Source: an uncultured Opitutia bacterium (lineage in GTDB: Bacteria > Verrucomicrobiota > Verrucomicrobiia > Opitutales > Opitutaceae). From it: a stretch of 55,079 bases of DNA. The translations under genes were made by a program, and so were the position numbers. Location: assembly GCA_903839035.1 (NCBI GenBank), contig CAIMAQ010000116.1:1-55079 (forward strand), given 5' to 3'. The notes below the pieces were generated by a model. That model searched no databases. It saw nothing but the letters and a program-made list of their open reading frames with translations, and was not told where the DNA came from. This document shows, one piece after another, positions 1-55,079 of the stretch (position 1 is its first letter; each line of letters opens with the position of its first letter).

Positions 1-818
1 CGGTCGTAGCTGTCGCCCTTCGTGCCCACCGGCACGTCGAACTCATACTGCTCGTAGCCCGAGTAGGGCTTGTCCTTGCGCAGGTCGAGGCCGACGCCCG
101 AGCCGCGGAGGTTCGGACCGGTCACGCCGTAGGCAATGGCATCCTCGCGTGAGATCACGCCGACGCCGACCGTGCGGTCCATGAAGATCTTGTTGCGCGT
201 CAGCAGGCCCAGGATGCTCTCCAGGTTCGGCAGGAACTGGTCGCAGAACGCGTCCACCCGGCCGGTCCAGCCCTCGGGCACATCGCGCTGCAGGCCGCCG
301 ATGCGGGAATAGCTCGTGGTGAAACGCGCGCCGGTCAGCTCCTCGAACAGCTTGTAGAGCTTCTCGCGTTCGGTGAATGCGTACATGAACACCGTCCAGG
401 CGCCGGTATCGATGCCGAAGGCGCCGAGCCCGAGCAAATGCGAGGAAATGCGCGCCATCTCCGCCGTGATCACCCGGATTGCCTGGCAGCGCGCAGGCAC
501 CTCGAGCTTGGCGAGCCGCTCGACCGCAATGGCGTAGGCCATGTTGTTCGCGAGCGGGGCAATGTAATCCAGCCGGTCCGTGTACGGCACGAACTGGTTG
601 TAGGTCATGTTCTCCGCGATCTTCTCGTCGCCGCGGTGCAGGTAGCCGATGACCGGGTCGCACTTCGTCAGGACCTCGCCGTCGAGCTCCATCTGCAGGC
701 GCAGCACACCGTGGGTGGACGGGTGGGACGGGCCCATCGAAAGCGACATCCTCTCGGACTCGAATTCGGCCGTGGCGGACTTCGCCGCGCTGTCAGGAAA
801 GGAAAATTCGGTGGCCAT
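1..818 (-). CDS. nuoD: NADH-quinone oxidoreductase subunit D (NuoD), 3' part cut by window edge
   Basis: NuoD is the 49-kDa-type subunit of the peripheral arm of respiratory complex I and helps form the quinone-binding cavity. The first 272 residues are visible. The family signature GPSHPSTHG lies at residues 29-37, followed by PVIGYLHRG and the region around NNMAYAIAVERL. The chosen ATG is three bases after the nuoC stop, so the two genes are probably translationally coupled. The remainder of the gene (a complete NuoD is about 400 residues) lies outside the window. Nothing suggests a NuoCD fusion: C and D are separate here. Identification is firm. Confidence 0.96.
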   Translation of the reverse strand, partial: MATEFSFPDSAAKSATAEFESERMSLSMGPSHPSTHGVLRLQMELDGEVLTKCDPVIGYLHRGDEKIAENMTYNQFVPYTDRLDYIAPLANNMAYAIAVERLAKLEVPARCQAIRVITAEMARISSHLLGLGAFGIDTGAWTVFMYAFTEREKLYKLFEELTGARFTTSYSRIGGLQRDVPEGWTGRVDAFCDQFLPNLESILGLLTRNKIFMDRTVGVGVISREDAIAYGVTGPNLRGSGVGLDLRKDKPYSGYEQYEFDVPVGTKGDSYD

Positions 819-821
819 GGT

Positions 822-1448
822 TCAGGCGTCGGGTTTGGCGCGGCGTTCGTTCCAGCTCTCATCCTTGGCGCGCGGCTCGGCCTCGGTCAGATTAATTTCA
901 CCCGGCGCGGCCACAAACGGACCGCCGGCCATCGGCGCCGCGATCACGCGCGCGCCCGTCTCGGCCATGATTTCGGCATCCGGCAGCGGCGTGTCGATGC
1001 CGGCCAGCGGGAATTCCTTGCGCAGCGGGAAATACGGATAACCGTCCCACATCAGGATGCGGCGCAGGTCGGGATGGCCCGTGAAGGTGATGCCAAACAT
1101 GTCGTAGACCTCGCGCTCGTGCCAGTTGGCGCCGGCCCAGAGGCTGACCACGCTCGCCACGGCCGGCGACTCGTCGCTCGGGCAGTCCGTGGCGACGCGG
1201 ATGTAGTCGTGCCGCACGGTGGAAAGGAGGTGGTAGACGACCGTAAACCGCGGCGCAACGCCTTCGGCCCAGTCGATGGCGGTGAGGTCCACCAGAAAGT
1301 CGAAGCCTTGCTCGTCGCGGAGGAATTTCAACGCCGCCGGGACATCGCCCACCGGCAGATTGACCGCCGGGAGGTCGAGACTGGGGCGCGGGGTCGCCGA
1401 GGGGAATTTTTCCTTGAGGACTGCGAGGACGTCGACGGTGGCGGACAT
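822..1448 (-). CDS. nuoC: NADH-quinone oxidoreductase subunit C (NuoC)
   Basis: NuoC is the 30-kDa-type subunit of the complex I peripheral arm and contacts NuoD and NuoB. The 208-residue protein has the family signature HEREVYDMFGI at residues 110-120, then GHPDLRRIL and PLRKEFPL (141-148). The C-terminal tail of about 55 residues is Ala/Pro/Glu-rich, beyond the conserved domain. It sits between nuoB (16 bases upstream) and nuoD (3 bases downstream) in one minus-strand operon. The start is supported by the tight fit to the nuoB stop and by normal family length. Confidence 0.96.
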   Translation of the reverse strand: MSATVDVLAVLKEKFPSATPRPSLDLPAVNLPVGDVPAALKFLRDEQGFDFLVDLTAIDWAEGVAPRFTVVYHLLSTVRHDYIRVATDCPSDESPAVASVVSLWAGANWHEREVYDMFGITFTGHPDLRRILMWDGYPYFPLRKEFPLAGIDTPLPDAEIMAETGARVIAAPMAGGPFVAAPGEINLTEAEPRAKDESWNERRAKPDA

Positions 1449-1464
1449 GCGCGGAGAATCCGGG

Positions 1465-1974
1465 TTAGGCGCGGCGGAGGTTGGTGGCCGAGCGTTCGAG
1501 CCGGACCTTGGCCTGCAGTTTCATCAGGGCGTCGAGCAGAGCTTCCGGACGCGGGGGGCAGCCGCTGATATAGACGTCCACCGGCACGATGCGGTCGACG
1601 CCCTGCAGGGTCGCATAGCTGCGGTACATGCCGCCGCTGCTGGCGCAGGCGCCCATGGCGATGACCCACTTGGGCTCGGCCATCTGGTCGTAAATGCGGC
1701 GGACGGCGGAGGCCATCTTGTAGGTGACGGTGCCGGCGACGATCATGCAGTCGGACTGGCGGGGGGAGAAGCGCATGACCTCGGCGCCGAAGCGCGCGAT
1801 GTCGAACCGGGACGACGCCGTGCCCATCAGCTCGATGGCGCAGCAGGCGAGGCCCATGGGCATCGGCCACATCGAGTTGGTCCGGATCCAATTGATGACC
1901 GAATCCATCCGGGAGACGATGACCTCGCCCTCAATCTTGCTGTTGTAGGCGATCTCGGTGTTGGTCGTGACCAT
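1465..1974 (-). CDS. nuoB: NADH-quinone oxidoreductase subunit B (NuoB)
   Basis: NuoB carries the terminal iron-sulphur cluster N2 that hands electrons to quinone in complex I. The 169-residue protein shows the complete ligand set: adjacent Cys44-Cys45 in GLACCAIE, Cys110 in MGACASSGG and Cys139 in SGCPPRPE. It is the first recognisable nuo gene of the operon. In most bacteria nuoA lies directly upstream, but the 208 bases between this start and the tRNA-Ser gene hold no hydrophobic reading frame that could be NuoA. Expression presumably starts in that interval, although no clear promoter could be assigned. Confidence 0.97.
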
Positions 1975-2182
1975 GGTGGCGGTGATGGGTGGAGAAGCGA
2001 AAATTCAGGCGCAGGGTTAGGTTGCCCAACCCGTCGCGCAAGGAGCTTTTGGAAAAATTTGTGTCTTCCCCAGCAAGGACAATGTCGGCGGTGGATTTGC
2101 CGTTGACCCGTCCGGAAGCTTCGCCCTTCCTCTACCCTTCGCCCGTCAGACAGGCCATGGAAACATGGCGGTTTGGACACTT

Positions 2183-3116
<934 letters not shown>

Positions 3117-4223
3117 TTAGTATTTGCCGTATTGCGCGACGAGTTCGGGCAGCATGGCGATGCGGTGAAACGGGGCATCGGGCGGGACCTGGTCGCCCGC
3201 GGCCATGAGGAGTCGGGGCGAAGCCAGTCGGGTGTCGAGCCAGCGCCTGACGCAGTCGACAAAGGCCTGGTCGCTGCCCGAAGTGCCGAACACGGTTGCG
3301 GGAATGCCACCGGAAAGGATCAAGTCCGGCCCCGCCGCCGCGCGCATTTCGGCCGGCGACATGGAGAACATCGGCTTGGGCGTCACCGCATCGGCGCAGT
3401 CCACGCCGCACTCCGCCAGCCAGGTCAGGACCCCGCGGCTCTCGCCGTCGACGTGGACGGCGAGATACTTCCCCACTTGGTGCAGCCGGCGCGCAACTTC
3501 GGTGTAGTAGTCGCGCACATAGGTGTCGAAAAACTCCTTCGTCTGCACGTTGCTGTCGTAGTTGTCGCTGATGATAAGGGTTTCGAACGGACCGCTAAGA
3601 ATGGCATCGAGGATGCGCAGGTTGCACGCGTTCACCGCCCGGATGAACCGGCCCGTCTTTTCCGGCTCGTCGAGCGCGGTGTAGACGGCCTGTTCCACCC
3701 CCATGTAGCGGGCCATCAGATAGCCCGACCCCGAGTACGGCAGCTGCGCGTAGGGAAAGGCCAGATCACCCAGGCTGTTCTGCCACGCCCGGTAATAATC
3801 CCACTTCGGCTCGCACACGAGCCGCTGCATCAAATGTTCCACGATCGGAAAATCATCCGCGGACTGGAGCAGGTACTTGCGAATGCCGTAGGAGTAAGTG
3901 TCCGGGTTGAAGACCCGTTCCTCATGAATCGAACCCAGCGGAGTGGAAATCCGCGTGGAGAACACGCCGCCACCGGTACTGGTCTCCAGCCGGGCAGCCG
4001 GGTCGGCGGAACGGAGGCGGTAGAATCCGCCCATCTCACAGTACGCAACCGCGCCGACCTGTTTGTGCAGCTCGACCAAGCCTTCCTCCACCGCCGTAAA
4101 CCCGGAGAGGTTGAAGGGGACGTTCCGGTTTTTCTTATACCAGTGGGACAAGTCGAGCATCAGCGGTACCTGGTCAGGCTGCTCCCGCCGGTACACCGCC
4201 CGGACGCGCTCGTTGGGTTTCAT
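3117..4223 (-). CDS. URO-D fold protein (uroporphyrinogen decarboxylase / methyltransferase-like)
   Basis: The 368-residue protein has the layout of the URO-D superfamily, a TIM barrel that includes HemE and the corrinoid-dependent MtaA/MtbA methyltransferases. The N-terminus MKPNERVRAVYRREQPDQVP is the typical opening of the non-HemE branch. The late core segments YLAVHVDGES, GVDCADAVTPKP and LILSGGIPATVF correspond to barrel strands around the active site. Nothing in the neighbourhood encodes heme synthesis or a corrinoid protein, so true HemE activity is unlikely. It lies 199 bases after the AraC-type regulator gene on the same strand, and a second URO-D-like gene lies at 6238-7317. Function is unknown; similar genes recur in carbohydrate clusters of Verrucomicrobiota (general knowledge). 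Confidence 0.8.
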   Translation of the reverse strand: MKPNERVRAVYRREQPDQVPLMLDLSHWYKKNRNVPFNLSGFTAVEEGLVELHKQVGAVAYCEMGGFYRLRSADPAARLETSTGGGVFSTRISTPLGSIHEERVFNPDTYSYGIRKYLLQSADDFPIVEHLMQRLVCEPKWDYYRAWQNSLGDLAFPYAQLPYSGSGYLMARYMGVEQAVYTALDEPEKTGRFIRAVNACNLRILDAILSGPFETLIISDNYDSNVQTKEFFDTYVRDYYTEVARRLHQVGKYLAVHVDGESRGVLTWLAECGVDCADAVTPKPMFSMSPAEMRAAAGPDLILSGGIPATVFGTSGSDQAFVDCVRRWLDTRLASPRLLMAAGDQVPPDAPFHRIAMLPELVAQYGKY

Positions 4224-4309
4224 GGTGACGTCCTGGGTTGACGGGATTGCCTCCCGGAATCCGGTTCATTCGAGCTTGGTCGTTTGCCTCGGGTTTGCGT
4301 GAGGCCGGA

Positions 4310-4319
4310 GTTGTACAAC
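4310..4319. promoter_or_regulatory. perfect 10-base palindrome upstream of the URO-D gene
   Basis: GTTGTACAAC is a perfect palindrome located about 90 bases upstream of the URO-D start, in the 199-base gap after the AraC gene. Such palindromes are typical of dimeric repressor operators. No regulator can be assigned, and a chance occurrence is possible. Confidence 0.25.
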
Positions 4320-4422
4320 CGGGCCACCGGCCATGGAAAGCCCAAGGCACTGGCCTATTTTTGGGTCCACTCGCAGCGGAGACTCGCGCTGAGGCCCCCT
4401 CGCCGCGAGCGGGACTTCCGCC

Positions 4423-5271
4423 TTACCCACCGGGCCTGCGCACGGGGACTCCGGTCGATTCAACGACATGCCGGCGGCGGCCCCAGGGCGAACGCCCGGT
4501 CATGCGTTTGAACACGCGGTAGAATTGGGGATAGCTGCCAAACCCCGCCTCGAGCGCCGCGTCCAACATGGTGCGCCGCTGGCCGGTGCCGTAAATCGCC
4601 AAGAACCGCTCCAAGCGCTGCCGGTTGCGGAAGTCCGTCAGCGCGATGCCGGTCTGCTGCTTGAACAGCCGGCTCAGGCGGTGCGCGCTCAGGCCGGCGC
4701 GCGCCGCCAGCTCGTTCAGGCTCAGGTGGGTGTTTTCATCCCGGATGAGCCGGGCCGCCTTTTCCACGGCCGGATGAACGTCGTGCACGGGCACCTCCTC
4801 GGACTGCAGGAACCGCTGCCAGGTCCCGAGGAACGCATAGGCCAACCCGGTGTTGAACAGCCCCGGCTGGTCCGCGGTGGCGACAATATCCGCAAACATC
4901 CGCTCGAACCGCCCCAGGGCGGGCTCCGACAGGCGGCGGCAAAACTGGCCCGGCGGATTTTTTTGCCGGAGAACCCGCGCGCCGGGATCGGTGGCGCTGC
5001 GCTGCAGCGCCTTCGGCCGCATCACGCCGATCCACATTTCGAAGTCCGCGGACTGTTCGACTAGCACGTGCTCCTGAGCGGGAAACAGCCACAGCAGGTC
5101 GCCCCGGCGGATTTCGTATTTGCGGTTTTCCAGCAAGTAGAGGCCGCGGCCGGACGTGACCAGGTTGAACTCCAGCTCGGCGTGGTGGTGCATGGAGTTC
5201 GCCGGACCCAGGTTCCGATAGTGCCAGAGGTGCCCGTCGAGGGCTTGGGGCAATTTCAGCTTTTCGCGCAT
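4423..5271 (-). CDS. AraC-family transcriptional regulator with N-terminal cupin
   Basis: The 282-residue protein combines an N-terminal cupin sensor region (MHHHAELEFNLV, then RRGDLLWLFPAQEH) with a C-terminal pair of AraC helix-turn-helix motifs. The first HTH is LSLNELAARAGLSAHRLSRL and the second is around AALEAGFGSYPQFYRVFKRM. AraC proteins of this type sense a sugar or metabolite and activate nearby operons. The gene is divergent from the PhyH gene with a 72-base gap, so it probably controls block B (5344-14167), and possibly the URO-D gene downstream of itself. The start at MREKLKLP was chosen because it gives normal family length; the frame stays open far upstream, but only as antisense to the PhyH gene. 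Confidence 0.9.
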   Translation of the reverse strand: MREKLKLPQALDGHLWHYRNLGPANSMHHHAELEFNLVTSGRGLYLLENRKYEIRRGDLLWLFPAQEHVLVEQSADFEMWIGVMRPKALQRSATDPGARVLRQKNPPGQFCRRLSEPALGRFERMFADIVATADQPGLFNTGLAYAFLGTWQRFLQSEEVPVHDVHPAVEKAARLIRDENTHLSLNELAARAGLSAHRLSRLFKQQTGIALTDFRNRQRLERFLAIYGTGQRRTMLDAALEAGFGSYPQFYRVFKRMTGRSPWGRRRHVVESTGVPVRRPGG

Positions 5272-5343
5272 GGCGACAAGAAATGAAAACAAGTGGGGGA
5301 CAAAATGAGAAGAAGGATCTGCCGTTCCTGCTAAGCTGGCCGG

Positions 5344-6165
5344 ATGATCAGCATCACGCAGGAGCAACGCGACCTTTACCAAAGGGAAGGCTACATGATT
5401 CTGCCGGGCGTCATCCCCCCCGGGCTGCTCGAGATGCTGCGGGAGGAGTGCTCCTATTTCATCGGCTACATGGACGCGCTGATGGATGCCAAAGGGGTGA
5501 AGAGCGTCGGCATCACGCACCGTGGCAGCCGCTACTTCATCAACAACCGCTACCGACTGAGTCCCCGCCTGCACCAGTTCATCTTCAGCGACCTCATGGC
5601 GAAGGTGGCCGAGGCCACGGTCGGGCCGGAGGCGCAACTGTTTCACGAACAATGGGTCGTGAAGGGTGCGGAGCAGGGCATGAAGTTCGCGTGGCACCAG
5701 GACAGCGGCTACGTGAAGTGGTATGACCCGTCCACCCGGCATCGGCCGTACGTCACCTGCTGGTGCACGCTCGACGCGGTCAACGAGGAGAACGGCACGG
5801 TTTACATCCTGCCCCACTCCCGCGGCGGAACGCGCGGCCGAATCATCGACCACACCAAGGAGGCCGGCACGAATGACCTGGTGGGCTACGCGGGTAGCGA
5901 CCCGGGCGACCCGGTGATTGTGCCCGCCGGCAGTATTGTGGCCTTCGACAGTTTCCTCCTGCACCGCAGCGGCTCCAACACGACGAACAAGATGCGGCGC
6001 GTCTATCTCCCGCAATACAGCGGCACGCCGATCAACCGGCCCGACGGCAAACCGTGGGCGATGGCCACGCCTTTCCTGAAGGGCGGCCGGAACAGCTACA
6101 ATCACGCCGAGGACACCGCGGAAAACTGGGGGCCCTTCGCGGACAAGGCGAAGGAATCGATCTGA
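5344..6165 (+). CDS. phytanoyl-CoA dioxygenase (PhyH) family Fe(II)/2-oxoglutarate oxygenase
   Basis: The 273-residue protein has the double-stranded beta-helix ligand pattern of PhyH oxygenases: His118 and Asp120 in WHQDSGY, the distal His207 in FLLHRSG, and an arginine about 11 residues later (Arg218/Arg219) suited to bind 2-oxoglutarate. These cytoplasmic enzymes hydroxylate small molecules using O2. Here the gene opens a six-gene plus-strand run with a URO-D-like protein, a GPH symporter and glycosidases, so a small organic molecule released from a glycan or glycoside is a plausible substrate (inference). The divergent AraC gene is the likely regulator. The ATG at MISITQEQ matches the normal family start. 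Confidence 0.88.
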   Translation: MISITQEQRDLYQREGYMILPGVIPPGLLEMLREECSYFIGYMDALMDAKGVKSVGITHRGSRYFINNRYRLSPRLHQFIFSDLMAKVAEATVGPEAQLFHEQWVVKGAEQGMKFAWHQDSGYVKWYDPSTRHRPYVTCWCTLDAVNEENGTVYILPHSRGGTRGRIIDHTKEAGTNDLVGYAGSDPGDPVIVPAGSIVAFDSFLLHRSGSNTTNKMRRVYLPQYSGTPINRPDGKPWAMATPFLKGGRNSYNHAEDTAENWGPFADKAKESI

Positions 6166-6237
6166 TCGCGGACGGGGCCCTGCCGGATGAACTGCCCCGC
6201 CTCACGTAACCCGGCCTCAGTAGGAAACGATTCTGCC

Positions 6238-7317
6238 ATGTGGAAGAGCAACTGGCCCCAGACCAAGGAGCGCTTCGTGCAGTGGTGGAACCGCGACAGC
6301 CTGCTCGTGGGCATGTGGGGCGCGCCGCAAACCACGGCCTGCATCCATGAGCAAGTCCCCCCACCCCGGGCACCCGCGAACCTGACCGAGCGCTGGGTCA
6401 ACCCGGCCCATCGCGCGGCCCAGAACCATTTCCGCCTTTCGCGCTCGATCTTCCCGCTCGATGTGTTGCCCATCGCGTCGCCCGACCTCGGACCCGGCAT
6501 CCTCGCGGCTTACCTCGGCGCCGAGCCCGAATTCGCGGAGGGCACCGTTTGGTTTCACCCGGCCTTCGCCGCGGAGGAGAACCCCGAAGCCCTGCCCCCG
6601 CTCGGCTTTGATCCCGCCAACCCGTGGTGGCAAACCACCGAGGCCATCCTGCGGGCCTGCGTGGCCACCGCGCGGGGAAAATATTTCGTCGGGTGCCCGG
6701 ACCTCATCGAGAACATGGATGTGCTGTCTTCCCTGCGTGACGCGCAGACGCTGTGCCTGGACATGCTGGAACGTCCGGAATGGGTCGAGCGGCAGCTCGC
6801 CGAGATCAACGCGGCGTGGTTCGACGCCTACCAGCGCATCTACGATCTCATCAAGCAGGAGGACGGCAGCTCGGCCTACGATGCGTTTTACCTCTGGGGA
6901 CCGGGCAAGGTGGCCAAGGTGCAGTGTGACTCGTCCGCGATGTTCTCGCCGCCGATGTTCCGCCGGTTCGTCGTGCCCGCCCTCACCGCGCAATGCGCCT
7001 GGCTCGATCACTCACTCTATCACCTCGACGGCACGCAGGCGGTCCAACACCTCGATGCCTTGCTGGAGATCGAGCCCCTCGACGCCATCGAATGGACACC
7101 CCAGGCCGGCATCGAGACCGGGGGACACCCGCGCTGGCACGGCATGTATCAGCGCATTCTCGCCGCCGGCAAAAGCGTCCAGATCGTGAACGTGGAGTTG
7201 CCCGAAGTTCAGCCGCTGCTCGACACGATCGGCGGCAAGGGCGTCTACCTGTTGATCCAATTCCAGGACGAGCGGGAGGCGGAACGCGTCTCCAAGATGA
7301 TCGAACCCTACTACTAA
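6238..7317 (+). CDS. URO-D-like protein, divergent branch
   Basis: A 359-residue soluble protein related in overall plan to the URO-D/methyltransferase barrel. Supporting segments are ARGKYFVGCPDL, a central WGPGKVAKVQCDSSAMFSP resembling the substrate-cavity segment, SLYHLDGTQAVQHL, and IEWTPQAGI near the C-terminus. It is only distantly similar to the gene at 3117-4223. ATG 6238 (MWKSNW) is preferred over an in-frame ATG at 6187: AGGAAA lies about ten bases upstream, and the extra 17 residues look non-conserved. It lies between the PhyH oxygenase and the GPH symporter, 11 bases before the latter. The reaction is unknown. Confidence 0.72.
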   Translation: MWKSNWPQTKERFVQWWNRDSLLVGMWGAPQTTACIHEQVPPPRAPANLTERWVNPAHRAAQNHFRLSRSIFPLDVLPIASPDLGPGILAAYLGAEPEFAEGTVWFHPAFAAEENPEALPPLGFDPANPWWQTTEAILRACVATARGKYFVGCPDLIENMDVLSSLRDAQTLCLDMLERPEWVERQLAEINAAWFDAYQRIYDLIKQEDGSSAYDAFYLWGPGKVAKVQCDSSAMFSPPMFRRFVVPALTAQCAWLDHSLYHLDGTQAVQHLDALLEIEPLDAIEWTPQAGIETGGHPRWHGMYQRILAAGKSVQIVNVELPEVQPLLDTIGGKGVYLLIQFQDEREAERVSKMIEPYY

Positions 7318-7328
7318 CTGCGTACCCC

Positions 7329-8696
7329 ATGAAGAACACCACCCTTACCCGTTGCCTGGCCTACGCGTTCAGCGACACCGGCGGACAGCTGGTCTTTTGC
7401 GTCATCTCGTTCTACCTCCTGAAATTCTACACGGATGTCTACGGCATCTCCGCCGCCTCCGCCGGCACGATCCTGCTGGTCGCGCGCATGGTCGATGCGC
7501 TGGATGCCCCCGTCTGGGGGATCATCTTCGACAAGACGCAGAGCCGCTGGGGCCGGAGTCGCCCGTGGTTCCTCTGGCTGTGCGGGCCATTTGCGCTCTT
7601 CGGCGTGCTGACGTTCATCACTCCAGACCTCGGCTACAACGCCAAGGTCGCCTACGCCGCGATCACCTACGTCGTCTGCAGTATAATCTACACGGGCATC
7701 AACACTCCGGTGACGTCGATTCTGGCCTCGCTGACCTCCAGTCCCGCCGAGCGCATCACCTTCACGAGCTTCCGCATGTTTGGCTCCAAACTCGGCGTGC
7801 TGATCGTCAACCTCACCGCGCTGGACCTCGTCCGGCATTTCGGCCACGGCGATGACCGCAAGGGCTTCATGATCGTCATGAGCCTGTTTGCGACGGCGGC
7901 GGTGCTGCTGTTCCTCTTTGCGTTCTGGAAGCTGGACGAGCGCGTGGTCGAGACGAAGACGCGCCTCTCCATCCGCCAGAGTTTCAGCGCGATGAAGGGC
8001 AACTGGCCGTGGATCATCATCTTCATCAGCAGCCTGTTCTTCTGGATCGCCTTCATCTCGCGCATCAGCATCTCGGCGTATTTCTGGGAGTACACCCTGC
8101 ACCGCAAGGACCTGATCGGCCCGGCCAACAGCCTGGATTTCGCCTCGCTGGCCGGCATCCTGGCGCTGCCGTGGCTCGTCCGGCTGACCTCGAAGCGCAC
8201 CGTCTGGATCGCGGGGCTGGTGGGCGCGGTGGCGGCTCAGTTTGTCGTCCTGCAGGGCATCCGCCAGGGCTCGCTGCCGCTGGTCATGACCGGCTGGGTG
8301 CTGGGCATCGTCCTAAGCGGCGTGGCGATGGCCATGCCGTTCTCGCTCCTTTCCGACAGCGTGGACTATGGCGAATGGAAGAGCGGCGTGCGCGCGGCCG
8401 GCCTGCTGACCGCCGTCGGTGCCGCCTTCTGTCTGAAGATGGGCAGCGGTCTGGGCGGCGCCCTGCCTGCGTGGATCCTCGACTGGTATCACTACGCCCC
8501 GCCCGTCGCCCAACAACCGGTCGAACAGTCCGCGCAGGCGCTGTTCGGCATCGAACTCGGCTTCATCTGGCTGCCGGCGGCCTGTTACGCGTTGGCCGCC
8601 ATTCCCGTCTTCTTCTATCAGCGCTACGAACGCCTCGAGCCGCGCATCCGCGAGGAACTCACCCAGCGCCGCGCGGCCGCGAACCCTTCCGCCTGA
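7329..8696 (+). CDS. GPH-family sugar:cation symporter (MFS fold)
   Basis: The 455-residue membrane protein has about twelve hydrophobic segments and the hallmarks of the glycoside-pentoside-hexuronide family: an early VDALDAPVWGIIFDKTQSRW loop between helices 2 and 3, GRSRPWFLW, and the late DSVDYGEWKSGVR motif. GPH carriers (MelB, XylP, YicJ relatives) import oligosaccharides or glycosides with Na+ or H+. It is followed eight bases later by a GH31 glycosidase, the same arrangement as yicJ-yicI in E. coli, which suggests uptake of the glycoside that the GH31 enzyme cleaves. The last ~20 residues are a charged cytoplasmic tail. Confidence 0.92.
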   Translation: MKNTTLTRCLAYAFSDTGGQLVFCVISFYLLKFYTDVYGISAASAGTILLVARMVDALDAPVWGIIFDKTQSRWGRSRPWFLWLCGPFALFGVLTFITPDLGYNAKVAYAAITYVVCSIIYTGINTPVTSILASLTSSPAERITFTSFRMFGSKLGVLIVNLTALDLVRHFGHGDDRKGFMIVMSLFATAAVLLFLFAFWKLDERVVETKTRLSIRQSFSAMKGNWPWIIIFISSLFFWIAFISRISISAYFWEYTLHRKDLIGPANSLDFASLAGILALPWLVRLTSKRTVWIAGLVGAVAAQFVVLQGIRQGSLPLVMTGWVLGIVLSGVAMAMPFSLLSDSVDYGEWKSGVRAAGLLTAVGAAFCLKMGSGLGGALPAWILDWYHYAPPVAQQPVEQSAQALFGIELGFIWLPAACYALAAIPVFFYQRYERLEPRIREELTQRRAAANPSA

Positions 8697-8704
8697 CCCG
8701 AGCC

Positions 8705-11179
8705 ATGTTCACCCTCGCAAGCAGCACGGGAGCAGTCGTCCTGGCCGATGGCCCAAGGCATCTGCGCCTCGCGTTTGTGACCGAGGCCATCGCGCGGGTC
8801 ACCTATACGGAGGGCCGGGATTTCCTTGAGCTCGCGAGCCTGATCGTCACTTCAACGTCGCGCTGTGCGACCTTCACCGTCCGGGAAACCGGGGACACGT
8901 TTGACGTCTCCACCGCGGCCCTGTGCCTCGTGGTCAGCAAGGCGACGGGCGCCATCTCCTACTTCGCGGGTGGCGAGTTGCTGCTCCAGGAGCCGGCCCG
9001 TGGAGGCAAGTCACTCACCGCGAAGAAGGTCTTCCGGAACGTTTTCCAGTCGGAAGCTGCCGTCGCCAGCGGCACCAGTATTGACGGGGCCCGCGCCGCG
9101 GCGGCGGATTTCACGGCCGTCTTTAACCGTGACGCATTTGAGGCCGAGCTGTGGTTTCAGTTCGCGTCCAACGAGGCGATCTTCGGCCTCGGATCGCACG
9201 AGGAGGGTTACGGCAACCTGCGCGGCAAGACCCGCCTGCTCTACCAGCAGAACATGAAGATCGTCGTGCCTTGCTTCGTCTCGACCCGCGGCTACGGCGT
9301 GCTGCTGGACTGCGGTTCGCTGATGACCTTCCGCGACGGCCCGGACGGGGCGCAGTGGTGGGCGGATGTCGTGGATGAGCTGGATTACTATTTCGTGGCC
9401 GGCGGTTCGTTCGACGCCGTCACGCGCAATCTTCACATCCTGACGGGCCCGGCGCCGCTGCTGCCCAGATGGGCGTTCGGCTTTGCCCAGTCGAAGGAGC
9501 GCTACGTCAATGCGCAGGAACTGGTCGACGTGGTCCGCGAATACCGCCGTCGCCAGATCCCGCTCGACCTCATAGTGCTCGACTGGAAATCGTGGCCGAA
9601 TGGAGCCGGCTGGGGGCAGAAGGAATTCGATCCCCGCCGCTTTCCCGACCCGGCGGCGCTGACGCGGGAGCTGCACGCGCTCGGCGCCCGGCTGATGGTG
9701 TCCATCTGGCCAATCATGACCGGCGACTGCCCGAACCAGCGCGAATTGGCGAAACGCGGCCTGATGCTGGGCAACCAGTCGACCTATGACGCCTTTTCGC
9801 CAGAAGCGCGGGAGCTGTATTGGCGCCAGGCGGAGCGCGGGCTCTTCGCCCATGGCGTGGACGCGTGGTGGTGCGATTGCACCGAGCCGTTCGAGGCCGA
9901 CTGGTCAGGCGAGACGAAGCCCGAGCCCCAGGCGCGGTTGCGGCTAAATACCGACGCAGCCAAGCAGTATCTCGACCACGGTCAGCTCAACACCTACTCG
10001 CTGGTGCACTCCCAGGGCATCTACGAAGGCCAGCGCCGGGCGACGGCGGACAAGCGGGTCGTGAACCTCACTCGCTCCGGTTACGCCGGGCAGCACCGCT
10101 ACGCCACGATCTGTTGGAACGGCGATATTTCCGCGACGTGGGAGACCCTGCGCCGCTGCATCCCGGAAGGGCTGAATTTCTGCGCGACCGGCGAACCCTA
10201 CTGGACCGTGGATATCGGCGGCTTCTTCATCAACCGCGACCCCAAGCTCTGGTTCTGGCGCGGCGACTACGCGGCGGGTTGCCGCGGGCTCACGGACATG
10301 AACGCGCTCGAACCCGACCCGCGCGACACTGGTTGCACCGACCTCGGCTTCCACGAGCTCTACACGCGTTGGGTGCAATATGCCGCGTTTCTCCCGATGT
10401 TCCGCTCGCACGGCACGGACGCCGCGCGCGAGATCTGGCGCTTTGGCGAAGCGGGCAACCCCTTCTACGAGACCATCGCGCGGTATATCCGCCTCAGATA
10501 CCGCTTTCTGCCGTATATCTACTCGCTCGCGGCGCAGGTCACACGGACAGGCCGCGGCCTCATGCGGCATGTCGCGCTGGAGTTTCCGCAGGATACCGCC
10601 ACGCACGAGCTGACCGATCAGTTCCTCTTCGGGACCGAGCTGCTGGTCTGCCCGGTAACGTCGCCGATGTATTACGGACCCAATTCCCTGCCGCTCCCGC
10701 ACGTGGAGAAAGCCCGCGACGTATACCTGCCGTCCGGCGGCGCCTGGCATGATTTCTGGACCGGTCAACGCCACGCCGGAGGCCAGACCATCCGCTGCGC
10801 GGCCCCGCTGGAGACGCTGCCGCTGTTCGTTCGGGCCGGCGCGATTCTCGCGCTGGGCCCCGATGTGCAATTTGCGTCCGAAAAGCCCGCCGACCCGATC
10901 GAACTGCGCGTGTATCCCGGCGCGGACGCCGTCTTTTCCCTCTACGAGGACGATGGCGAAAGTTACCGCTACGAGCAGGGTGCCTGCGCCATCATTCCCA
11001 TTTCGTGGAACGACCAATCCCGGACGCTCACCTTCGGCGCCCGCCAGGGGGCCTTTCCCAGCATGCTGCGGGCACGCACTTTCCACATCGTCATCGCGGA
11101 CGCCGCTGGAAGCGCCCAGGAAGTCCGTTATGCCGGCGCCGGTCCCCTCAGAATCGGATTTCCAGCCGAAGGCTCCTGA
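8705..11179 (+). CDS. glycoside hydrolase family 31 (alpha-glucosidase/alpha-xylosidase type)
   Basis: The 824-residue protein has an N-terminal beta-sandwich (about 1-230), a central GH31 TIM barrel, and C-terminal beta domains ending in the ELRVYPGADAVFSLYEDDGE segment. The catalytic nucleophile is Asp391 in WWCDCTEPFE, the W-x-D-x-x-E-P form of the GH31 site. The acid/base is Asp474 in CWNGDISATWETL. A further conserved block is TVDIGGFF. No signal peptide is seen, so it probably acts in the cytoplasm on sugars brought in by the GPH symporter just upstream. ATG 8705 was chosen because it follows the symporter stop by eight bases; the open frame extends upstream only as a shadow of the symporter. 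Specificity (xyloside, glucoside or galactoside) cannot be read from sequence. Confidence 0.93.
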   Translation: MFTLASSTGAVVLADGPRHLRLAFVTEAIARVTYTEGRDFLELASLIVTSTSRCATFTVRETGDTFDVSTAALCLVVSKATGAISYFAGGELLLQEPARGGKSLTAKKVFRNVFQSEAAVASGTSIDGARAAAADFTAVFNRDAFEAELWFQFASNEAIFGLGSHEEGYGNLRGKTRLLYQQNMKIVVPCFVSTRGYGVLLDCGSLMTFRDGPDGAQWWADVVDELDYYFVAGGSFDAVTRNLHILTGPAPLLPRWAFGFAQSKERYVNAQELVDVVREYRRRQIPLDLIVLDWKSWPNGAGWGQKEFDPRRFPDPAALTRELHALGARLMVSIWPIMTGDCPNQRELAKRGLMLGNQSTYDAFSPEARELYWRQAERGLFAHGVDAWWCDCTEPFEADWSGETKPEPQARLRLNTDAAKQYLDHGQLNTYSLVHSQGIYEGQRRATADKRVVNLTRSGYAGQHRYATICWNGDISATWETLRRCIPEGLNFCATGEPYWTVDIGGFFINRDPKLWFWRGDYAAGCRGLTDMNALEPDPRDTGCTDLGFHELYTRWVQYAAFLPMFRSHGTDAAREIWRFGEAGNPFYETIARYIRLRYRFLPYIYSLAAQVTRTGRGLMRHVALEFPQDTATHELTDQFLFGTELLVCPVTSPMYYGPNSLPLPHVEKARDVYLPSGGAWHDFWTGQRHAGGQTIRCAAPLETLPLFVRAGAILALGPDVQFASEKPADPIELRVYPGADAVFSLYEDDGESYRYEQGACAIIPISWNDQSRTLTFGARQGAFPSMLRARTFHIVIADAAGSAQEVRYAGAGPLRIGFPAEGS

Positions 11180-11199
11180 ATCTCCGCCATTACCCCAAC

Positions 11200-13260
11200 A
11201 TGAACCGCATCCCCGTTTACTTCCTCCTCCTCGCCGTCGCGCTGGGACTCTCCGCCTGCGCCGCAGCCAACCAGCATCAGGCCGCCAGCGAGGGCGGCGC
11301 CGTGGCCGCGTCATCGGGCAGCCACGAATTCTACGTCGCCCCGGATGGCGCTGACACCAACCCGGGCACGCAGCCGCAGCCGTTTCGGACGCTGGCGAGG
11401 GCCCGTGACGCCATCCGCGCGGTCAGTCCCCAGATGACGACGGACATCGTCGTATATCTGCGCGGTGGAACCTACCCTGTTTCCGGCCCGGTCGAATTTG
11501 GTGCGGCGGACTCCGGGAGGAATGGCTTCAACGTCGTCTACCGCGCCTACGCCAATGAGGCGCCCACCATCAGCGGCGGCACGAAGGTGACCGGCTGGAG
11601 CCTCGACCATGGAAATGTTTGGCGGGCCCCGTTGGATCGCGCCGGGAAACTCCGCGGCCTCTTCGTCAACGGGCAGCGGGCCGAGCTGACGCATGGTGAA
11701 TATCAGGGGAAGGGCCCGTGGGGCGATTTTGTCATCCAGGGCAACGAGCCGTGGGCCGACACCCCGGGCAAGACCCTCGACGGCGTGCAGTTCGATGCCG
11801 CCGAACTGCCGGTCTTCGCCAACCCGGGCGACGTCGAGTTGGCCCAGGCACGCGTCTGGACTTTCCTGGTCGTGGGCGTGCGGGACATGAAGCGCGAGGG
11901 CGGAAGCACGATCGTCCAGCTCCAGCAACCCTACGGGGCTATCGCGGCGACCATGGCGTGGAAGTGCAACCTCACCCCCGAGGGCATATTCACCCTGCGC
12001 AACGCCTACGAACTGCTGCGGAACCCCGGGGAGTTCTACTTTAACACAGCGAGCCGGACGCTCTACTACATCCCGCGAGCCGGTGAGGACATGACGAAGG
12101 CGGACGTAATCGCGCCGACCAGCGAGGGCCTGCTGTTGATCGCCGGGGAGAACTCAGCCAATCGCGTGCATCACCTCGTCTTCCGCGGCCTGACCTTTTC
12201 CCACGACCATTGGAGCTTGAAGCAGGTCGGTGAGTCGCGGGGCGCCGCCGGCGTCCAGAGTTCCGCGCTCTACACGCGGTTCCGCGCCGACGGCGACTGG
12301 CACCCGACCCACTACAACATCTGTGACCTGCCGCAGGCCACGGTCGCGGTCCGCAGCGCCCGTTATGTCACCTTCGAACGCAACCGGTTCGTCCACCTGT
12401 CGAGCGGCAACGCGCTGAGCCTCGTCAACGACGTCGTCGACAGCGCGGTCATCGGCAACGTCTTCCACGATGACTCCGGCAACGCGGTGAATGTCGGCCA
12501 CCCGCAGCACTACATCATCGGCGACGGCCCGCTCTTTGCTCCCGGCATCGAGGGCGCCTGCACGAACATCACGGTGAGCAACAACTGGGTCCGGAACGTG
12601 AGCCTCGATTTCAAGCAGGAGGAGGCGATCAGCGGTTTCACCACCCAGGGCGTGTCCATCCTGCACAACGACATCGAGGGCGTGCCCTATGGCGGCATCG
12701 CCCTTGGCTGGGGTTGGGGCAACTCCGAGCTGACGCCCTCCGACGTGCCGCGGAACAACACCATCGCCTACAACCGGGTCGTCGCCACGCAGCAACAACT
12801 GCCGTTCGACGGCGGCGCGATCTACGTGCTCGGCGTGCAATACGGCGGACGCATCGAATACAACTACGTCGATTCGGTCGGGGCCAACCTCTACCCCGAC
12901 GACGGGTCGGCCTATTGGAGCATTTCCAACAACGTGCTGCATCCGCGCCGCGGCCCGGGAGACCACCATCTCAATGACTCCTGGCTCCACGTCTGGACGC
13001 CCCGCTGTCACGACCTCCGGATCGACCACAACTACACGAGCGGGTCGAAGCAGACCAACCGCGGCACCAACACCGTGCCCACCAACACCCACCTGGAGCA
13101 GCCCTACCCCGCGGCGGCGCAGGAGATCATCGACCGGGCCGGCCTGGAACCGGCTTACCGCGATATCGTCGAGAAACAGGTGGTACCCGCGAACGCCAGC
13201 GGCCCCATCGGCCCGAAACCTTCGGCCCTCGCACCCAAGGCCAAGCGCCGCACTCTGTGA
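11200..13260 (+). CDS. right-handed parallel beta-helix lipoprotein (possible GH141-like glycosidase)
   Basis: The 686-residue protein starts with a lipoprotein signal; the lipobox is LSAC with Cys20. The mature part opens with HEFYVAPDGADTNPGT...PFRTLARARDAI, the entry strand of many right-handed beta-helix carbohydrate-active proteins, and continues with repeated short strands such as NTIAYNRVV, GGRIEYNYVDSVG and YWSISNNVLH typical of a parallel beta-helix. The length and the ITGWSLDHGNVW-like early region resemble GH141 and related fucosidase/xylanase-like enzymes, but no catalytic residues could be assigned. It is probably anchored in the outer membrane or periplasm and acts on glycans ahead of import. 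It sits between GH31 and a secreted alpha/beta hydrolase. Confidence 0.8.
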   Translation: MNRIPVYFLLLAVALGLSACAAANQHQAASEGGAVAASSGSHEFYVAPDGADTNPGTQPQPFRTLARARDAIRAVSPQMTTDIVVYLRGGTYPVSGPVEFGAADSGRNGFNVVYRAYANEAPTISGGTKVTGWSLDHGNVWRAPLDRAGKLRGLFVNGQRAELTHGEYQGKGPWGDFVIQGNEPWADTPGKTLDGVQFDAAELPVFANPGDVELAQARVWTFLVVGVRDMKREGGSTIVQLQQPYGAIAATMAWKCNLTPEGIFTLRNAYELLRNPGEFYFNTASRTLYYIPRAGEDMTKADVIAPTSEGLLLIAGENSANRVHHLVFRGLTFSHDHWSLKQVGESRGAAGVQSSALYTRFRADGDWHPTHYNICDLPQATVAVRSARYVTFERNRFVHLSSGNALSLVNDVVDSAVIGNVFHDDSGNAVNVGHPQHYIIGDGPLFAPGIEGACTNITVSNNWVRNVSLDFKQEEAISGFTTQGVSILHNDIEGVPYGGIALGWGWGNSELTPSDVPRNNTIAYNRVVATQQQLPFDGGAIYVLGVQYGGRIEYNYVDSVGANLYPDDGSAYWSISNNVLHPRRGPGDHHLNDSWLHVWTPRCHDLRIDHNYTSGSKQTNRGTNTVPTNTHLEQPYPAAAQEIIDRAGLEPAYRDIVEKQVVPANASGPIGPKPSALAPKAKRRTL

Positions 13261-13318
13261 TAGCCCCGCACGAATCCGCCTCTAGAGTTCCGGCCGTTCA
13301 CTGGCCACCCTCACCCCC

Positions 13319-14167
13319 ATGCCTTCCCTCCTGTTTCGCGCCCTCCTGACGTCCTTCCTGCTGCTGCCGTGCGCCGCGCTGGCCGCCGGCAAGGATGGCC
13401 CGCCCACCGTGGCGATGACCGTGCTCCGCCTGCCGAACGGCCTGCGGTTTGGCCTGATCGGGGAGAAGGCCGGGCGCCCGGCTCCGACGCTCTTCGTGTT
13501 GCAGGGCAACCTTGACGTCGCGCAACGCGAGCCGATCTACACCGAGGTGGCCCGCATCCTGGCCAAGCACGGGTTCATGAGCGTCATGCTCGACGCGCCA
13601 GCCCACGGCGAGGATCACCGGCCGGGCGAGCCGACCGAACTCGCCGCGTGGGCGGCGCGCGTGGAGCGCGGGGAGAATCTCGTCGACGGCTTCACCGCCA
13701 ACGCCCGCGCCGTGCTGGATTACCTCGTGCAGGAGCGTTACGCCGACCCCGCGCGCGTCGCCGCGTGCGGCACCTCGCGCGGCGGTTTCCTCGCCTTTCA
13801 GCTCGCGGCCGTCGAGCCACGGATCCGTTGTGTCGGCGGCATCGCCCCGCTCACCGACCTGTTGGCGCTGCGGGAATTTGCCAGCCTTACCCGCCGTGCG
13901 GACGCCGCCGCCCTTGCCCTTCCGGCGCTCGCCCCGCGGCTCGCCGGGCGTCCCTCCTGGGTGTGCATCGGCAACGCCGATGCGCGCGTCGGCACGGAGC
14001 AGGTCATCGCCTTCACCCGCGCACTGGTGCAGGCCACCGCGGCCATCCAGCAAGAACCTGCGGCCGTGCCCGTCGAGCTGATCGTCAACTCTTCGCTCGG
14101 CCACCGCAGTTCTGTCCACGACCACGAAATGCTCGCGGCCTGGCTGCTCCAGCAGTTCGGAATGTGA
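13319..14167 (+). CDS. secreted alpha/beta hydrolase
   Basis: The 282-residue protein has a Sec signal peptide (MPSLLFRALLTSFLLLPCAALAA). It is followed by an alpha/beta-hydrolase fold with nucleophile elbow GTSRGG (Ser153), a likely acid at Asp221 in IGNADARVG, and a histidine cluster GHRSSVHDHE (His262/267/269) supplying the catalytic base. It resembles dienelactone-hydrolase-like or prolyl-oligopeptidase-like esterases. In this setting de-esterification of a glycan (acetyl or other acyl group) in the periplasm is plausible but unproven. It is the last gene of block B and ends ten bases from the convergent GntP gene. Confidence 0.82.
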   Translation: MPSLLFRALLTSFLLLPCAALAAGKDGPPTVAMTVLRLPNGLRFGLIGEKAGRPAPTLFVLQGNLDVAQREPIYTEVARILAKHGFMSVMLDAPAHGEDHRPGEPTELAAWAARVERGENLVDGFTANARAVLDYLVQERYADPARVAACGTSRGGFLAFQLAAVEPRIRCVGGIAPLTDLLALREFASLTRRADAAALALPALAPRLAGRPSWVCIGNADARVGTEQVIAFTRALVQATAAIQQEPAAVPVELIVNSSLGHRSSVHDHEMLAAWLLQQFGM

Positions 14168-14177
14168 GCACCGCTGC

Positions 14178-15584
14178 CTAGAGCAGCGCATTGCACGCCA
14201 GGATCAGCACGATCGCGACCACGCCGATCCCGGTTTCCACAACGGTCCAGGTGCGAAGCGTCTGCGCCACCGTCATCCCAAAGTATTCCTTTACGAACCA
14301 GAATCCCGAGTCGTTCACATGGGACAGCAGCAGCGAACCGGCACCCATCGCCAAAACCAGGAGTTCCCGGTTCGTCTCCGGCCGCAGTGCCAGGATCGGG
14401 CCCATCAGGCTGGCGGCCATCATGATTGCGACCGTCGCTGAACCGACGGCAATTCGCAGCAGGCCCGCGATAATCCAGCCCAGCAGCAGGGGTGAAACCG
14501 GCATGCTCGCGCCCCACGCGCCGATCGCGGCGCCCACCCCGGAGGCGCCGAGCACCATGCTGAAGCCGCCACCGGCCCCGACGAGCAGGAGGATGCTCGC
14601 CGCCGGGCCCACGCACTGTTCCGACATCCGCAGAATCTGCGCTGCCGTCAGCCCGCAGTTGCGGCCGAACGTCCAGAATGAAACCAGGACCGCGATCAAC
14701 ATCGCCATCGAGGGGGATCCCACCAGCGCCACCCAAGGCCGGAGCGCGTGTTCGCGCGGCAACCCGGACACGTCAAAACCCGTGGCCACCAGCATCAGCA
14801 GGACCGGCAGCAGCAACGTAAATAGACTCACCGCAAACCCCGGGGCCCGCGGCGCCTCCGGACGCGCCGTCGCCATCGCCCCCAACCCGCCGATCTCAAG
14901 CTGGACGTGGCGCGCCAGCCAGCGCGTCAACACCGGCCCGGTAATAAACGCCGTTGGCAGGCCTACCACCAGCGACCACAGAATCGTCTTCCCGACATCC
15001 GCACCCACAGTCGTGATCGCCGCCATCGGGCCCGGATGGGGCGGAATCAACCCGTGCGCCGTCGACAATCCCGCGGCGAGCGGCAGCGCCAGGCGCAGGA
15101 TCGGCACGCCCGTCCGCCGCGCGAGCAGGAAGGCCAGCGGTCCCAGCAGCACGACGCCGACGCCGAAGAACACCGAGATGCCCACGACGAACGCGATCAG
15201 CATCACCGCGTAGTCGAGGCGCTTTACCCCGAGCCAGCGCACCAGCCGCTCGGCGATGACCTCTGCGGCGCCCGACTCGGCGAGCAGTTTGCCCAAGATG
15301 GTGCCCAGCCCGATAATCAGCGCGAGGCTGCCCAAGGTGCGACCCACGCCAGCCTCGAGGCTGTCCACCAGACCCGGTCGTCCGGCCGTGGCCACCAGCG
15401 GCATGCCGGAGCCCAATCCGACCACGAGTGAGGCCAGGACGAGCGCCACGAAGGCGTTGCACTTGAAGCGGGCGATCAGCACCACGAGCCCGAGGATGGT
15501 GCCAAAAGTCAGCCAGAGCAGGCCCGCCGGGGCCAGTGTGGCGAACAAAGGAGAGATGCTGGGCAACACGGCGGGGGCAGTCAT
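14178..15584 (-). CDS. GntP-family transporter (gluconate/sugar-acid:H+ symporter)
   Basis: The 468-residue integral membrane protein matches the GntP family by its roughly 12-14 hydrophobic helices and by motifs such as LIIGLGTILGKLLAESGAAE, TAHGLIPPHPGPMAA and the late LLLSHVNDSGFWFVKEYFGM. Members import gluconate, ketogluconates, glycerate or related hydroxy acids. Its start overlaps the stop of the small secreted protein upstream (ATGA at 15581-15584), showing translational coupling within block C. A sugar-acid carrier fits the aldolase and dehydratases nearby. The frame extends upstream of the chosen ATG, but that part overlaps the previous gene and is not family-like. Confidence 0.93.
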   Translation of the reverse strand: MTAPAVLPSISPLFATLAPAGLLWLTFGTILGLVVLIARFKCNAFVALVLASLVVGLGSGMPLVATAGRPGLVDSLEAGVGRTLGSLALIIGLGTILGKLLAESGAAEVIAERLVRWLGVKRLDYAVMLIAFVVGISVFFGVGVVLLGPLAFLLARRTGVPILRLALPLAAGLSTAHGLIPPHPGPMAAITTVGADVGKTILWSLVVGLPTAFITGPVLTRWLARHVQLEIGGLGAMATARPEAPRAPGFAVSLFTLLLPVLLMLVATGFDVSGLPREHALRPWVALVGSPSMAMLIAVLVSFWTFGRNCGLTAAQILRMSEQCVGPAASILLLVGAGGGFSMVLGASGVGAAIGAWGASMPVSPLLLGWIIAGLLRIAVGSATVAIMMAASLMGPILALRPETNRELLVLAMGAGSLLLSHVNDSGFWFVKEYFGMTVAQTLRTWTVVETGIGVVAIVLILACNALL

Positions 15585-16075
15585 GGGTTCGGGGTAAAAG
15601 CGACCTCCGTTAGCACCGGCCACACCGCCGCATCGGCGGCGAGGAATCGAACCCGATATTGCAGCCAACGGTCGTCTGCGGCCACCGGGGCGAGTCCGCC
15701 CGCCGCCGCTGGACGCCAAGCGGCGCCGCCCAGCCCGGACGTTTCCGCTGCTGACCGGACTTCAAACCGAAGCTCCGAACCTTTCGGGGCCTCGCCCTTC
15801 CAGTTCAACCGGAACGCCCGACCCGGGACCGACAACGGGAGCGCCGACGAGACATACGCCTCCTCCAAACGGCGGCTGTAGCGATTGCCGGGGTCCGTCA
15901 TCGACGTGAAGTGCGGGCCGAAGTTGGGCAGCTCCGTCCGGCGGTCCTTGTCGAAGCCGGCCAGGCCGGGTCCCGCAGGCGCAGCGGGACCCTGCGCGTG
16001 GAGCGCGGGAGAAAGGAGTACGACGGCGGCGAGCGCAGCCAGAGCCTTCAGACAAACCGGGGGGAGTGGATTCAT
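15581..16075 (-). CDS. small secreted protein sharing a C-terminal domain with the FG-GAP protein
   Basis: The 164-residue protein has a Sec signal peptide (to about ALHAQ) and then one domain. No known family was recognised. The mature region aligns with the C-terminal ~110 residues of the FG-GAP protein at 42777-45743. Both have D-x-GN-x-Y-x-RR, a YVSS segment, an FRL/SRLQ-WK strand, a charged strand ending in R-x-AA, then RWLxYR and a final LTEV-x-F/I strand. This looks like a beta-sandwich carbohydrate- or surface-binding module. It lies between an MFS carrier gene and the GntP gene and overlaps the latter by four bases. The role is unknown; binding of sugar ligand or attachment to a partner is a guess. 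Confidence 0.72.
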   Translation of the reverse strand: MNPLPPVCLKALAALAAVVLLSPALHAQGPAAPAGPGLAGFDKDRRTELPNFGPHFTSMTDPGNRYSRRLEEAYVSSALPLSVPGRAFRLNWKGEAPKGSELRFEVRSAAETSGLGGAAWRPAAAGGLAPVAADDRWLQYRVRFLAADAAVWPVLTEVAFTPNP

Positions 16076-16114
16076 GGGGAGGGAGGGATCGGGAATATAT
16101 CTTCGCCCGCCCCG

Positions 16115-17365
16115 TCAGACGGGGGCGGGGGTCCGGCCGAGCCGCAGCAGGAGCAGGAATGAAACCACCGCCATCGCCGCCCCGAAGGCAAAGCTCGCGT
16201 TGAAACCATAGGCATCCGTCAGGCTGCCATGGATGGCCGGCGCCACGCTGCTCACCGGGCTGACCAGTGAAAGAAACGCGATGTTGCGGGTGGTCGTCGC
16301 CGGCGGGGAAATCGAGATCACGTAATTGACGAAATAGACCCCGCCGAGCTCGCCCGCCCCCATCAGGCCGAAGGCGAGCAGGTAGCCGTAGCCCGAGGAA
16401 AAGAAAGGCCAGGTGATGGCGCAGCCGACGAGGACAACCGTGGCCATGAGCGCTACCCGCGCCCCAAACCGGAGCGCCAGCGCGCCGATCCCGAATCCCG
16501 CCACGGCCTTCAGTCCGAAGCGCAGCGCCATGATCAGCCCGGCCAGCTCCAGCGGCGCGCGCCCCACCGCGACCCGGGTGTAGAGCGACAGGTTGGTCAT
16601 CGCACTGAGCGTGAAATACCAGGCGAGGAACGCCAGCCAGGCGAGCATCAGCCGCCGGTCGACGACAAACGCCCGGAAGCTCTCGCCCAGGTACGACCAG
16701 AACGGCGGCGGCGAAACATTCGGAAGGTCGAGGATGCGGTAGCGACGGGAAACGAGCACGCACACCACCATGCAGGGCAACGCGACCACGTAGAGGACAC
16801 CGAAGTTGTAGGGATAGTGGAGGCCCGGGATCTTCTCGGCCAGCAACAGCTGGGCGCTCAGGGAGCCAACCACCGCCGCCACCGGCCCAAAGCCAAAGGC
16901 ATATTTCAGCGCCCACGCCCGGCCGGCTTCAGTGGTGCCGCGGGCGAGGCACTTGAACATGTAAATGTTCGTGATGCTGTTGATGATCCCGATGATCAGC
17001 CCCTGCCCGATCACCACGGTGATACGCAGCCAGCTCGGCGCCGGCAGGAAGACCACGCAGCAGACCAGGAGCATCGAGACGGCCACGATGGCAAACGCGA
17101 CCTCGACGATCCGCTTCTCGAGGCGCGCGGGAAAGAGCCACGCGCAGATGAGCGGGAATACCGCTCCCAGCAGGTAAGTGGAGGCGGGCAGGTTCGCGAC
17201 CGTCGCGCTCGCCCCCAGCTTGTCGCAAAACGCCGCCTGCACCACGCCCACATACAGGACCGGCGCGGAGAAATAGACCAGCAGCTGCGTCCAGATGAAG
17301 GCCAGGCCGTTGCGGCGTTCGACCTCGGGCGTCAGGATGGTGATCGATTCGGCGGGGGCGCTCAT
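16115..17365 (-). CDS. MFS transporter
   Basis: The 416-residue protein has about twelve hydrophobic helices with the N- and C-terminal halves of a major facilitator: VYF-type helix 1, YLLGAVFPLICAWLFPARLEKR around loop 2-3, and a central charged loop before FVVDRRLMLAWLAFLAWYF. It is not a GPH member and lacks a substrate-defining motif that I recognise. Its start overlaps the stop of the CehA-type hydrolase by four bases (17362-17365), so both are made from one transcript. It may carry the product of the secreted enzymes of block C. Confidence 0.85.
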   Translation of the reverse strand: MSAPAESITILTPEVERRNGLAFIWTQLLVYFSAPVLYVGVVQAAFCDKLGASATVANLPASTYLLGAVFPLICAWLFPARLEKRIVEVAFAIVAVSMLLVCCVVFLPAPSWLRITVVIGQGLIIGIINSITNIYMFKCLARGTTEAGRAWALKYAFGFGPVAAVVGSLSAQLLLAEKIPGLHYPYNFGVLYVVALPCMVVCVLVSRRYRILDLPNVSPPPFWSYLGESFRAFVVDRRLMLAWLAFLAWYFTLSAMTNLSLYTRVAVGRAPLELAGLIMALRFGLKAVAGFGIGALALRFGARVALMATVVLVGCAITWPFFSSGYGYLLAFGLMGAGELGGVYFVNYVISISPPATTTRNIAFLSLVSPVSSVAPAIHGSLTDAYGFNASFAFGAAMAVVSFLLLLRLGRTPAPV

Positions 17366-19545
17366 GGGGCTTCGGGCGCCGCCGCCGCGGCGATCTTGCG
17401 GTAAACCGCCTGGCCGGCGTGCAGGCGTTGGGCGATCTCATCACGCTGGGCGCGGTTCGCAAAGACCCCGCGCTCATCCATCTTGGCGATGAGCGCGTCG
17501 ATCTGCGCGACGAAGAAAAGCGCGTCCTCCCGCGACGCCACCGGCCGGCCGCCGATCGTCACATAGACCGGCGACGTGTGCGCATACACCTCCCGGTCGT
17601 TCGGCACCAGGCGATGGCCGGTCCCTCGGACCCGCAGGGCCACCCACGCACTCCCGCGCAGCTCGATTTTTTCCTCAACCCGGATCGCCAGCGGATCCAC
17701 CCCGGCGGCGATACGGCGCACCGGGTGGCCGTTGACGATGATTTCCACGGCCGTCATCGGGACATTCGACTCGGCCTGCCCGCGCACCTCGACTTCCACG
17801 GGACCGCGGGCCGCAACGAGTTCGTCGCCCGACTCATGCCCGTCCACCGTGAACTGCAGCAGCGGACCGTTCGTCGCGAAGCTCCGGCCGCGCCGATAGC
17901 CGTCGATCCAACCGGCATAGGTCAGCGGCGCGCCCACGTGGACATACAGCCGGCCGGCCCCCGGGATCAGGTGCGCAGGAATGTTGAGAAACGAATCCGT
18001 CCCCGCCGAGATGGGGCAGCGGAAGCCGCAGTTCAGGAGCCGGTACCAGAGCGCCGTCGTCAGCTCCTCGTCGTTCTGGCTCATCGCGTCGATCGTGTCC
18101 GCCACGCCCAGTGCAATATCGACCGGGAACTCGCTCGGTAGCCCGGGATGCACGTAGGTCACGACGCCGCCCTGGGCCTTCGCCTGCGCGGCCTGCGGAT
18201 AGTTGCCCGGATAGTCGTAGGGAAACGGCGAATGCGCCCAGCCGTAGTACGCTGGCTCGATGAAAGACTTGAGGTTCAGGAAGCCAACATGGCCAAAGAT
18301 GTCGTTCCGCATCTCCTCGTTGTAATAGACGATGTGCTCGCGATCAGAGACTGCATCCGGCCGGCCGGTGAAGAATTGCCGGTCCGAGATGATCGTGGTG
18401 CGCGGGTCGTTGCACGGGAGAATGTTGACCACGTTCAGGTCCTCCGCCTGCGCGACGAGCAGGACATCCTCCGGCCCGATGCGCTTTTCGGCGAAGAGGT
18501 TCGCGTGCACGTGAACATCGCCCGAATACCAGCCGGACTCGGCCAGATGCGCGCGGCGCCGCAGGTGAAGCTCCACGCTGTTTCCGTTGCCCGCGACCAG
18601 GTTCACGGTTTGGCGCGCGGGGAGATACTCCAGACCTTTCACGGCTTCGATGGTCGCCACCCCCGCCGGGAGTGTGACCACGAAGGTACCGTTCGAGTGA
18701 AAGTAACTTTCTCCCGCGCCGGGCTGGCCGTAGTCGCCCGCCACGATTCGGGGCATTGTTCCGTCCGGCACCCTCGCCTCCCCGTCCGCCCCGGTCAGAT
18801 ACATCCGTGCCGGGGTCGGCGCTCCGTTTTCGTCGAGCACCTTGACCCGCAGCGTGGCCGCGTCCTGGCGCTGCCACGGCACCGCGATCGCCTTTGACCG
18901 GCCGTCCACGTCCGCCGCAAGTGACCGGGCTTGCGCCTCGTTCATTTCAAGGAAGAAGCCCAGCGCTTGGTGCGGCTGCAATTGAACGGTCCGCAAGGGC
19001 GCCGCGCCGCTCGTCCGCAACGTGAGGGTTACGGGCTGCGCGCGGGCATTATCCACCACCACCGGGACCGCCACGGCGTGGTCGCCGAGGGCATCAACCG
19101 GCCGGAGGGATCCGACCACGACGTCGGTCCCGATCGTGAGTCGGATCAACCGCGGGCTCTCCAGTGAGCGATAACCGTCACTGACTCGCTCAATCACCAC
19201 CGCGCTCGTCAGCCGCGGCGCGGTCGGGTTCCATCCCTTCCATTCCGCCAGGAAAGGCAAGAACGCCGTCTTTACCACGCGGTTGGCCACGAACACCGGT
19301 TCCCGCGGGGTGTCGCTCCACCGCAGGAGCCGGGTGGAAAATTCCGCCAGGCCGTTGAGCAAGCGGGCCGACTCGGCGTCGGCCACGAAGGTCGCGCTCT
19401 GGAACGGCGTGAGGGTCCAGATCCGGTCCGCCTCCCGCGGGGCTTCAGCGCCGCGCGCCGCGCCGCCCACGGCGCCCAGGGCCAGCGCAAGCCGGCCCCA
19501 TCCGGTCAGACGCGCGCCGCGGCGCGGGTGGAATGCGCCCTTCAT
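17362..19545 (-). CDS. secreted CehA/McbA-type metallohydrolase (PHP domain)
   Basis: The 727-residue protein starts with a basic signal region (to about residue 33), followed by beta-rich N-terminal domains (about 40-335) and then a PHP-like metal-dependent domain. Metal-ligand candidates are His345 and His347 in GDVHVHANL, the E/H region EEMRNDIFGHVGF, VTYVHPG and ISAGTDSF, in the order expected of CehA/McbA proteins. CehA and McbA hydrolyse the carbamate ester carbaryl. Most relatives are uncharacterised and lie in polysaccharide-degradation loci, so an ester or phosphoester linked to a glycan is possible. The gene lies five bases after the propeller gene at 19551-21104 and overlaps the MFS gene. 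Confidence 0.83.
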   Translation of the reverse strand: MKGAFHPRRGARLTGWGRLALALGAVGGAARGAEAPREADRIWTLTPFQSATFVADAESARLLNGLAEFSTRLLRWSDTPREPVFVANRVVKTAFLPFLAEWKGWNPTAPRLTSAVVIERVSDGYRSLESPRLIRLTIGTDVVVGSLRPVDALGDHAVAVPVVVDNARAQPVTLTLRTSGAAPLRTVQLQPHQALGFFLEMNEAQARSLAADVDGRSKAIAVPWQRQDAATLRVKVLDENGAPTPARMYLTGADGEARVPDGTMPRIVAGDYGQPGAGESYFHSNGTFVVTLPAGVATIEAVKGLEYLPARQTVNLVAGNGNSVELHLRRRAHLAESGWYSGDVHVHANLFAEKRIGPEDVLLVAQAEDLNVVNILPCNDPRTTIISDRQFFTGRPDAVSDREHIVYYNEEMRNDIFGHVGFLNLKSFIEPAYYGWAHSPFPYDYPGNYPQAAQAKAQGGVVTYVHPGLPSEFPVDIALGVADTIDAMSQNDEELTTALWYRLLNCGFRCPISAGTDSFLNIPAHLIPGAGRLYVHVGAPLTYAGWIDGYRRGRSFATNGPLLQFTVDGHESGDELVAARGPVEVEVRGQAESNVPMTAVEIIVNGHPVRRIAAGVDPLAIRVEEKIELRGSAWVALRVRGTGHRLVPNDREVYAHTSPVYVTIGGRPVASREDALFFVAQIDALIAKMDERGVFANRAQRDEIAQRLHAGQAVYRKIAAAAAPEAP

Positions 19546-19550
19546 GCCGG

Positions 19551-21104
19551 TCAGGGTTCGAGCCAGAACGAATACAGGTCACCGTCCTTGAGGTGAAAGC
19601 GGATGCGCACCTGCTGACCCTTGAGTTCTGACAGGTGACGGCCCCGCCAGCGCAACTCCGCGTGCAACTGGTCGCCCGTCACGGGTTCGCAGTCCGCCGC
19701 GCCCCAACCCGGCAGGGCCTCGCGGCCGTCGCGGCTCGTGATCTCCGCGCGGATTTCCCCGGCGGCGACCGCGTTGATGAGCAGGTGGCCGCCGTCGAGC
19801 GTGACTGGCCGCGTGTCCACAAACCCGCCCTCCGCCCCCGACCGGAGCGAGACGAATCCATCCAGCCGGAGTTTCGCGAGGTGGATGGCGGCGTGATATT
19901 CATCGGCCACGCGCGGGACATTGGGCCGGTGCCTCACGTCGATGCCCGAGTAGTAGAACCAAAGTTCGTCGCCGTGCCGCACAGGATGCGACGAGGCCAT
20001 GATCTGGCCGGTGTCCCAGACGCCCGGCCCCATCGGCGAGATGGGGAGAAAATGTGTCCGGTCCCCCACCCGCGTCCACGCCCGCAGGTCGCGGCTGCAG
20101 GCGAGTTTGGGCGAATTGATGCCGTCCTGGTTGCCGCGCGGGAGCGGGATCCGCCCGCTCGACTCGAAATAATTCGGCAGCCCGATGTAGAGCCCTTCGT
20201 AGCGGAACACCGCCATGTTGTAGATCTCGACGTTGTACTCCCGCGATTCATTCACTGTCGGCCGCCACATCCGCGCGTCGGCCTCCACTTCACGAATATA
20301 CTTCTCACCCAATGCCTGGTCCTGCGCATCCGCATGGTAAATCAGCTCGGGCTTGGTCCAGTGCTCGAAATCCGGGCTGAGACTCAAATAGACCGAGCGG
20401 CCGAACGGCCCGGGATGCTTGACCGTGAGGATGAACTGCCGGCCGGGCTCGTCCCAATTCAAGTGCGACTCGTCCTCGCTGGGAATCGCCTCGACGGCCA
20501 GTGGCGTAAAGGTGAGCCCATCCGCCGAAACGATCGGCTTCCGCCCGCGCGGGCCGATCAGGCCCTTGTAACGGCGATCCGCCGGGGCGTGCGGGTCGAT
20601 CATCACGTGCTGCGTGAACGCCTTCGGGTCACCCTGCACCACCACCAGGTTGTTGTGCCGGTTGCCGTGACTTTCGACGAGGTCGAGGATCGGCTTTTCC
20701 CAGTGGATGCCATCCTTTGATCGCGCGAAACCGGCCCCGCTGGCGCCATTGCCGTCGTCGCCGAAGCGGATGTACCACATCTTCCACACCTGCTCCTTCT
20801 CGTCCCAGCTGGGGGCGTCGCGCGCCTGAATGCCAAGCCCGTCGGTGGGCACATCCGGCCGGATGACCGGGTTGCCCTCGTATTTCCTCGGCTGGTGAAT
20901 CACCCGCTGGGCGCGGTCGAGGTCGCCGAGGATGAAGTCATCGAGAAAGAGCTGACGCTCACCGGGCCGGAGCGCGACGGCCGCGTAAGGATCGTCGGCG
21001 GCGCGCCCACCGAGTGCGGCAAGCAGCAACGCCCCGGCGGCCAGCCACCGGCCCCGCTGGGACCGGCGGGACGGTGCGGACGGCGGTGGCGGGGGCAGTG
21101 TCAT
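19551..21104 (-). CDS. secreted beta-propeller glycosidase-like protein, paralogue 1
   Basis: The 517-residue protein has a signal peptide (hydrophobic run ending GGRAADD). The body resembles the five-bladed propeller of GH32/GH43/GH68-type enzymes: N-terminal ERQLFLDDFILG, then blades marked by DAPSWDEKEQVWKMWYIRFG, ARSKDGIHWEKPIL and LSLSPDFEHWTKPELIY. The C-terminal beta domain has LDGFVSLRSGAEGG and ends LKDGDLYSFWLEP. It is one of five related proteins in this window and one of the two more divergent ones. Catalytic acids could not be assigned with confidence. It is followed five bases later by the CehA-type gene and preceded by paralogue 2, all in block C. Confidence 0.75.
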   Translation of the reverse strand: MTLPPPPPSAPSRRSQRGRWLAAGALLLAALGGRAADDPYAAVALRPGERQLFLDDFILGDLDRAQRVIHQPRKYEGNPVIRPDVPTDGLGIQARDAPSWDEKEQVWKMWYIRFGDDGNGASGAGFARSKDGIHWEKPILDLVESHGNRHNNLVVVQGDPKAFTQHVMIDPHAPADRRYKGLIGPRGRKPIVSADGLTFTPLAVEAIPSEDESHLNWDEPGRQFILTVKHPGPFGRSVYLSLSPDFEHWTKPELIYHADAQDQALGEKYIREVEADARMWRPTVNESREYNVEIYNMAVFRYEGLYIGLPNYFESSGRIPLPRGNQDGINSPKLACSRDLRAWTRVGDRTHFLPISPMGPGVWDTGQIMASSHPVRHGDELWFYYSGIDVRHRPNVPRVADEYHAAIHLAKLRLDGFVSLRSGAEGGFVDTRPVTLDGGHLLINAVAAGEIRAEITSRDGREALPGWGAADCEPVTGDQLHAELRWRGRHLSELKGQQVRIRFHLKDGDLYSFWLEP

Positions 21105-21134
21105 CGGGACGGGGAGTCTGAAGTCCGCCGCCGT

Positions 21135-22757
21135 TTACCGCGCACGCAGGTAAATCGCGAAGAGCCGCGGATCGGCGTCGCCTTCCTTTTCAAAGGTAAT
21201 CTTGAGCCGGACGGTGTGCCCGCCCAGCGCGGCGAGACTGCCCTCGGGGAACGCCACCGCGCAGTCCAGACCGCTTTCCACCGGCGTGCGGCCGGCTTTG
21301 GCGCCGGAATAAGCCGACAGGAGGTCGAATTTTTCGTCGGCGATCTCGACCGTCATGCGGCGCGTGTGATCGGCATTGAGGACCACCTGGCAGCCGGCCG
21401 CCGGGAGACGGACCAAGGCCGACCAGACGGCACCCTGTTTCCGGTAATCGTGATGGGGACCCTCCTGCGGAAAAAGACCCAGCGCGCCCCAGCGATCGCG
21501 CGGCAGCACGGCCAGACCCACCTCGCCACTATAGCCCATGCCGTAGTCGGCGTTGAGCCAGCGGCCGAAATAAATCCGCGTCTCGTCACCCACGTTGAGG
21601 ATGCCGTTGCCCGACTGCGTGAGGATGGTGGGAAAATTCTTGCCCGGCACTGGCGTCGCCGGCGTGTCCAGCCGCGAGATGTAGGCCCGGCCCTTGTCCG
21701 GCTCGCGGAAGTGCAGGCCGTCGTTGCTGATGACGAGCCCGAGGTCGCAGGAGATCTTACCGTAACCGAACCAGCCCCAGCGTTTTTGCGAGTCCGAGTC
21801 GCCCGGGATGTTGTGCCACTGGCCGTAAAACCCCACGGCCACGGTGCCATAGCTCGCCGCGCCGACGCCGAGGTGAACCTGGTCATAGGGCTTGTACGCC
21901 CCGCGGTCCTCCGGCTTGGCCGGCTCGGGCAGTAGAAACGCGTCGGTGTCCCCGCCCAGCCAGCGGTTAAAATCCGGCGACAGCACCGCGCGGCCCTGCC
22001 GGCCACTCGGGTGGCCGCCGTCACTGAACGTAAGCCGCTGGCCGTTGACGATCCAGAGGCCGTTGAAATGGTAGAGCGAGGCGGTCTCGAGAAATTGGTC
22101 GATGCCGTAGTGCTCCGCGGCCTTCCAGTGCAGTCCGTCCGCGCTCGTCGCGCTGCGGATCACCCAGGTTTTCCCGTTGAAGGGATTGTAGACCATCTTG
22201 TAGCGCCGGGCGGGATCGGGGTCGGCATCGTCTTTCACCACGTGCACGCCCTCAATGAGCGCATCGGGGAGCGCGATGGCGTTGTTGTGCTTGCTACCCC
22301 GAAATTCCATCTGGCCCAGGTCGGGCTTGGTCCAAGTGAGCCCATCCGGGCTCTCGGCGTAACAGACCGGGCCCTGCGTCAGCGCCTTCACATCCGGATG
22401 GTAGGCGTCACCCGGCTCTTTCATCCCCACCGCGTAATACCACATCCGGTATTTGCCGTTGTCGTGGATGACGGCACCGTAGAAGTGCGACGCCACCTGG
22501 TCAGGCGCGAGCGGGTTGTCCCGGCTGGGCCGCATGACCGCCTCCTGGCGATACTTGGGGGTGGAGAGATATGTTCCGACGTTCTCGCGCAGCGGCAGCA
22601 GGTAATCATCAATGCCGAGCAGCAGTGCTTCACGCTCCACCGTGACGCCCGTGGCGGGAAAATAGAACCCGTCCGCGGCCGCAGACCGCGCAACCGGAAC
22701 CAGGGAGGAGCAGGCGGCGGCCATCGCGGCCGTGAGACAAAGTAGTCGCGTTTTCAT
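21135..22757 (-). CDS. secreted beta-propeller glycosidase-like protein, paralogue 2
   Basis: The 540-residue protein has a Sec signal (MKTRLLCLTAAMAAACSSLV...ARSAAA) and the family plan: GIDDYLLPLRENV near the N-terminus, GAVIHDNGKYRMWYYAVG, CYAESPDGLTWTKPDLGQ with EFRGSKHNNAI after it, SATSADGLHWK, and a C-terminal beta-sandwich. Unlike the others, its C-terminal domain lacks the PGFxL motif and reads DEKFDLLSAYSGAKAG. The repeated YAESPDG-x-x-W motif is the blade signature of GH43/GH32-like enzymes. It lies between the DapA-family aldolase gene (35 bases upstream) and paralogue 1 (30 bases downstream). Substrate unknown. Confidence 0.75.
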   Translation of the reverse strand: MKTRLLCLTAAMAAACSSLVPVARSAAADGFYFPATGVTVEREALLLGIDDYLLPLRENVGTYLSTPKYRQEAVMRPSRDNPLAPDQVASHFYGAVIHDNGKYRMWYYAVGMKEPGDAYHPDVKALTQGPVCYAESPDGLTWTKPDLGQMEFRGSKHNNAIALPDALIEGVHVVKDDADPDPARRYKMVYNPFNGKTWVIRSATSADGLHWKAAEHYGIDQFLETASLYHFNGLWIVNGQRLTFSDGGHPSGRQGRAVLSPDFNRWLGGDTDAFLLPEPAKPEDRGAYKPYDQVHLGVGAASYGTVAVGFYGQWHNIPGDSDSQKRWGWFGYGKISCDLGLVISNDGLHFREPDKGRAYISRLDTPATPVPGKNFPTILTQSGNGILNVGDETRIYFGRWLNADYGMGYSGEVGLAVLPRDRWGALGLFPQEGPHHDYRKQGAVWSALVRLPAAGCQVVLNADHTRRMTVEIADEKFDLLSAYSGAKAGRTPVESGLDCAVAFPEGSLAALGGHTVRLKITFEKEGDADPRLFAIYLRAR

Positions 22758-22792
22758 ACGGGAACCGGGGTTTGGGAAGGCGAAAAAACCGA

Positions 22793-23743
22793 TCAGGCCA
22801 GATGCGCTGGCAACAATTCAGGCGTGTGCTTGCGGACCCAGGCGATGAGCCGCTTCACATGCTGCTCGGTGCCGCTGCGGTAGGGCGACTGACAGCGCAC
22901 GCCCACCACACCCCCGCCGGCAACGCGCTGGATGCGATCGACCGCGGAGTCCCAGAGGCCTTCCTCGCGCACCATCGGGATGAGCGCCTCGTAGAGGTAG
23001 CGATGCATGGCGTCGGCGAGGGGCTTGGCCTCCTTGAGTTTGCCGGCCGCACAGAGGTTGTAGAGCTCGACGACCTTGGGGGCGTTGAAACCGGTGATGG
23101 AGCAGTAACCGCCGCGTCCGCCCGCCGGCACGCGCTCGAAGAAATCCTCGCCGCCAAAGATGGCGAGGCCAGGGGCGGCCTTGAGCATCGCCTTCAACGT
23201 CTTCAGGTCCGACCCCGTGTCCTTGGTGCCGATGAACGTCGGTACGGCCTTCGCAAGCTTCCCCAGAAACGCCGGGTCTACCTTCCGCTTGGAGCGGCCA
23301 GTCAAGTAAATGATGATGGGCGTGCGACCCGCCTCGTCGGCAATCTCCTTCACGAAGCGCATCACCTCGTCGTCCTTTAACTCGAGCCAGAACGGCAGGG
23401 CGATCTGGAGGGCGTCGGCGCCCGCGCGGTTCGCCGTGCGGATCCGCTGGCACGCCGTCCGGGTGCTGAGCGCTGTGACGCCGATCTGGATCGGAAGCCC
23501 GACCGCGTGGGCCTCGTCGCAGGCGATCTTGGTCACCCGTTCGTAAGTGGCGTCGTCCTGCGCGTAAAATTCACCGGTCGTCCCGCCGGTGTACACCCCG
23601 CTCACGCCCGTGCCGCCGTAGGCGCGAACTTCCCGGGCAAAGCGCCGGGCGTCCAGTTCGTCGTGGTCGTTCCAGGGCAGGATGAGGGCGCTCCAGACGC
23701 CCTTCAGCGTTTTGCGGGTCAGTGGCTTGATACGGGTGGTCAT
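22793..23743 (-). CDS. DapA-family aldolase/lyase (dihydrodipicolinate synthase superfamily)
   Basis: The 316-residue TIM-barrel protein has the class I aldolase residues of the DapA/NAL/KDG-aldolase family: the TTGE loop within GGTTGEF (residues 53-59), Tyr146 in IIIYLTG and the Schiff-base Lys174 in FIGTKDT. Members cleave or form keto acids using pyruvate. The context of sugar-acid dehydratases and hydroxyacid dehydrogenases makes a 2-keto-3-deoxy sugar acid the likely substrate rather than lysine synthesis (inference). The segment IYLTGR replaces the more common YNxPxR, so the substrate pocket differs from DapA. Its start overlaps the stop of the upstream amidohydrolase gene (23740-23743). 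Confidence 0.88.
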   Translation of the reverse strand: MTTRIKPLTRKTLKGVWSALILPWNDHDELDARRFAREVRAYGGTGVSGVYTGGTTGEFYAQDDATYERVTKIACDEAHAVGLPIQIGVTALSTRTACQRIRTANRAGADALQIALPFWLELKDDEVMRFVKEIADEAGRTPIIIYLTGRSKRKVDPAFLGKLAKAVPTFIGTKDTGSDLKTLKAMLKAAPGLAIFGGEDFFERVPAGGRGGYCSITGFNAPKVVELYNLCAAGKLKEAKPLADAMHRYLYEALIPMVREEGLWDSAVDRIQRVAGGGVVGVRCQSPYRSGTEQHVKRLIAWVRKHTPELLPAHLA

Positions 23744-24564
23744 GGGGTAAAAGTGGCGGGGAGTTTTTCGAGGCCGAAGAAGCGGCGGGCATTGTCGCGG
23801 AGAATCAGGCGTTTCGCCTCGTCCGGGATTTCGGCCGCCTCGATCCGCGCGCGCTGGAGCGCGACGTGGTAGAGCGGCGTGTCGCTACCGAACAGCAGGC
23901 GCTCGGCACCCAACTCGCGGACCGCCCATTCGACGAGGCCGGGCAGGATGCTGCGCGCGCTGGACGTATCGACCCAGAGGTTGCCGTGCTTCGCGGCTTG
24001 CACTGCGCGCACCTGCAGGTCGACGCGGCCATCGGCGCCGGCGCCATTGCCCAGGTGAGCCAGCAGCACGCGGGCGCCCGGGTGGCGGTTGGCGAAGGGC
24101 ACAAACGCGTCGGGCAGGCTGTTCGGACAGCCGCTGTGCGTCATCACCGGCGCCCCAACTTCCTCGAAGAAAGCGAACAACTCCTCGCCGCGGTCGGCGA
24201 TCTGGTAGGCGTGCTCCTCCGGATGAATCTTAATGCCGACGCACCACGGCGCCTGCAGCATCCGCCGGGCCTGGTCGTAGGTTTCCGGCTGGAGCGGATT
24301 CACGATCACGTATTGCAGGAGACCGCGGACCTTGGGCACCTCGCGAAACGCGGCCTCGTTGGCCGGCGCCACCGCCGTGGTGCGGCCCCGCGGAATCAGC
24401 CCCGCCAGCGGCGAGACAATCGTCCATTCAATGCCACAACCGCGCGCGCGGGAGGCGACCTCCTCGCCCGTGCCGCTGGAAAACTCACCCAGCAGCGTGT
24501 TCTCATGGACATAGCGGCCGTAGTGGGCGTGGGAATCGATTGCGATGACGTCGCCGAATTTCAT
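23740..24564 (-). CDS. amidohydrolase family 2 (TIM-barrel metal hydrolase)
   Basis: The 274-residue protein starts with IDSHAHYGR, giving the metal-binding pair His12-x-His14. It continues with IKIHPEEH, APVMTHSGCP and the late LFGSDTPLYH, the expected order for amidohydrolase_2 proteins (decarboxylases, lactonases, hydratases). The chosen ATG follows the family pattern of a few residues before the HxH; the frame runs on upstream without family similarity. It is the first gene of block C and shares a 288-base divergent promoter region with a second amidohydrolase at 24853-25968. A lactonase or decarboxylase step on a sugar acid or aromatic acid would suit the setting. Confidence 0.87.
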   Translation of the reverse strand: MKFGDVIAIDSHAHYGRYVHENTLLGEFSSGTGEEVASRARGCGIEWTIVSPLAGLIPRGRTTAVAPANEAAFREVPKVRGLLQYVIVNPLQPETYDQARRMLQAPWCVGIKIHPEEHAYQIADRGEELFAFFEEVGAPVMTHSGCPNSLPDAFVPFANRHPGARVLLAHLGNGAGADGRVDLQVRAVQAAKHGNLWVDTSSARSILPGLVEWAVRELGAERLLFGSDTPLYHVALQRARIEAAEIPDEAKRLILRDNARRFFGLEKLPATFTP

Positions 24565-24676
24565 GGAAATAAAATCAAGCGCTCCCCCACCCGAAAATAC
24601 ACCCGGCGACCGCCGCGCCACCCAGGGGCTCCCACCGGCATGAAGCGGGGACCGGCGCAAGCCGCTGACAGGGGAC

Positions 24677-24684
24677 GGTATACC
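24677..24684. promoter_or_regulatory. GGTATACC palindrome, candidate GntR/FCD operator
   Basis: This perfect 8-base palindrome lies between the two divergent amidohydrolase genes. FCD-subfamily GntR proteins often bind sites built on a GTATAC core (for example UxuR-type sites). A second GTATAC core lies 76 bases away at 24754, and another sits beside the GntR gene at 49378-49385. Regulation by that GntR protein is an inference. Confidence 0.4.
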
Positions 24685-24753
24685 TCATGGGTTACTGAAC
24701 GAATTGGAAAATGGCACAATTAGCGTGCTAGCCGGCTACTTTTGCGCCTTAAA

Positions 24754-24767
24754 GTATACAAGTGTAT
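24754..24767. promoter_or_regulatory. GTATAC-containing inverted repeat, candidate GntR/FCD operator
   Basis: The sequence GTATACAAGTGTAT contains a GTATAC core overlapping an inverted repeat ATACA-AG-TGTAT (24756-24767). It lies about 86 bases upstream of the plus-strand amidohydrolase start. A close variant, ATACAAAAGTAT, occurs upstream of the TonB receptor at 48294-48305, with 10 of 12 bases identical. This suggests a shared operator, but it is not proven. Confidence 0.42.
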
Positions 24768-24852
24768 GGAAACGTGGTGCTGTCAACAGCCATTCCCCTG
24801 AAACACGCCCCGCTCGCCGTTTGCACCCGGTTGCACTCCTCTGCCCTCGCCC

Positions 24853-25968
24853 ATGATCATCGACAGCCACGCTTACTGTTTTCCAGCCCCGGATACACTG
24901 GCCGGCCATCCATCCGTCGCCGCGCACCTGGAATTCTGGCAGCGCCAGCAGGCGGTGCACCACCAGCCGGCGTTTCGCGTGCGCGACCGGGCTCCCGGTG
25001 ACTCGAGGGCCCTCCTCGCCCCCACGGCGAAAGATCCGCTGCACCTGGCGAAGGACGTAAACTTCCGCGTGGACCGCGTTTGCAACCGGCTCGTCTGGAC
25101 CGTGGCGGGCGAGGACTACACGAAGCAGCAGCTGCCGCCGAACGTGATCGAGTTCGGCCCGGGCGCACTCATCGCCGAGATGGACCACGCGGGAGTGGAT
25201 TGGGCGCTGATCCATGTGGACGCCACACTCACCAAGGACCCGGCTTACCTCAGCGCGTGCGTCGCCGCCTTCCCCTCCCGCCTGCGGGCGATGGCGCCTA
25301 TTGACGAGTGGCTCATCCCCACGTCCCCGGATGCCGCCATCGAGCAGGCTGTCGACGCCGTCCAGCGTCACGGATTGCACGCGCTGAAGATCATTCCGGC
25401 ATATGCCTACCAACGCACCCGCTCGACGAGCTTCGACGCGCCGGAGTGGCGCCCGTTTTGGGACGCGGTCGCGCAGCTCGGCGTGCCGATCTTTTTCACC
25501 CTCGGAGCCAGCCCGGGCTCGACCGATCCCCGCGCAGGATTCCTGCAGGAGTTGTGGACGCTGCGGCGCTGGCACGAACGCTACCCGCAGGTCGGCGTCG
25601 GCATCACGCATGGCTATCCTTGGCGCGATTTTCTCGAGGGGGACCGGTTCATCCAGCCGGCCGGCATGTGGGACCCGTTGGTTGATTCCGGCCTGTGCCT
25701 GGAGGTGGGCTTCCCTTTCCGGGTCGGCGACCTTTTCGATTTCCCCTACCGCAAGTGCTGGCCCGTGCTCGAGGCCATGGCGAAGCACCTCGGGCCGGAC
25801 CATCTGATGTGGGGCACGGACATGCCGTTTCAAAACCGCTTCTGCACCTACCGGCAGTCCCGGGACTACATCGAGAACTACACGACGCCGATCCTCTCCC
25901 CGGAGGACGTCGCCAGGATCATGGGCGGAACCGCCGCGCGCCTGCTCGGCCTCAAGCCCAATCGCTGA
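24853..25968 (+). CDS. amidohydrolase family 2 protein with altered first metal motif
   Basis: The 371-residue protein belongs to the amidohydrolase_2 barrel: it opens MIIDSHAY and later shows VGITHGYPW and LMWGTDMPF, the last giving the catalytic Asp. The usual first motif H-x-H is H-x-Y here (His6, Tyr8), so one metal ligand is missing or replaced, as in some decarboxylase-like subgroups. It is divergent from the other amidohydrolase and convergent with propeller paralogue 3, and is the only plus-strand gene between blocks C and D. The start sits at the usual position immediately before the metal motif. Substrate unknown. Confidence 0.82.
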   Translation: MIIDSHAYCFPAPDTLAGHPSVAAHLEFWQRQQAVHHQPAFRVRDRAPGDSRALLAPTAKDPLHLAKDVNFRVDRVCNRLVWTVAGEDYTKQQLPPNVIEFGPGALIAEMDHAGVDWALIHVDATLTKDPAYLSACVAAFPSRLRAMAPIDEWLIPTSPDAAIEQAVDAVQRHGLHALKIIPAYAYQRTRSTSFDAPEWRPFWDAVAQLGVPIFFTLGASPGSTDPRAGFLQELWTLRRWHERYPQVGVGITHGYPWRDFLEGDRFIQPAGMWDPLVDSGLCLEVGFPFRVGDLFDFPYRKCWPVLEAMAKHLGPDHLMWGTDMPFQNRFCTYRQSRDYIENYTTPILSPEDVARIMGGTAARLLGLKPNR

Positions 25969-25989
25969 ATCGCGGCGACCCACCCCGGG

Positions 25990-26017
25990 CCAATCCGGAG
26001 GCCAGGCCCCGGACTGG
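25990..26017. other. inverted repeat in the convergent gap
   Basis: CCAATCCGG (25990-25998) can pair with CCGGACTGG (26009-26017) with one mismatch, in the 84 bases between the converging amidohydrolase and propeller genes. On the plus strand it is followed by an A-run, not a T-run, so it does not qualify as a standard intrinsic terminator in either direction. It could still act as a transcript-end hairpin. Confidence 0.3.
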
Positions 26018-26052
26018 CTGGGAAAAAAGGATTCAGTCGCAAGCGTTCGCGG

Positions 26053-27549
26053 TCATTTGAACTGGACGGAGTAGATGTCCGCATCCCGCATCACGATGCG
26101 GAACCGCACCGGCTTGCCCGCTAGGCGGCTGAACGGCGAGCGGTCGGTCATCCCCTGCGGGTGCTTCCACGGCACGACCCCGGCGATCTTGTCGCCGAAG
26201 ATCACGGGCGATTCCTCCAGCAGGAAGCCCGGGATCGGCTGGCCCTTCTCGTCCTGCACCTCGATGCGGATGCTGCCATTGGCCGCCGTGGAGTAATTCA
26301 TCACCATGCTCGTGCCCGTGAAAATGATCGGCTTGGTGATCAGCTCGCCACCGGGATACCCGGCGTGGGCCGACACAAACCCGTCCGGGCGCAGCGTCAG
26401 CCGTTCGATGCGGTTGGAGGGAAAGGTGTAGTCGCGCTCAAGGTAGATGGACATTTCCTCCGGTCCCGTCTCGAGCAGACCGTGGGACGGGGTGTTGGCC
26501 CGGTGCGCCCAGTTGCGCTCATGCAAGCCCGGCCGGATCCAGGCCTCCTCAAACCGGTGCCAGTGCACGCCGTCGCGGGAGCTCATGAACACCGCGTCCG
26601 ACGACCCCGGGCTGCGCGCATCCATCTCCGGGAAATACGTCTTCCACGGCATGAACCGCCGCGGCATTGCCACGTAGATTTGCGGCGCGCGATAATACGG
26701 CAGCGTCGAATTGGTGTAAAGGTGCGCCCCGGGCGCGTCGCCAAAGTCGGCCCACACGCCGGTCGTCCAGTGCAGAAAGTCCTTCGACGTCGCATACTTG
26801 ATCGAACGCAGCCCGTGGATGAAATCCCGGTAGATCGCCGTGTACTGGCCGCGCAGCGTGTCCCAGAACACCACGTTCAAAGAATCAAACGCGCCGTCCG
26901 TGATGACCGGCTCCTTCTGCACCTGCCGCCAGTGCACGCCATCGGCCGACACGAACCCGTTGAGGACCGGCTTCTTCTTGTCGCCGTCATAGTTGCTGCT
27001 CGCGACCGCCTTGTAGCGCTCTTCCGCGCGCGCCGCGGGATTCTCGTCCTTGAAGGGCGAGAAGTTATGCGAGCCGATCTCCGCCCAGACGATGTTGTTG
27101 GCCTTGGACCCGTTGAACTCATGCAGCCCGAGGTTCGGGCGCGTCCAGGTGATGCCATCCTTGCTCTCCGCGTAGCAGGTGTATTGCGCGTGGGCCGGCA
27201 CCGTGGGCTCGTCCGGCGACACCGTCTGCTTGATCGTGTAACTGGGATCGCTGCTGCCGCGGTAATACATCCGGTAGCGGTCGCCGTCCTTGAACATCGT
27301 GACGTAACCGCTGGTGCCACCCTCCCACGGCTGGTCGAACTTGAAGGTCGTGCCCTCCGAGTGCGGCTCATGCAGCTTCAGCTGCACGCCGTTCATCGCG
27401 TCAATCAGGTAGTCGTCAACGAACAGTTCCAGGCGCGAGCCGACGTCGACCGGCGGGGCTTTGGATTCGGCGGCCGCGGCCAGGCTCGCCGTCAGGAGCA
27501 GTCCGGCGGCCAACGCCGGAAACACGGAAAACAGGGGGGGTATTTTCAT
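26053..27549 (-). CDS. secreted beta-propeller glycosidase-like protein, paralogue 3
   Basis: The 498-residue protein has a Sec signal (to about SLAAAAES), then the conserved opening GSRLELFVDDYLID, KLHEPHSEG and QPWEGGTSG, and the blade motif YAESKDGITWTRPNLGLHEF. The C-terminal beta domain carries the family signature: DGFVSAHAGYPGGELITKP, IRIEVQDEKGQPIPGF, GDKIAGVVPWK and a terminal RDADIYSVQF. The closest relatives in the window are paralogues 4 and 5. The propeller motifs recall GH32/GH43-like enzymes, but the catalytic triad is not evident to me. It is the last gene of the 14-gene block D, 51 bases after the hydroxyacid dehydrogenase gene. Confidence 0.77.
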   Translation of the reverse strand: MKIPPLFSVFPALAAGLLLTASLAAAAESKAPPVDVGSRLELFVDDYLIDAMNGVQLKLHEPHSEGTTFKFDQPWEGGTSGYVTMFKDGDRYRMYYRGSSDPSYTIKQTVSPDEPTVPAHAQYTCYAESKDGITWTRPNLGLHEFNGSKANNIVWAEIGSHNFSPFKDENPAARAEERYKAVASSNYDGDKKKPVLNGFVSADGVHWRQVQKEPVITDGAFDSLNVVFWDTLRGQYTAIYRDFIHGLRSIKYATSKDFLHWTTGVWADFGDAPGAHLYTNSTLPYYRAPQIYVAMPRRFMPWKTYFPEMDARSPGSSDAVFMSSRDGVHWHRFEEAWIRPGLHERNWAHRANTPSHGLLETGPEEMSIYLERDYTFPSNRIERLTLRPDGFVSAHAGYPGGELITKPIIFTGTSMVMNYSTAANGSIRIEVQDEKGQPIPGFLLEESPVIFGDKIAGVVPWKHPQGMTDRSPFSRLAGKPVRFRIVMRDADIYSVQFK

Positions 27550-27600
27550 GGGAGACAGGGGTTAAATTACAGGTGTTGATTGCGGAAAAGCGGTGCGGGA

Positions 27601-28614
27601 TCACTGGCCCCCGAGCTGCGCGTCGGTCAGGGTGTTGAGTAGCGGCTCGCCGCGGCGGTAACGCGCAACGTTCTGCACGAAGATGTCCCAGAGCCGCTCG
27701 GCAAAGCGCGGGCTCAGGCTCGAGCCGGAGATATGCGGGGTCAGGATGACATTCGGCATGCGCCACAACGGGTGGGTGGCCGGCAGCGGATAGGCATAAT
27801 GCGTGTCGAGAGCCGCGCCGGCGATCCACTGCTCCCCGAGCGCGCGCAGGAGCGCGGCCTCGCGGATGATCGGACCACGCGCGGGATTCAGCACGAAGGC
27901 ATGGCGCGGCAGCGCCTGCAACTCGCGCTCGCCGATCAATCCCTCGGTGGCGGACGTGAGTGGCAACGCGACGATGAGGAAATCGAGGCCGCCGAGAAAT
28001 GCCGTCGTCTCGGCGGGGCCGAATACCCGGTCGGGCATCACGCCCTCGGGGTCGCCCGTCCCAGGCACCGTGTAGATCGGGCCCCGCGGCCCGACGGTGC
28101 CGCTGCGCGTGAGCACGTGGACCCGCAGGCCCAGGTGTCGCGCCAGCCGCGCCGTCTCGCGGCCGATGCCGCCATAGCCCCACAGCCCGACCGTCAGCCC
28201 GCGGATCTCGCGCTGGAATCTCGCCCCTCGGTCCCAGACCGCGCCGTCCTGGTTGCGCACCATCTGACGCAGGTCGCGGGCCAGATTCACCATCATCGCC
28301 ACGTTCCACTCGGCGATGGGCACGTCGAAACAGCCGCGGGCGTTGGTCGCCCGCACCCCGCGGCCCGGCAGGTCGAGCCCAAAAAGCTGGGTGTAGCCAG
28401 TCGACGCGATTTGCACCCAGCGCAGTGCGCTCATCTCGCCGATGTTCGTGGGCGGCAGGGTACAGAACAACACCTCGGCATCCCGGATCCGCTCCATCTC
28501 GAGGGGACGCGAGCGCTCCTCCGGCGGCAGGATGCAGTCCACTTCCACCCCGGGCATCTGGCGCAGGGCGGCCAGGGCGGATTCCGGGGCGGTAACGTCG
28601 ACGATGATCTTCAT
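27601..28614 (-). CDS. D-2-hydroxyacid dehydrogenase family protein with catalytic Glu replaced
   Basis: The 337-residue protein has the NAD(P)-binding loop GYGGIGRE (residues 147-153), catalytic Arg246 in NPARGP and His294 in TPHISG. The usual acidic partner of the His, in the D-x(4)-EP motif, is Tyr275: the segment reads ALDTHYAYPLP. The reading is clean in the DNA (GCC TAT CCG). The family reduces 2-keto acids or oxidises D-2-hydroxy acids; loss of the Glu may lower activity or shift pH dependence or substrate. The start MKIIVDV follows the enolase-superfamily gene by one base, and it pairs with it as the other dehydrogenase (30343-31338) pairs with the second enolase gene. Confidence 0.88.
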   Translation of the reverse strand: MKIIVDVTAPESALAALRQMPGVEVDCILPPEERSRPLEMERIRDAEVLFCTLPPTNIGEMSALRWVQIASTGYTQLFGLDLPGRGVRATNARGCFDVPIAEWNVAMMVNLARDLRQMVRNQDGAVWDRGARFQREIRGLTVGLWGYGGIGRETARLARHLGLRVHVLTRSGTVGPRGPIYTVPGTGDPEGVMPDRVFGPAETTAFLGGLDFLIVALPLTSATEGLIGERELQALPRHAFVLNPARGPIIREAALLRALGEQWIAGAALDTHYAYPLPATHPLWRMPNVILTPHISGSSLSPRFAERLWDIFVQNVARYRRGEPLLNTLTDAQLGGQ

Positions 28615-28615
28615 A

Positions 28616-29830
28616 TTAGTCGGTGAGAATTTTCCCGGGCACGCTGTTAAACTCGCCGCTGCCGGGCTTGAAGGGGTAGCGGCGCCGGGTGTCCTCGGTG
28701 AGCACGATGCCCAGGCCCGGGCGGTCAGGCGGCAGCACATAGCCGTCCTTGATGACTAGGCCGCCATCGATGACCTCGGAATGGAGGCCGGCGTAATCCG
28801 GCGCGATCTCGAGGATGCGGGTGTTGCCGGCGGCAAAGCCAGCGTGCACGTTCTGCATCAGTGAGCCGCCGGCGCCCCAGGCATGGGTGGCGACCTGACG
28901 GCCGCGATCAGCCATCATCTTCGCCACGACCATGAACTCGTGCAGGCCGCCGGTGAAAGACGCGTCGGGCTGACCGATGTCGAAGGAGTCCTGCTGGGCG
29001 AACACGCGCCACTCGTACGCGGCGGTAAGGCACTCGCCGCCGGCAATCGGCGTGGTGGTGGCGCGGCAAAGTTCCGCGTAACCCCACGGATCGGTGTAGT
29101 GCAGCGGCTCCTCGAGGAACACCAGGTTGAAGGGCTCCAGCGCCTTGGCGACCGCGGTGGCAGTCTCGAGCGTCCACGTCGCGACGGGATTGTTGCCCAT
29201 GTGCGCATCCATCATCAGCCAGGCTTCGGCCCCCGCATGCCGGCGCATGAAGGCGACCTTATCCGCCTCGAAGTCGGCCGCCTCCTTCGGCTCCATCGGC
29301 ATGTACCAGCCCTGGCCCGCAGTGAAGCTGCCGGCGCCGACCTTCAAGCCGCGGAAGCCGAGCGAGAAATAGTGGTCCATCTTCTGCGCGAGCCTCTCCT
29401 TCGGGTAGTTGCTGGGGCCGCCGGTCGCGTAGGCGGGCAGCTTGGCAAACTGCGCGCCACCGAGCAGCGCGTGCACCGGCAGGCCGAGCTGCTTGCCCTT
29501 CAGGTCCCAGAGCGCGGCCTCGATGCCGTTGAGCACGATCGTGCCCAGACCGACCCGGCACCAGAAATTACCGCAGTGATACATCCGGCGCCAGAGCTCG
29601 GGAATGTCGTCCACCGTCTGCCCGATCAGGATCGGGCGGAAGAAATCCACGATCGCCGGCACTGTCTCCGGACAGAAATACCCGGCGTAGGTTTCGCCCA
29701 AGCCGATCAGGCCGCCATCCGTCAGGATTTCAATGAAGGCGGCGCTGCGCAGCTTGCGGGCCTCGCGCAGGAAAGGGTCGTTCGTGCACGGGCCGGTGAG
29801 CAGCGTCGTGCGGACATCGGTTATTTTCAT
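28616..29830 (-). CDS. mandelate racemase/enolase superfamily sugar-acid dehydratase, copy 1
   Basis: The 404-residue protein has the full residue set of the mandelate racemase subgroup: Lys163 in GLKVGAG as general base, metal ligands Asp208, Glu240 (in LEEPL) and Glu266 (in GGECL), and His316 in ATHAWG. Such enzymes dehydrate aldonic or uronic-derived acids to 2-keto-3-deoxy acids, or racemise/epimerise. The specificity is unknown. It lies between the YhcH-family gene (10 bases) and dehydrogenase copy 1 (1 base) in block D. A second related gene is at 31347-32555. Confidence 0.9.
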   Translation of the reverse strand: MKITDVRTTLLTGPCTNDPFLREARKLRSAAFIEILTDGGLIGLGETYAGYFCPETVPAIVDFFRPILIGQTVDDIPELWRRMYHCGNFWCRVGLGTIVLNGIEAALWDLKGKQLGLPVHALLGGAQFAKLPAYATGGPSNYPKERLAQKMDHYFSLGFRGLKVGAGSFTAGQGWYMPMEPKEAADFEADKVAFMRRHAGAEAWLMMDAHMGNNPVATWTLETATAVAKALEPFNLVFLEEPLHYTDPWGYAELCRATTTPIAGGECLTAAYEWRVFAQQDSFDIGQPDASFTGGLHEFMVVAKMMADRGRQVATHAWGAGGSLMQNVHAGFAAGNTRILEIAPDYAGLHSEVIDGGLVIKDGYVLPPDRPGLGIVLTEDTRRRYPFKPGSGEFNSVPGKILTD

Positions 29831-29840
29831 GGGGAATGAA

Positions 29841-30296
29841 TCAGACGCGGACCTTGACCACGCACTTCAGGATTTCCGCGGGGGCATCCCACGCGCAGGA
29901 CGGGATGTGGCCGTCCTCGGGGAAGAAGATCGTGAACTGCCCGGCCGTCACACGCACGGGCACGCCGTCCGGGATCAGGCCGTAGAGGGCCGCGTCCTTC
30001 TCGGCATCGAACGGCATCGTGACGTTCGTGAGCAACGGCAGCGGTGCCCAGTACATCACCTCCCGGCCGCGTTGCATGTACTGGATGTCGATGTATTTCC
30101 GGTGCGACTCGTAAACCCGCTCGGCCATGGGCTTGGTGGAGTGCTGCTGGACGAAGGCGAAGATGTCCTCGCCGTCGATCTCATGGCGGCCGACCGGCGT
30201 CTGGTCGGTCAGCTGGCGGAGAAAGGCGAAGGCCTTCGCGAAACGGGGCGAGAGCGCGTGGTAGGTGCTGGCTTGGTTGAGGGTGTCGAGGATCAT
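29841..30296 (-). CDS. YhcH/YjgK/YiaL family protein
   Basis: The 151-residue protein has the DUF386 hallmarks: HEIDGEDIFAFVQ, HRKYIDIQYMQRG and the metal-site segment FFPEDGHIPSC. Family members are small cupin-like proteins often found with sialic-acid, gulonate or xylulose genes (YhcH, YiaL) and are proposed to act as mutarotases/isomerases or to handle sugar anomers. It sits exactly between the two enolase-superfamily/dehydrogenase pairs, 46 bases after copy 2 of the dehydrogenase on the transcript, implying a role with a shared intermediate. Confidence 0.9.
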   Translation of the reverse strand: MILDTLNQASTYHALSPRFAKAFAFLRQLTDQTPVGRHEIDGEDIFAFVQQHSTKPMAERVYESHRKYIDIQYMQRGREVMYWAPLPLLTNVTMPFDAEKDAALYGLIPDGVPVRVTAGQFTIFFPEDGHIPSCAWDAPAEILKCVVKVRV

Positions 30297-30342
30297 GGAG
30301 AAAAATTGCGAGGTTTAGGTGGAGAGAAGTCGTGGACAGAGA

Positions 30343-31338
30343 TCAGTAGCCGTTCTGGCGACTGGTGAGATTCAGCAGGGGCAGGCCGGAGTGGTAGCGC
30401 CGGAGGTTTTCGCCCAACAGCCCGACCAACTGCGGCCAGAAACCGGAGTAAACGCCCGACATGTGCGGCGTCATGATCAGGTTCGGCACATCGAAGAAGA
30501 AGTGCTCCGGCGGGATCGGCTCGCGAACAAAACAGTCCACCGCCGCCTCCGCGAGCTGGCCGCCGCGCAAGGCGCCGGCCAGGGCGGCCTCGTTCACGAT
30601 GCCGCCGCGCGAGATAATGACCATGCGCGCGCCGGGCTTTAGCCACCCCAACTCGCGCCGGTCGATCATGCCCTGGGTCTGCGGGGTGCTCGGCACCGTG
30701 ACGACCACGAGGTCGCATTGGCCAAGCATCTCCTGCAGCTGCCCGGGTCCGTACCACGCGGCGGGGATCTTCCCCTCCGGGTCACCGGTGCCGGGCCAGG
30801 CCACGTAGCCCGAGGCACGCCGCTTGGCGGGATCGTGCTTCTGGCAAATGATCCGCATCCCGAGGGCGTCCAACTGCCGAGCGCACTCGCGGCCGATGCT
30901 GCCGTAGCCGACGATACCCGCGGTCAGCCCGCGCAGCGTCGTGCCCGCCAGCGCCACGCGGTTCGGCCAGGTGTGGGTCGGCTTGAATTTCAGCAACTGC
31001 TCCATGCGATGCGCCATCATCAGCCAGGTGCAGGTCACATATTGCGCAATCGGCACGGCATGCGTGCCACTCGCCGTCGTGACCGGGAGCTTCGTCTGCT
31101 GGATCGGATGGTCGAGAATCTGGTTGGCCCCGGCCGAGAGCAGCTGCACCCAACGCAGCTGGTTCCAGCCCGAGAGGTCGCGTGGGACAAGCTCGGTCAC
31201 CAGGATCTCCACGCCCGCGCCGTCCAGTTGGTCGGCCGGGACATTACGTTGGTCGATCTCCAGCCCCGGACAAAGGGCCTGCAGGCCCTGACACTGGGCA
31301 TCGGAGAACGTGAAGGCGGAATTCAGGACAAGTTTCAT
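30343..31338 (-). CDS. D-2-hydroxyacid dehydrogenase family protein, intact catalytic set
   Basis: The 331-residue protein has the GYGSIGRE nucleotide loop (residues 144-151), catalytic Arg244 in ISRGGI, Glu273 in VREPIP and His292 in TPHMSG, so the classical Arg-Glu-His triad is complete. It is clearly related to the gene at 27601-28614: both carry RWVQ, PGTGDPEG and the insert before the catalytic half, pointing to a duplication. The likely reaction is NAD(P)-dependent interconversion of a D-2-hydroxy acid and a 2-keto acid. It follows enolase-superfamily copy 2 by eight bases. Confidence 0.91.
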   Translation of the reverse strand: MKLVLNSAFTFSDAQCQGLQALCPGLEIDQRNVPADQLDGAGVEILVTELVPRDLSGWNQLRWVQLLSAGANQILDHPIQQTKLPVTTASGTHAVPIAQYVTCTWLMMAHRMEQLLKFKPTHTWPNRVALAGTTLRGLTAGIVGYGSIGRECARQLDALGMRIICQKHDPAKRRASGYVAWPGTGDPEGKIPAAWYGPGQLQEMLGQCDLVVVTVPSTPQTQGMIDRRELGWLKPGARMVIISRGGIVNEAALAGALRGGQLAEAAVDCFVREPIPPEHFFFDVPNLIMTPHMSGVYSGFWPQLVGLLGENLRRYHSGLPLLNLTSRQNGY

Positions 31339-31346
31339 GTCTGGTT

Positions 31347-32555
31347 TCAGGTGCGTTCGCCGGAACTCGGCACAAAGCGGTATTTTTCAATCAGCGCGGG
31401 CGTCAGGCGCACCCCGAGGCCCGGGGCCGTCGGCACGGCCACGGTCCCGTCGGTGACCTGCAGCGCATCCACCAGCAGGTCCTGCTGGTTCGGCGCGGAC
31501 GCCACCACAAGCTCCAGCCAGTCGACCGAGTGCGACGCAGCCGCGAGGTGCCACGACGCGGCCATCGACGGGCCCATCGAGGCGCCGGTGTGAATGGCGG
31601 TGCTGAGGTTGTAGGCCTCCGCATGGTGAATGACGCGGACTGTCTCCTGCAGGCCGCCGACGAAGCCGATGTCCGGCTGGATGACATGCACGCCGCCCCC
31701 GGCGATCAGGTCGTGAAATTGGTCGAGTCCGCACAGGCTCTCACCGCCCGCGATCGGGATCTGCGAGCGCGCGCGCAGCTCGCGGTAGCCCGTGAGGTTC
31801 GTGTAGGCCAGCGGCTCTTCGTAAAACCGCAGGCGGAAGGGCGCGAGCGCCTCCGCGATGGCGACGGCCTCGCTGACCGGAATCGGATTCGGCACTCCGC
31901 CTTGGTGGCCATCGATCGCAAAATCAAGGTCATCGCCGAATTCCCGGCGCAGGCGCGTGAAGGCCTCGACCAGCAAAGCGATCTTCTTCGCGTGCGGAAA
32001 CGGCACCGGCGTGATCCGGCCCTGGTGCTGCTGCGTCTTGGTGTTGTCGAATTGGTAGAAGCCCGTGGACAGCTTCACGGTCCGGTGGCCCAGGCCCTTG
32101 TAATACTGGACCTTGCGCACGAGGTCATCGAGCGGCCACAGCGAAGGCCCGCCCGACGCGTAGACCTTGATGCGGTCCCGCACCTTGCCGCCCAGCAATT
32201 GGTAGACGGGCACGCCCAGCGCCTTGCCCTTGAGATCCCACAGCGCCAGCTCGAGCCCGCTGATCACGCTGCGGCCCGCCCCGCTGCGGGCCCACCACAC
32301 CGAATCGTTGCTCAAGGCGCGCGTCACCTCCGAGATTTCCCGCGGATCCCGCCCCAGCAGTATCGGCCGGAAATAATCCACCATCGCCGGGACCGCGTCG
32401 GGCGCAAAATAGCCCCAGGTGGACTCCCCCAACCCGTCGATGCCCTCGTCCGTTTCAATCCGGAAGATGGCGGTGGAATGATTGGCCCGAGGAAACGAGG
32501 GATCGTTCTCCCAGCGGGCGGTGAGCAGGTGCGTGGTGACTTTCGTGATTTTCAT
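31347..32555 (-). CDS. mandelate racemase/enolase superfamily sugar-acid dehydratase, copy 2
   Basis: The 402-residue protein keeps the superfamily residues: Lys161 in TVKLSTG, Asp215 in AIDGHQGG, Glu246 in YEEPLA, Glu272 in GGESL, and His322 in AIHTGASMG. Compared with copy 1 it has an extra segment after the Lys (around TQQHQGRITPVPFPHAKK), so the two copies probably have different substrates. ATG 32555 (MKITKVTT) was chosen because copy 1 starts the same way (MKITDVRT); the frame extends 14 codons upstream without support. It lies 10 bases after the kelch gene on the transcript. Confidence 0.9.
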   Translation of the reverse strand: MKITKVTTHLLTARWENDPSFPRANHSTAIFRIETDEGIDGLGESTWGYFAPDAVPAMVDYFRPILLGRDPREISEVTRALSNDSVWWARSGAGRSVISGLELALWDLKGKALGVPVYQLLGGKVRDRIKVYASGGPSLWPLDDLVRKVQYYKGLGHRTVKLSTGFYQFDNTKTQQHQGRITPVPFPHAKKIALLVEAFTRLRREFGDDLDFAIDGHQGGVPNPIPVSEAVAIAEALAPFRLRFYEEPLAYTNLTGYRELRARSQIPIAGGESLCGLDQFHDLIAGGGVHVIQPDIGFVGGLQETVRVIHHAEAYNLSTAIHTGASMGPSMAASWHLAAASHSVDWLELVVASAPNQQDLLVDALQVTDGTVAVPTAPGLGVRLTPALIEKYRFVPSSGERT

Positions 32556-32565
32556 GTGGAGAAAT

Positions 32566-33765
32566 TCAAGGGGTGCCATGGACCGTTCGCGGGGCAACGG
32601 CCGGAGCGGGAAACGAATCCAGATTGAGCGCGGGCCACGCGACCACCGCGGGGCTGCGGACCGCGGCGCGGACCTCGCCGCTGACCACGACCACGCTCCC
32701 CTGCCACACCACGCAGGGCGCCCCGATCATGGGCGCCGGGCCAGGATCACCCGCGGCATCGCGGTCCGGCACGGGGGCCGCCGGCAGGACCGGCCCGCGC
32801 TCCCAAGTCTGCCGGCCAATATCAAAATAAAGCGTCTGCCGGTTGAACCCAGGATGATCGCGGGGCGCACCCGGAAAGACTTCCGAATAGCCGCTCACCA
32901 CAAAGATGCGGTTGCCCGCCAACACGGGGCATGGGCTCGCCGCGCCGACGCGCGGCTCCGGCAGGTCGGGCAAACGCCGCCATTTCCGGTCCATCACATT
33001 CAGGCTGTAGGCCCGTTTCGACGGTTCGAATTTTCCCGCGGAATCAAAGGCCATGCCTCCAATCAGGTAGACTTCGTTTCCGTCCGAGGCCGCGGCCGCG
33101 ACAATGACTCCCGGCCCGGGGATATCTTCCTCCCGCCTCCAGCCTTCCGAACCGGACGGGGCGCTCAAGCCGAGCGACCAGACCTCGCTGCTGGCCGCGG
33201 TGGACGCAGGTTCGCGCGCACCCCCCATGACCCAAAGCCGCCCGCCCGCGATCGCGGCAACCGCGTAGCCCAGGGGATGAGGCAGGTCAGGCAGGCGCCG
33301 GTACACCAGGCCCCCGTCGTTCGCCTTCAGTTCATAGGCCGTGCTGACACAACCTGCTGTGTCGATGCCACCGGCCAGATAAATGGCATCCGGGGCCGAG
33401 GCACTCGCGAAGTATCCGGACTTCACCGGCAGTGTCGTGGGGGAGACCACCCATCCGGCCAACGGGGCGCTGAGCGTGAAGACGCGGTCGTTGAAATGCT
33501 TATGCCCCTGCCGCCAGATCGGCTTGTCCCACTGGGCGCCGCCGCCCGTCACCAACCGGCCGTCCAGCACGCCGGCAAACATGCCACCAAATCCCACGGG
33601 ATCCGGCAGCGGGGAATAAAGTTTCCATCCATTCATGTTCATTTTGTCTTGAGGGGAGAGGCGCAAACCGGGCAAGTCAGCCATCAGGGGAACGAGGGCG
33701 AGCACGCCGAGCAATGCGGAAGCCAATTTTGCCCAAACCGGGCGGGAGGGATCGTTGAATTTCAT
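32566..33765 (-). CDS. kelch-repeat beta-propeller protein (NanM-like)
   Basis: The 399-residue protein has an N-terminal hydrophobic segment (about 10-30) acting as signal or anchor, and kelch-type repeats: IYLAGGIDTAG, PLGYAVAAIAGGRLWVMGGA, VYLIGGMAF, WRRLPDLPEPRVGAASP and RIFVVSGYSE. The best-known bacterial relatives are periplasmic sialic-acid mutarotases (NanM), but kelch proteins have varied roles and no catalytic residues can be read. It is translated from ATG 33765, four bases past the preceding stop at 33770. Its position in the 14-gene run next to sugar-acid enzymes suggests binding or mutarotation of a released sugar. Confidence 0.8.
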   Translation of the reverse strand: MKFNDPSRPVWAKLASALLGVLALVPLMADLPGLRLSPQDKMNMNGWKLYSPLPDPVGFGGMFAGVLDGRLVTGGGAQWDKPIWRQGHKHFNDRVFTLSAPLAGWVVSPTTLPVKSGYFASASAPDAIYLAGGIDTAGCVSTAYELKANDGGLVYRRLPDLPHPLGYAVAAIAGGRLWVMGGAREPASTAASSEVWSLGLSAPSGSEGWRREEDIPGPGVIVAAAASDGNEVYLIGGMAFDSAGKFEPSKRAYSLNVMDRKWRRLPDLPEPRVGAASPCPVLAGNRIFVVSGYSEVFPGAPRDHPGFNRQTLYFDIGRQTWERGPVLPAAPVPDRDAAGDPGPAPMIGAPCVVWQGSVVVVSGEVRAAVRSPAVVAWPALNLDSFPAPAVAPRTVHGTP

Positions 33766-33769
33766 CGGT

Positions 33770-35185
33770 TCAAGGCGTGGGAAGGCCATGGGCCCTCGCG
33801 TACCAGTAGCCAAGGGAGTAGAAGGCGAGCGCGTCGCCCTGGAGTACGTTCAGCATCCAGTGCAGTTCCTTCGGCATCACCCCCTCGGGATCGGCGAACC
33901 ATTTCAACTGCTCCTTCGTGAGCCCCCGATAGAGGGCGCTGTAGCGCTGCTCGGCCTCGACGCGCATCTCGGGCACCAGCCGGGCCACGATCGCGCTGCT
34001 CACGGCCTGACGCTCGCGCGTGCCATACCAGCAGATGGGCAGCGTCGCGTTTTGCAGGAGGTAGGAGGAACGCCACAGGGCGCGCGGCTTGATGGCGAGC
34101 GGCAGCTTTTCCCAGGCCCCGGTCGTGGTATCGATCCGGATAAAATAGTAACTCAGGAAATCCTCGCGCTGCCCGATCTGGGAAAACTTCCACCACTCTC
34201 GGATCCCGCGGCGGTAGCGCTCCGCGTGGGCGGGCTCGAGGTCCATCAGGACCTCCGCCCCGGCCACGATCTGGATGTGGAACGACCGGTCCTCGGTGCT
34301 CACGTAGTTCGGGCGGCCCAGACCCCAGGCGGTTTCGCGGGGCGTGGGGATTGCCCCGAACAGCGCGTCGAGCCGGGCAAATTCATCGTAGCTCGCCTGG
34401 TCGTGTGTGATGGCGAAAGCGAGCCGGTGCATCACCGCCCACAGGAACATGTGGCGCTGCGCCCGCGGGTTGGACTGCTCCATGTCCCACGTTTCGCCGA
34501 AATAGTTGATCCGGTATCCGTTCCGCCAGCGCTGGGACACCTCGCGGAAGATCTGCACGATCCGGCCGCGCACCTCGGGAGTGGCCAGCGGGTAATAGTG
34601 ATACAGCGCCAGCAGCGGCCAGAAATGCTGCTCCGTGCTGGTGTGGTCGGTGGCCCGGCCGTAGTAGGGCTTGCAGAAGAATCCGGCGGAACCGCCCGCC
34701 GACCCGGCCGCCTCGACGATGCCCGCTTTCTGCTGCGGACCCTCGGCCCGCGGGTCGCGCTGCTCGGTCAGGCGGTAGTTGGCCTCGAGCGAGCCGAACG
34801 CCCGCCGCGCCCGCTCGAGCGCCAGCGGGTCCTTGGTCGCCTCGTAGTGGTAGCATTGCGCCAGCAGGAAGATGCCCGAGATGAACGCGCTGTTTTCATA
34901 GCTGAGCCACTGGTGCGGCTCGGGCCCGGCGATCGTCGAGTCCCGCCCGGAAAAGTCCCCGGCCGTGAACGGCCGCTCCTCGCGCCAGTTTAGGTGCGAA
35001 TACATGAGTCCGGCGGGATCGTAGTAATGATGGTCGACAAACTCCTCGAGCAGTTGGATTCGCGCCGCCACGGGCACCGCCGGCTGGAGGTCCCGCAGCG
35101 GCGCGTCCGCTCCGCGCAATGCCGCCACCCCGGCAGCGAGGCATCCGAGCCGGAAGAGAGGGGAGAAGAGTTTCATGGGTTTCAT
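33770..35185 (-). CDS. secreted toroid-like hydrolase/lyase candidate, copy A
   Basis: The 471-residue protein has a short signal peptide (FRLGCLAAGVAALRG) and an alpha-helical body consistent with an (alpha/alpha) toroid such as in GH88/GH105-type or polysaccharide-lyase enzymes, judged by regular aromatic-rich helices. No family motif was recognised with certainty. It is related to the neighbouring protein at 35202-36680: GFFCKPYYG/HTSTEQHFWPLLALYHYYPLA here matches [30 protein letters not shown] there, and both end with a DP-G-x-x-PxEL motif. The start lies 16 bases after the neighbour's stop; an in-frame ATG three codons later is also possible. Confidence 0.62.
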   Translation of the reverse strand: MKPMKLFSPLFRLGCLAAGVAALRGADAPLRDLQPAVPVAARIQLLEEFVDHHYYDPAGLMYSHLNWREERPFTAGDFSGRDSTIAGPEPHQWLSYENSAFISGIFLLAQCYHYEATKDPLALERARRAFGSLEANYRLTEQRDPRAEGPQQKAGIVEAAGSAGGSAGFFCKPYYGRATDHTSTEQHFWPLLALYHYYPLATPEVRGRIVQIFREVSQRWRNGYRINYFGETWDMEQSNPRAQRHMFLWAVMHRLAFAITHDQASYDEFARLDALFGAIPTPRETAWGLGRPNYVSTEDRSFHIQIVAGAEVLMDLEPAHAERYRRGIREWWKFSQIGQREDFLSYYFIRIDTTTGAWEKLPLAIKPRALWRSSYLLQNATLPICWYGTRERQAVSSAIVARLVPEMRVEAEQRYSALYRGLTKEQLKWFADPEGVMPKELHWMLNVLQGDALAFYSLGYWYARAHGLPTP

Positions 35186-35201
35186 CGCGGGGCGTTGCGG
35201 G

Positions 35202-36680
35202 TCACGACCAGAGCTTGAGCCGGGTTCCCTCCCAATACGTGGCAATCATCCCTTCGGGCACTTCGCTGCTCAGGAACTCGGTAAAGTAGCGCAATTCCGG
35301 CGGCACTTGGCGCCCGTCCGGGTCCCGGATCCACAGCAGGTGCTGCGGCTGCAGGCGCTTGAGCGACTCCGCGGCAAATCCCGCGGCCTCGTCCCGCAAT
35401 TGCGGGCAGTGTCGCGCCGCCACCATCGCCGTCCACAGGAAACGCGTGAGGCACTCCCCGAACATCCACGACGCCGTGTAGGAGAGCATGGGGTGTCCGC
35501 CAATCCAGTGCTCCTTGGCCGTCCGCTCCGTGCGCGGGCACGGGCGCCAGCTGCGGTCGGCAGCGTTCACCAGGAACCAGTAGAGATAACCCCAGTAGTG
35601 CGGATCGAAGCCCATCGCATGGTCGGCCCACCACAGCCGGACCGTGCGGTCCAGGTCTGCGCTGGTGAAGCGGTCCGGCATGCACTCATGGATGATCGAC
35701 GCGGCGATCGCCGTGAACTGGCAGTGGATGATCTGTTCCCAGTGCACGAATTCCCCGGGACGCTTCTGGTTGTGGACAAAGATTTCCCAGCTCGGCTCCC
35801 GCCACCTGTCCGCCTTGATCTCCCCGATCGTCGAGTCGAGGCGGTTGTGCGTCATCCACCGTCCGTGGCTCATCACGTGCTCGAAAGCCGGAAGGTATTT
35901 CTTGTCGCCGGACAACTTGTACGCGGCCGCCACCACCGCGGCCATGATCGCGTTGTAGTCCGTGTAGTCCCGGCCCATGTCGAAGTGGTTGCCGTTCTCG
36001 AAGTGCAGCGTGAAGTCGGCGGCGATGAGGTAGTCCGCGAAGGCCTGGATCATCGTGCGGATCTCCGCCTGCTCGTCCGGCGACGCGACCGGATAGAACG
36101 TCCACAGCCCCCACATCGCATGCAGGTACTGGTCCCCGGTCGTATGGCCGGAGAACTCGAAATGGTAGGGTTTGCCCATGAATCCCGCGCGGCCGTGCTC
36201 CACTCCCAGCTGGTAAATCCGGTGCAATGAGCCATACGCCTTGCGCGCCGCCGCCAGCGCCGCGGGATCGCTCGACGCCAGGAACCGGACGCTCTGCGCC
36301 GCGAGATGGCTGCCCGACGTCGTGATCGAGTTCTCGTTGTTGAAGAAATCGGTCACGGAACGGAACTTCAGCCCGAAGTTGTCGGTGAACTGGTCCATTC
36401 CGTCGAAATCGGACGGACGCACCGGCCGCAGGCCTTCCGGCGTGACTTTCGACATGCACACAAAGATCCCGCTCGGATGAGCCCGCGTCGCCGAGGTCTG
36501 CCGCTCAATCCATTCGATTTTCTGTCGGAGCGTGAGCGCGTTAAACCCGGGAAAGAGCCCTTCGATCGGATTGGGTCCGCCGCCCGGGTGCGCGCCCGGC
36601 GACGACGCCAGCAGGTCCAGCAGCGGAAACGAGACTCCGCCGACCACGAGGGTTTTCACGAATGCACGCCGGGTGTTCAT
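35202..36680 (-). CDS. secreted toroid-like protein with twin-arginine-type signal, copy B
   Basis: The 492-residue protein starts [19 protein letters not shown], a twin-arginine-like export signal (RRAFVK followed by a hydrophobic stretch), suggesting it may be exported folded. The rest is helix-rich with many Trp/Tyr/His, including [14 protein letters not shown] and [13 protein letters not shown], and aligns with copy A just downstream. No exact family is recognised; an (alpha/alpha) toroid glycosidase or lyase is the best guess. Its start overlaps the stop of the YjhG-type dehydratase by four bases (36677-36680). Confidence 0.62.
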
Positions 36681-38653
36681 AAGGAGGGGGAAAGGTCCTG
36701 CCGGGACGCGGCGGCCTCCGCCGCCAGCCCCTTGGCCAGCAACTCACTGATGCGGCGGGCGTCGTAGACACAGCCCGCCCAGCTCCCGCCGCTCGCGTTC
36801 TGGAGCGCCGACCAGAGACGCGTGTCGTCGGGCACGCGCGGATCGGCCTGCATCACCGGATTGCGGGGACGCGCCGCCAGCTCGGCGGCGTCGAGTCCGA
36901 CGGCCTCGACCGTGCCGGTGAGATTGCGGGTATCGATGCACACGCGCACGCGGTCGCCGTCGCGCAGTTTGCCGATCGGGCCGCCGGCCCAGCCCTCTGG
37001 GCTGATGTGGCCGATGCACGCCCCGGTGGAGACCCCGGAAAACCGGCCGTCGGTGAGCAGCGCGACCCGCTGGCCGTCGCGCACATACTTGAGCGCCGAC
37101 GTAACCTGGTAGGTTTCCGGCATGCCGCTGCCCGGCCCGATGCCAATCAGCACCAGCACCTCGCCGGCCCGGATGCGGTCGGCGCCGGTGGACTTCACCG
37201 CGGCAATGGCCGCGGCCTCGGACCCAAACACCCGCGCCGGGCCCTCGTGGCGATAGATGCCCTCCGCGTCGAGCAACGCCGGGGCGATGGCCGTGCTCTT
37301 CACCAACGCGCCCTCCGGCGCGAGGTTGCCACGGACAAAGGTGATCGTGCTCGTGCAGCCGCGCTGCCGCGCGCGCTCCGGGGTCATGATGACGTCGTCG
37401 GGATCGATGCCGTCGAGCTGATGGAGTTTTTCGCGCAACCGGCGGCGACGCTCGGACTGTTCCCACCATTCGAGATTTTCCCCGAGCGTCCGCCCGGTCA
37501 CGGTCCGCGCGCCAAGACGCAGGAGGCCCAGCGCCCGCAGTCGCAGCATCACCTCAGGCACACCGCCCGCGAGAAAGACCTGCACCGTGGCGTAACCCGT
37601 CGGCCCGTTCGGCAGCACGTCCACGAGCCGCGGTACCTCGCGGTTGATCCGGGTCCAGTCCTCGAAGGTCGGCCGGTCGAGTCCCGCGGTGAAAGCAATC
37701 GCCGGGAGGTGCAGCACAAGATTGGTCGAGCCGCCGACGGCCGCGTGCAGGACCATCGCATTGTGCAGCGCATCCGCATCCAGCAAGTCGCGCGTCGTCG
37801 TGCCCGCCTTTTCGAGAGCCAGCACCGCCCGCGCGGAACGCCGCGCCAGGTCGCGCCAAATCGGGGCGCCCGAGGGACTCAGCGCCGAGTGCGGCAACGC
37901 GAGGCCCAGCGCCTCGCCGATCACCTGGCTGGTCGCCGCCGTGCCCATGAACTGGCAGCCGCCGCCAGGGGAACCGCAGGCCTTGCAGCCCATCTCCGCC
38001 GCATGCGCGAGGGTCACCTGGCCTTGCGCGAACCGCGCCGCCAAAGTCTGGACCTTGCCCGTGTCCTCCGCCGCCTCCGCCAGCAGCGTGACGCCGCCGG
38101 GCACAAGAATGCCCGGCAACTGCGGCGAACCCGCCAGCGCGAGCAGCATGGCCGGCAGGCCCTTGTCACAGGTCGCAATGCCGATGACCCCGCGGCAGGT
38201 CGGGAGCGAGCGGATCAACCGCCGAAAAACGATCGCGGCGTCATTGCGAAACGCGAGGCTGTCCAGCATGCCGGCCGTGCCATTCGTGCGGCCGTCGCAG
38301 GGATCGCTGCAATAGCCGGCGAACGGAATCGCGCCCTGTGCCGAGAGCGTGCGCGCGGCTTCCTCCATGAGGAGACCAACCTCCCAGTGCCCCGTGTGAT
38401 AACCGAGCGCCACCGGCGTGCCGTCGGGTGCACGGATGCCGCCCTGGGTGCTGAGGATCAGAAATTCTTTACCGAGCAGTTTGCGCGGATCCCAACCCAT
38501 GCCGGCATTTTGGGTCAGGCCGAACAGATCGCCACTGGCCATTGCGCCGAGCCGCGAAGGATCGAGTGGCAAGCGCCCGACCGGGCCTGGCGCTGTCGTC
38601 CGCAGCTCGTAGATCGAGGCATCACCGGAATCGAGGAGCGGATCGGGAGTCAT
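36677..38653 (-). CDS. yjhG: YjhG/YagF-type D-xylonate (sugar-acid) dehydratase, IlvD/Edd superfamily
   Basis: The 658-residue protein belongs to the IlvD/Edd iron-sulphur dehydratases, and its length (about 655 in YjhG/YagF) and N-terminal extension place it in the YjhG/YagF branch. Cysteines for the cluster are at GYCSDPCDG (Cys115/Cys119), IATCDKGLP (Cys162) and the [10 protein letters not shown] segment (Cys226/Cys233); late conserved parts include [12 protein letters not shown] and [12 protein letters not shown]. YjhG and YagF dehydrate D-xylonate to 2-keto-3-deoxy-xylonate. The neighbouring FAH-family gene could process that product. It is 20 bases after that gene on the transcript. Confidence 0.87.
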
Positions 38654-38672
38654 GGCGGGCGTGACAGCGGGT

Positions 38673-39503
38673 TCAGCCGACCACGTTGACCAGCGTGCCG
38701 ACCCCGGGCAGCGAGATCCGTATCTCGTCCCCGTGGGCCAGCGTGAAGGTGTCCGGCGGCACGATCCCCGTGCCGGTCATGAGATAGCAGCCGTGGGGAA
38801 ACGTGTTGTCCCGGAACAGCCAGTCCGCGAGCGACGGCAGCGGGCGCTTGATCTGGCCGAGCGTCGTCTCGCCGCCAAACACCGTCGTTCCGGACCGGTG
38901 AATCTCGATGGCGATGACCGCGTCCGGGCCCGGCAGCGTGCGGCTCACCACGAGGCAGGGACCGATGGCCGCACTGCGCTCGTAGACCTTGGCTTGGGGC
39001 AGGTAGAGCGGGTTCTCCCCCTCGATGTCGCGCGACGACATGTCGTTGCCCAGCGTGTAGCCGAAAATCGCGCCGTTGCGGTTGATCGCGAGGGTGAGCT
39101 CGGGCTCAGGCACATTCCAACGCGAGTCGGAGCGGATCCGCACCACCCCACCCGGTTCAGCCACCCGGTGCGGCGTCGCCTTGAAAAACAGCTCCGGCCG
39201 GTCGGCCTCGTAGACCTTGTCGTAGAAACTCCCGCCGCCACCGACCTTTGATTCCTCCATGCGCGCCGTGCGGCTGCGGTAGTAGGTCACGCCCGCGGCC
39301 CAGATTTCCTGCGACTGGAGCGGAGCGAGCAACCGGCCCGGAATGCCGTCAACCTTGCGCGCGTCCCGCAGCGCCGCCTGCAGCTGGGCCAGCGGATCCG
39401 GCGCCGCAAACAGGCCGTCCAGCGACAGCGACGCCGGCAGGGCGAAGCAGCGGCCGTCGGTTTCCGCCACCAATCCTTGGACGCCGGAATAAATTTTGAT
39501 CAT
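38673..39503 (-). CDS. fumarylacetoacetate hydrolase family enzyme, likely 2-keto-3-deoxy-pentonate dehydratase type
   Basis: The 276-residue protein has the FAH metal site: Glu133 and Glu135 in VPEPEL and Asp154 in [12 protein letters not shown], with the upstream [12 protein letters not shown] segment. In the AraD1/XylX-like branch these enzymes dehydrate 2-keto-3-deoxy-L-arabinonate or -D-xylonate to 2-oxoglutarate semialdehyde (Weimberg route). Lying next to a YjhG-type dehydratase supports this reading, though no semialdehyde dehydrogenase is in the window. Its start overlaps the stop of propeller paralogue 4 by four bases (39500-39503). Confidence 0.85.
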
Positions 39504-41071
39504 GGAGCCGAGAAGTTACGGCCGGAAGTGAACCGGATCGAGTAGAGGTCGGTATCGCGCAGCACAAAATGCAAGCGGACTGCCCGCCCTGCCAGCGCGC
39601 GCAGGGTGGCGCCGTTCTTCCAGCGAACCACGCCGTCAATCTCGTCGCCGATGTGTTCGGGGCTGTCGGCCAGCGCGAAGCCGGGCAGCGGCGACCCGTC
39701 GAGGTCCTGGATTTCCACGCGGACGCTACCCGCCGCACTCGTGGCGTAATTCATCTGCAGCTCCTCACCCGAGATCCGCAGCGGCTTCGTCAGCAGCGAG
39801 CCGCCGGAATGCGGCGCGTTGACCGACGCAAAGCCGTCCACCCGGAGCACGAGGCGTTCGATGTGCCAGGCATCCTGGAGATAATTCCGGTTCACGAAGA
39901 ACATGATCCGGTCCGTCCCAAGGGGAAAGATGCCGGTCATGGGATAGTTGGTGCGCGAGACCCAGTTGCCCGCGCCCGGACCCGGGCGAACCAGCGCCTC
40001 GAGGAAGGTGCGGTCATATTGGGTTGAGCCGGCCCGGGTCGTCAGCATCACGCCGTCGGAACAGTCGTGGTTGTAGATGATGCCGCGCGGCGACTTGAGG
40101 CCGACGGCCTTGGCCTGCTCGTCCGTGACGGCGCTGCGCCCCTGCATGAACCGGGCGGCGAGGCCGACATAGAGATGGGGCGCGCGATAATAGGGCCCGG
40201 TGTTGTTGACGTAGAACTGCTCGGGCGGCGCATCCCCATAGGTCATCGGCACCAAGGTGGTCCAAGTCCGCAGGTCTTTCGAGGTTGTGCGCGCCATCGT
40301 GCGCAGTCGGTCGGCCGTCATGATACGGAAGTAGAACACGTAACACTGCTCGGCCTCGCTCCAGAACATCGTGTTGCCGCCATCGAAACTGTTGGGAAGG
40401 TCGCTCACCAGCGTGGGCTGGCGGTCCGCCGGGATCCGGTGGAAGACCAGGCCGTCCCCCGAGGCCCAGAGATCAATGCGCTTGGGTCCCTTGGGATCCT
40501 TGTAGGCGGTGTGGTTTTCGCCGCTCACGGGCACACTCTTGAGCGCCTTGACGCGCTCGCCGTCCGGCACGCCCGGGCGGGTATCAAGCCAGACCGTGCC
40601 GCCGAACAGATACCCCGAGTCATTCATCACAATGTTCGCATCGGTCCGCCCCGAGCGCTCGTCCCGGATGAGCGCGGGCTTGGTCCAGGTTTCCCCGTCG
40701 GTGCTCACGGCGACGCAAACCCGACCCAACTCATCCTCCTTATCCAGCGTCATGCCCCGGTAATAGAGCAGGTAACGGCCTTGGTGGTGGATCACCACGC
40801 CGCCGAAATTCGCCGGGCCTTCCCACGGGCGGTCAATTTTCACGACGTCGCCGGCGTGGGCCGGTTCGTGCAGCCGGAGGGTCGCGTGGTCCAGCCGCTC
40901 AATGAGGGTCTGGTCCACGAACAACTCGCGGCGCGAGCCGAGGTCCAGCACCGGCGGGGCCACAGGTGCGGCCGAGCCGGCCAGCCCGCCGGCCATCAGA
41001 CCGAAGACGGCCAGTCCGAGCCGGGAGGAGAGTTTCCATTGCAAACCGAAATCAGGCCGGGAGGAAGTCAT
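39500..41071 (-). CDS. secreted beta-propeller glycosidase-like protein, paralogue 4
   Basis: The 523-residue protein has a signal peptide (hydrophobic part [19 protein letters not shown]). The family opening is [27 protein letters not shown] and [10 protein letters not shown], followed by [16 protein letters not shown] and [20 protein letters not shown]. The C-terminal beta domain reads [46 protein letters not shown] and [10 protein letters not shown]. It is adjacent to paralogue 5 (42 bases) and closest to it and to paralogue 3. ATG 41071 was chosen as the start nearest the signal; an ATG eight codons upstream is possible. No ribosome binding site distinguishes them. Confidence 0.77.
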
Positions 41072-41113
41072 CGTGCAGGGGTGGGGTTGGGCCAAAGGGG
41101 GACCGGCGCCGGG

Positions 41114-42730
41114 CTATTTCACCGCCGGCGCGCCGGGAAACCGGAACGCGTACACGTCGGCGTCCAGCATCTGGAACTTGAGGCGGACGGGCTTCGTCAT
41201 GTAGCGCGCCACCGACTTCTGGCCGTGCCAGCTTACTTCGCCCGCGATGCGGTCGCCGATCAGGACGTCGCAGTCCGCCAGACTGAAACCCGGCAGCGGC
41301 TGCCCGGCCTCGTCCTGCAACTCCACCCGGATCTCACCCGCCGCGCTGGTCGAGAAATTTACTTCCAGATGGTCACCCGTGTAGGTGAACGGCACGGTGG
41401 TCATCGTGCCGCCGGCATACGGCGCGTTGACCGACGCGAAGCCGTCGGTCCGGAGCGAGATACGCTGGATATAGTTGGTCTTCTGGAGATGGTGCCGCGA
41501 GACGTAGAAGGAAATCTCCGCCGGACCCGTCGGGAGGATCCCGCCGCTGAGACTCGCGTAATTGCTGCGCGAACCCCAGTTGCCCAGCTCGGGCCCTGGC
41601 CGCAGGAAGGCCTCCATGAAGGGCCGGTCGAATGCCGTGCTGCCCGGCTTGGTCGTCAGCAACACGAGGTCATTGGCATCGCTCGCAAACGTGTAGGTGG
41701 GCGTCGTCTTGTTGCCCGGGAGGCGCATGATCTCGAGGGTCCGTTCCTCCTCGAGCGTGAGCGCGCGGCGGCCGGGGTTGAAGCGGTTCGCCAGCACGAT
41801 GTAGAGGCCCGGTGCGCGGAAATAGGGCGACGTGCAGGTCTCATAGAAATGCTCCCGCGGCGTGTCGCCGTAGGTCATGGGCTCGGGCTTCGACCACGTC
41901 ACGAGGTCGCGCGAAACCGAGCGGAACGACGTGCGGACGCCAGGCCGCACAATCATCCAGTCCGGCAGTGTGCGCAGATGGGTCTTCGCCTCCATGTCCC
42001 ACCAGCGGAAGTAACCGACAAAGGCCTGCTCCGCCTCGGACCAGCCGACGCTGCCGCCATCAAACGCGTTCACCCAGTCGCTCTCGAGATTGGCCTTGAT
42101 CGTGAGCTCGTGCCAGACGCGCCCGTCGGGCGAGCCCAATAGCTGCGCATGCAGGCCCTTGCCGGCCGCGCCGGCGCGGCGTTCGCCTTCGCGCATGTCG
42201 ATCGCCTTGACCCGTTCGTTCGCCGGGATGCCCGGCCGCGGGTCGTAAAAGGTGAAGCAGGCGGGGAACGACCGGCCACTCTCGTAGGCGACGATGTTGT
42301 TGTCCTTCGAACCCCGGAAATCGACGAGCCCGAGCGACGGTTTCTCCCACTTGATCCCGTCCTTACTCAGGGCCAGGCAGAGGTACTGGGTGTCAGGACC
42401 CTCCTTGCCGCTCGCGGTGTCCATGCCGCGGTAGAGCAGGTGATACAGGCCGTCGTGCAGGTAGATTGAGCTGATGAAGAACGCACTGCCCTCCCATGGT
42501 TTGTCGGACGTGATGATGGCTTCGCGGGACACCGGCACGCCGAGGCGCAACGCGGCCTGGCCGCCCACGCTCTCAATGATCGACCGGTCAACCATCAGCT
42601 GGAGGGATTCACCGAGCTTTTTCGGCCCCACCGCGTCGGCCGCGGTGAGCGACCGCGGGCCGGACCCCAACAACGCAACCACGGTGCCGAGGACCCGCCA
42701 GGCGGCGGTGGGAGGAGGGGTGGTTTTCAT
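41114..42730 (-). CDS. secreted beta-propeller glycosidase-like protein, paralogue 5
   Basis: The 538-residue protein has a signal peptide (AAWRVLGTVVALLGSGPRSL) and the opening GESLQLMVDRSIIESVGG, KPWEGSAFFIS, LYHLLYRGMDT and LSKDGIKWEKPSLGLVDF. A central blade has AFDGGSVGWSEAEQAFVGYF, parallel to paralogue 4. The C-terminal domain is [47 protein letters not shown] and LDADVYAFRF. ATG 42730 (MKTTPPP) gives a normal signal peptide; the open frame extends upstream into the end of the FG-GAP gene and is not used. It lies between the FG-GAP gene and paralogue 4 in block D. Confidence 0.77.
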   Translation of the reverse strand: MKTTPPPTAAWRVLGTVVALLGSGPRSLTAADAVGPKKLGESLQLMVDRSIIESVGGQAALRLGVPVSREAIITSDKPWEGSAFFISSIYLHDGLYHLLYRGMDTASGKEGPDTQYLCLALSKDGIKWEKPSLGLVDFRGSKDNNIVAYESGRSFPACFTFYDPRPGIPANERVKAIDMREGERRAGAAGKGLHAQLLGSPDGRVWHELTIKANLESDWVNAFDGGSVGWSEAEQAFVGYFRWWDMEAKTHLRTLPDWMIVRPGVRTSFRSVSRDLVTWSKPEPMTYGDTPREHFYETCTSPYFRAPGLYIVLANRFNPGRRALTLEEERTLEIMRLPGNKTTPTYTFASDANDLVLLTTKPGSTAFDRPFMEAFLRPGPELGNWGSRSNYASLSGGILPTGPAEISFYVSRHHLQKTNYIQRISLRTDGFASVNAPYAGGTMTTVPFTYTGDHLEVNFSTSAAGEIRVELQDEAGQPLPGFSLADCDVLIGDRIAGEVSWHGQKSVARYMTKPVRLKFQMLDADVYAFRFPGAPAVK

Positions 42731-42776
42731 GGGGAAATTTATCTTGGCGTGGGCGGCGGCGACCGGGGAGGCGGCA

Positions 42777-45743
42777 TCATGGGCGCGTACACACGATCTC
42801 GACTTCGGTGAGGCTCGGGGAGTTGCCACCGTCCGGGGCGGTCAGCACCGCGCGGTAGGCCAGCCAGCGGTGTGGCGCCGCCCTACCCGCCAAGGTGGCC
42901 CCGGAGACCGTATAATAGGAATCCGCTCCGTCCGGCCCGGACCATTTGGCCGTGGCGAGCTCCGCGGCCGACGCGGCCGTGCGGATCTGGAACTTGACGC
43001 CGGTTCCCAGACCCGTCTCGGCTTTCCACTGCAGCCGGCTGAAGGTCCCGCCCTTGACCACCTCGATTGGCGACGAGACATAGTCCCACTCGAAGCGGCG
43101 CGTGTAGAGGTTGCCGGCGTCGACCATCGCATCAAGATGCGACCCGATCGTCGGGAGGTTGGTCCGGTGGGTGAGGGAGTAACCCTGGGCCCCGCCCCAA
43201 TAGATGTTGGTGCCGCTGAGATGGCTGAAATTCTTCTGGTGGTTGGTGATCACCAGGTCGGGCCAGCCGTCGTGATTCAGGTCCAGCGCATCGATCGCCG
43301 AGGATGACGCGGCGTCGAGAAAGGTCCGCCGCTTCTCGCTGAAGCCCCGCGTGCCGTCGCCCCAGTAAATCATCGCGGGCAACTCGCGCGTGGTGTCCGC
43401 CATGTAGCTGGTGAAAGCGAGGTCGAGGTGCCCGTCGCGATTGAGATCCGCCACGGTCACATCCAGCGCGTTGTAAGTCTCGATCTGGCTCCGGGCCTTG
43501 AAGGCGCCGTCCGGACTGCCCCAATAGATGTAAGAGTAGCTGTTGCGGGTCGTCCCCTGCACTCCCGTGCCACCGACGACCGGCTGGCCGGGCAGGCGTT
43601 TGCCCATCACCCCGCTGGTAAACACCACATCCAGCCAACCGTCGCCATCGAGGTCCGCCACCGCGGCCTGGCTGGCGCCGTTCGACTCCAGCGTGGTCAC
43701 GCGGGCCGACGCATAACCCTTGGGCCCGCCCCAGCGGATCTCGGAGCGACCGATGTCGAGCAGCGGGAAAATCAGGTCGAGGGAGCCGTCCTTGTTCAGG
43801 TCGGCGATCGTCAGGGCCGTCGAACCGGTCGTGCCGGGGCTGCCGGGCAACGTGAACGCCTCGGTCCGGACGGTTTTGAAATGCTGATCGCTCCCGTAAA
43901 CCAGAATCGCCTGCGGTCCACTCGCCTTCGTGCTGCGGCCGAGCCGGCCGACGCAGACCAGGTCGAGATACCCGTCGCCATCCAAGTCCGCCACCCCGAG
44001 CGCCGAAATATTGTCACCGCCCGGCAACGATGCGATGGGCACTTCAGTCCGGTTATTGGCGTCGAATCCCGTTGCGCTCCCCCACCAGATCCACGGGTGC
44101 CCCGCCGTCACCAGCACCAGGTCGGGATAGCCATCGTCGTCGAGGTCGGCCACCGTGTACATCATGTAGCCGCCGGGGAACAGCTGCGTCACGGAGTTGC
44201 TGGAATAATGATGCGCCTTGTTGCCCCAATAAATTGATGTGGGCAGGCTCCTTTCGCCGCTGCCGGAAAGATGGTTCATCAGGACCACGTCCGGATGGCC
44301 GTCGCGGTCGAGGTCCGCGACCCCAACCCCGATCGCGGCAAATGCCTGCAGGTCCTTGCGACGGTCATCGGAAAAGCCCTCTCCGCTGCCCCAGAAAATC
44401 TGCGCGGGCACGCCCTGGCTGGGATTAACGTTGCCAAACACGAGGTCGGGGAATCCGTCGCTGTTCAAATCCGCCGCCTTCACCGCCATGGCCGCGAGCG
44501 TGCACAACGAGGTCGTCCGCCCGGTGCTGAACCCGTTCGCCTGACCCCAGTAGATCGTCGACTTGGGCGGGACCGCTCCCGTCCCGGCGTTGGCCACGAC
44601 AAGGTCAACGCGGCCGTCCTTGTTCAGGTCGGCGGCTTCGAGCCCGAAGCAGTTGTCCGCCGGCAGGTCGGCCGCGCGCTTGGGATCCAGCCCGGTCTTC
44701 GACCCAAGAAAAACGACCGCATTCCGCGTGCCCGCAACAACGAGATCCGTGAGCCCGTCGCCATTCAGATCGGACGCGAGGAGCGTATTCATCTCGATCG
44801 TGCGCTGGTCGGCCTTCCCCGCCGGATCGCCCAGTGGGAGGACTTCGCGCGAGTCTGGGGCGAACTTGCCGGTGCCATCGCCCCAGTAGACGTATACGCT
44901 CTGCTCCGCGCGGAGATTGTTGACGAAGGCGAGATCAAGATGCCCGTCGCCGTTGAAGTCGCCGACGGTGACATCCGCGGCGCAGATCGTGGGCAGCGAG
45001 GATCGGTGCGTCGGGTCGAAGCCGGTCGGATGCCCCCAGTAGATGAAGGACTCGAGATTATTGATCATCGGCCCGAAGCGGACATCGAACCCGCGTTCGT
45101 AGCCCTGGTTGGCGAGCACAACGTCCGGCAAGCCGTCCTCGTTCAGGTCGCCCACCGCAATGCCGCTGGCGATGTAGGCCGGGAGCACCGTGCGGTCGCT
45201 TTCCCGAAAACCCTGCGCGCTGCCCCAGTAGATGTAGGCCGGCATGTCCTGCCGGAAATTGTGCATCATGTTCCCCGAAACGATGTCGAGGAAACCGTCG
45301 TGATTGAGATCGGCGATCTGGCAACGCCCGCCGCCGAGGCTCGGCAGCCAGGTGACTTTCTTCAGCGCCTGCGACGCATGTTTCAGCAGGGTGTAGTCGG
45401 AGCGGTATTGCGGGAGTTCCGGCTGCAGCGACTCGGGGCCGTCCGGCCCGCCCCAGTAGATCATCGAATCGGGGGCATAGTCGTGATTGTGGTCTTGAGT
45501 GAAGATCAGGTCGAGTTCGCCATCCCGGTTCAGGTCCCACCGGTGGATTGTCTCGATCTTGCCCTTGGCCGAGACGTAGGTGTTCGCCCCGGCATCGCCG
45601 AAAGTTCCTTGCCGGAAACCCTCGAAGCCTTGGTGGATGATGGACAACTGCTCCCCGGCGTGCGCCAAAGATACAGATCCGCTCGAAGCGAGGAGCAGCG
45701 TCAGGCCGACCCCAAGCAGGCAATTCTTTGTGGGGATATTCAT
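42777..45743 (-). CDS. secreted FG-GAP/VCBS repeat protein with 14 calcium-binding-type repeats
   Basis: The 988-residue protein has a Sec signal (ending SLAHAGEQ) and fourteen repeats of the form D-x-N/D-x-DG-x-x-D-L/V-V followed by a YWG segment; examples are DLNRDGELDLIF, DLNHDGFLDIV, DFNGDGHLDLAF, DLDDDGYPDLVL and DLNHDGWPDLVI. Fourteen would suit two seven-bladed integrin-like propellers with DxDxDG calcium loops. The last ~110 residues form a separate domain shared with the small secreted protein at 15581-16075. Such proteins usually bind carbohydrate, protein or surface partners outside the cell. It is the first gene of block D, after the terminator that follows the TonB receptor gene. 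Confidence 0.87.
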   Translation of the reverse strand: MNIPTKNCLLGVGLTLLLASSGSVSLAHAGEQLSIIHQGFEGFRQGTFGDAGANTYVSAKGKIETIHRWDLNRDGELDLIFTQDHNHDYAPDSMIYWGGPDGPESLQPELPQYRSDYTLLKHASQALKKVTWLPSLGGGRCQIADLNHDGFLDIVSGNMMHNFRQDMPAYIYWGSAQGFRESDRTVLPAYIASGIAVGDLNEDGLPDVVLANQGYERGFDVRFGPMINNLESFIYWGHPTGFDPTHRSSLPTICAADVTVGDFNGDGHLDLAFVNNLRAEQSVYVYWGDGTGKFAPDSREVLPLGDPAGKADQRTIEMNTLLASDLNGDGLTDLVVAGTRNAVVFLGSKTGLDPKRAADLPADNCFGLEAADLNKDGRVDLVVANAGTGAVPPKSTIYWGQANGFSTGRTTSLCTLAAMAVKAADLNSDGFPDLVFGNVNPSQGVPAQIFWGSGEGFSDDRRKDLQAFAAIGVGVADLDRDGHPDVVLMNHLSGSGERSLPTSIYWGNKAHHYSSNSVTQLFPGGYMMYTVADLDDDGYPDLVLVTAGHPWIWWGSATGFDANNRTEVPIASLPGGDNISALGVADLDGDGYLDLVCVGRLGRSTKASGPQAILVYGSDQHFKTVRTEAFTLPGSPGTTGSTALTIADLNKDGSLDLIFPLLDIGRSEIRWGGPKGYASARVTTLESNGASQAAVADLDGDGWLDVVFTSGVMGKRLPGQPVVGGTGVQGTTRNSYSYIYWGSPDGAFKARSQIETYNALDVTVADLNRDGHLDLAFTSYMADTTRELPAMIYWGDGTRGFSEKRRTFLDAASSSAIDALDLNHDGWPDLVITNHQKNFSHLSGTNIYWGGAQGYSLTHRTNLPTIGSHLDAMVDAGNLYTRRFEWDYVSSPIEVVKGGTFSRLQWKAETGLGTGVKFQIRTAASAAELATAKWSGPDGADSYYTVSGATLAGRAAPHRWLAYRAVLTAPDGGNSPSLTEVEIVCTRP

Positions 45744-45903
45744 CGGGTATGCAGGCTGAAACCACCCAAGTTCGGCGATCTTAATCCGCCGGTGTTGGCG
45801 TTGCCTTGGTCTCTACGTTTCCGTCTCTACGATTCCAAACGCTGGCGGACTGAAGGTGGCGCCGGAAGCGGGTCCGCGCGAACCGCCCGGGCGACTTTGC
45901 AAG

Positions 45904-45949
45904 TTGAAAAGAAAATCAGCGTAGGCGGCCCGTGCGGCCCACGCTGATT
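45904..45949 (-). terminator. intrinsic terminator of the TonB receptor gene
   Basis: AATCAGCGT (45914-45922) pairs with ACGCTGATT (45941-45949) in a nine-base stem. Read on the minus strand, the hairpin is followed by a T-rich tract (TTTTCTTTTC). It lies 78 bases past the TonB receptor stop and 161 bases before the FG-GAP gene start, so it should separate the receptor transcript from block D. Confidence 0.8.
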
Positions 45950-46026
45950 GGGAAACCAAAAAATAACCCGGAAATGCCCGCCCATCCGCCATGGTGTGCG
46001 TCGGGGCGGGCATCCGCGGGGCTAGC

Positions 46027-48261
46027 TTACCACTTGTACTTGACCGCAAGCATCCCGTCAAAGCCGGGCTCCGTCTGCACGAGGCCGTTGGCCGCGATGG
46101 CGACGATGTAGCGCTGGTCTGTGATGTTGTTCAGGTTGAGCTGGACGCTCCAGTGTTTGCCCCAGGAGTAGCGGGTGAAGACGTTGTAGGTCGCCGGGAA
46201 GTCGATCCAGAAGTTCGCGTTGCGCTTCTTCGTTTGGTCAAAGTAGGTCGCGCCGACCATGAAGCCCTCCAACGGACCGCTGGTCCACGCATACTTGGCC
46301 ATGAGGCTGGTCTTCTTTGGCACAAAGTCGGCCGCCATGAGGGTTTTGTCGGCCGCGGTCTGCGACTTGCCATCGGCATACGTGCCGAGGAGGTCGAAGT
46401 TGCCGGTGGACGCGCTGTAGCGCATGCCGTATTCGAGTTCCCAACCTTGGGCCAGGTCGGCCGCGGACTCCACGACGCCGACCGAACCCGGCGGGATGCC
46501 CTCGGGCAGGACGCCGAAGGTACGGACGTGGGTGAGCGACATGTCGTAGTGGGCATAGGAACCATAGACGCTTAGCCCGTTTTCGAAGTTGTGGTCCACT
46601 TTCACGCCGAACTCCTTCATCTTGCCCTCTTGGGTGCTGAGCGGGGCGCCGAGGCCGTCATTGCCGGCAAAGCGGTCGGTGAAGCCAATCTGGGGGAAGG
46701 CGTTGGAAGAATCCGTCCAGTAGGCCGAGATCGACTTAATGGGGCGAATCACGATGCCGTACTTGTGGGTCTTGAACTGCTTGTCCGGGTTGTCCGTGAC
46801 CACACCGGTAAGGTTGTTCCTTGTCGTGCCGCCCGGCAGGAACCAGCGGTAGCCACCCACGAGGATCACCTTGTCCTGCAGGAATGAGAGGTTCTCCTGG
46901 AAGTAATAAGAGAGGGTCAGCGGCCGGCTGATGGACTGGGAAGTGTTCGGCAGGCCGGCGCCGGGGCGCGGCGAGGCAAACCAGACATCGTCCGTGGCGG
47001 AGAAGTTGATGGCGGCCGTGTCAATGCTCGGCATCGAATTCACCGACTGGTCCTGGCGCTGGAAAGTCGACGAGGCGTCAAAGCCCGCCGTCGAATCGAG
47101 CGTGAAGGCCGTGAGCGGCAACTTGTGCGTAACGTCACCCTGGATGTTATTCGTGTAATTGTCGATCGCCAGCGGGATGTCCTGACGCAGCAGGGTGTGG
47201 TTGTCGGCCGTGATCGTGATGCCGCGGACAATGCGGCGGCGATCGACTAGGTTGCCACCGAAGTAATAGAGCCGCAGGTCCGTATTCTCCGTGAGCTTCG
47301 TCAGGAAGGTCGCGTCAACGAAGCTGTCCTGGTTCTTCCAAAACGCGTCCTTGCTGCGCCCGGGAGAGAAACCCTTCGGCGAATACTGGTTCAATTTCGC
47401 CACCATCGGGGACGTGGTCGCACCCAGCGTCGTGTTGTAGTCGAGGAAGTCCTCCCAGTAGAAATATCCGTTGTCCTTGAAATAGTACCCGTTGATCAGG
47501 AGGCTCGTGTTCGAGCCGAAATAGAACGAGATGCCGGCGCCGAGGAATTTCTGGTCCTCATTCTCGATTTCCTTGTCCTTATCCGCATTCAGGTAGCCGA
47601 CGGTCAGGCGGTAGTCGATCTTCAGGCCGTCCGACGAATAGGCTGGGCCGCCCACGTTCGCGGCCAGGCGGACGTAGTTGTGCTTCGAAAACGTCGTCTG
47701 GACATCGCCCGACGGCTTGTCGCTCGGCTTGACTGTGACCAAGTTTACACCGCCGCCGAGAAAGCTGTTGTTGCCGAGTAGCATGGCGCCCGGGCCCTTG
47801 ATCACTTCGACGCGCTCGACATCAAACATCGGGTTGCGCTTGAAGCCGACCTTGGTCACGCCGTCCCGCAGTGAGGACGTGGTGCGGAAACCGCGGATAT
47901 TCACGTCGTCGTTGATGGTCTGATTCTGCGTCACACCCGCGACACCGAACTGCAGGACTTCATGGACCTCCACCGCATTCAGGTCGTCCATCTGCTCCTT
48001 GTTGATGATCGAAATGGATCCCGGCAGTTCCATCAGGTTCTTGGCCGTGCGGCTGCCCACCAGAGTCTGCTCCGTGCGGTACCCCTTGTCGTTCTTCGAG
48101 GACACAACGAAGGGGGTCATCTTGACGACTGCAGGGTCCTCCTTCGGTTTCTCGGTGGGCACAGGAGCGGCTTGCGCGAATGCGGTCAGGGAGGCGGCCA
48201 AGAAAGCCGCGCACGTGGTGAATTTCCGCCAGAGGGAGGCGGAGGGGAGGGTATGGTTCAT
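46027..48261 (-). CDS. TonB-dependent outer-membrane receptor
   Basis: The 744-residue protein has a signal peptide (to about AFAQAAP), a short pre-plug motif VVKMTPFVVSSKNDKGY typical of Opitutaceae receptors, then the plug (LPGSISIINKEQMDDLNAVE, VNIRGFRTTSSLRDGV, VERVEVIKGPGAMLLGNNSF) and a 22-strand-type barrel. The chain ends in an aromatic residue (MLAVKYKW) as outer-membrane proteins do. No SusD-like partner is adjacent, so this is not a Bacteroidota SusCD pair. It may import oligosaccharides released by the secreted enzymes, though siderophore uptake cannot be excluded from sequence alone. A putative operator lies in its promoter (48294-48305). Confidence 0.93.
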   Translation of the reverse strand: MNHTLPSASLWRKFTTCAAFLAASLTAFAQAAPVPTEKPKEDPAVVKMTPFVVSSKNDKGYRTEQTLVGSRTAKNLMELPGSISIINKEQMDDLNAVEVHEVLQFGVAGVTQNQTINDDVNIRGFRTTSSLRDGVTKVGFKRNPMFDVERVEVIKGPGAMLLGNNSFLGGGVNLVTVKPSDKPSGDVQTTFSKHNYVRLAANVGGPAYSSDGLKIDYRLTVGYLNADKDKEIENEDQKFLGAGISFYFGSNTSLLINGYYFKDNGYFYWEDFLDYNTTLGATTSPMVAKLNQYSPKGFSPGRSKDAFWKNQDSFVDATFLTKLTENTDLRLYYFGGNLVDRRRIVRGITITADNHTLLRQDIPLAIDNYTNNIQGDVTHKLPLTAFTLDSTAGFDASSTFQRQDQSVNSMPSIDTAAINFSATDDVWFASPRPGAGLPNTSQSISRPLTLSYYFQENLSFLQDKVILVGGYRWFLPGGTTRNNLTGVVTDNPDKQFKTHKYGIVIRPIKSISAYWTDSSNAFPQIGFTDRFAGNDGLGAPLSTQEGKMKEFGVKVDHNFENGLSVYGSYAHYDMSLTHVRTFGVLPEGIPPGSVGVVESAADLAQGWELEYGMRYSASTGNFDLLGTYADGKSQTAADKTLMAADFVPKKTSLMAKYAWTSGPLEGFMVGATYFDQTKKRNANFWIDFPATYNVFTRYSWGKHWSVQLNLNNITDQRYIVAIAANGLVQTEPGFDGMLAVKYKW

Positions 48262-48600
48262 GGGGTGGTGGTTACTGAATAAAGCAGCACTGCATACAAA
48301 AGTATATGCCTGTGCTTCTAGTCAAACACTATTAGGATGCAGTGTGTCTAACTATTAGTCCGCCGTGTGCTTAAATTTGAGCCCGCGGCGGCATTTGTGC
48401 CCAATGATTTCGTTTTCCGCGCCCGCCCAAGCCCCCGGTTTCAACCTCAGCGGAGGCCCCCTGCCCCGCCGGGAGCAGGCAATCTCCCCAAAGGGGTGCG
48501 CCACCCGTGGATGGCCCCGGCAACGCCAAAACGCCCGTTCACCCTTGAATCGCCTCCCCCCGCGGGGAGGATAACTCAACCCGGTTCCTCCCGGCCCGCG
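48262..48600. other. 339-base intergenic region between the TonB receptor and GntR genes
   Basis: This gap holds no convincing gene. On the minus strand a TTGACT hexamer (48325-48320) lies upstream of an AT-rich box, TATACTTTTG, but the spacing to the best -10-like hexamers is 13-15 bases, shorter than usual. Direct repeats ACTATTAG occur at 48328-48335 and 48351-48358. A GC-rich hairpin CCTCCCC/GGGGAGG (48553-48570) lies 30 bases past the GntR gene stop; it lacks a T-run, so terminator function is uncertain. Confidence 0.45.
48294..48308. promoter_or_regulatory. candidate operator in the TonB receptor promoter
   Basis: ATACAAAAGTAT (48294-48305) is an inverted repeat, ATAC/GTAT, flanked by GC on the left and ATGC on the right. 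It overlaps the likely -10 region and lies 33 bases upstream of the receptor ATG. It differs at only two positions from ATACAAGTGTAT at 24756-24767. Binding by the adjacent GntR protein is an inference. Confidence 0.4.
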
Positions 48601-49359
48601 TCAGCCGCTGTATACGAGCTCTTCGTCGGTCAACTGTCGGGACATGAGGCTGCTGCCGGTCTGCGCCATCACGCGCAGACTCTTGTCGATGATATCCTGA
48701 ATATGACGCTCCATCGCGTCCTTTGCGCCCGCGGCATCGCCGCGGGCGATCGCGTCATAAATCTCGTCGTGACTGACCAGCACCTTGCGCCGGTTCTCGT
48801 CGCGCTCCGCCTTCGTCGCCTGCTGGACCGGGGTGCCAGCCCCGGAGTTCACCGGGCCAAATACAATGCGATTCACGAGGTGCAGCCGCAAAATCTCGTT
48901 TTTCATCAAGTCGTTCTTCGCCGCCGCCATGATCGCGATGTGAAAGCGCACATCCTCCCGCACCAGCTCAGCCTTCAGGGCGGGCTCGTCCTTCGCGGCG
49001 ATGATCCGTCCCGTCAGGCCCCGCATGGCCTCAAGGGCAAACTTGATTTCCCGCAGGTCCGACTGGCTGTGGTTCAACGCCGCCAGCCCCGTCGCGTGCC
49101 CTTCGAGGGCCAGTCGCATGTCGCACATTTCCCGAAATTCCTTCACGTCCATTTTCTTCACGCTCGCTCCCAGGTGCGCCCGGATGCTGACCAACCCGTC
49201 CGCCTTGAGCTTGTGCAAGGCCTCCCGCACCGGCGTCCGGCTCACCCCGACCTCCCCGGAAAGTTCCTCGGTCAGCAAGGCATGGCCCGGCGGGTACTCG
49301 CCGCTGAGGATCCGTTTCCTGATGTAATCGTAGGCCACATCCGAGTTGACTTTCTTCAT
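48601..49359 (-). CDS. GntR-family transcriptional regulator, FCD (FadR-like) subfamily
   Basis: The 252-residue protein has an N-terminal winged helix-turn-helix (LLTEELSGEVGVSRTPVREA, residues about 28-47) and a C-terminal FCD ligand-binding domain with metal/ligand candidates in REDVRFHIAIM, SHDEIYDAIARGD and MERHIQDI. FCD proteins are commonly repressors released by sugar acids or other carboxylates. ATG 49359 (MKKVNSD) was chosen because FCD proteins normally begin a few residues before the first helix; two upstream ATGs would include the putative operator at 49378-49385 in the coding region. It is divergent from the block E operon and downstream of nothing else, so block E is the likely main target. 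Confidence 0.9.
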   Translation of the reverse strand: MKKVNSDVAYDYIRKRILSGEYPPGHALLTEELSGEVGVSRTPVREALHKLKADGLVSIRAHLGASVKKMDVKEFREMCDMRLALEGHATGLAALNHSQSDLREIKFALEAMRGLTGRIIAAKDEPALKAELVREDVRFHIAIMAAAKNDLMKNEILRLHLVNRIVFGPVNSGAGTPVQQATKAERDENRRKVLVSHDEIYDAIARGDAAGAKDAMERHIQDIIDKSLRVMAQTGSSLMSRQLTDEELVYSG

Positions 49360-49374
49360 GCCGCCACGAAATGC

Positions 49375-49395
49375 GCTTGTATACAGGTTGCAAGC
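49375..49395. promoter_or_regulatory. TGTATACA operator candidate between GntR and block E
   Basis: TGTATACA (49378-49385) is a perfect palindrome matching the GTATAC core used by several FCD GntR regulators, framed by a GCTTG/CAAGC inverted repeat (49375-49379 and 49391-49395). It lies 18 bases upstream of the GntR ATG and about 80 upstream of the first block E gene, a typical autoregulatory position. Confidence 0.5.
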
Positions 49396-49467
49396 TTTCA
49401 GCATGGGCCCCCGCGACCGCATCCCGCCGGGCCGGTAAGCTCACAAAACACTCCACCCACCCTTTTC

Positions 49468-50472
49468 ATGGCCAGACACTCAGTACTCGTGATTGGTTGC
49501 GGTAGCATCGGTGAGCGCCATTTGCGGTGCTTTCAGAAAACCGGCCGGGCTGACGTCACGGCCTGCGACGCCAATCCCGCCCTGCTACAGAAAATGAAGG
49601 ACACCTACCAGGTGCCCGTCATCACCGACTGGCAGACCGCCTTAGCCGGCAAGTTTGACGCGGTCGTGATCTGCACGCCGGCCCCGCTCCACATCCCGAT
49701 GGCGACCCAGGCGCTGGACGCCGGCCGGCATGTGCTCGTGGAAAAGCCGCTTTCCCAGAGTCTCGAGGGTCTCGACGGCCTGTTCAAGGCCCGCGACCGT
49801 TCCGGTCGCCAGTTGGCGGTGGCCTACGTGCTTCACATCTATGCCATCCTGGCAGAAGCCCGGGAATTCATCCGTCGGGGCGATTTCGGTCCTGTCCGCC
49901 AAGCCACCGTCATCACCGGCCAGTCGTTCCCTTTTTTCCGCCCGGCCTACGCCCAGACCTACTACCGCGACCACCGCACCGGCGGCGGCGCGATCCAGGA
50001 TGCGCTCACCCACAGCGTCAACTGGGTGGAGAGCATCCTCGGACCCAGCGAGAGCGTCCTCTGCGATTGCGACCATCTCGAGCTACCCGGCGTCGAGGTC
50101 GAGGATACGGCTCACGTCTCCACCCGCCACGCCAACGCCATGGCCACGTTTGCCATCAACCAGTTTCAGGCGCCCAATGAGACCACGTACCAGTTCAACA
50201 CCGCGCTCGGCAGTGTGAAAATCGAGATGCACCAGGCGCGCTGGGGCACCTATGCAAAGGATAGCGGCGCCTGGACCTGGCACGACATGCCCCCGGTCGA
50301 GCGCGACACTCCCTTCGTCAATCAGGCCAACGCCTTTCTCGACCAGCTTGAGGGCCAGCCTTCGCGGCTCTGCTCCCTGGAGGCCGCCGCCCACACCTTG
50401 CGCTTCAACCTCGCCGCCCTTGCCTCCGCCAAGTCTGGCGCCCGCGTGGTCTGCGCCTCCCTCCATGCCTAA
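49468..50472 (+). CDS. Gfo/Idh/MocA-family oxidoreductase
   Basis: The 334-residue protein has the NAD(P) loop GCGSIGERH (residues 10-18), the conserved Lys93 in VEKPLS, and the catalytic-type segment GGGAIQDALTHSVNW with Asp178 and His182. Members oxidise sugars, inositols or related polyols at a ring hydroxyl. It is the first gene of block E, divergent from the GntR gene, and its last eight bases overlap the start of the next oxidoreductase. ATG 49468 is supported by the canonical N-terminal Rossmann strand immediately after it. Confidence 0.9.
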   Translation: MARHSVLVIGCGSIGERHLRCFQKTGRADVTACDANPALLQKMKDTYQVPVITDWQTALAGKFDAVVICTPAPLHIPMATQALDAGRHVLVEKPLSQSLEGLDGLFKARDRSGRQLAVAYVLHIYAILAEAREFIRRGDFGPVRQATVITGQSFPFFRPAYAQTYYRDHRTGGGAIQDALTHSVNWVESILGPSESVLCDCDHLELPGVEVEDTAHVSTRHANAMATFAINQFQAPNETTYQFNTALGSVKIEMHQARWGTYAKDSGAWTWHDMPPVERDTPFVNQANAFLDQLEGQPSRLCSLEAAAHTLRFNLAALASAKSGARVVCASLHA

Positions 50473-51439
50473 GCCCGCCCCCACCCCGGCCGCTCCCCTT
50501 CGCCTTGCGATGCTGGGCATGATCGCGGGCAACGGCCACCCGTACTCCTGGTCGGCCATCATCAACGGCTATGACCGCGCGGCCATGGCCCAGTGTCCCT
50601 ACGCCGGCATCCCCGTTTACCTCGGCGCCCAGCCGCATGAGTCCGTCCGCGTCCCGGGCGTGCAGGTCACCCATCTTTGGACGGACAATCCCGCCGAGGC
50701 CCCGGCGGTCGCGCAGGCCGCGCTCATTCCCCACGTGGTCGCCCGACCCGAGGACGTCATCGGTCACGTCGACGCCGTCTTGGTCTCGACCGATGACGGC
50801 ACCGACCACGTGCGGCGCGCCCGCCCGTTCGTCGAAGCCGGCCTGCCGGTGTTCATCGACAAGCCCCTCGCCACCACCATCGACGAACTGCGCACGTTCG
50901 TGGCGTGGAGAAAGGCCGGCGCCCGTATCCTTTCCTCGAGCGGCATGCGTTACGCGCCGGAACTGACCCAGCTGATCGCGAACCGCGATGCGCTCGGCGA
51001 CCTGCGCTGGCTCTCATTCGTGTCAATCAAGACCTGGGACCGCTACGGCATCCACGTCCTCGAGCCCGTCTTTCGCCTGCTCGGCCCAGGCTTTATCTCG
51101 GTTCGCCTCGAAACACAGCCGGGCCTCGAGGTGGCCCACCTCCTGCATCGCAGCGGCGTGCAGGTGACGCTCCCCATCATCTACGACGGCGGCCCCGCGT
51201 TCGGAACCGGCCAGGTCTGCGGCACCAAGGGTCAGACCACGGTGCGTTTCGCCGACACGTACAACGCCTTCCGTAACCAGCTGCTCAGCTTCATCGATTT
51301 TGTCCGGAGCGGGCAGGATCCCTATCCCTTCGCGGACACCGTCGAGATGATGTGCGTCATCATCGCCGGCATCCGCAGCCGCACCGAAAACTCCCGGCGC
51401 GTCGACGTCTCCGAAATCTCGGCCCAGATCCCATTATGA
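50465..51439 (+). CDS. Gfo/Idh/MocA-like oxidoreductase, divergent N-terminus
   Basis: The 324-residue protein keeps the family plan (Lys133 in FIDKPLATTIDEL, then a C-terminal alpha/beta domain with TKGQTTVRFAD). The usual G-x-G-x-x-G loop is replaced by MLGMIAGNGHPYSWSAIING, typical of a distinct branch of these proteins found in carbohydrate loci. It may use the same cofactor with a modified binding loop. It overlaps the first oxidoreductase by eight bases and the aldolase gene by four (51436-51439). A two-step oxidation or oxidation/epimerisation with its neighbour is plausible. Confidence 0.82.
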   Translation: MPKPAPTPAAPLRLAMLGMIAGNGHPYSWSAIINGYDRAAMAQCPYAGIPVYLGAQPHESVRVPGVQVTHLWTDNPAEAPAVAQAALIPHVVARPEDVIGHVDAVLVSTDDGTDHVRRARPFVEAGLPVFIDKPLATTIDELRTFVAWRKAGARILSSSGMRYAPELTQLIANRDALGDLRWLSFVSIKTWDRYGIHVLEPVFRLLGPGFISVRLETQPGLEVAHLLHRSGVQVTLPIIYDGGPAFGTGQVCGTKGQTTVRFADTYNAFRNQLLSFIDFVRSGQDPYPFADTVEMMCVIIAGIRSRTENSRRVDVSEISAQIPL

Positions 51440-52257
51440 AAAATCGCCCCAGTCGTGTCCTGCAACTCATCCGCGATGGCCAGCTGCCCACGGTTCTCAA
51501 GATCAACCTCTCGGACCCGCGTGTTTGCGAGATGGCCGGACTCTGCGGCGCCGATGCGGTCTGGCTCTGCAACGAGCATGTCCCGAGCGACTGGATTGGA
51601 CTGGAAAACCAGATCCGCGCCGCCCGCATCTACAACATCGACTCCATCGTGCGCGTCAGCCGCGGGAGCTACAGCGACTATGTCCGACCGTTCGAGGCCG
51701 GCGCCACCGGCATCATCGTGCCCCACGTCGCCAACGCCGCCGAGGCCCGGCAGATCGTCGAGTGGGTCCGTTTCCACCCGGTCGGGAAGCGCGCCCTCGA
51801 CGGTGGCAACATCGACGGCCAGTTCTGCCAAGTGCCGCTCGACGAGTATCTGCAGCACTCCAACTCCGAGCGGTTCGTCATTCTCCAGATCGAGTCCCCC
51901 GAGGCCCTCGAGCACGTCGAGGCCATCGCCGCGGTCCCGGGTTTCAACGGCCTCCTCTTCGGCCCCGGTGACTTCAGCCACCGCATCGGCAAAGCCGGCC
52001 AGCTCGACGCCCCCGAGGTCGTCGCTGCCCGCAAGCGCGTCGCCGCCGCCGCGCGGCAACACGGCAAGTTCGCCATGACCGCCGGCCTGATCGCCCCGTT
52101 TGCCGAGCTGGTGGCCGAGGGCCACAAGCTCATCTGCATCGGCGCCGACGTCATCGGCATCACTTCCTACGTGCAGCAGCGCCTCGAGCTCGTGAAGGGC
52201 CACATCCAGTCCCTGCCCGCGAACCTCAAGCCCGCCCCGCGCTCCCCTTATGCCTGA
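51436..52257 (+). CDS. HpcH/HpaI family aldolase
   Basis: The 273-residue protein has the class II HpcH/HpaI pattern: catalytic-type His48 in LCNEHVP, Arg73 in IVRVSRG, and metal ligands Glu153 in QIESPEA and Asp179 in GPGDFSHR. The family cleaves 2-keto-4-hydroxy acids (for example 2-keto-3-deoxy-rhamnonate or -galactarate) to pyruvate and an aldehyde. The insert around ALDGGNIDGQFCQVPLDEYL is typical of the sugar-acid members. It overlaps both neighbours, so block E is a coupled operon; this enzyme is the likely carbon-carbon cleavage step. Confidence 0.88.
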   Translation: MKNRPSRVLQLIRDGQLPTVLKINLSDPRVCEMAGLCGADAVWLCNEHVPSDWIGLENQIRAARIYNIDSIVRVSRGSYSDYVRPFEAGATGIIVPHVANAAEARQIVEWVRFHPVGKRALDGGNIDGQFCQVPLDEYLQHSNSERFVILQIESPEALEHVEAIAAVPGFNGLLFGPGDFSHRIGKAGQLDAPEVVAARKRVAAAARQHGKFAMTAGLIAPFAELVAEGHKLICIGADVIGITSYVQQRLELVKGHIQSLPANLKPAPRSPYA

Positions 52258-53035
52258 CGCCAATCCATTTTCCCTTCGCGGCAAGGTCGTCGTCCAGTTC
52301 GGCGGCACCGGCCACCTCGGCCGCGCCCTCGTTTCCGCCCTCGCCTCCGCCGGCGCGACCCTCGTCGTCGCCTCCCGCAACCGGGAATCCCTGACCGCCC
52401 TCGCCGCCAGCGAGCAGGCCGGCGGCCGCGCCGTCCAGGTCGACGAGGTCGACATTGGATCCGAATCCTCGCTGCTCGCCCTGCGCGACCGGCTGCTCGC
52501 CCAGCACGGGCGCATCGACGGCATCGTCTTCAACGCGGTCAGCCGGCCCATGAAGTCGTTCGACGATGACCTCGCCGCGTGGAAGTCCTCCATGGACACC
52601 AACGCGACCGGCTTCTTCGCCACGGTCCGCGCGTTCGGTGACGCCATGGCCGCCAAGGGCTCGGGCAGCATTGTCAACATTGCCTCCCAGATGGGCATGA
52701 TCGGCATGAACCCGTTCCTCTACGAGGGCACCACCATGGGCGCTTCGCCGGATTACTTCTTCCACAAAGGCGGCATGATCAACCTCACCCGCCACCTCGC
52801 GTCCCACTACGGCAGCAAGGGCGTCCGCGTAAATGTCGTCTCGCCGGGCGGCATCTACAATCCCGACAAGCCCCAGGCCCACGCTTTCCTCGAGCGGTAC
52901 GGCAAGATGACGATGCTCGGCCGCATGGCCAACGCCCCCGAGATCGGGGGCGCCGTGGTCTTCCTGCTCAGCGATGCGTCCACCTACGTCACTGGCGCGA
53001 ACCTCGCCGTCGACGGCGGGTACACCGCCAAATAA
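52250..53035 (+). CDS. short-chain dehydrogenase/reductase (SDR) 1
   Basis: The 261-residue protein is a classical SDR: GGTGHLG (18-24) for the cofactor, Ser146 in NIASQMG, and the Tyr169-x-x-x-Lys173 pair in DYFFHKGG, ending with the GGAVVFLLSDASTYVTGAN segment. The glycine loop lacks the usual TGxxxGxG order (FGGTGHLGRA), so NAD(P) binding may differ somewhat. Its start lies within the last eight bases of the aldolase gene. It probably interconverts a hydroxyl and a keto group on a sugar-acid intermediate. Confidence 0.9.
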   Translation: MPDANPFSLRGKVVVQFGGTGHLGRALVSALASAGATLVVASRNRESLTALAASEQAGGRAVQVDEVDIGSESSLLALRDRLLAQHGRIDGIVFNAVSRPMKSFDDDLAAWKSSMDTNATGFFATVRAFGDAMAAKGSGSIVNIASQMGMIGMNPFLYEGTTMGASPDYFFHKGGMINLTRHLASHYGSKGVRVNVVSPGGIYNPDKPQAHAFLERYGKMTMLGRMANAPEIGGAVVFLLSDASTYVTGANLAVDGGYTAK

Positions 53036-53045
53036 TTTTCCGACG

Positions 53046-53810
53046 ATGTCCGGACGGATGCCCAACCTGGTCGCCATTGTCACCGGCGGTGGCTCCGGCT
53101 TCGGCGAGGCCATCGCGCAGCGGTTCGCGGCCGAGGGCGCCCGGGTGGTCATCGCGGATTTCAACCCCGGCGCCGGCGAACGCGTCGTCGCCGACCTCCG
53201 TGCCCGCGGCCACGCGGCGGAGTTCTGCCGCACGGATGTCAGCGTGTCCGCCGACATGTGCCACCTGGTCGCCTTTGCCGTCGAGCGTTTCGGGCGCCTC
53301 GACGTGATGGTGAACAACGCCGGCATCAGCCATCCGAACGGCCCCATGCTCAACGTCTCGGAGGCCGATTTCGACCGGCTGTACCAGGTAAACGTGAAGA
53401 GCATCTATCTGTCCGCCGTGCACTGCGTGCCGGTCTTCCGGCGGCAGGGCGGCGGCGGCTTCATCAACATCGGCTCCACCGCCGCCGTCCGCCCGCGTCC
53501 CGGGCTCTCCTGGTACAACGGTTCCAAGGGCGCGGTCGTCCTCCTCACCAAGTCGCTCGCCGTCGAGCTCGCCCCGGACAAGATCCGCGCCAACGCGATC
53601 AACCCCGCCATCGCCGACACCCCGCTGCTCACCACGTTCATGGGTGCGCCCGACACCCCGGAAAACCGCGCGCGCTTTCTCGCCTCCATCCCCCTCGGCC
53701 GTCTCTGCCAGCCCTCCGACGTCGCCAACGCCGCGGTCTTTTTCGCCGATCCCGCCTCCGAATTCGTCACCGGCACCTGCCTCGAGGTCGATGGCGGGCG
53801 CTGCATCTAA
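53046..53810 (+). CDS. short-chain dehydrogenase/reductase (SDR) 2
   Basis: The 254-residue protein is a canonical SDR: TGGGSGFG (13-20), NNAG (90-93), Ser144 in NIGSTAAV, Tyr157 and Lys161 in WYNGSKGA, and a GTCLEVDGGRCI terminus. Asp38 in VVIADFN suggests a preference for NAD over NADP (family rule). ATG 53046 starts ten bases after SDR 1; the frame extends upstream without support. It resembles glucose/galactose-type or 2-keto-3-deoxy-fuconate dehydrogenases in general form, but the substrate is not identifiable. Confidence 0.9.
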   Translation: MSGRMPNLVAIVTGGGSGFGEAIAQRFAAEGARVVIADFNPGAGERVVADLRARGHAAEFCRTDVSVSADMCHLVAFAVERFGRLDVMVNNAGISHPNGPMLNVSEADFDRLYQVNVKSIYLSAVHCVPVFRRQGGGGFINIGSTAAVRPRPGLSWYNGSKGAVVLLTKSLAVELAPDKIRANAINPAIADTPLLTTFMGAPDTPENRARFLASIPLGRLCQPSDVANAAVFFADPASEFVTGTCLEVDGGRCI

Positions 53811-53836
53811 TCCGGGCTCCAACCTTCGCTCCCACC

Positions 53837-55072
53837 ATGTCCCGTCCGCTGCCTTCCTCGTCTGGCGAAATCGACATCGATGCCAATCGCCGCCTCCTCA
53901 ACCGCTACCGGTACATCCTGCACGAGGGCCTGCGCATCCAGGCCGGCTGGCTTCCGGCCGTGGCCCGCTTCGAACTGAAGTGTGAGCTGGGCCGCGCCAT
54001 CTGGGAGGATACGCAGCACGTCAACGCCCTCTACCTGCGCCTGCGCGAGATTCAGTCACCCGCCTTTCAGAAGCCAGCCGACGCCGCCCTCGTCCGCCTC
54101 ATGCAGGAGCTTCTCCACGCCCCCGGGGAGTACGCCCTCGCCGTCGCCTGCTGGCGGGTTGTGAAACCCGCCCTCCACGCCGCCCTCGTCGCCCACGAGA
54201 CCGCCACCTTCCCCAACAGCGACCTGCCCAGCGTCCACGCCATCGCGCACATCGTCTACGACGAGTCCCGCCAACTCGCGCGGATGACGCCACTCCTCGC
54301 CCAATGGGAATCCGAGGGTCGCCTCGGCCCCGAGGTCGCCGGGTGGGAAACCTATGTGCGCGCGCTCTTGCAAGACGCCGGCGGCATCACCGGCGATGAA
54401 CCGCGCGGCGCCACCCCCGCGGTCGCCCCTTCGGTCCGCCAGCCGTTTGCCGCGCCCGTCGAGGCCGCCCGCGACGAACGCTTCACCGATCTCGGCTCCG
54501 TCGGGCGCGTGGCCGTTCCGCCCGCCGAGTCGGATTACGAGGAGCACACGATCTTCGAGTTCGAGCGCTACTCATCCGAGATGCTCGCGGCGGAAACCGT
54601 CGCGCTCGTGATGTACCACCACTTCGCGAACATGCCGTGGGAGTTCCTCTATGATGCGTCGCGCCACCTCTACGACGAGGTGCGCCACTGCCTCATGGGC
54701 TACGAATGGATGCGCCGGCACGGCACCAACCCCTTCGAGACGCCGCAGTGCCTGAACATCTTCAAGTGGCGCGCGCAGTTCCGCCCCGTCGAGCAATACT
54801 GCCTCCTCACCATGGGCAATGAGGTCAACGCGTTCCCCTACCGCCACCGGCGCGTCGAGGAGCACAGCGCCCGCGGCAACCGCCTGAGCGAGCAGTTCGT
54901 CCGCTACGACATCGCGGACGAGACCCAGCACGTGCGTTTCGGCAATCGCTGGCTGCCGGAGTTGATCAAGGCCGTCGGCGAGCCGCGCTCCCTCGAGCAG
55001 TTCACCGCCGACATGATGGAGATCTGGCATCGCGAATACAAAAGCGGCCGGCTGTCGCTCCAGGTCGAATGA
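53837..55072 (+). CDS. ferritin-like diiron protein with an internally duplicated bundle (DUF455-like)
   Basis: The 411-residue soluble protein contains two four-helix-bundle-like halves. The C-terminal half has the complete carboxylate-bridged diiron pattern: Glu253 (AAETVAL), Glu281-x-x-His284 (DEVRH), Glu329 (GNEVNAF) and Glu362-x-x-His365 (DETQH). The N-terminal half has a weaker echo: Glu50, Asp58-x-x-His61 (EDTQH), Glu98 and Glu143-x-x-Gln146. The halves are joined by a Pro/Ala-rich linker (about 185-235). The segments FELKCELGRAIWEDTQH and NMPWEFLYDASRHLYDEVRH resemble DUF455 ferritin-like proteins. Diiron proteins oxidise substrates with O2 or act in iron handling; the role in a sugar-acid operon is unknown. 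It is the last gene of the window and is complete. Confidence 0.75.
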   Translation: MSRPLPSSSGEIDIDANRRLLNRYRYILHEGLRIQAGWLPAVARFELKCELGRAIWEDTQHVNALYLRLREIQSPAFQKPADAALVRLMQELLHAPGEYALAVACWRVVKPALHAALVAHETATFPNSDLPSVHAIAHIVYDESRQLARMTPLLAQWESEGRLGPEVAGWETYVRALLQDAGGITGDEPRGATPAVAPSVRQPFAAPVEAARDERFTDLGSVGRVAVPPAESDYEEHTIFEFERYSSEMLAAETVALVMYHHFANMPWEFLYDASRHLYDEVRHCLMGYEWMRRHGTNPFETPQCLNIFKWRAQFRPVEQYCLLTMGNEVNAFPYRHRRVEEHSARGNRLSEQFVRYDIADETQHVRFGNRWLPELIKAVGEPRSLEQFTADMMEIWHREYKSGRLSLQVE

Positions 55073-55079
55073 GCCCACC

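What the first reader, a model, noticed from the sequence alone, without database searches (positions are those of the whole stretch)
19551..42730. Five paralogous secreted beta-propeller proteins in one locus
Five secreted proteins (19551-21104, 21135-22757, 26053-27549, 39500-41071, 41114-42730) share an N-terminal LF-x-D-D/Q-x-x-I motif, S-x-DG-x-x-W blade motifs like those of GH43/GH32 enzymes, and, in three of them, a C-terminal domain with DGF-x-S, GG-x-x-x-T-x-P, V-x-QD-x-x-G-x-P-x-PGF, GD-x-I-x-G-x-V-x-W and D-A/T-D-x-Y-x-x-x-F. I could not place the catalytic acids of any known GH family. Five diverged copies beside sugar-acid genes suggest a glycan-active family working on different linkages of one polymer.
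Basis: partly seen in the sequence, partly recalled or inferred. Interest (0 to 1): 0.75.

Follow-up and report, generated by a model that had tools for sequence, protein, structure and literature searches.

The report
Five secreted propeller-type glycan enzyme candidates
A bacterium carries five related secreted proteins that are shaped like sugar-cutting enzymes but match no curated enzyme family, next to genes that break down sugar acids, and relatives of these proteins occur in at least eleven bacterial phyla.

Summary
All five minus-strand ORFs are homologous and start like secreted proteins. AlphaFold2 gives a five-bladed propeller plus a C-terminal beta-rich part for P3 (pLDDT 94) and for the most diverged copy, P2 (pLDDT 85). 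The closest solved folds are GH130, level with BT_0996 and a deacetylase for P3, then GH43, GH62 and GH159. None of the five passes a Pfam or NCBIfam cut-off. Profile distance to GH130 is of the size found between established GH families, so this looks like a separate family in the five-bladed superfamily, though the P1/P2 branch is nearer GH130. It is large: 11 named phyla among 80 named loci, and 71 of 287 other genomes sampled from the window's phylum. The copies fall in four clades. Five other genomes keep the order P3, DHDPS, P2, P1, and a Chloroflexota contig has a similar set. The neighbours form a sugar-to-sugar-acid route. Best reading: secreted glycosidases supplying that route, with candidate acids before the inner strands of blades I and III; no atomic superposition was possible. 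Main caution: a published verrucomicrobial five-bladed beta-galactosidase, Lac161_ORF10, may belong here; its sequence could not be read. Substrate and mechanism are not shown.

The parts
19551..21104 (-). P1: secreted-looking five-bladed propeller protein with C-terminal domain
   Evidence: ORF; alignment; tree; not modelled itself
21135..22757 (-). P2: most diverged copy; AlphaFold2 model pLDDT 85.4, best VIA row GH130 Z 25.6
22793..23743 (-). DHDPS-family protein
   Evidence: PF00701 1.3e-28; below the cut-off of every NCBIfam model listed
23740..24660 (-). Amidohydro_2 protein (AmidoA; lactonase-like by inference)
   Evidence: PF04909 8.5e-24
24853..25968 (+). Amidohydro_2 protein (AmidoB), opposite strand
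   Evidence: PF04909 1.8e-17
26053..27549 (-). P3: copy modelled at pLDDT 94.1; propeller about residues 59-395, beta-rich part about 396-498
26884..26886 (-). P3 Asp222, before inner strand of blade III; D or E in 161 of 171 distinct members; Glu224 in P2
   Evidence: strand limits
27322..27324 (-). P3 Glu76, before inner strand of blade I; D or E at this column in 153 of 171, at columns 74-77 in 163 of 171
   Evidence: strand limits
26806..26808 (-). P3 Arg248, start of third strand of blade III; R in 169 of 171
26596..26598 (-). P3 Asp318, start of third strand of blade IV; D or E in 150 of 171, Ser in P1
27601..28740 (-). D-2-hydroxyacid dehydrogenase 1
   Evidence: PF02826
28616..29830 (-). 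mandelate racemase/enolase-family protein 1, probably a sugar-acid dehydratase
   Evidence: PF13378/PF02746; best curated matches are sugar-acid dehydratases, all below cut-off
29841..30296 (-). YhcH/YjgK/YiaL protein
   Evidence: PF04074; TIGR00022 107.4 bits, cut-off 45.5
30343..31338 (-). D-2-hydroxyacid dehydrogenase 2
   Evidence: PF02826
31347..32597 (-). mandelate racemase/enolase-family protein 2, probably a sugar-acid dehydratase
   Evidence: galactonate dehydratase 194 bits below cut-off 311
32566..33813 (-). Kelch mutarotase-like protein
   Evidence: PF24996 48.2 bits, cut-off 45
33770..35245 (-). UnkA: no Pfam/NCBIfam match; paralogue of UnkB; travels with the propellers
35202..36680 (-). 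UnkB: no Pfam/NCBIfam match over cut-off, no PDB relative by sequence
36677..38653 (-). YjhG/YagF-family D-xylonate dehydratase
   Evidence: TIGR03432 1032.2 bits, cut-off 808.15
38673..39503 (-). FAA-hydrolase-family protein
   Evidence: PF01557 3.4e-16
39500..41071 (-). P4: propeller copy, in one small clade with P5
   Evidence: not modelled itself
41114..42730 (-). P5: propeller copy; groups with copies of other genomes before joining P4
   Evidence: not modelled itself
42777..45743 (-). FG-GAP repeat protein
   Evidence: PF13517
46027..48261 (-). TonB-dependent receptor
   Evidence: PF07715 63.7 bits; siderophore-receptor-type match below cut-off

Best explanation
The five proteins are secreted glycoside-cleaving enzymes, most likely hydrolases, of an unnamed family in the five-bladed propeller superfamily, nearest to GH130. 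Each has a propeller with a central pocket and a C-terminal beta-rich part. They would cut an external glycan into small sugars, which enter by the TonB-dependent receptor and the permeases and are oxidised, dehydrated and split as sugar acids by the neighbouring genes (non-phosphorylative route). Shown: homology of the five, predicted fold of two, distribution, clade structure, conserved synteny. Inferred: catalysis; the carboxylate pair on blades I (Glu76 in P3, Asp86 in P2, Asp88 in P1) and III (Asp222 in P3, Glu224 in P2); pocket arginines favouring a charged glycan; a division of labour among clades on one polymer. The fuel could be a 6-deoxyhexose-rich or acidic glycan; this last step is weak.
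For: P3 model pLDDT 94.1, pTM 0.91; VIA Z 23.8 GH130, 23.6 BT_0996, 21.8 GH43, 20.9 GH62, 20.8 GH159. P2 model pLDDT 85.4; Z 25.6 GH130. Family profile against PDB sequences: GH130 7fip 1.5e-7, GH32 7vco 1e-6. HHalign to GH130 E 1.1e-7, of the size found between GH130, GH32 and GH43. D/E at column 222 in 161 of 171 distinct members, near column 76 in 163, both in 157; Arg248 in 169. Four clades. The order P3, DHDPS, P2, P1 is kept in L041, L043, L044, L045 and L068, five genomes besides the window; L121 and L124 are taken to be the same contigs as L041 and L045 by equal contig length and gene positions. Neighbours: two MR-family proteins, two Amidohydro_2, DHDPS, FAH, YjhG dehydratase, two 2-hydroxyacid dehydrogenases, two SDRs, GntP and MFS permeases. 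The same enzyme classes, apart from YjhG, FAH and the 2-hydroxyacid dehydrogenases, are among those proposed for non-phosphorylative sugar oxidation in SAR202 (passages of PMC10444878; matching of COG numbers to these proteins recalled).
Against: No activity is shown here. A solved N-acetylgalactosamine deacetylase (6n1a) matches as well as GH130 for P3 (Z 23.4) and nearly so for P2 (24.1), so the fold does not prove a glycosidase; for this the confidence was lowered from 0.65 to 0.60. The GH32/GH43 triad and the blade-II Asp of GH130 could not be located: alignments put the GH130 Asp on N170 or A156 of P3 or beside D176 of P2, while D168/D176 directly follow the inner strand in both models. 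At the Glu76 column P2 has Gln87, with Asp86 next to it, and at the Asp318 column P1 has Ser. Ten of 171 members lack an acid at column 222. No coordinates were available.
Confidence: 0.6

Rival explanations
1. The family is the one of the published beta-galactosidase Lac161_ORF10 (AGW45555), and so perhaps of CAZy GH165; the window proteins are then new members of a described family with one known activity. This does not exclude the best explanation.
For: Seen of PMC5342196: abstract and outline, passages, sections 7, 13, 16, 17, 20: verrucomicrobial clone, 63.7 kDa, five-bladed propeller model, no significant conserved domain, weak GH_J match at residues 130-234, KDP at 196-198, enolase-superfamily gene in the possible operon. 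Here 4 of 171 distinct members have KDP at the D168 column, the Asp at 147, 188, 190 and 195. GH165 is said to come from agricultural soil (passage of PMC11087588), and PMC11739564 cites the Cheng paper among its references for GH147, GH154, GH165 and GH173 (passages).
Against: The paper groups ORF10 with PF04041, which none of 64 members matched at E 0.1. DUF6807, its operon partner, was found in 33 of 73 genomes that carry the family, but the nearest listed pair is about 27 kb apart (the family lists are cut, and three of the 33 have no listed family row). Its best BLAST homologs were mainly from Bacteroides, while the best loci here are mostly planctomycete and verrucomicrobial. Which of the three enzymes became GH165 was not found.
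Confidence: 0.35
2. Non-catalytic glycan-binding propellers that hold substrate at the cell surface.
For: No canonical triad was placed; FG-GAP protein and TonB receptor next door suggest surface handling.
Against: Acids before the inner strands of blades I and III in 157 of 171 and Arg248 in 169 of 171 look like an active site.
Confidence: 0.13
3. Glycan-modifying enzymes of other chemistry in the same fold, for example deacetylases, with the sugar-acid genes handling what other enzymes release.
For: N-acetylgalactosamine deacetylase 6n1a at Z 23.4 and 6n1b at 24.1 (names as deposited) and at 8.1e-5 by profile.
Against: Profile and fold matches to glycosidases and phosphorylases are more numerous and reach lower E-values.
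Confidence: 0.12
4. Phosphorylases like many GH130 enzymes.
For: GH130 is the nearest fold row and family profile; several conserved arginines.
Against: Signal-peptide-like N-termini in all five: phosphorolysis outside the cell would be unusual (established knowledge). No PF04041 match.
Confidence: 0.05
5. Nonulosonic (sialic-type) acid locus, the propellers being sialidases.
For: Kelch protein over the NANM cut-off and a YhcH-family protein; DHDPS nearest to N-acetylneuraminate lyase.
Against: DHDPS 89.6 bits against cut-off 281 and YhcH 101.4 against 160 for the anomerase; no NanE in the own genome, which is 97% complete.
Confidence: 0.04

Closest known systems
[quoted passage not shown] PF04041)
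   Same: Five-bladed propeller; top VIA row for both models, tied within 1 with others; best whole-family profile match of those tested; W-E and Y-R stretches align around blade I.
   Different: No PF04041 match; 10-19% identity in the GH130 rows; the blade-II catalytic Asp cannot be placed; extra C-terminal part; secreted-looking.
GH32/GH68 and GH43/GH62/GH117/GH159 (clans GH-J, GH-F)
   Same: Propeller fold; a C-terminal beta-sandwich is also usual in GH32 (recalled).
   Different: Nucleophile and RDP positions of GH32 fall on Gly81 and on Asp222 or Asn225; GH43 profile match weak (probability 2.4; 4.3 with another reference). One member, L107:11445-12902, does pass the GH32N cut-off (24.6 bits, cut-off 22.1) over a 44-residue stretch.
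Lac161_ORF10 beta-galactosidase (PMC5342196), possibly GH165
   Same: Phylum, size, predicted fold, absence of significant domains, enolase-family neighbour (sections read).
   Different: Sequence not available here; reported as PF04041-grouped, which members here are not.
N-acetylgalactosamine deacetylase 6n1a/6n1b
   Same: Fold, Z 23.4 and 24.1.
   Different: 13-15% identity; chemistry differs from a glycosidase.
Non-phosphorylative sugar and sugar-acid oxidation of SAR202 (PMC10444878)
   Same: MR-family, amidohydrolase, DHDPS-type and SDR enzymes together (passages).
   Different: 'Propeller', 'secreted' and 'glycosyl' have 0 occurrences in the main text.

Membership tests
GH130 | match to PF04041 over the curated cut-off | tested here: not met
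   not listed at E 1 for the 5 window proteins; 0 of 64 members at E 0.1; HMMER's filters may hide weak matches
GH130 | five-bladed propeller close to GH130 structures | tested here: met
   Z 23.8, 2.9 A over 275 residues; Z 25.6, 2.8 A over 274; shared with other families
GH130 | invariant blade-II catalytic Asp (Asp142 of BT3780; passages of PMC4599007) | tested here: inconclusive
   aligned to N170 or A156 of P3 by option, beside D176 of P2; no coordinates
GH32 | match to PF00251 over cut-off; NDPNG, RDP, EC motifs (motifs recalled; RDP also in PMC5342196) | tested here: not met
   not listed at E 1 for the 5. Of 64 members 6 match at E 0.1; of the 10 ranked highest by a GH32 profile, the window's P1 left out, 1 passes the cut-off (L107:11445-12902, 24.6 bits) and 4 stay below. 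GH32 nucleophile Asp aligns to Gly81 in 2 of 3 runs
GH43 | match to PF04616 over cut-off | tested here: not met
   P4 15.8 bits against 32.2; 2 of 64 members at E 0.1, best 0.0013
GH137 (BT_0996; family name recalled) | close sequence and fold | tested here: inconclusive
   fold Z 23.6 at 14% identity; no profile of that family at hand
GH159 | D19, D142, E190 triad (passages of PMC9278983) | not tested
   fold Z 20.8 and 22.7 only
Lac161_ORF10 / GH165 | sequence relation to AGW45555 | not testable with these tools
   its sequence was not at hand; supplement look-ups were 0

The most novel reading that the evidence does not exclude
A large, unnamed glycosidase family, spread over at least eleven phyla, that cuts glycans with a carboxylate pair on blades I and III and without the blade-II acid of its relatives (His at that column in 98 of 171 members, acid in 25), and that has split into clades carried together with a sugar-acid route as one module for a complex, probably charged, polymer.
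Probability: 0.3. Interest if true: 0.68.

Novelty: new variant of a known kind. Interest (0 to 1): 0.5.

Why it matters
About one genome in four sampled across the window's phylum carries this family (71 of 287 besides the own one), yet Pfam and NCBIfam leave the five proteins unnamed and a public plasmid record calls a member a hypothetical protein. If these are glycosidases, predictions of what planctomycetes, verrucomicrobia and bacteroidota eat are missing a major class, and a linked pathway makes the substrate testable.

Tried and rejected
Catalytic assignment by sequence alignment: D168 was first read as the RDP/EDPR Asp; the strand limits of both models put it right after the inner strand of blade II, so it was dropped as the lead candidate, without proof. 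Sialic-acid reading: weakened. Fucan reading: two GH29 and one sulfatase in the genome and a GH141-type match at 11005-13260 are compatible, not decisive. DUF6807 co-location as a stand-in for Lac161: nearest listed pair about 27 kb apart, compared by eye (against 11 and 63), inconclusive. UnkA/UnkB against PDB sequences: nothing credible. Papers on a named family of this kind were sought, on the locus; of what the listings showed, only PMC5342196 came close. PMC5352709 (passages) reports eighteen unclassified beta-propeller proteins in a planctomycete, tied to AGW45552, which PMC5342196 describes as a different protein (ORF7), and a further unclassified beta-propeller putative hydrolase on two plasmids; P1, P2 and P3 find only one plasmid, of another isolate. 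The C-terminal part was not folded alone, so its fold is untested. P1, P4 and P5 were not folded.

Rows dropped: 222 profile hits, 201 of near full length, 173 after removing contained duplicates. Two of the 173 proved redundant later, one a cut copy of P5 itself and one near-identical pair; counts are given on 171, but tree and alignment used 173. A2 holds 5 window proteins plus 112 from named loci under 620 aa; A3 is a hand-picked 64 of those, so Pfam and NCBIfam scans cover 64 of 117. One search scored only about five candidates a genome, so its counts are lower bounds and its copy numbers are not used.
Full report
Observation. The five ORFs are there, on the minus strand, at the stated coordinates. 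They are related well beyond chance: with P3 (26053-27549) as query, tblastn in the own genome gives P4 1.9e-83, P5 5.7e-68, P2 7.5e-16 and P1 7.2e-10 and 4.5e-9, and two further copies on contigs C111 and C70. Each has a hydrophobic signal-peptide-like start, judged without a predictor. The C-terminal domain is in all five, diverged in P2.

Family status. None of the five matches a Pfam model over its cut-off; the only weak match at E 1 is GH43 on P4 (15.8 bits, cut-off 32.2). NCBIfam gives weak beta-1,2-mannobiose phosphorylase and mannosidase matches on P4 and P5, best 3.1e-5, 23.5 bits against cut-off 450, and a few chance-level ones. Of 64 members scanned at E 0.1, 6 touch GH32N (best 2.3e-5), 2 GH43, 20 the same phosphorylase model (best 7.4e-8), none PF04041. 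One of them, L107:11445-12902, passes the GH32N cut-off with 24.6 bits over 44 residues; this is the only family member I saw over any glycosidase cut-off. Single-sequence searches of PDB sequences with P1 and P3 find nothing credible, but the 117-row profile reaches GH130 7fip at 1.5e-7 and GH32 7vco at 1e-6.

Fold. P3, folded with 117 sequences, has pLDDT 94.1 and pTM 0.91. Among 993 chains aligned, which are Foldseek's own best, the top rows are GH130 9gph (Z 23.8, 2.9 A, 275 residues), BT_0996 (23.6) and the N-acetylgalactosamine deacetylase 6n1a (23.4), with GH43 at 21.8, GH62 20.9 and GH159 20.8; rows within 1 are tied. P2, the most diverged, has pLDDT 85.4 and pTM 0.86 and GH130 at Z 25.6, 2.8 A, 274 residues, the deacetylase at 24.1. 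Foldseek's own lists are led by BT_0996, GH130 and GH43 for P3 and by GH130 and GH32 for P2. The C-terminal part lies outside the aligned range in most rows and is untested.

How far from GH130. HHalign of the family against profiles made from relatives' genomes gives E 1.1e-7 to GH130, 6.4e-6 to GH32 and 0.02 to GH43; between the established families the same procedure gives 2.4e-6 (GH130-GH32), 3.9e-7 (GH130-GH43) and 6.6e-8 (GH32-GH43). These are one-against-one values and shift with settings: without realignment GH130 gave 2.7e-9. Profiles were built from 22 of 23 GH130, 29 of 29 GH32 and 30 of 30 GH43 loci. By this yardstick it is a family beside GH130. Against that, the P2/P1 branch (41 rows) is closer to GH130 (4.7e-11) than any of these pairs; the P3 clade alone (13 rows) is far (9.6e-4) and slightly nearer GH32 (1.2e-4).

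Active site. The most conserved acids are D203, D131, D45, D389, D257, D168, D222, E76, E365 and D318. D131, D203 and D257 belong to the S-x-D repeats. By the strand limits of the two models, Glu76 (Asp86 in P2) precedes the inner strand of blade I and Asp222 (Glu224) precedes or opens that of blade III, positions where related families keep catalytic acids (recalled). Arg248 and Asp318 start third strands, which should face the same side. D168 and E365 lie at hairpins that should face the other side. An acid near column 76 together with one at column 222 occurs in 157 of 171 distinct members, all three with Asp318 in 138, Arg248 in 169. The column before the inner strand of blade II is His in 98 and acidic in 25 of 171, in a loop where the alignment is gappy. 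This is topology reading, not geometry: the tools gave no coordinates.

Spread and history. Among relatives 19 of 57 genomes carry it, the own one included, and across the phylum 72 of 288, the own one included. In a FastTree tree of 173 rows, midpoint-rooted and with inner supports down to 15, P1 and P2 lie on one side and P3, P4 and P5 on the other; P1, P2 and P3 stand in clades of 9, 13 and 13 rows (supports 85, 100, 86) that include other phyla; P4 and P5 share a small verrucomicrobial clade, in which P5 groups with copies of three other genomes before joining P4. So the five are not a recent tandem expansion.

Neighbourhood. The order P3, (AmidoB, AmidoA) DHDPS, P2, P1 recurs in L041, L043, L044, L045 and L068, with one or both amidohydrolases missing in L044 and L045; CehA and MFS follow in L041 and L045, another propeller in L044, and the other two stretches end there. 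P5 stands with a TonB receptor, UnkB, UnkA, MR1, 2HADH1 and P3 in L042. The Chloroflexota contig L107 carries MR1 at 60%, 2HADH1 at 53%, two P2-like copies at 53-54%, three more family members and a DHDPS at 32%. Many other loci hold the propeller without these neighbours: a DHDPS relative was found in 15 of 102 loci and an MR1 relative in 7, so the sugar-acid module is typical of the window's group, not of the whole family. Around the window copies lie two MR-family proteins, two 2-hydroxyacid dehydrogenases, YhcH, a Kelch mutarotase, a YjhG dehydratase, an FAH protein, two SDRs and GFO/IDH/MocA matches, GntP and MFS permeases and a TonB receptor. Such classes make up non-phosphorylative sugar pathways, as proposed for SAR202 (PMC10444878, passages).

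What it most likely is. Secreted glycosidases that release sugars for this route. A deacetylase shares the fold, so other chemistry is possible; the confidence was lowered from 0.65 to 0.60 on that ground. The strongest caution on novelty is Lac161_ORF10, a verrucomicrobial five-bladed beta-galactosidase without significant conserved domains beside an enolase-family gene (PMC5342196, sections read). It hydrolysed lactose but not sucrose, xylobiose, maltose or cellobiose. If it belongs here, one activity of the family is already in print. Its sequence was out of reach, so this stays at about one in three.

Verdict. A real, widespread, unnamed five-bladed propeller family near GH130; function inferred, substrate unknown.

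Noticed in passing
33770-35245 and 35202-36680 (-): UnkA and UnkB, two paralogues (23% identity, E 9e-19) without Pfam or NCBIfam matches over cut-off, travelling with the propellers (UnkA in L042, L044, L123, L133; UnkB in L042, L123, L133); possibly a second unnamed enzyme family.
   Followed up: partly
17362-19545 (-): CehA/McbA-type metallohydrolase (205 bits, cut-off 80) directly beside P1, kept in L041 and L045.
   Followed up: no
46027-48261 (-): The locus's TonB receptor resembles siderophore receptors, below cut-off.
   Followed up: no
11005-13260 (+) and 8009-11179 (+): GH141-type and GH31 matches on the other strand, with a sugar MFS_2 transporter in the frame 6993-8696.
   Followed up: no
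L128 and L125: Five and four propeller copies around a TonB receptor in two unnamed relatives of the same genus.
   Followed up: no
CP151669.1 31367-32800 (L223 5950-7383): A family member on a planctomycete plasmid, annotated hypothetical protein, next to an IS4 transposase.
   Followed up: partly
2183-2272 (+): tRNA-Ser (gga) near the window's start.
   Followed up: no
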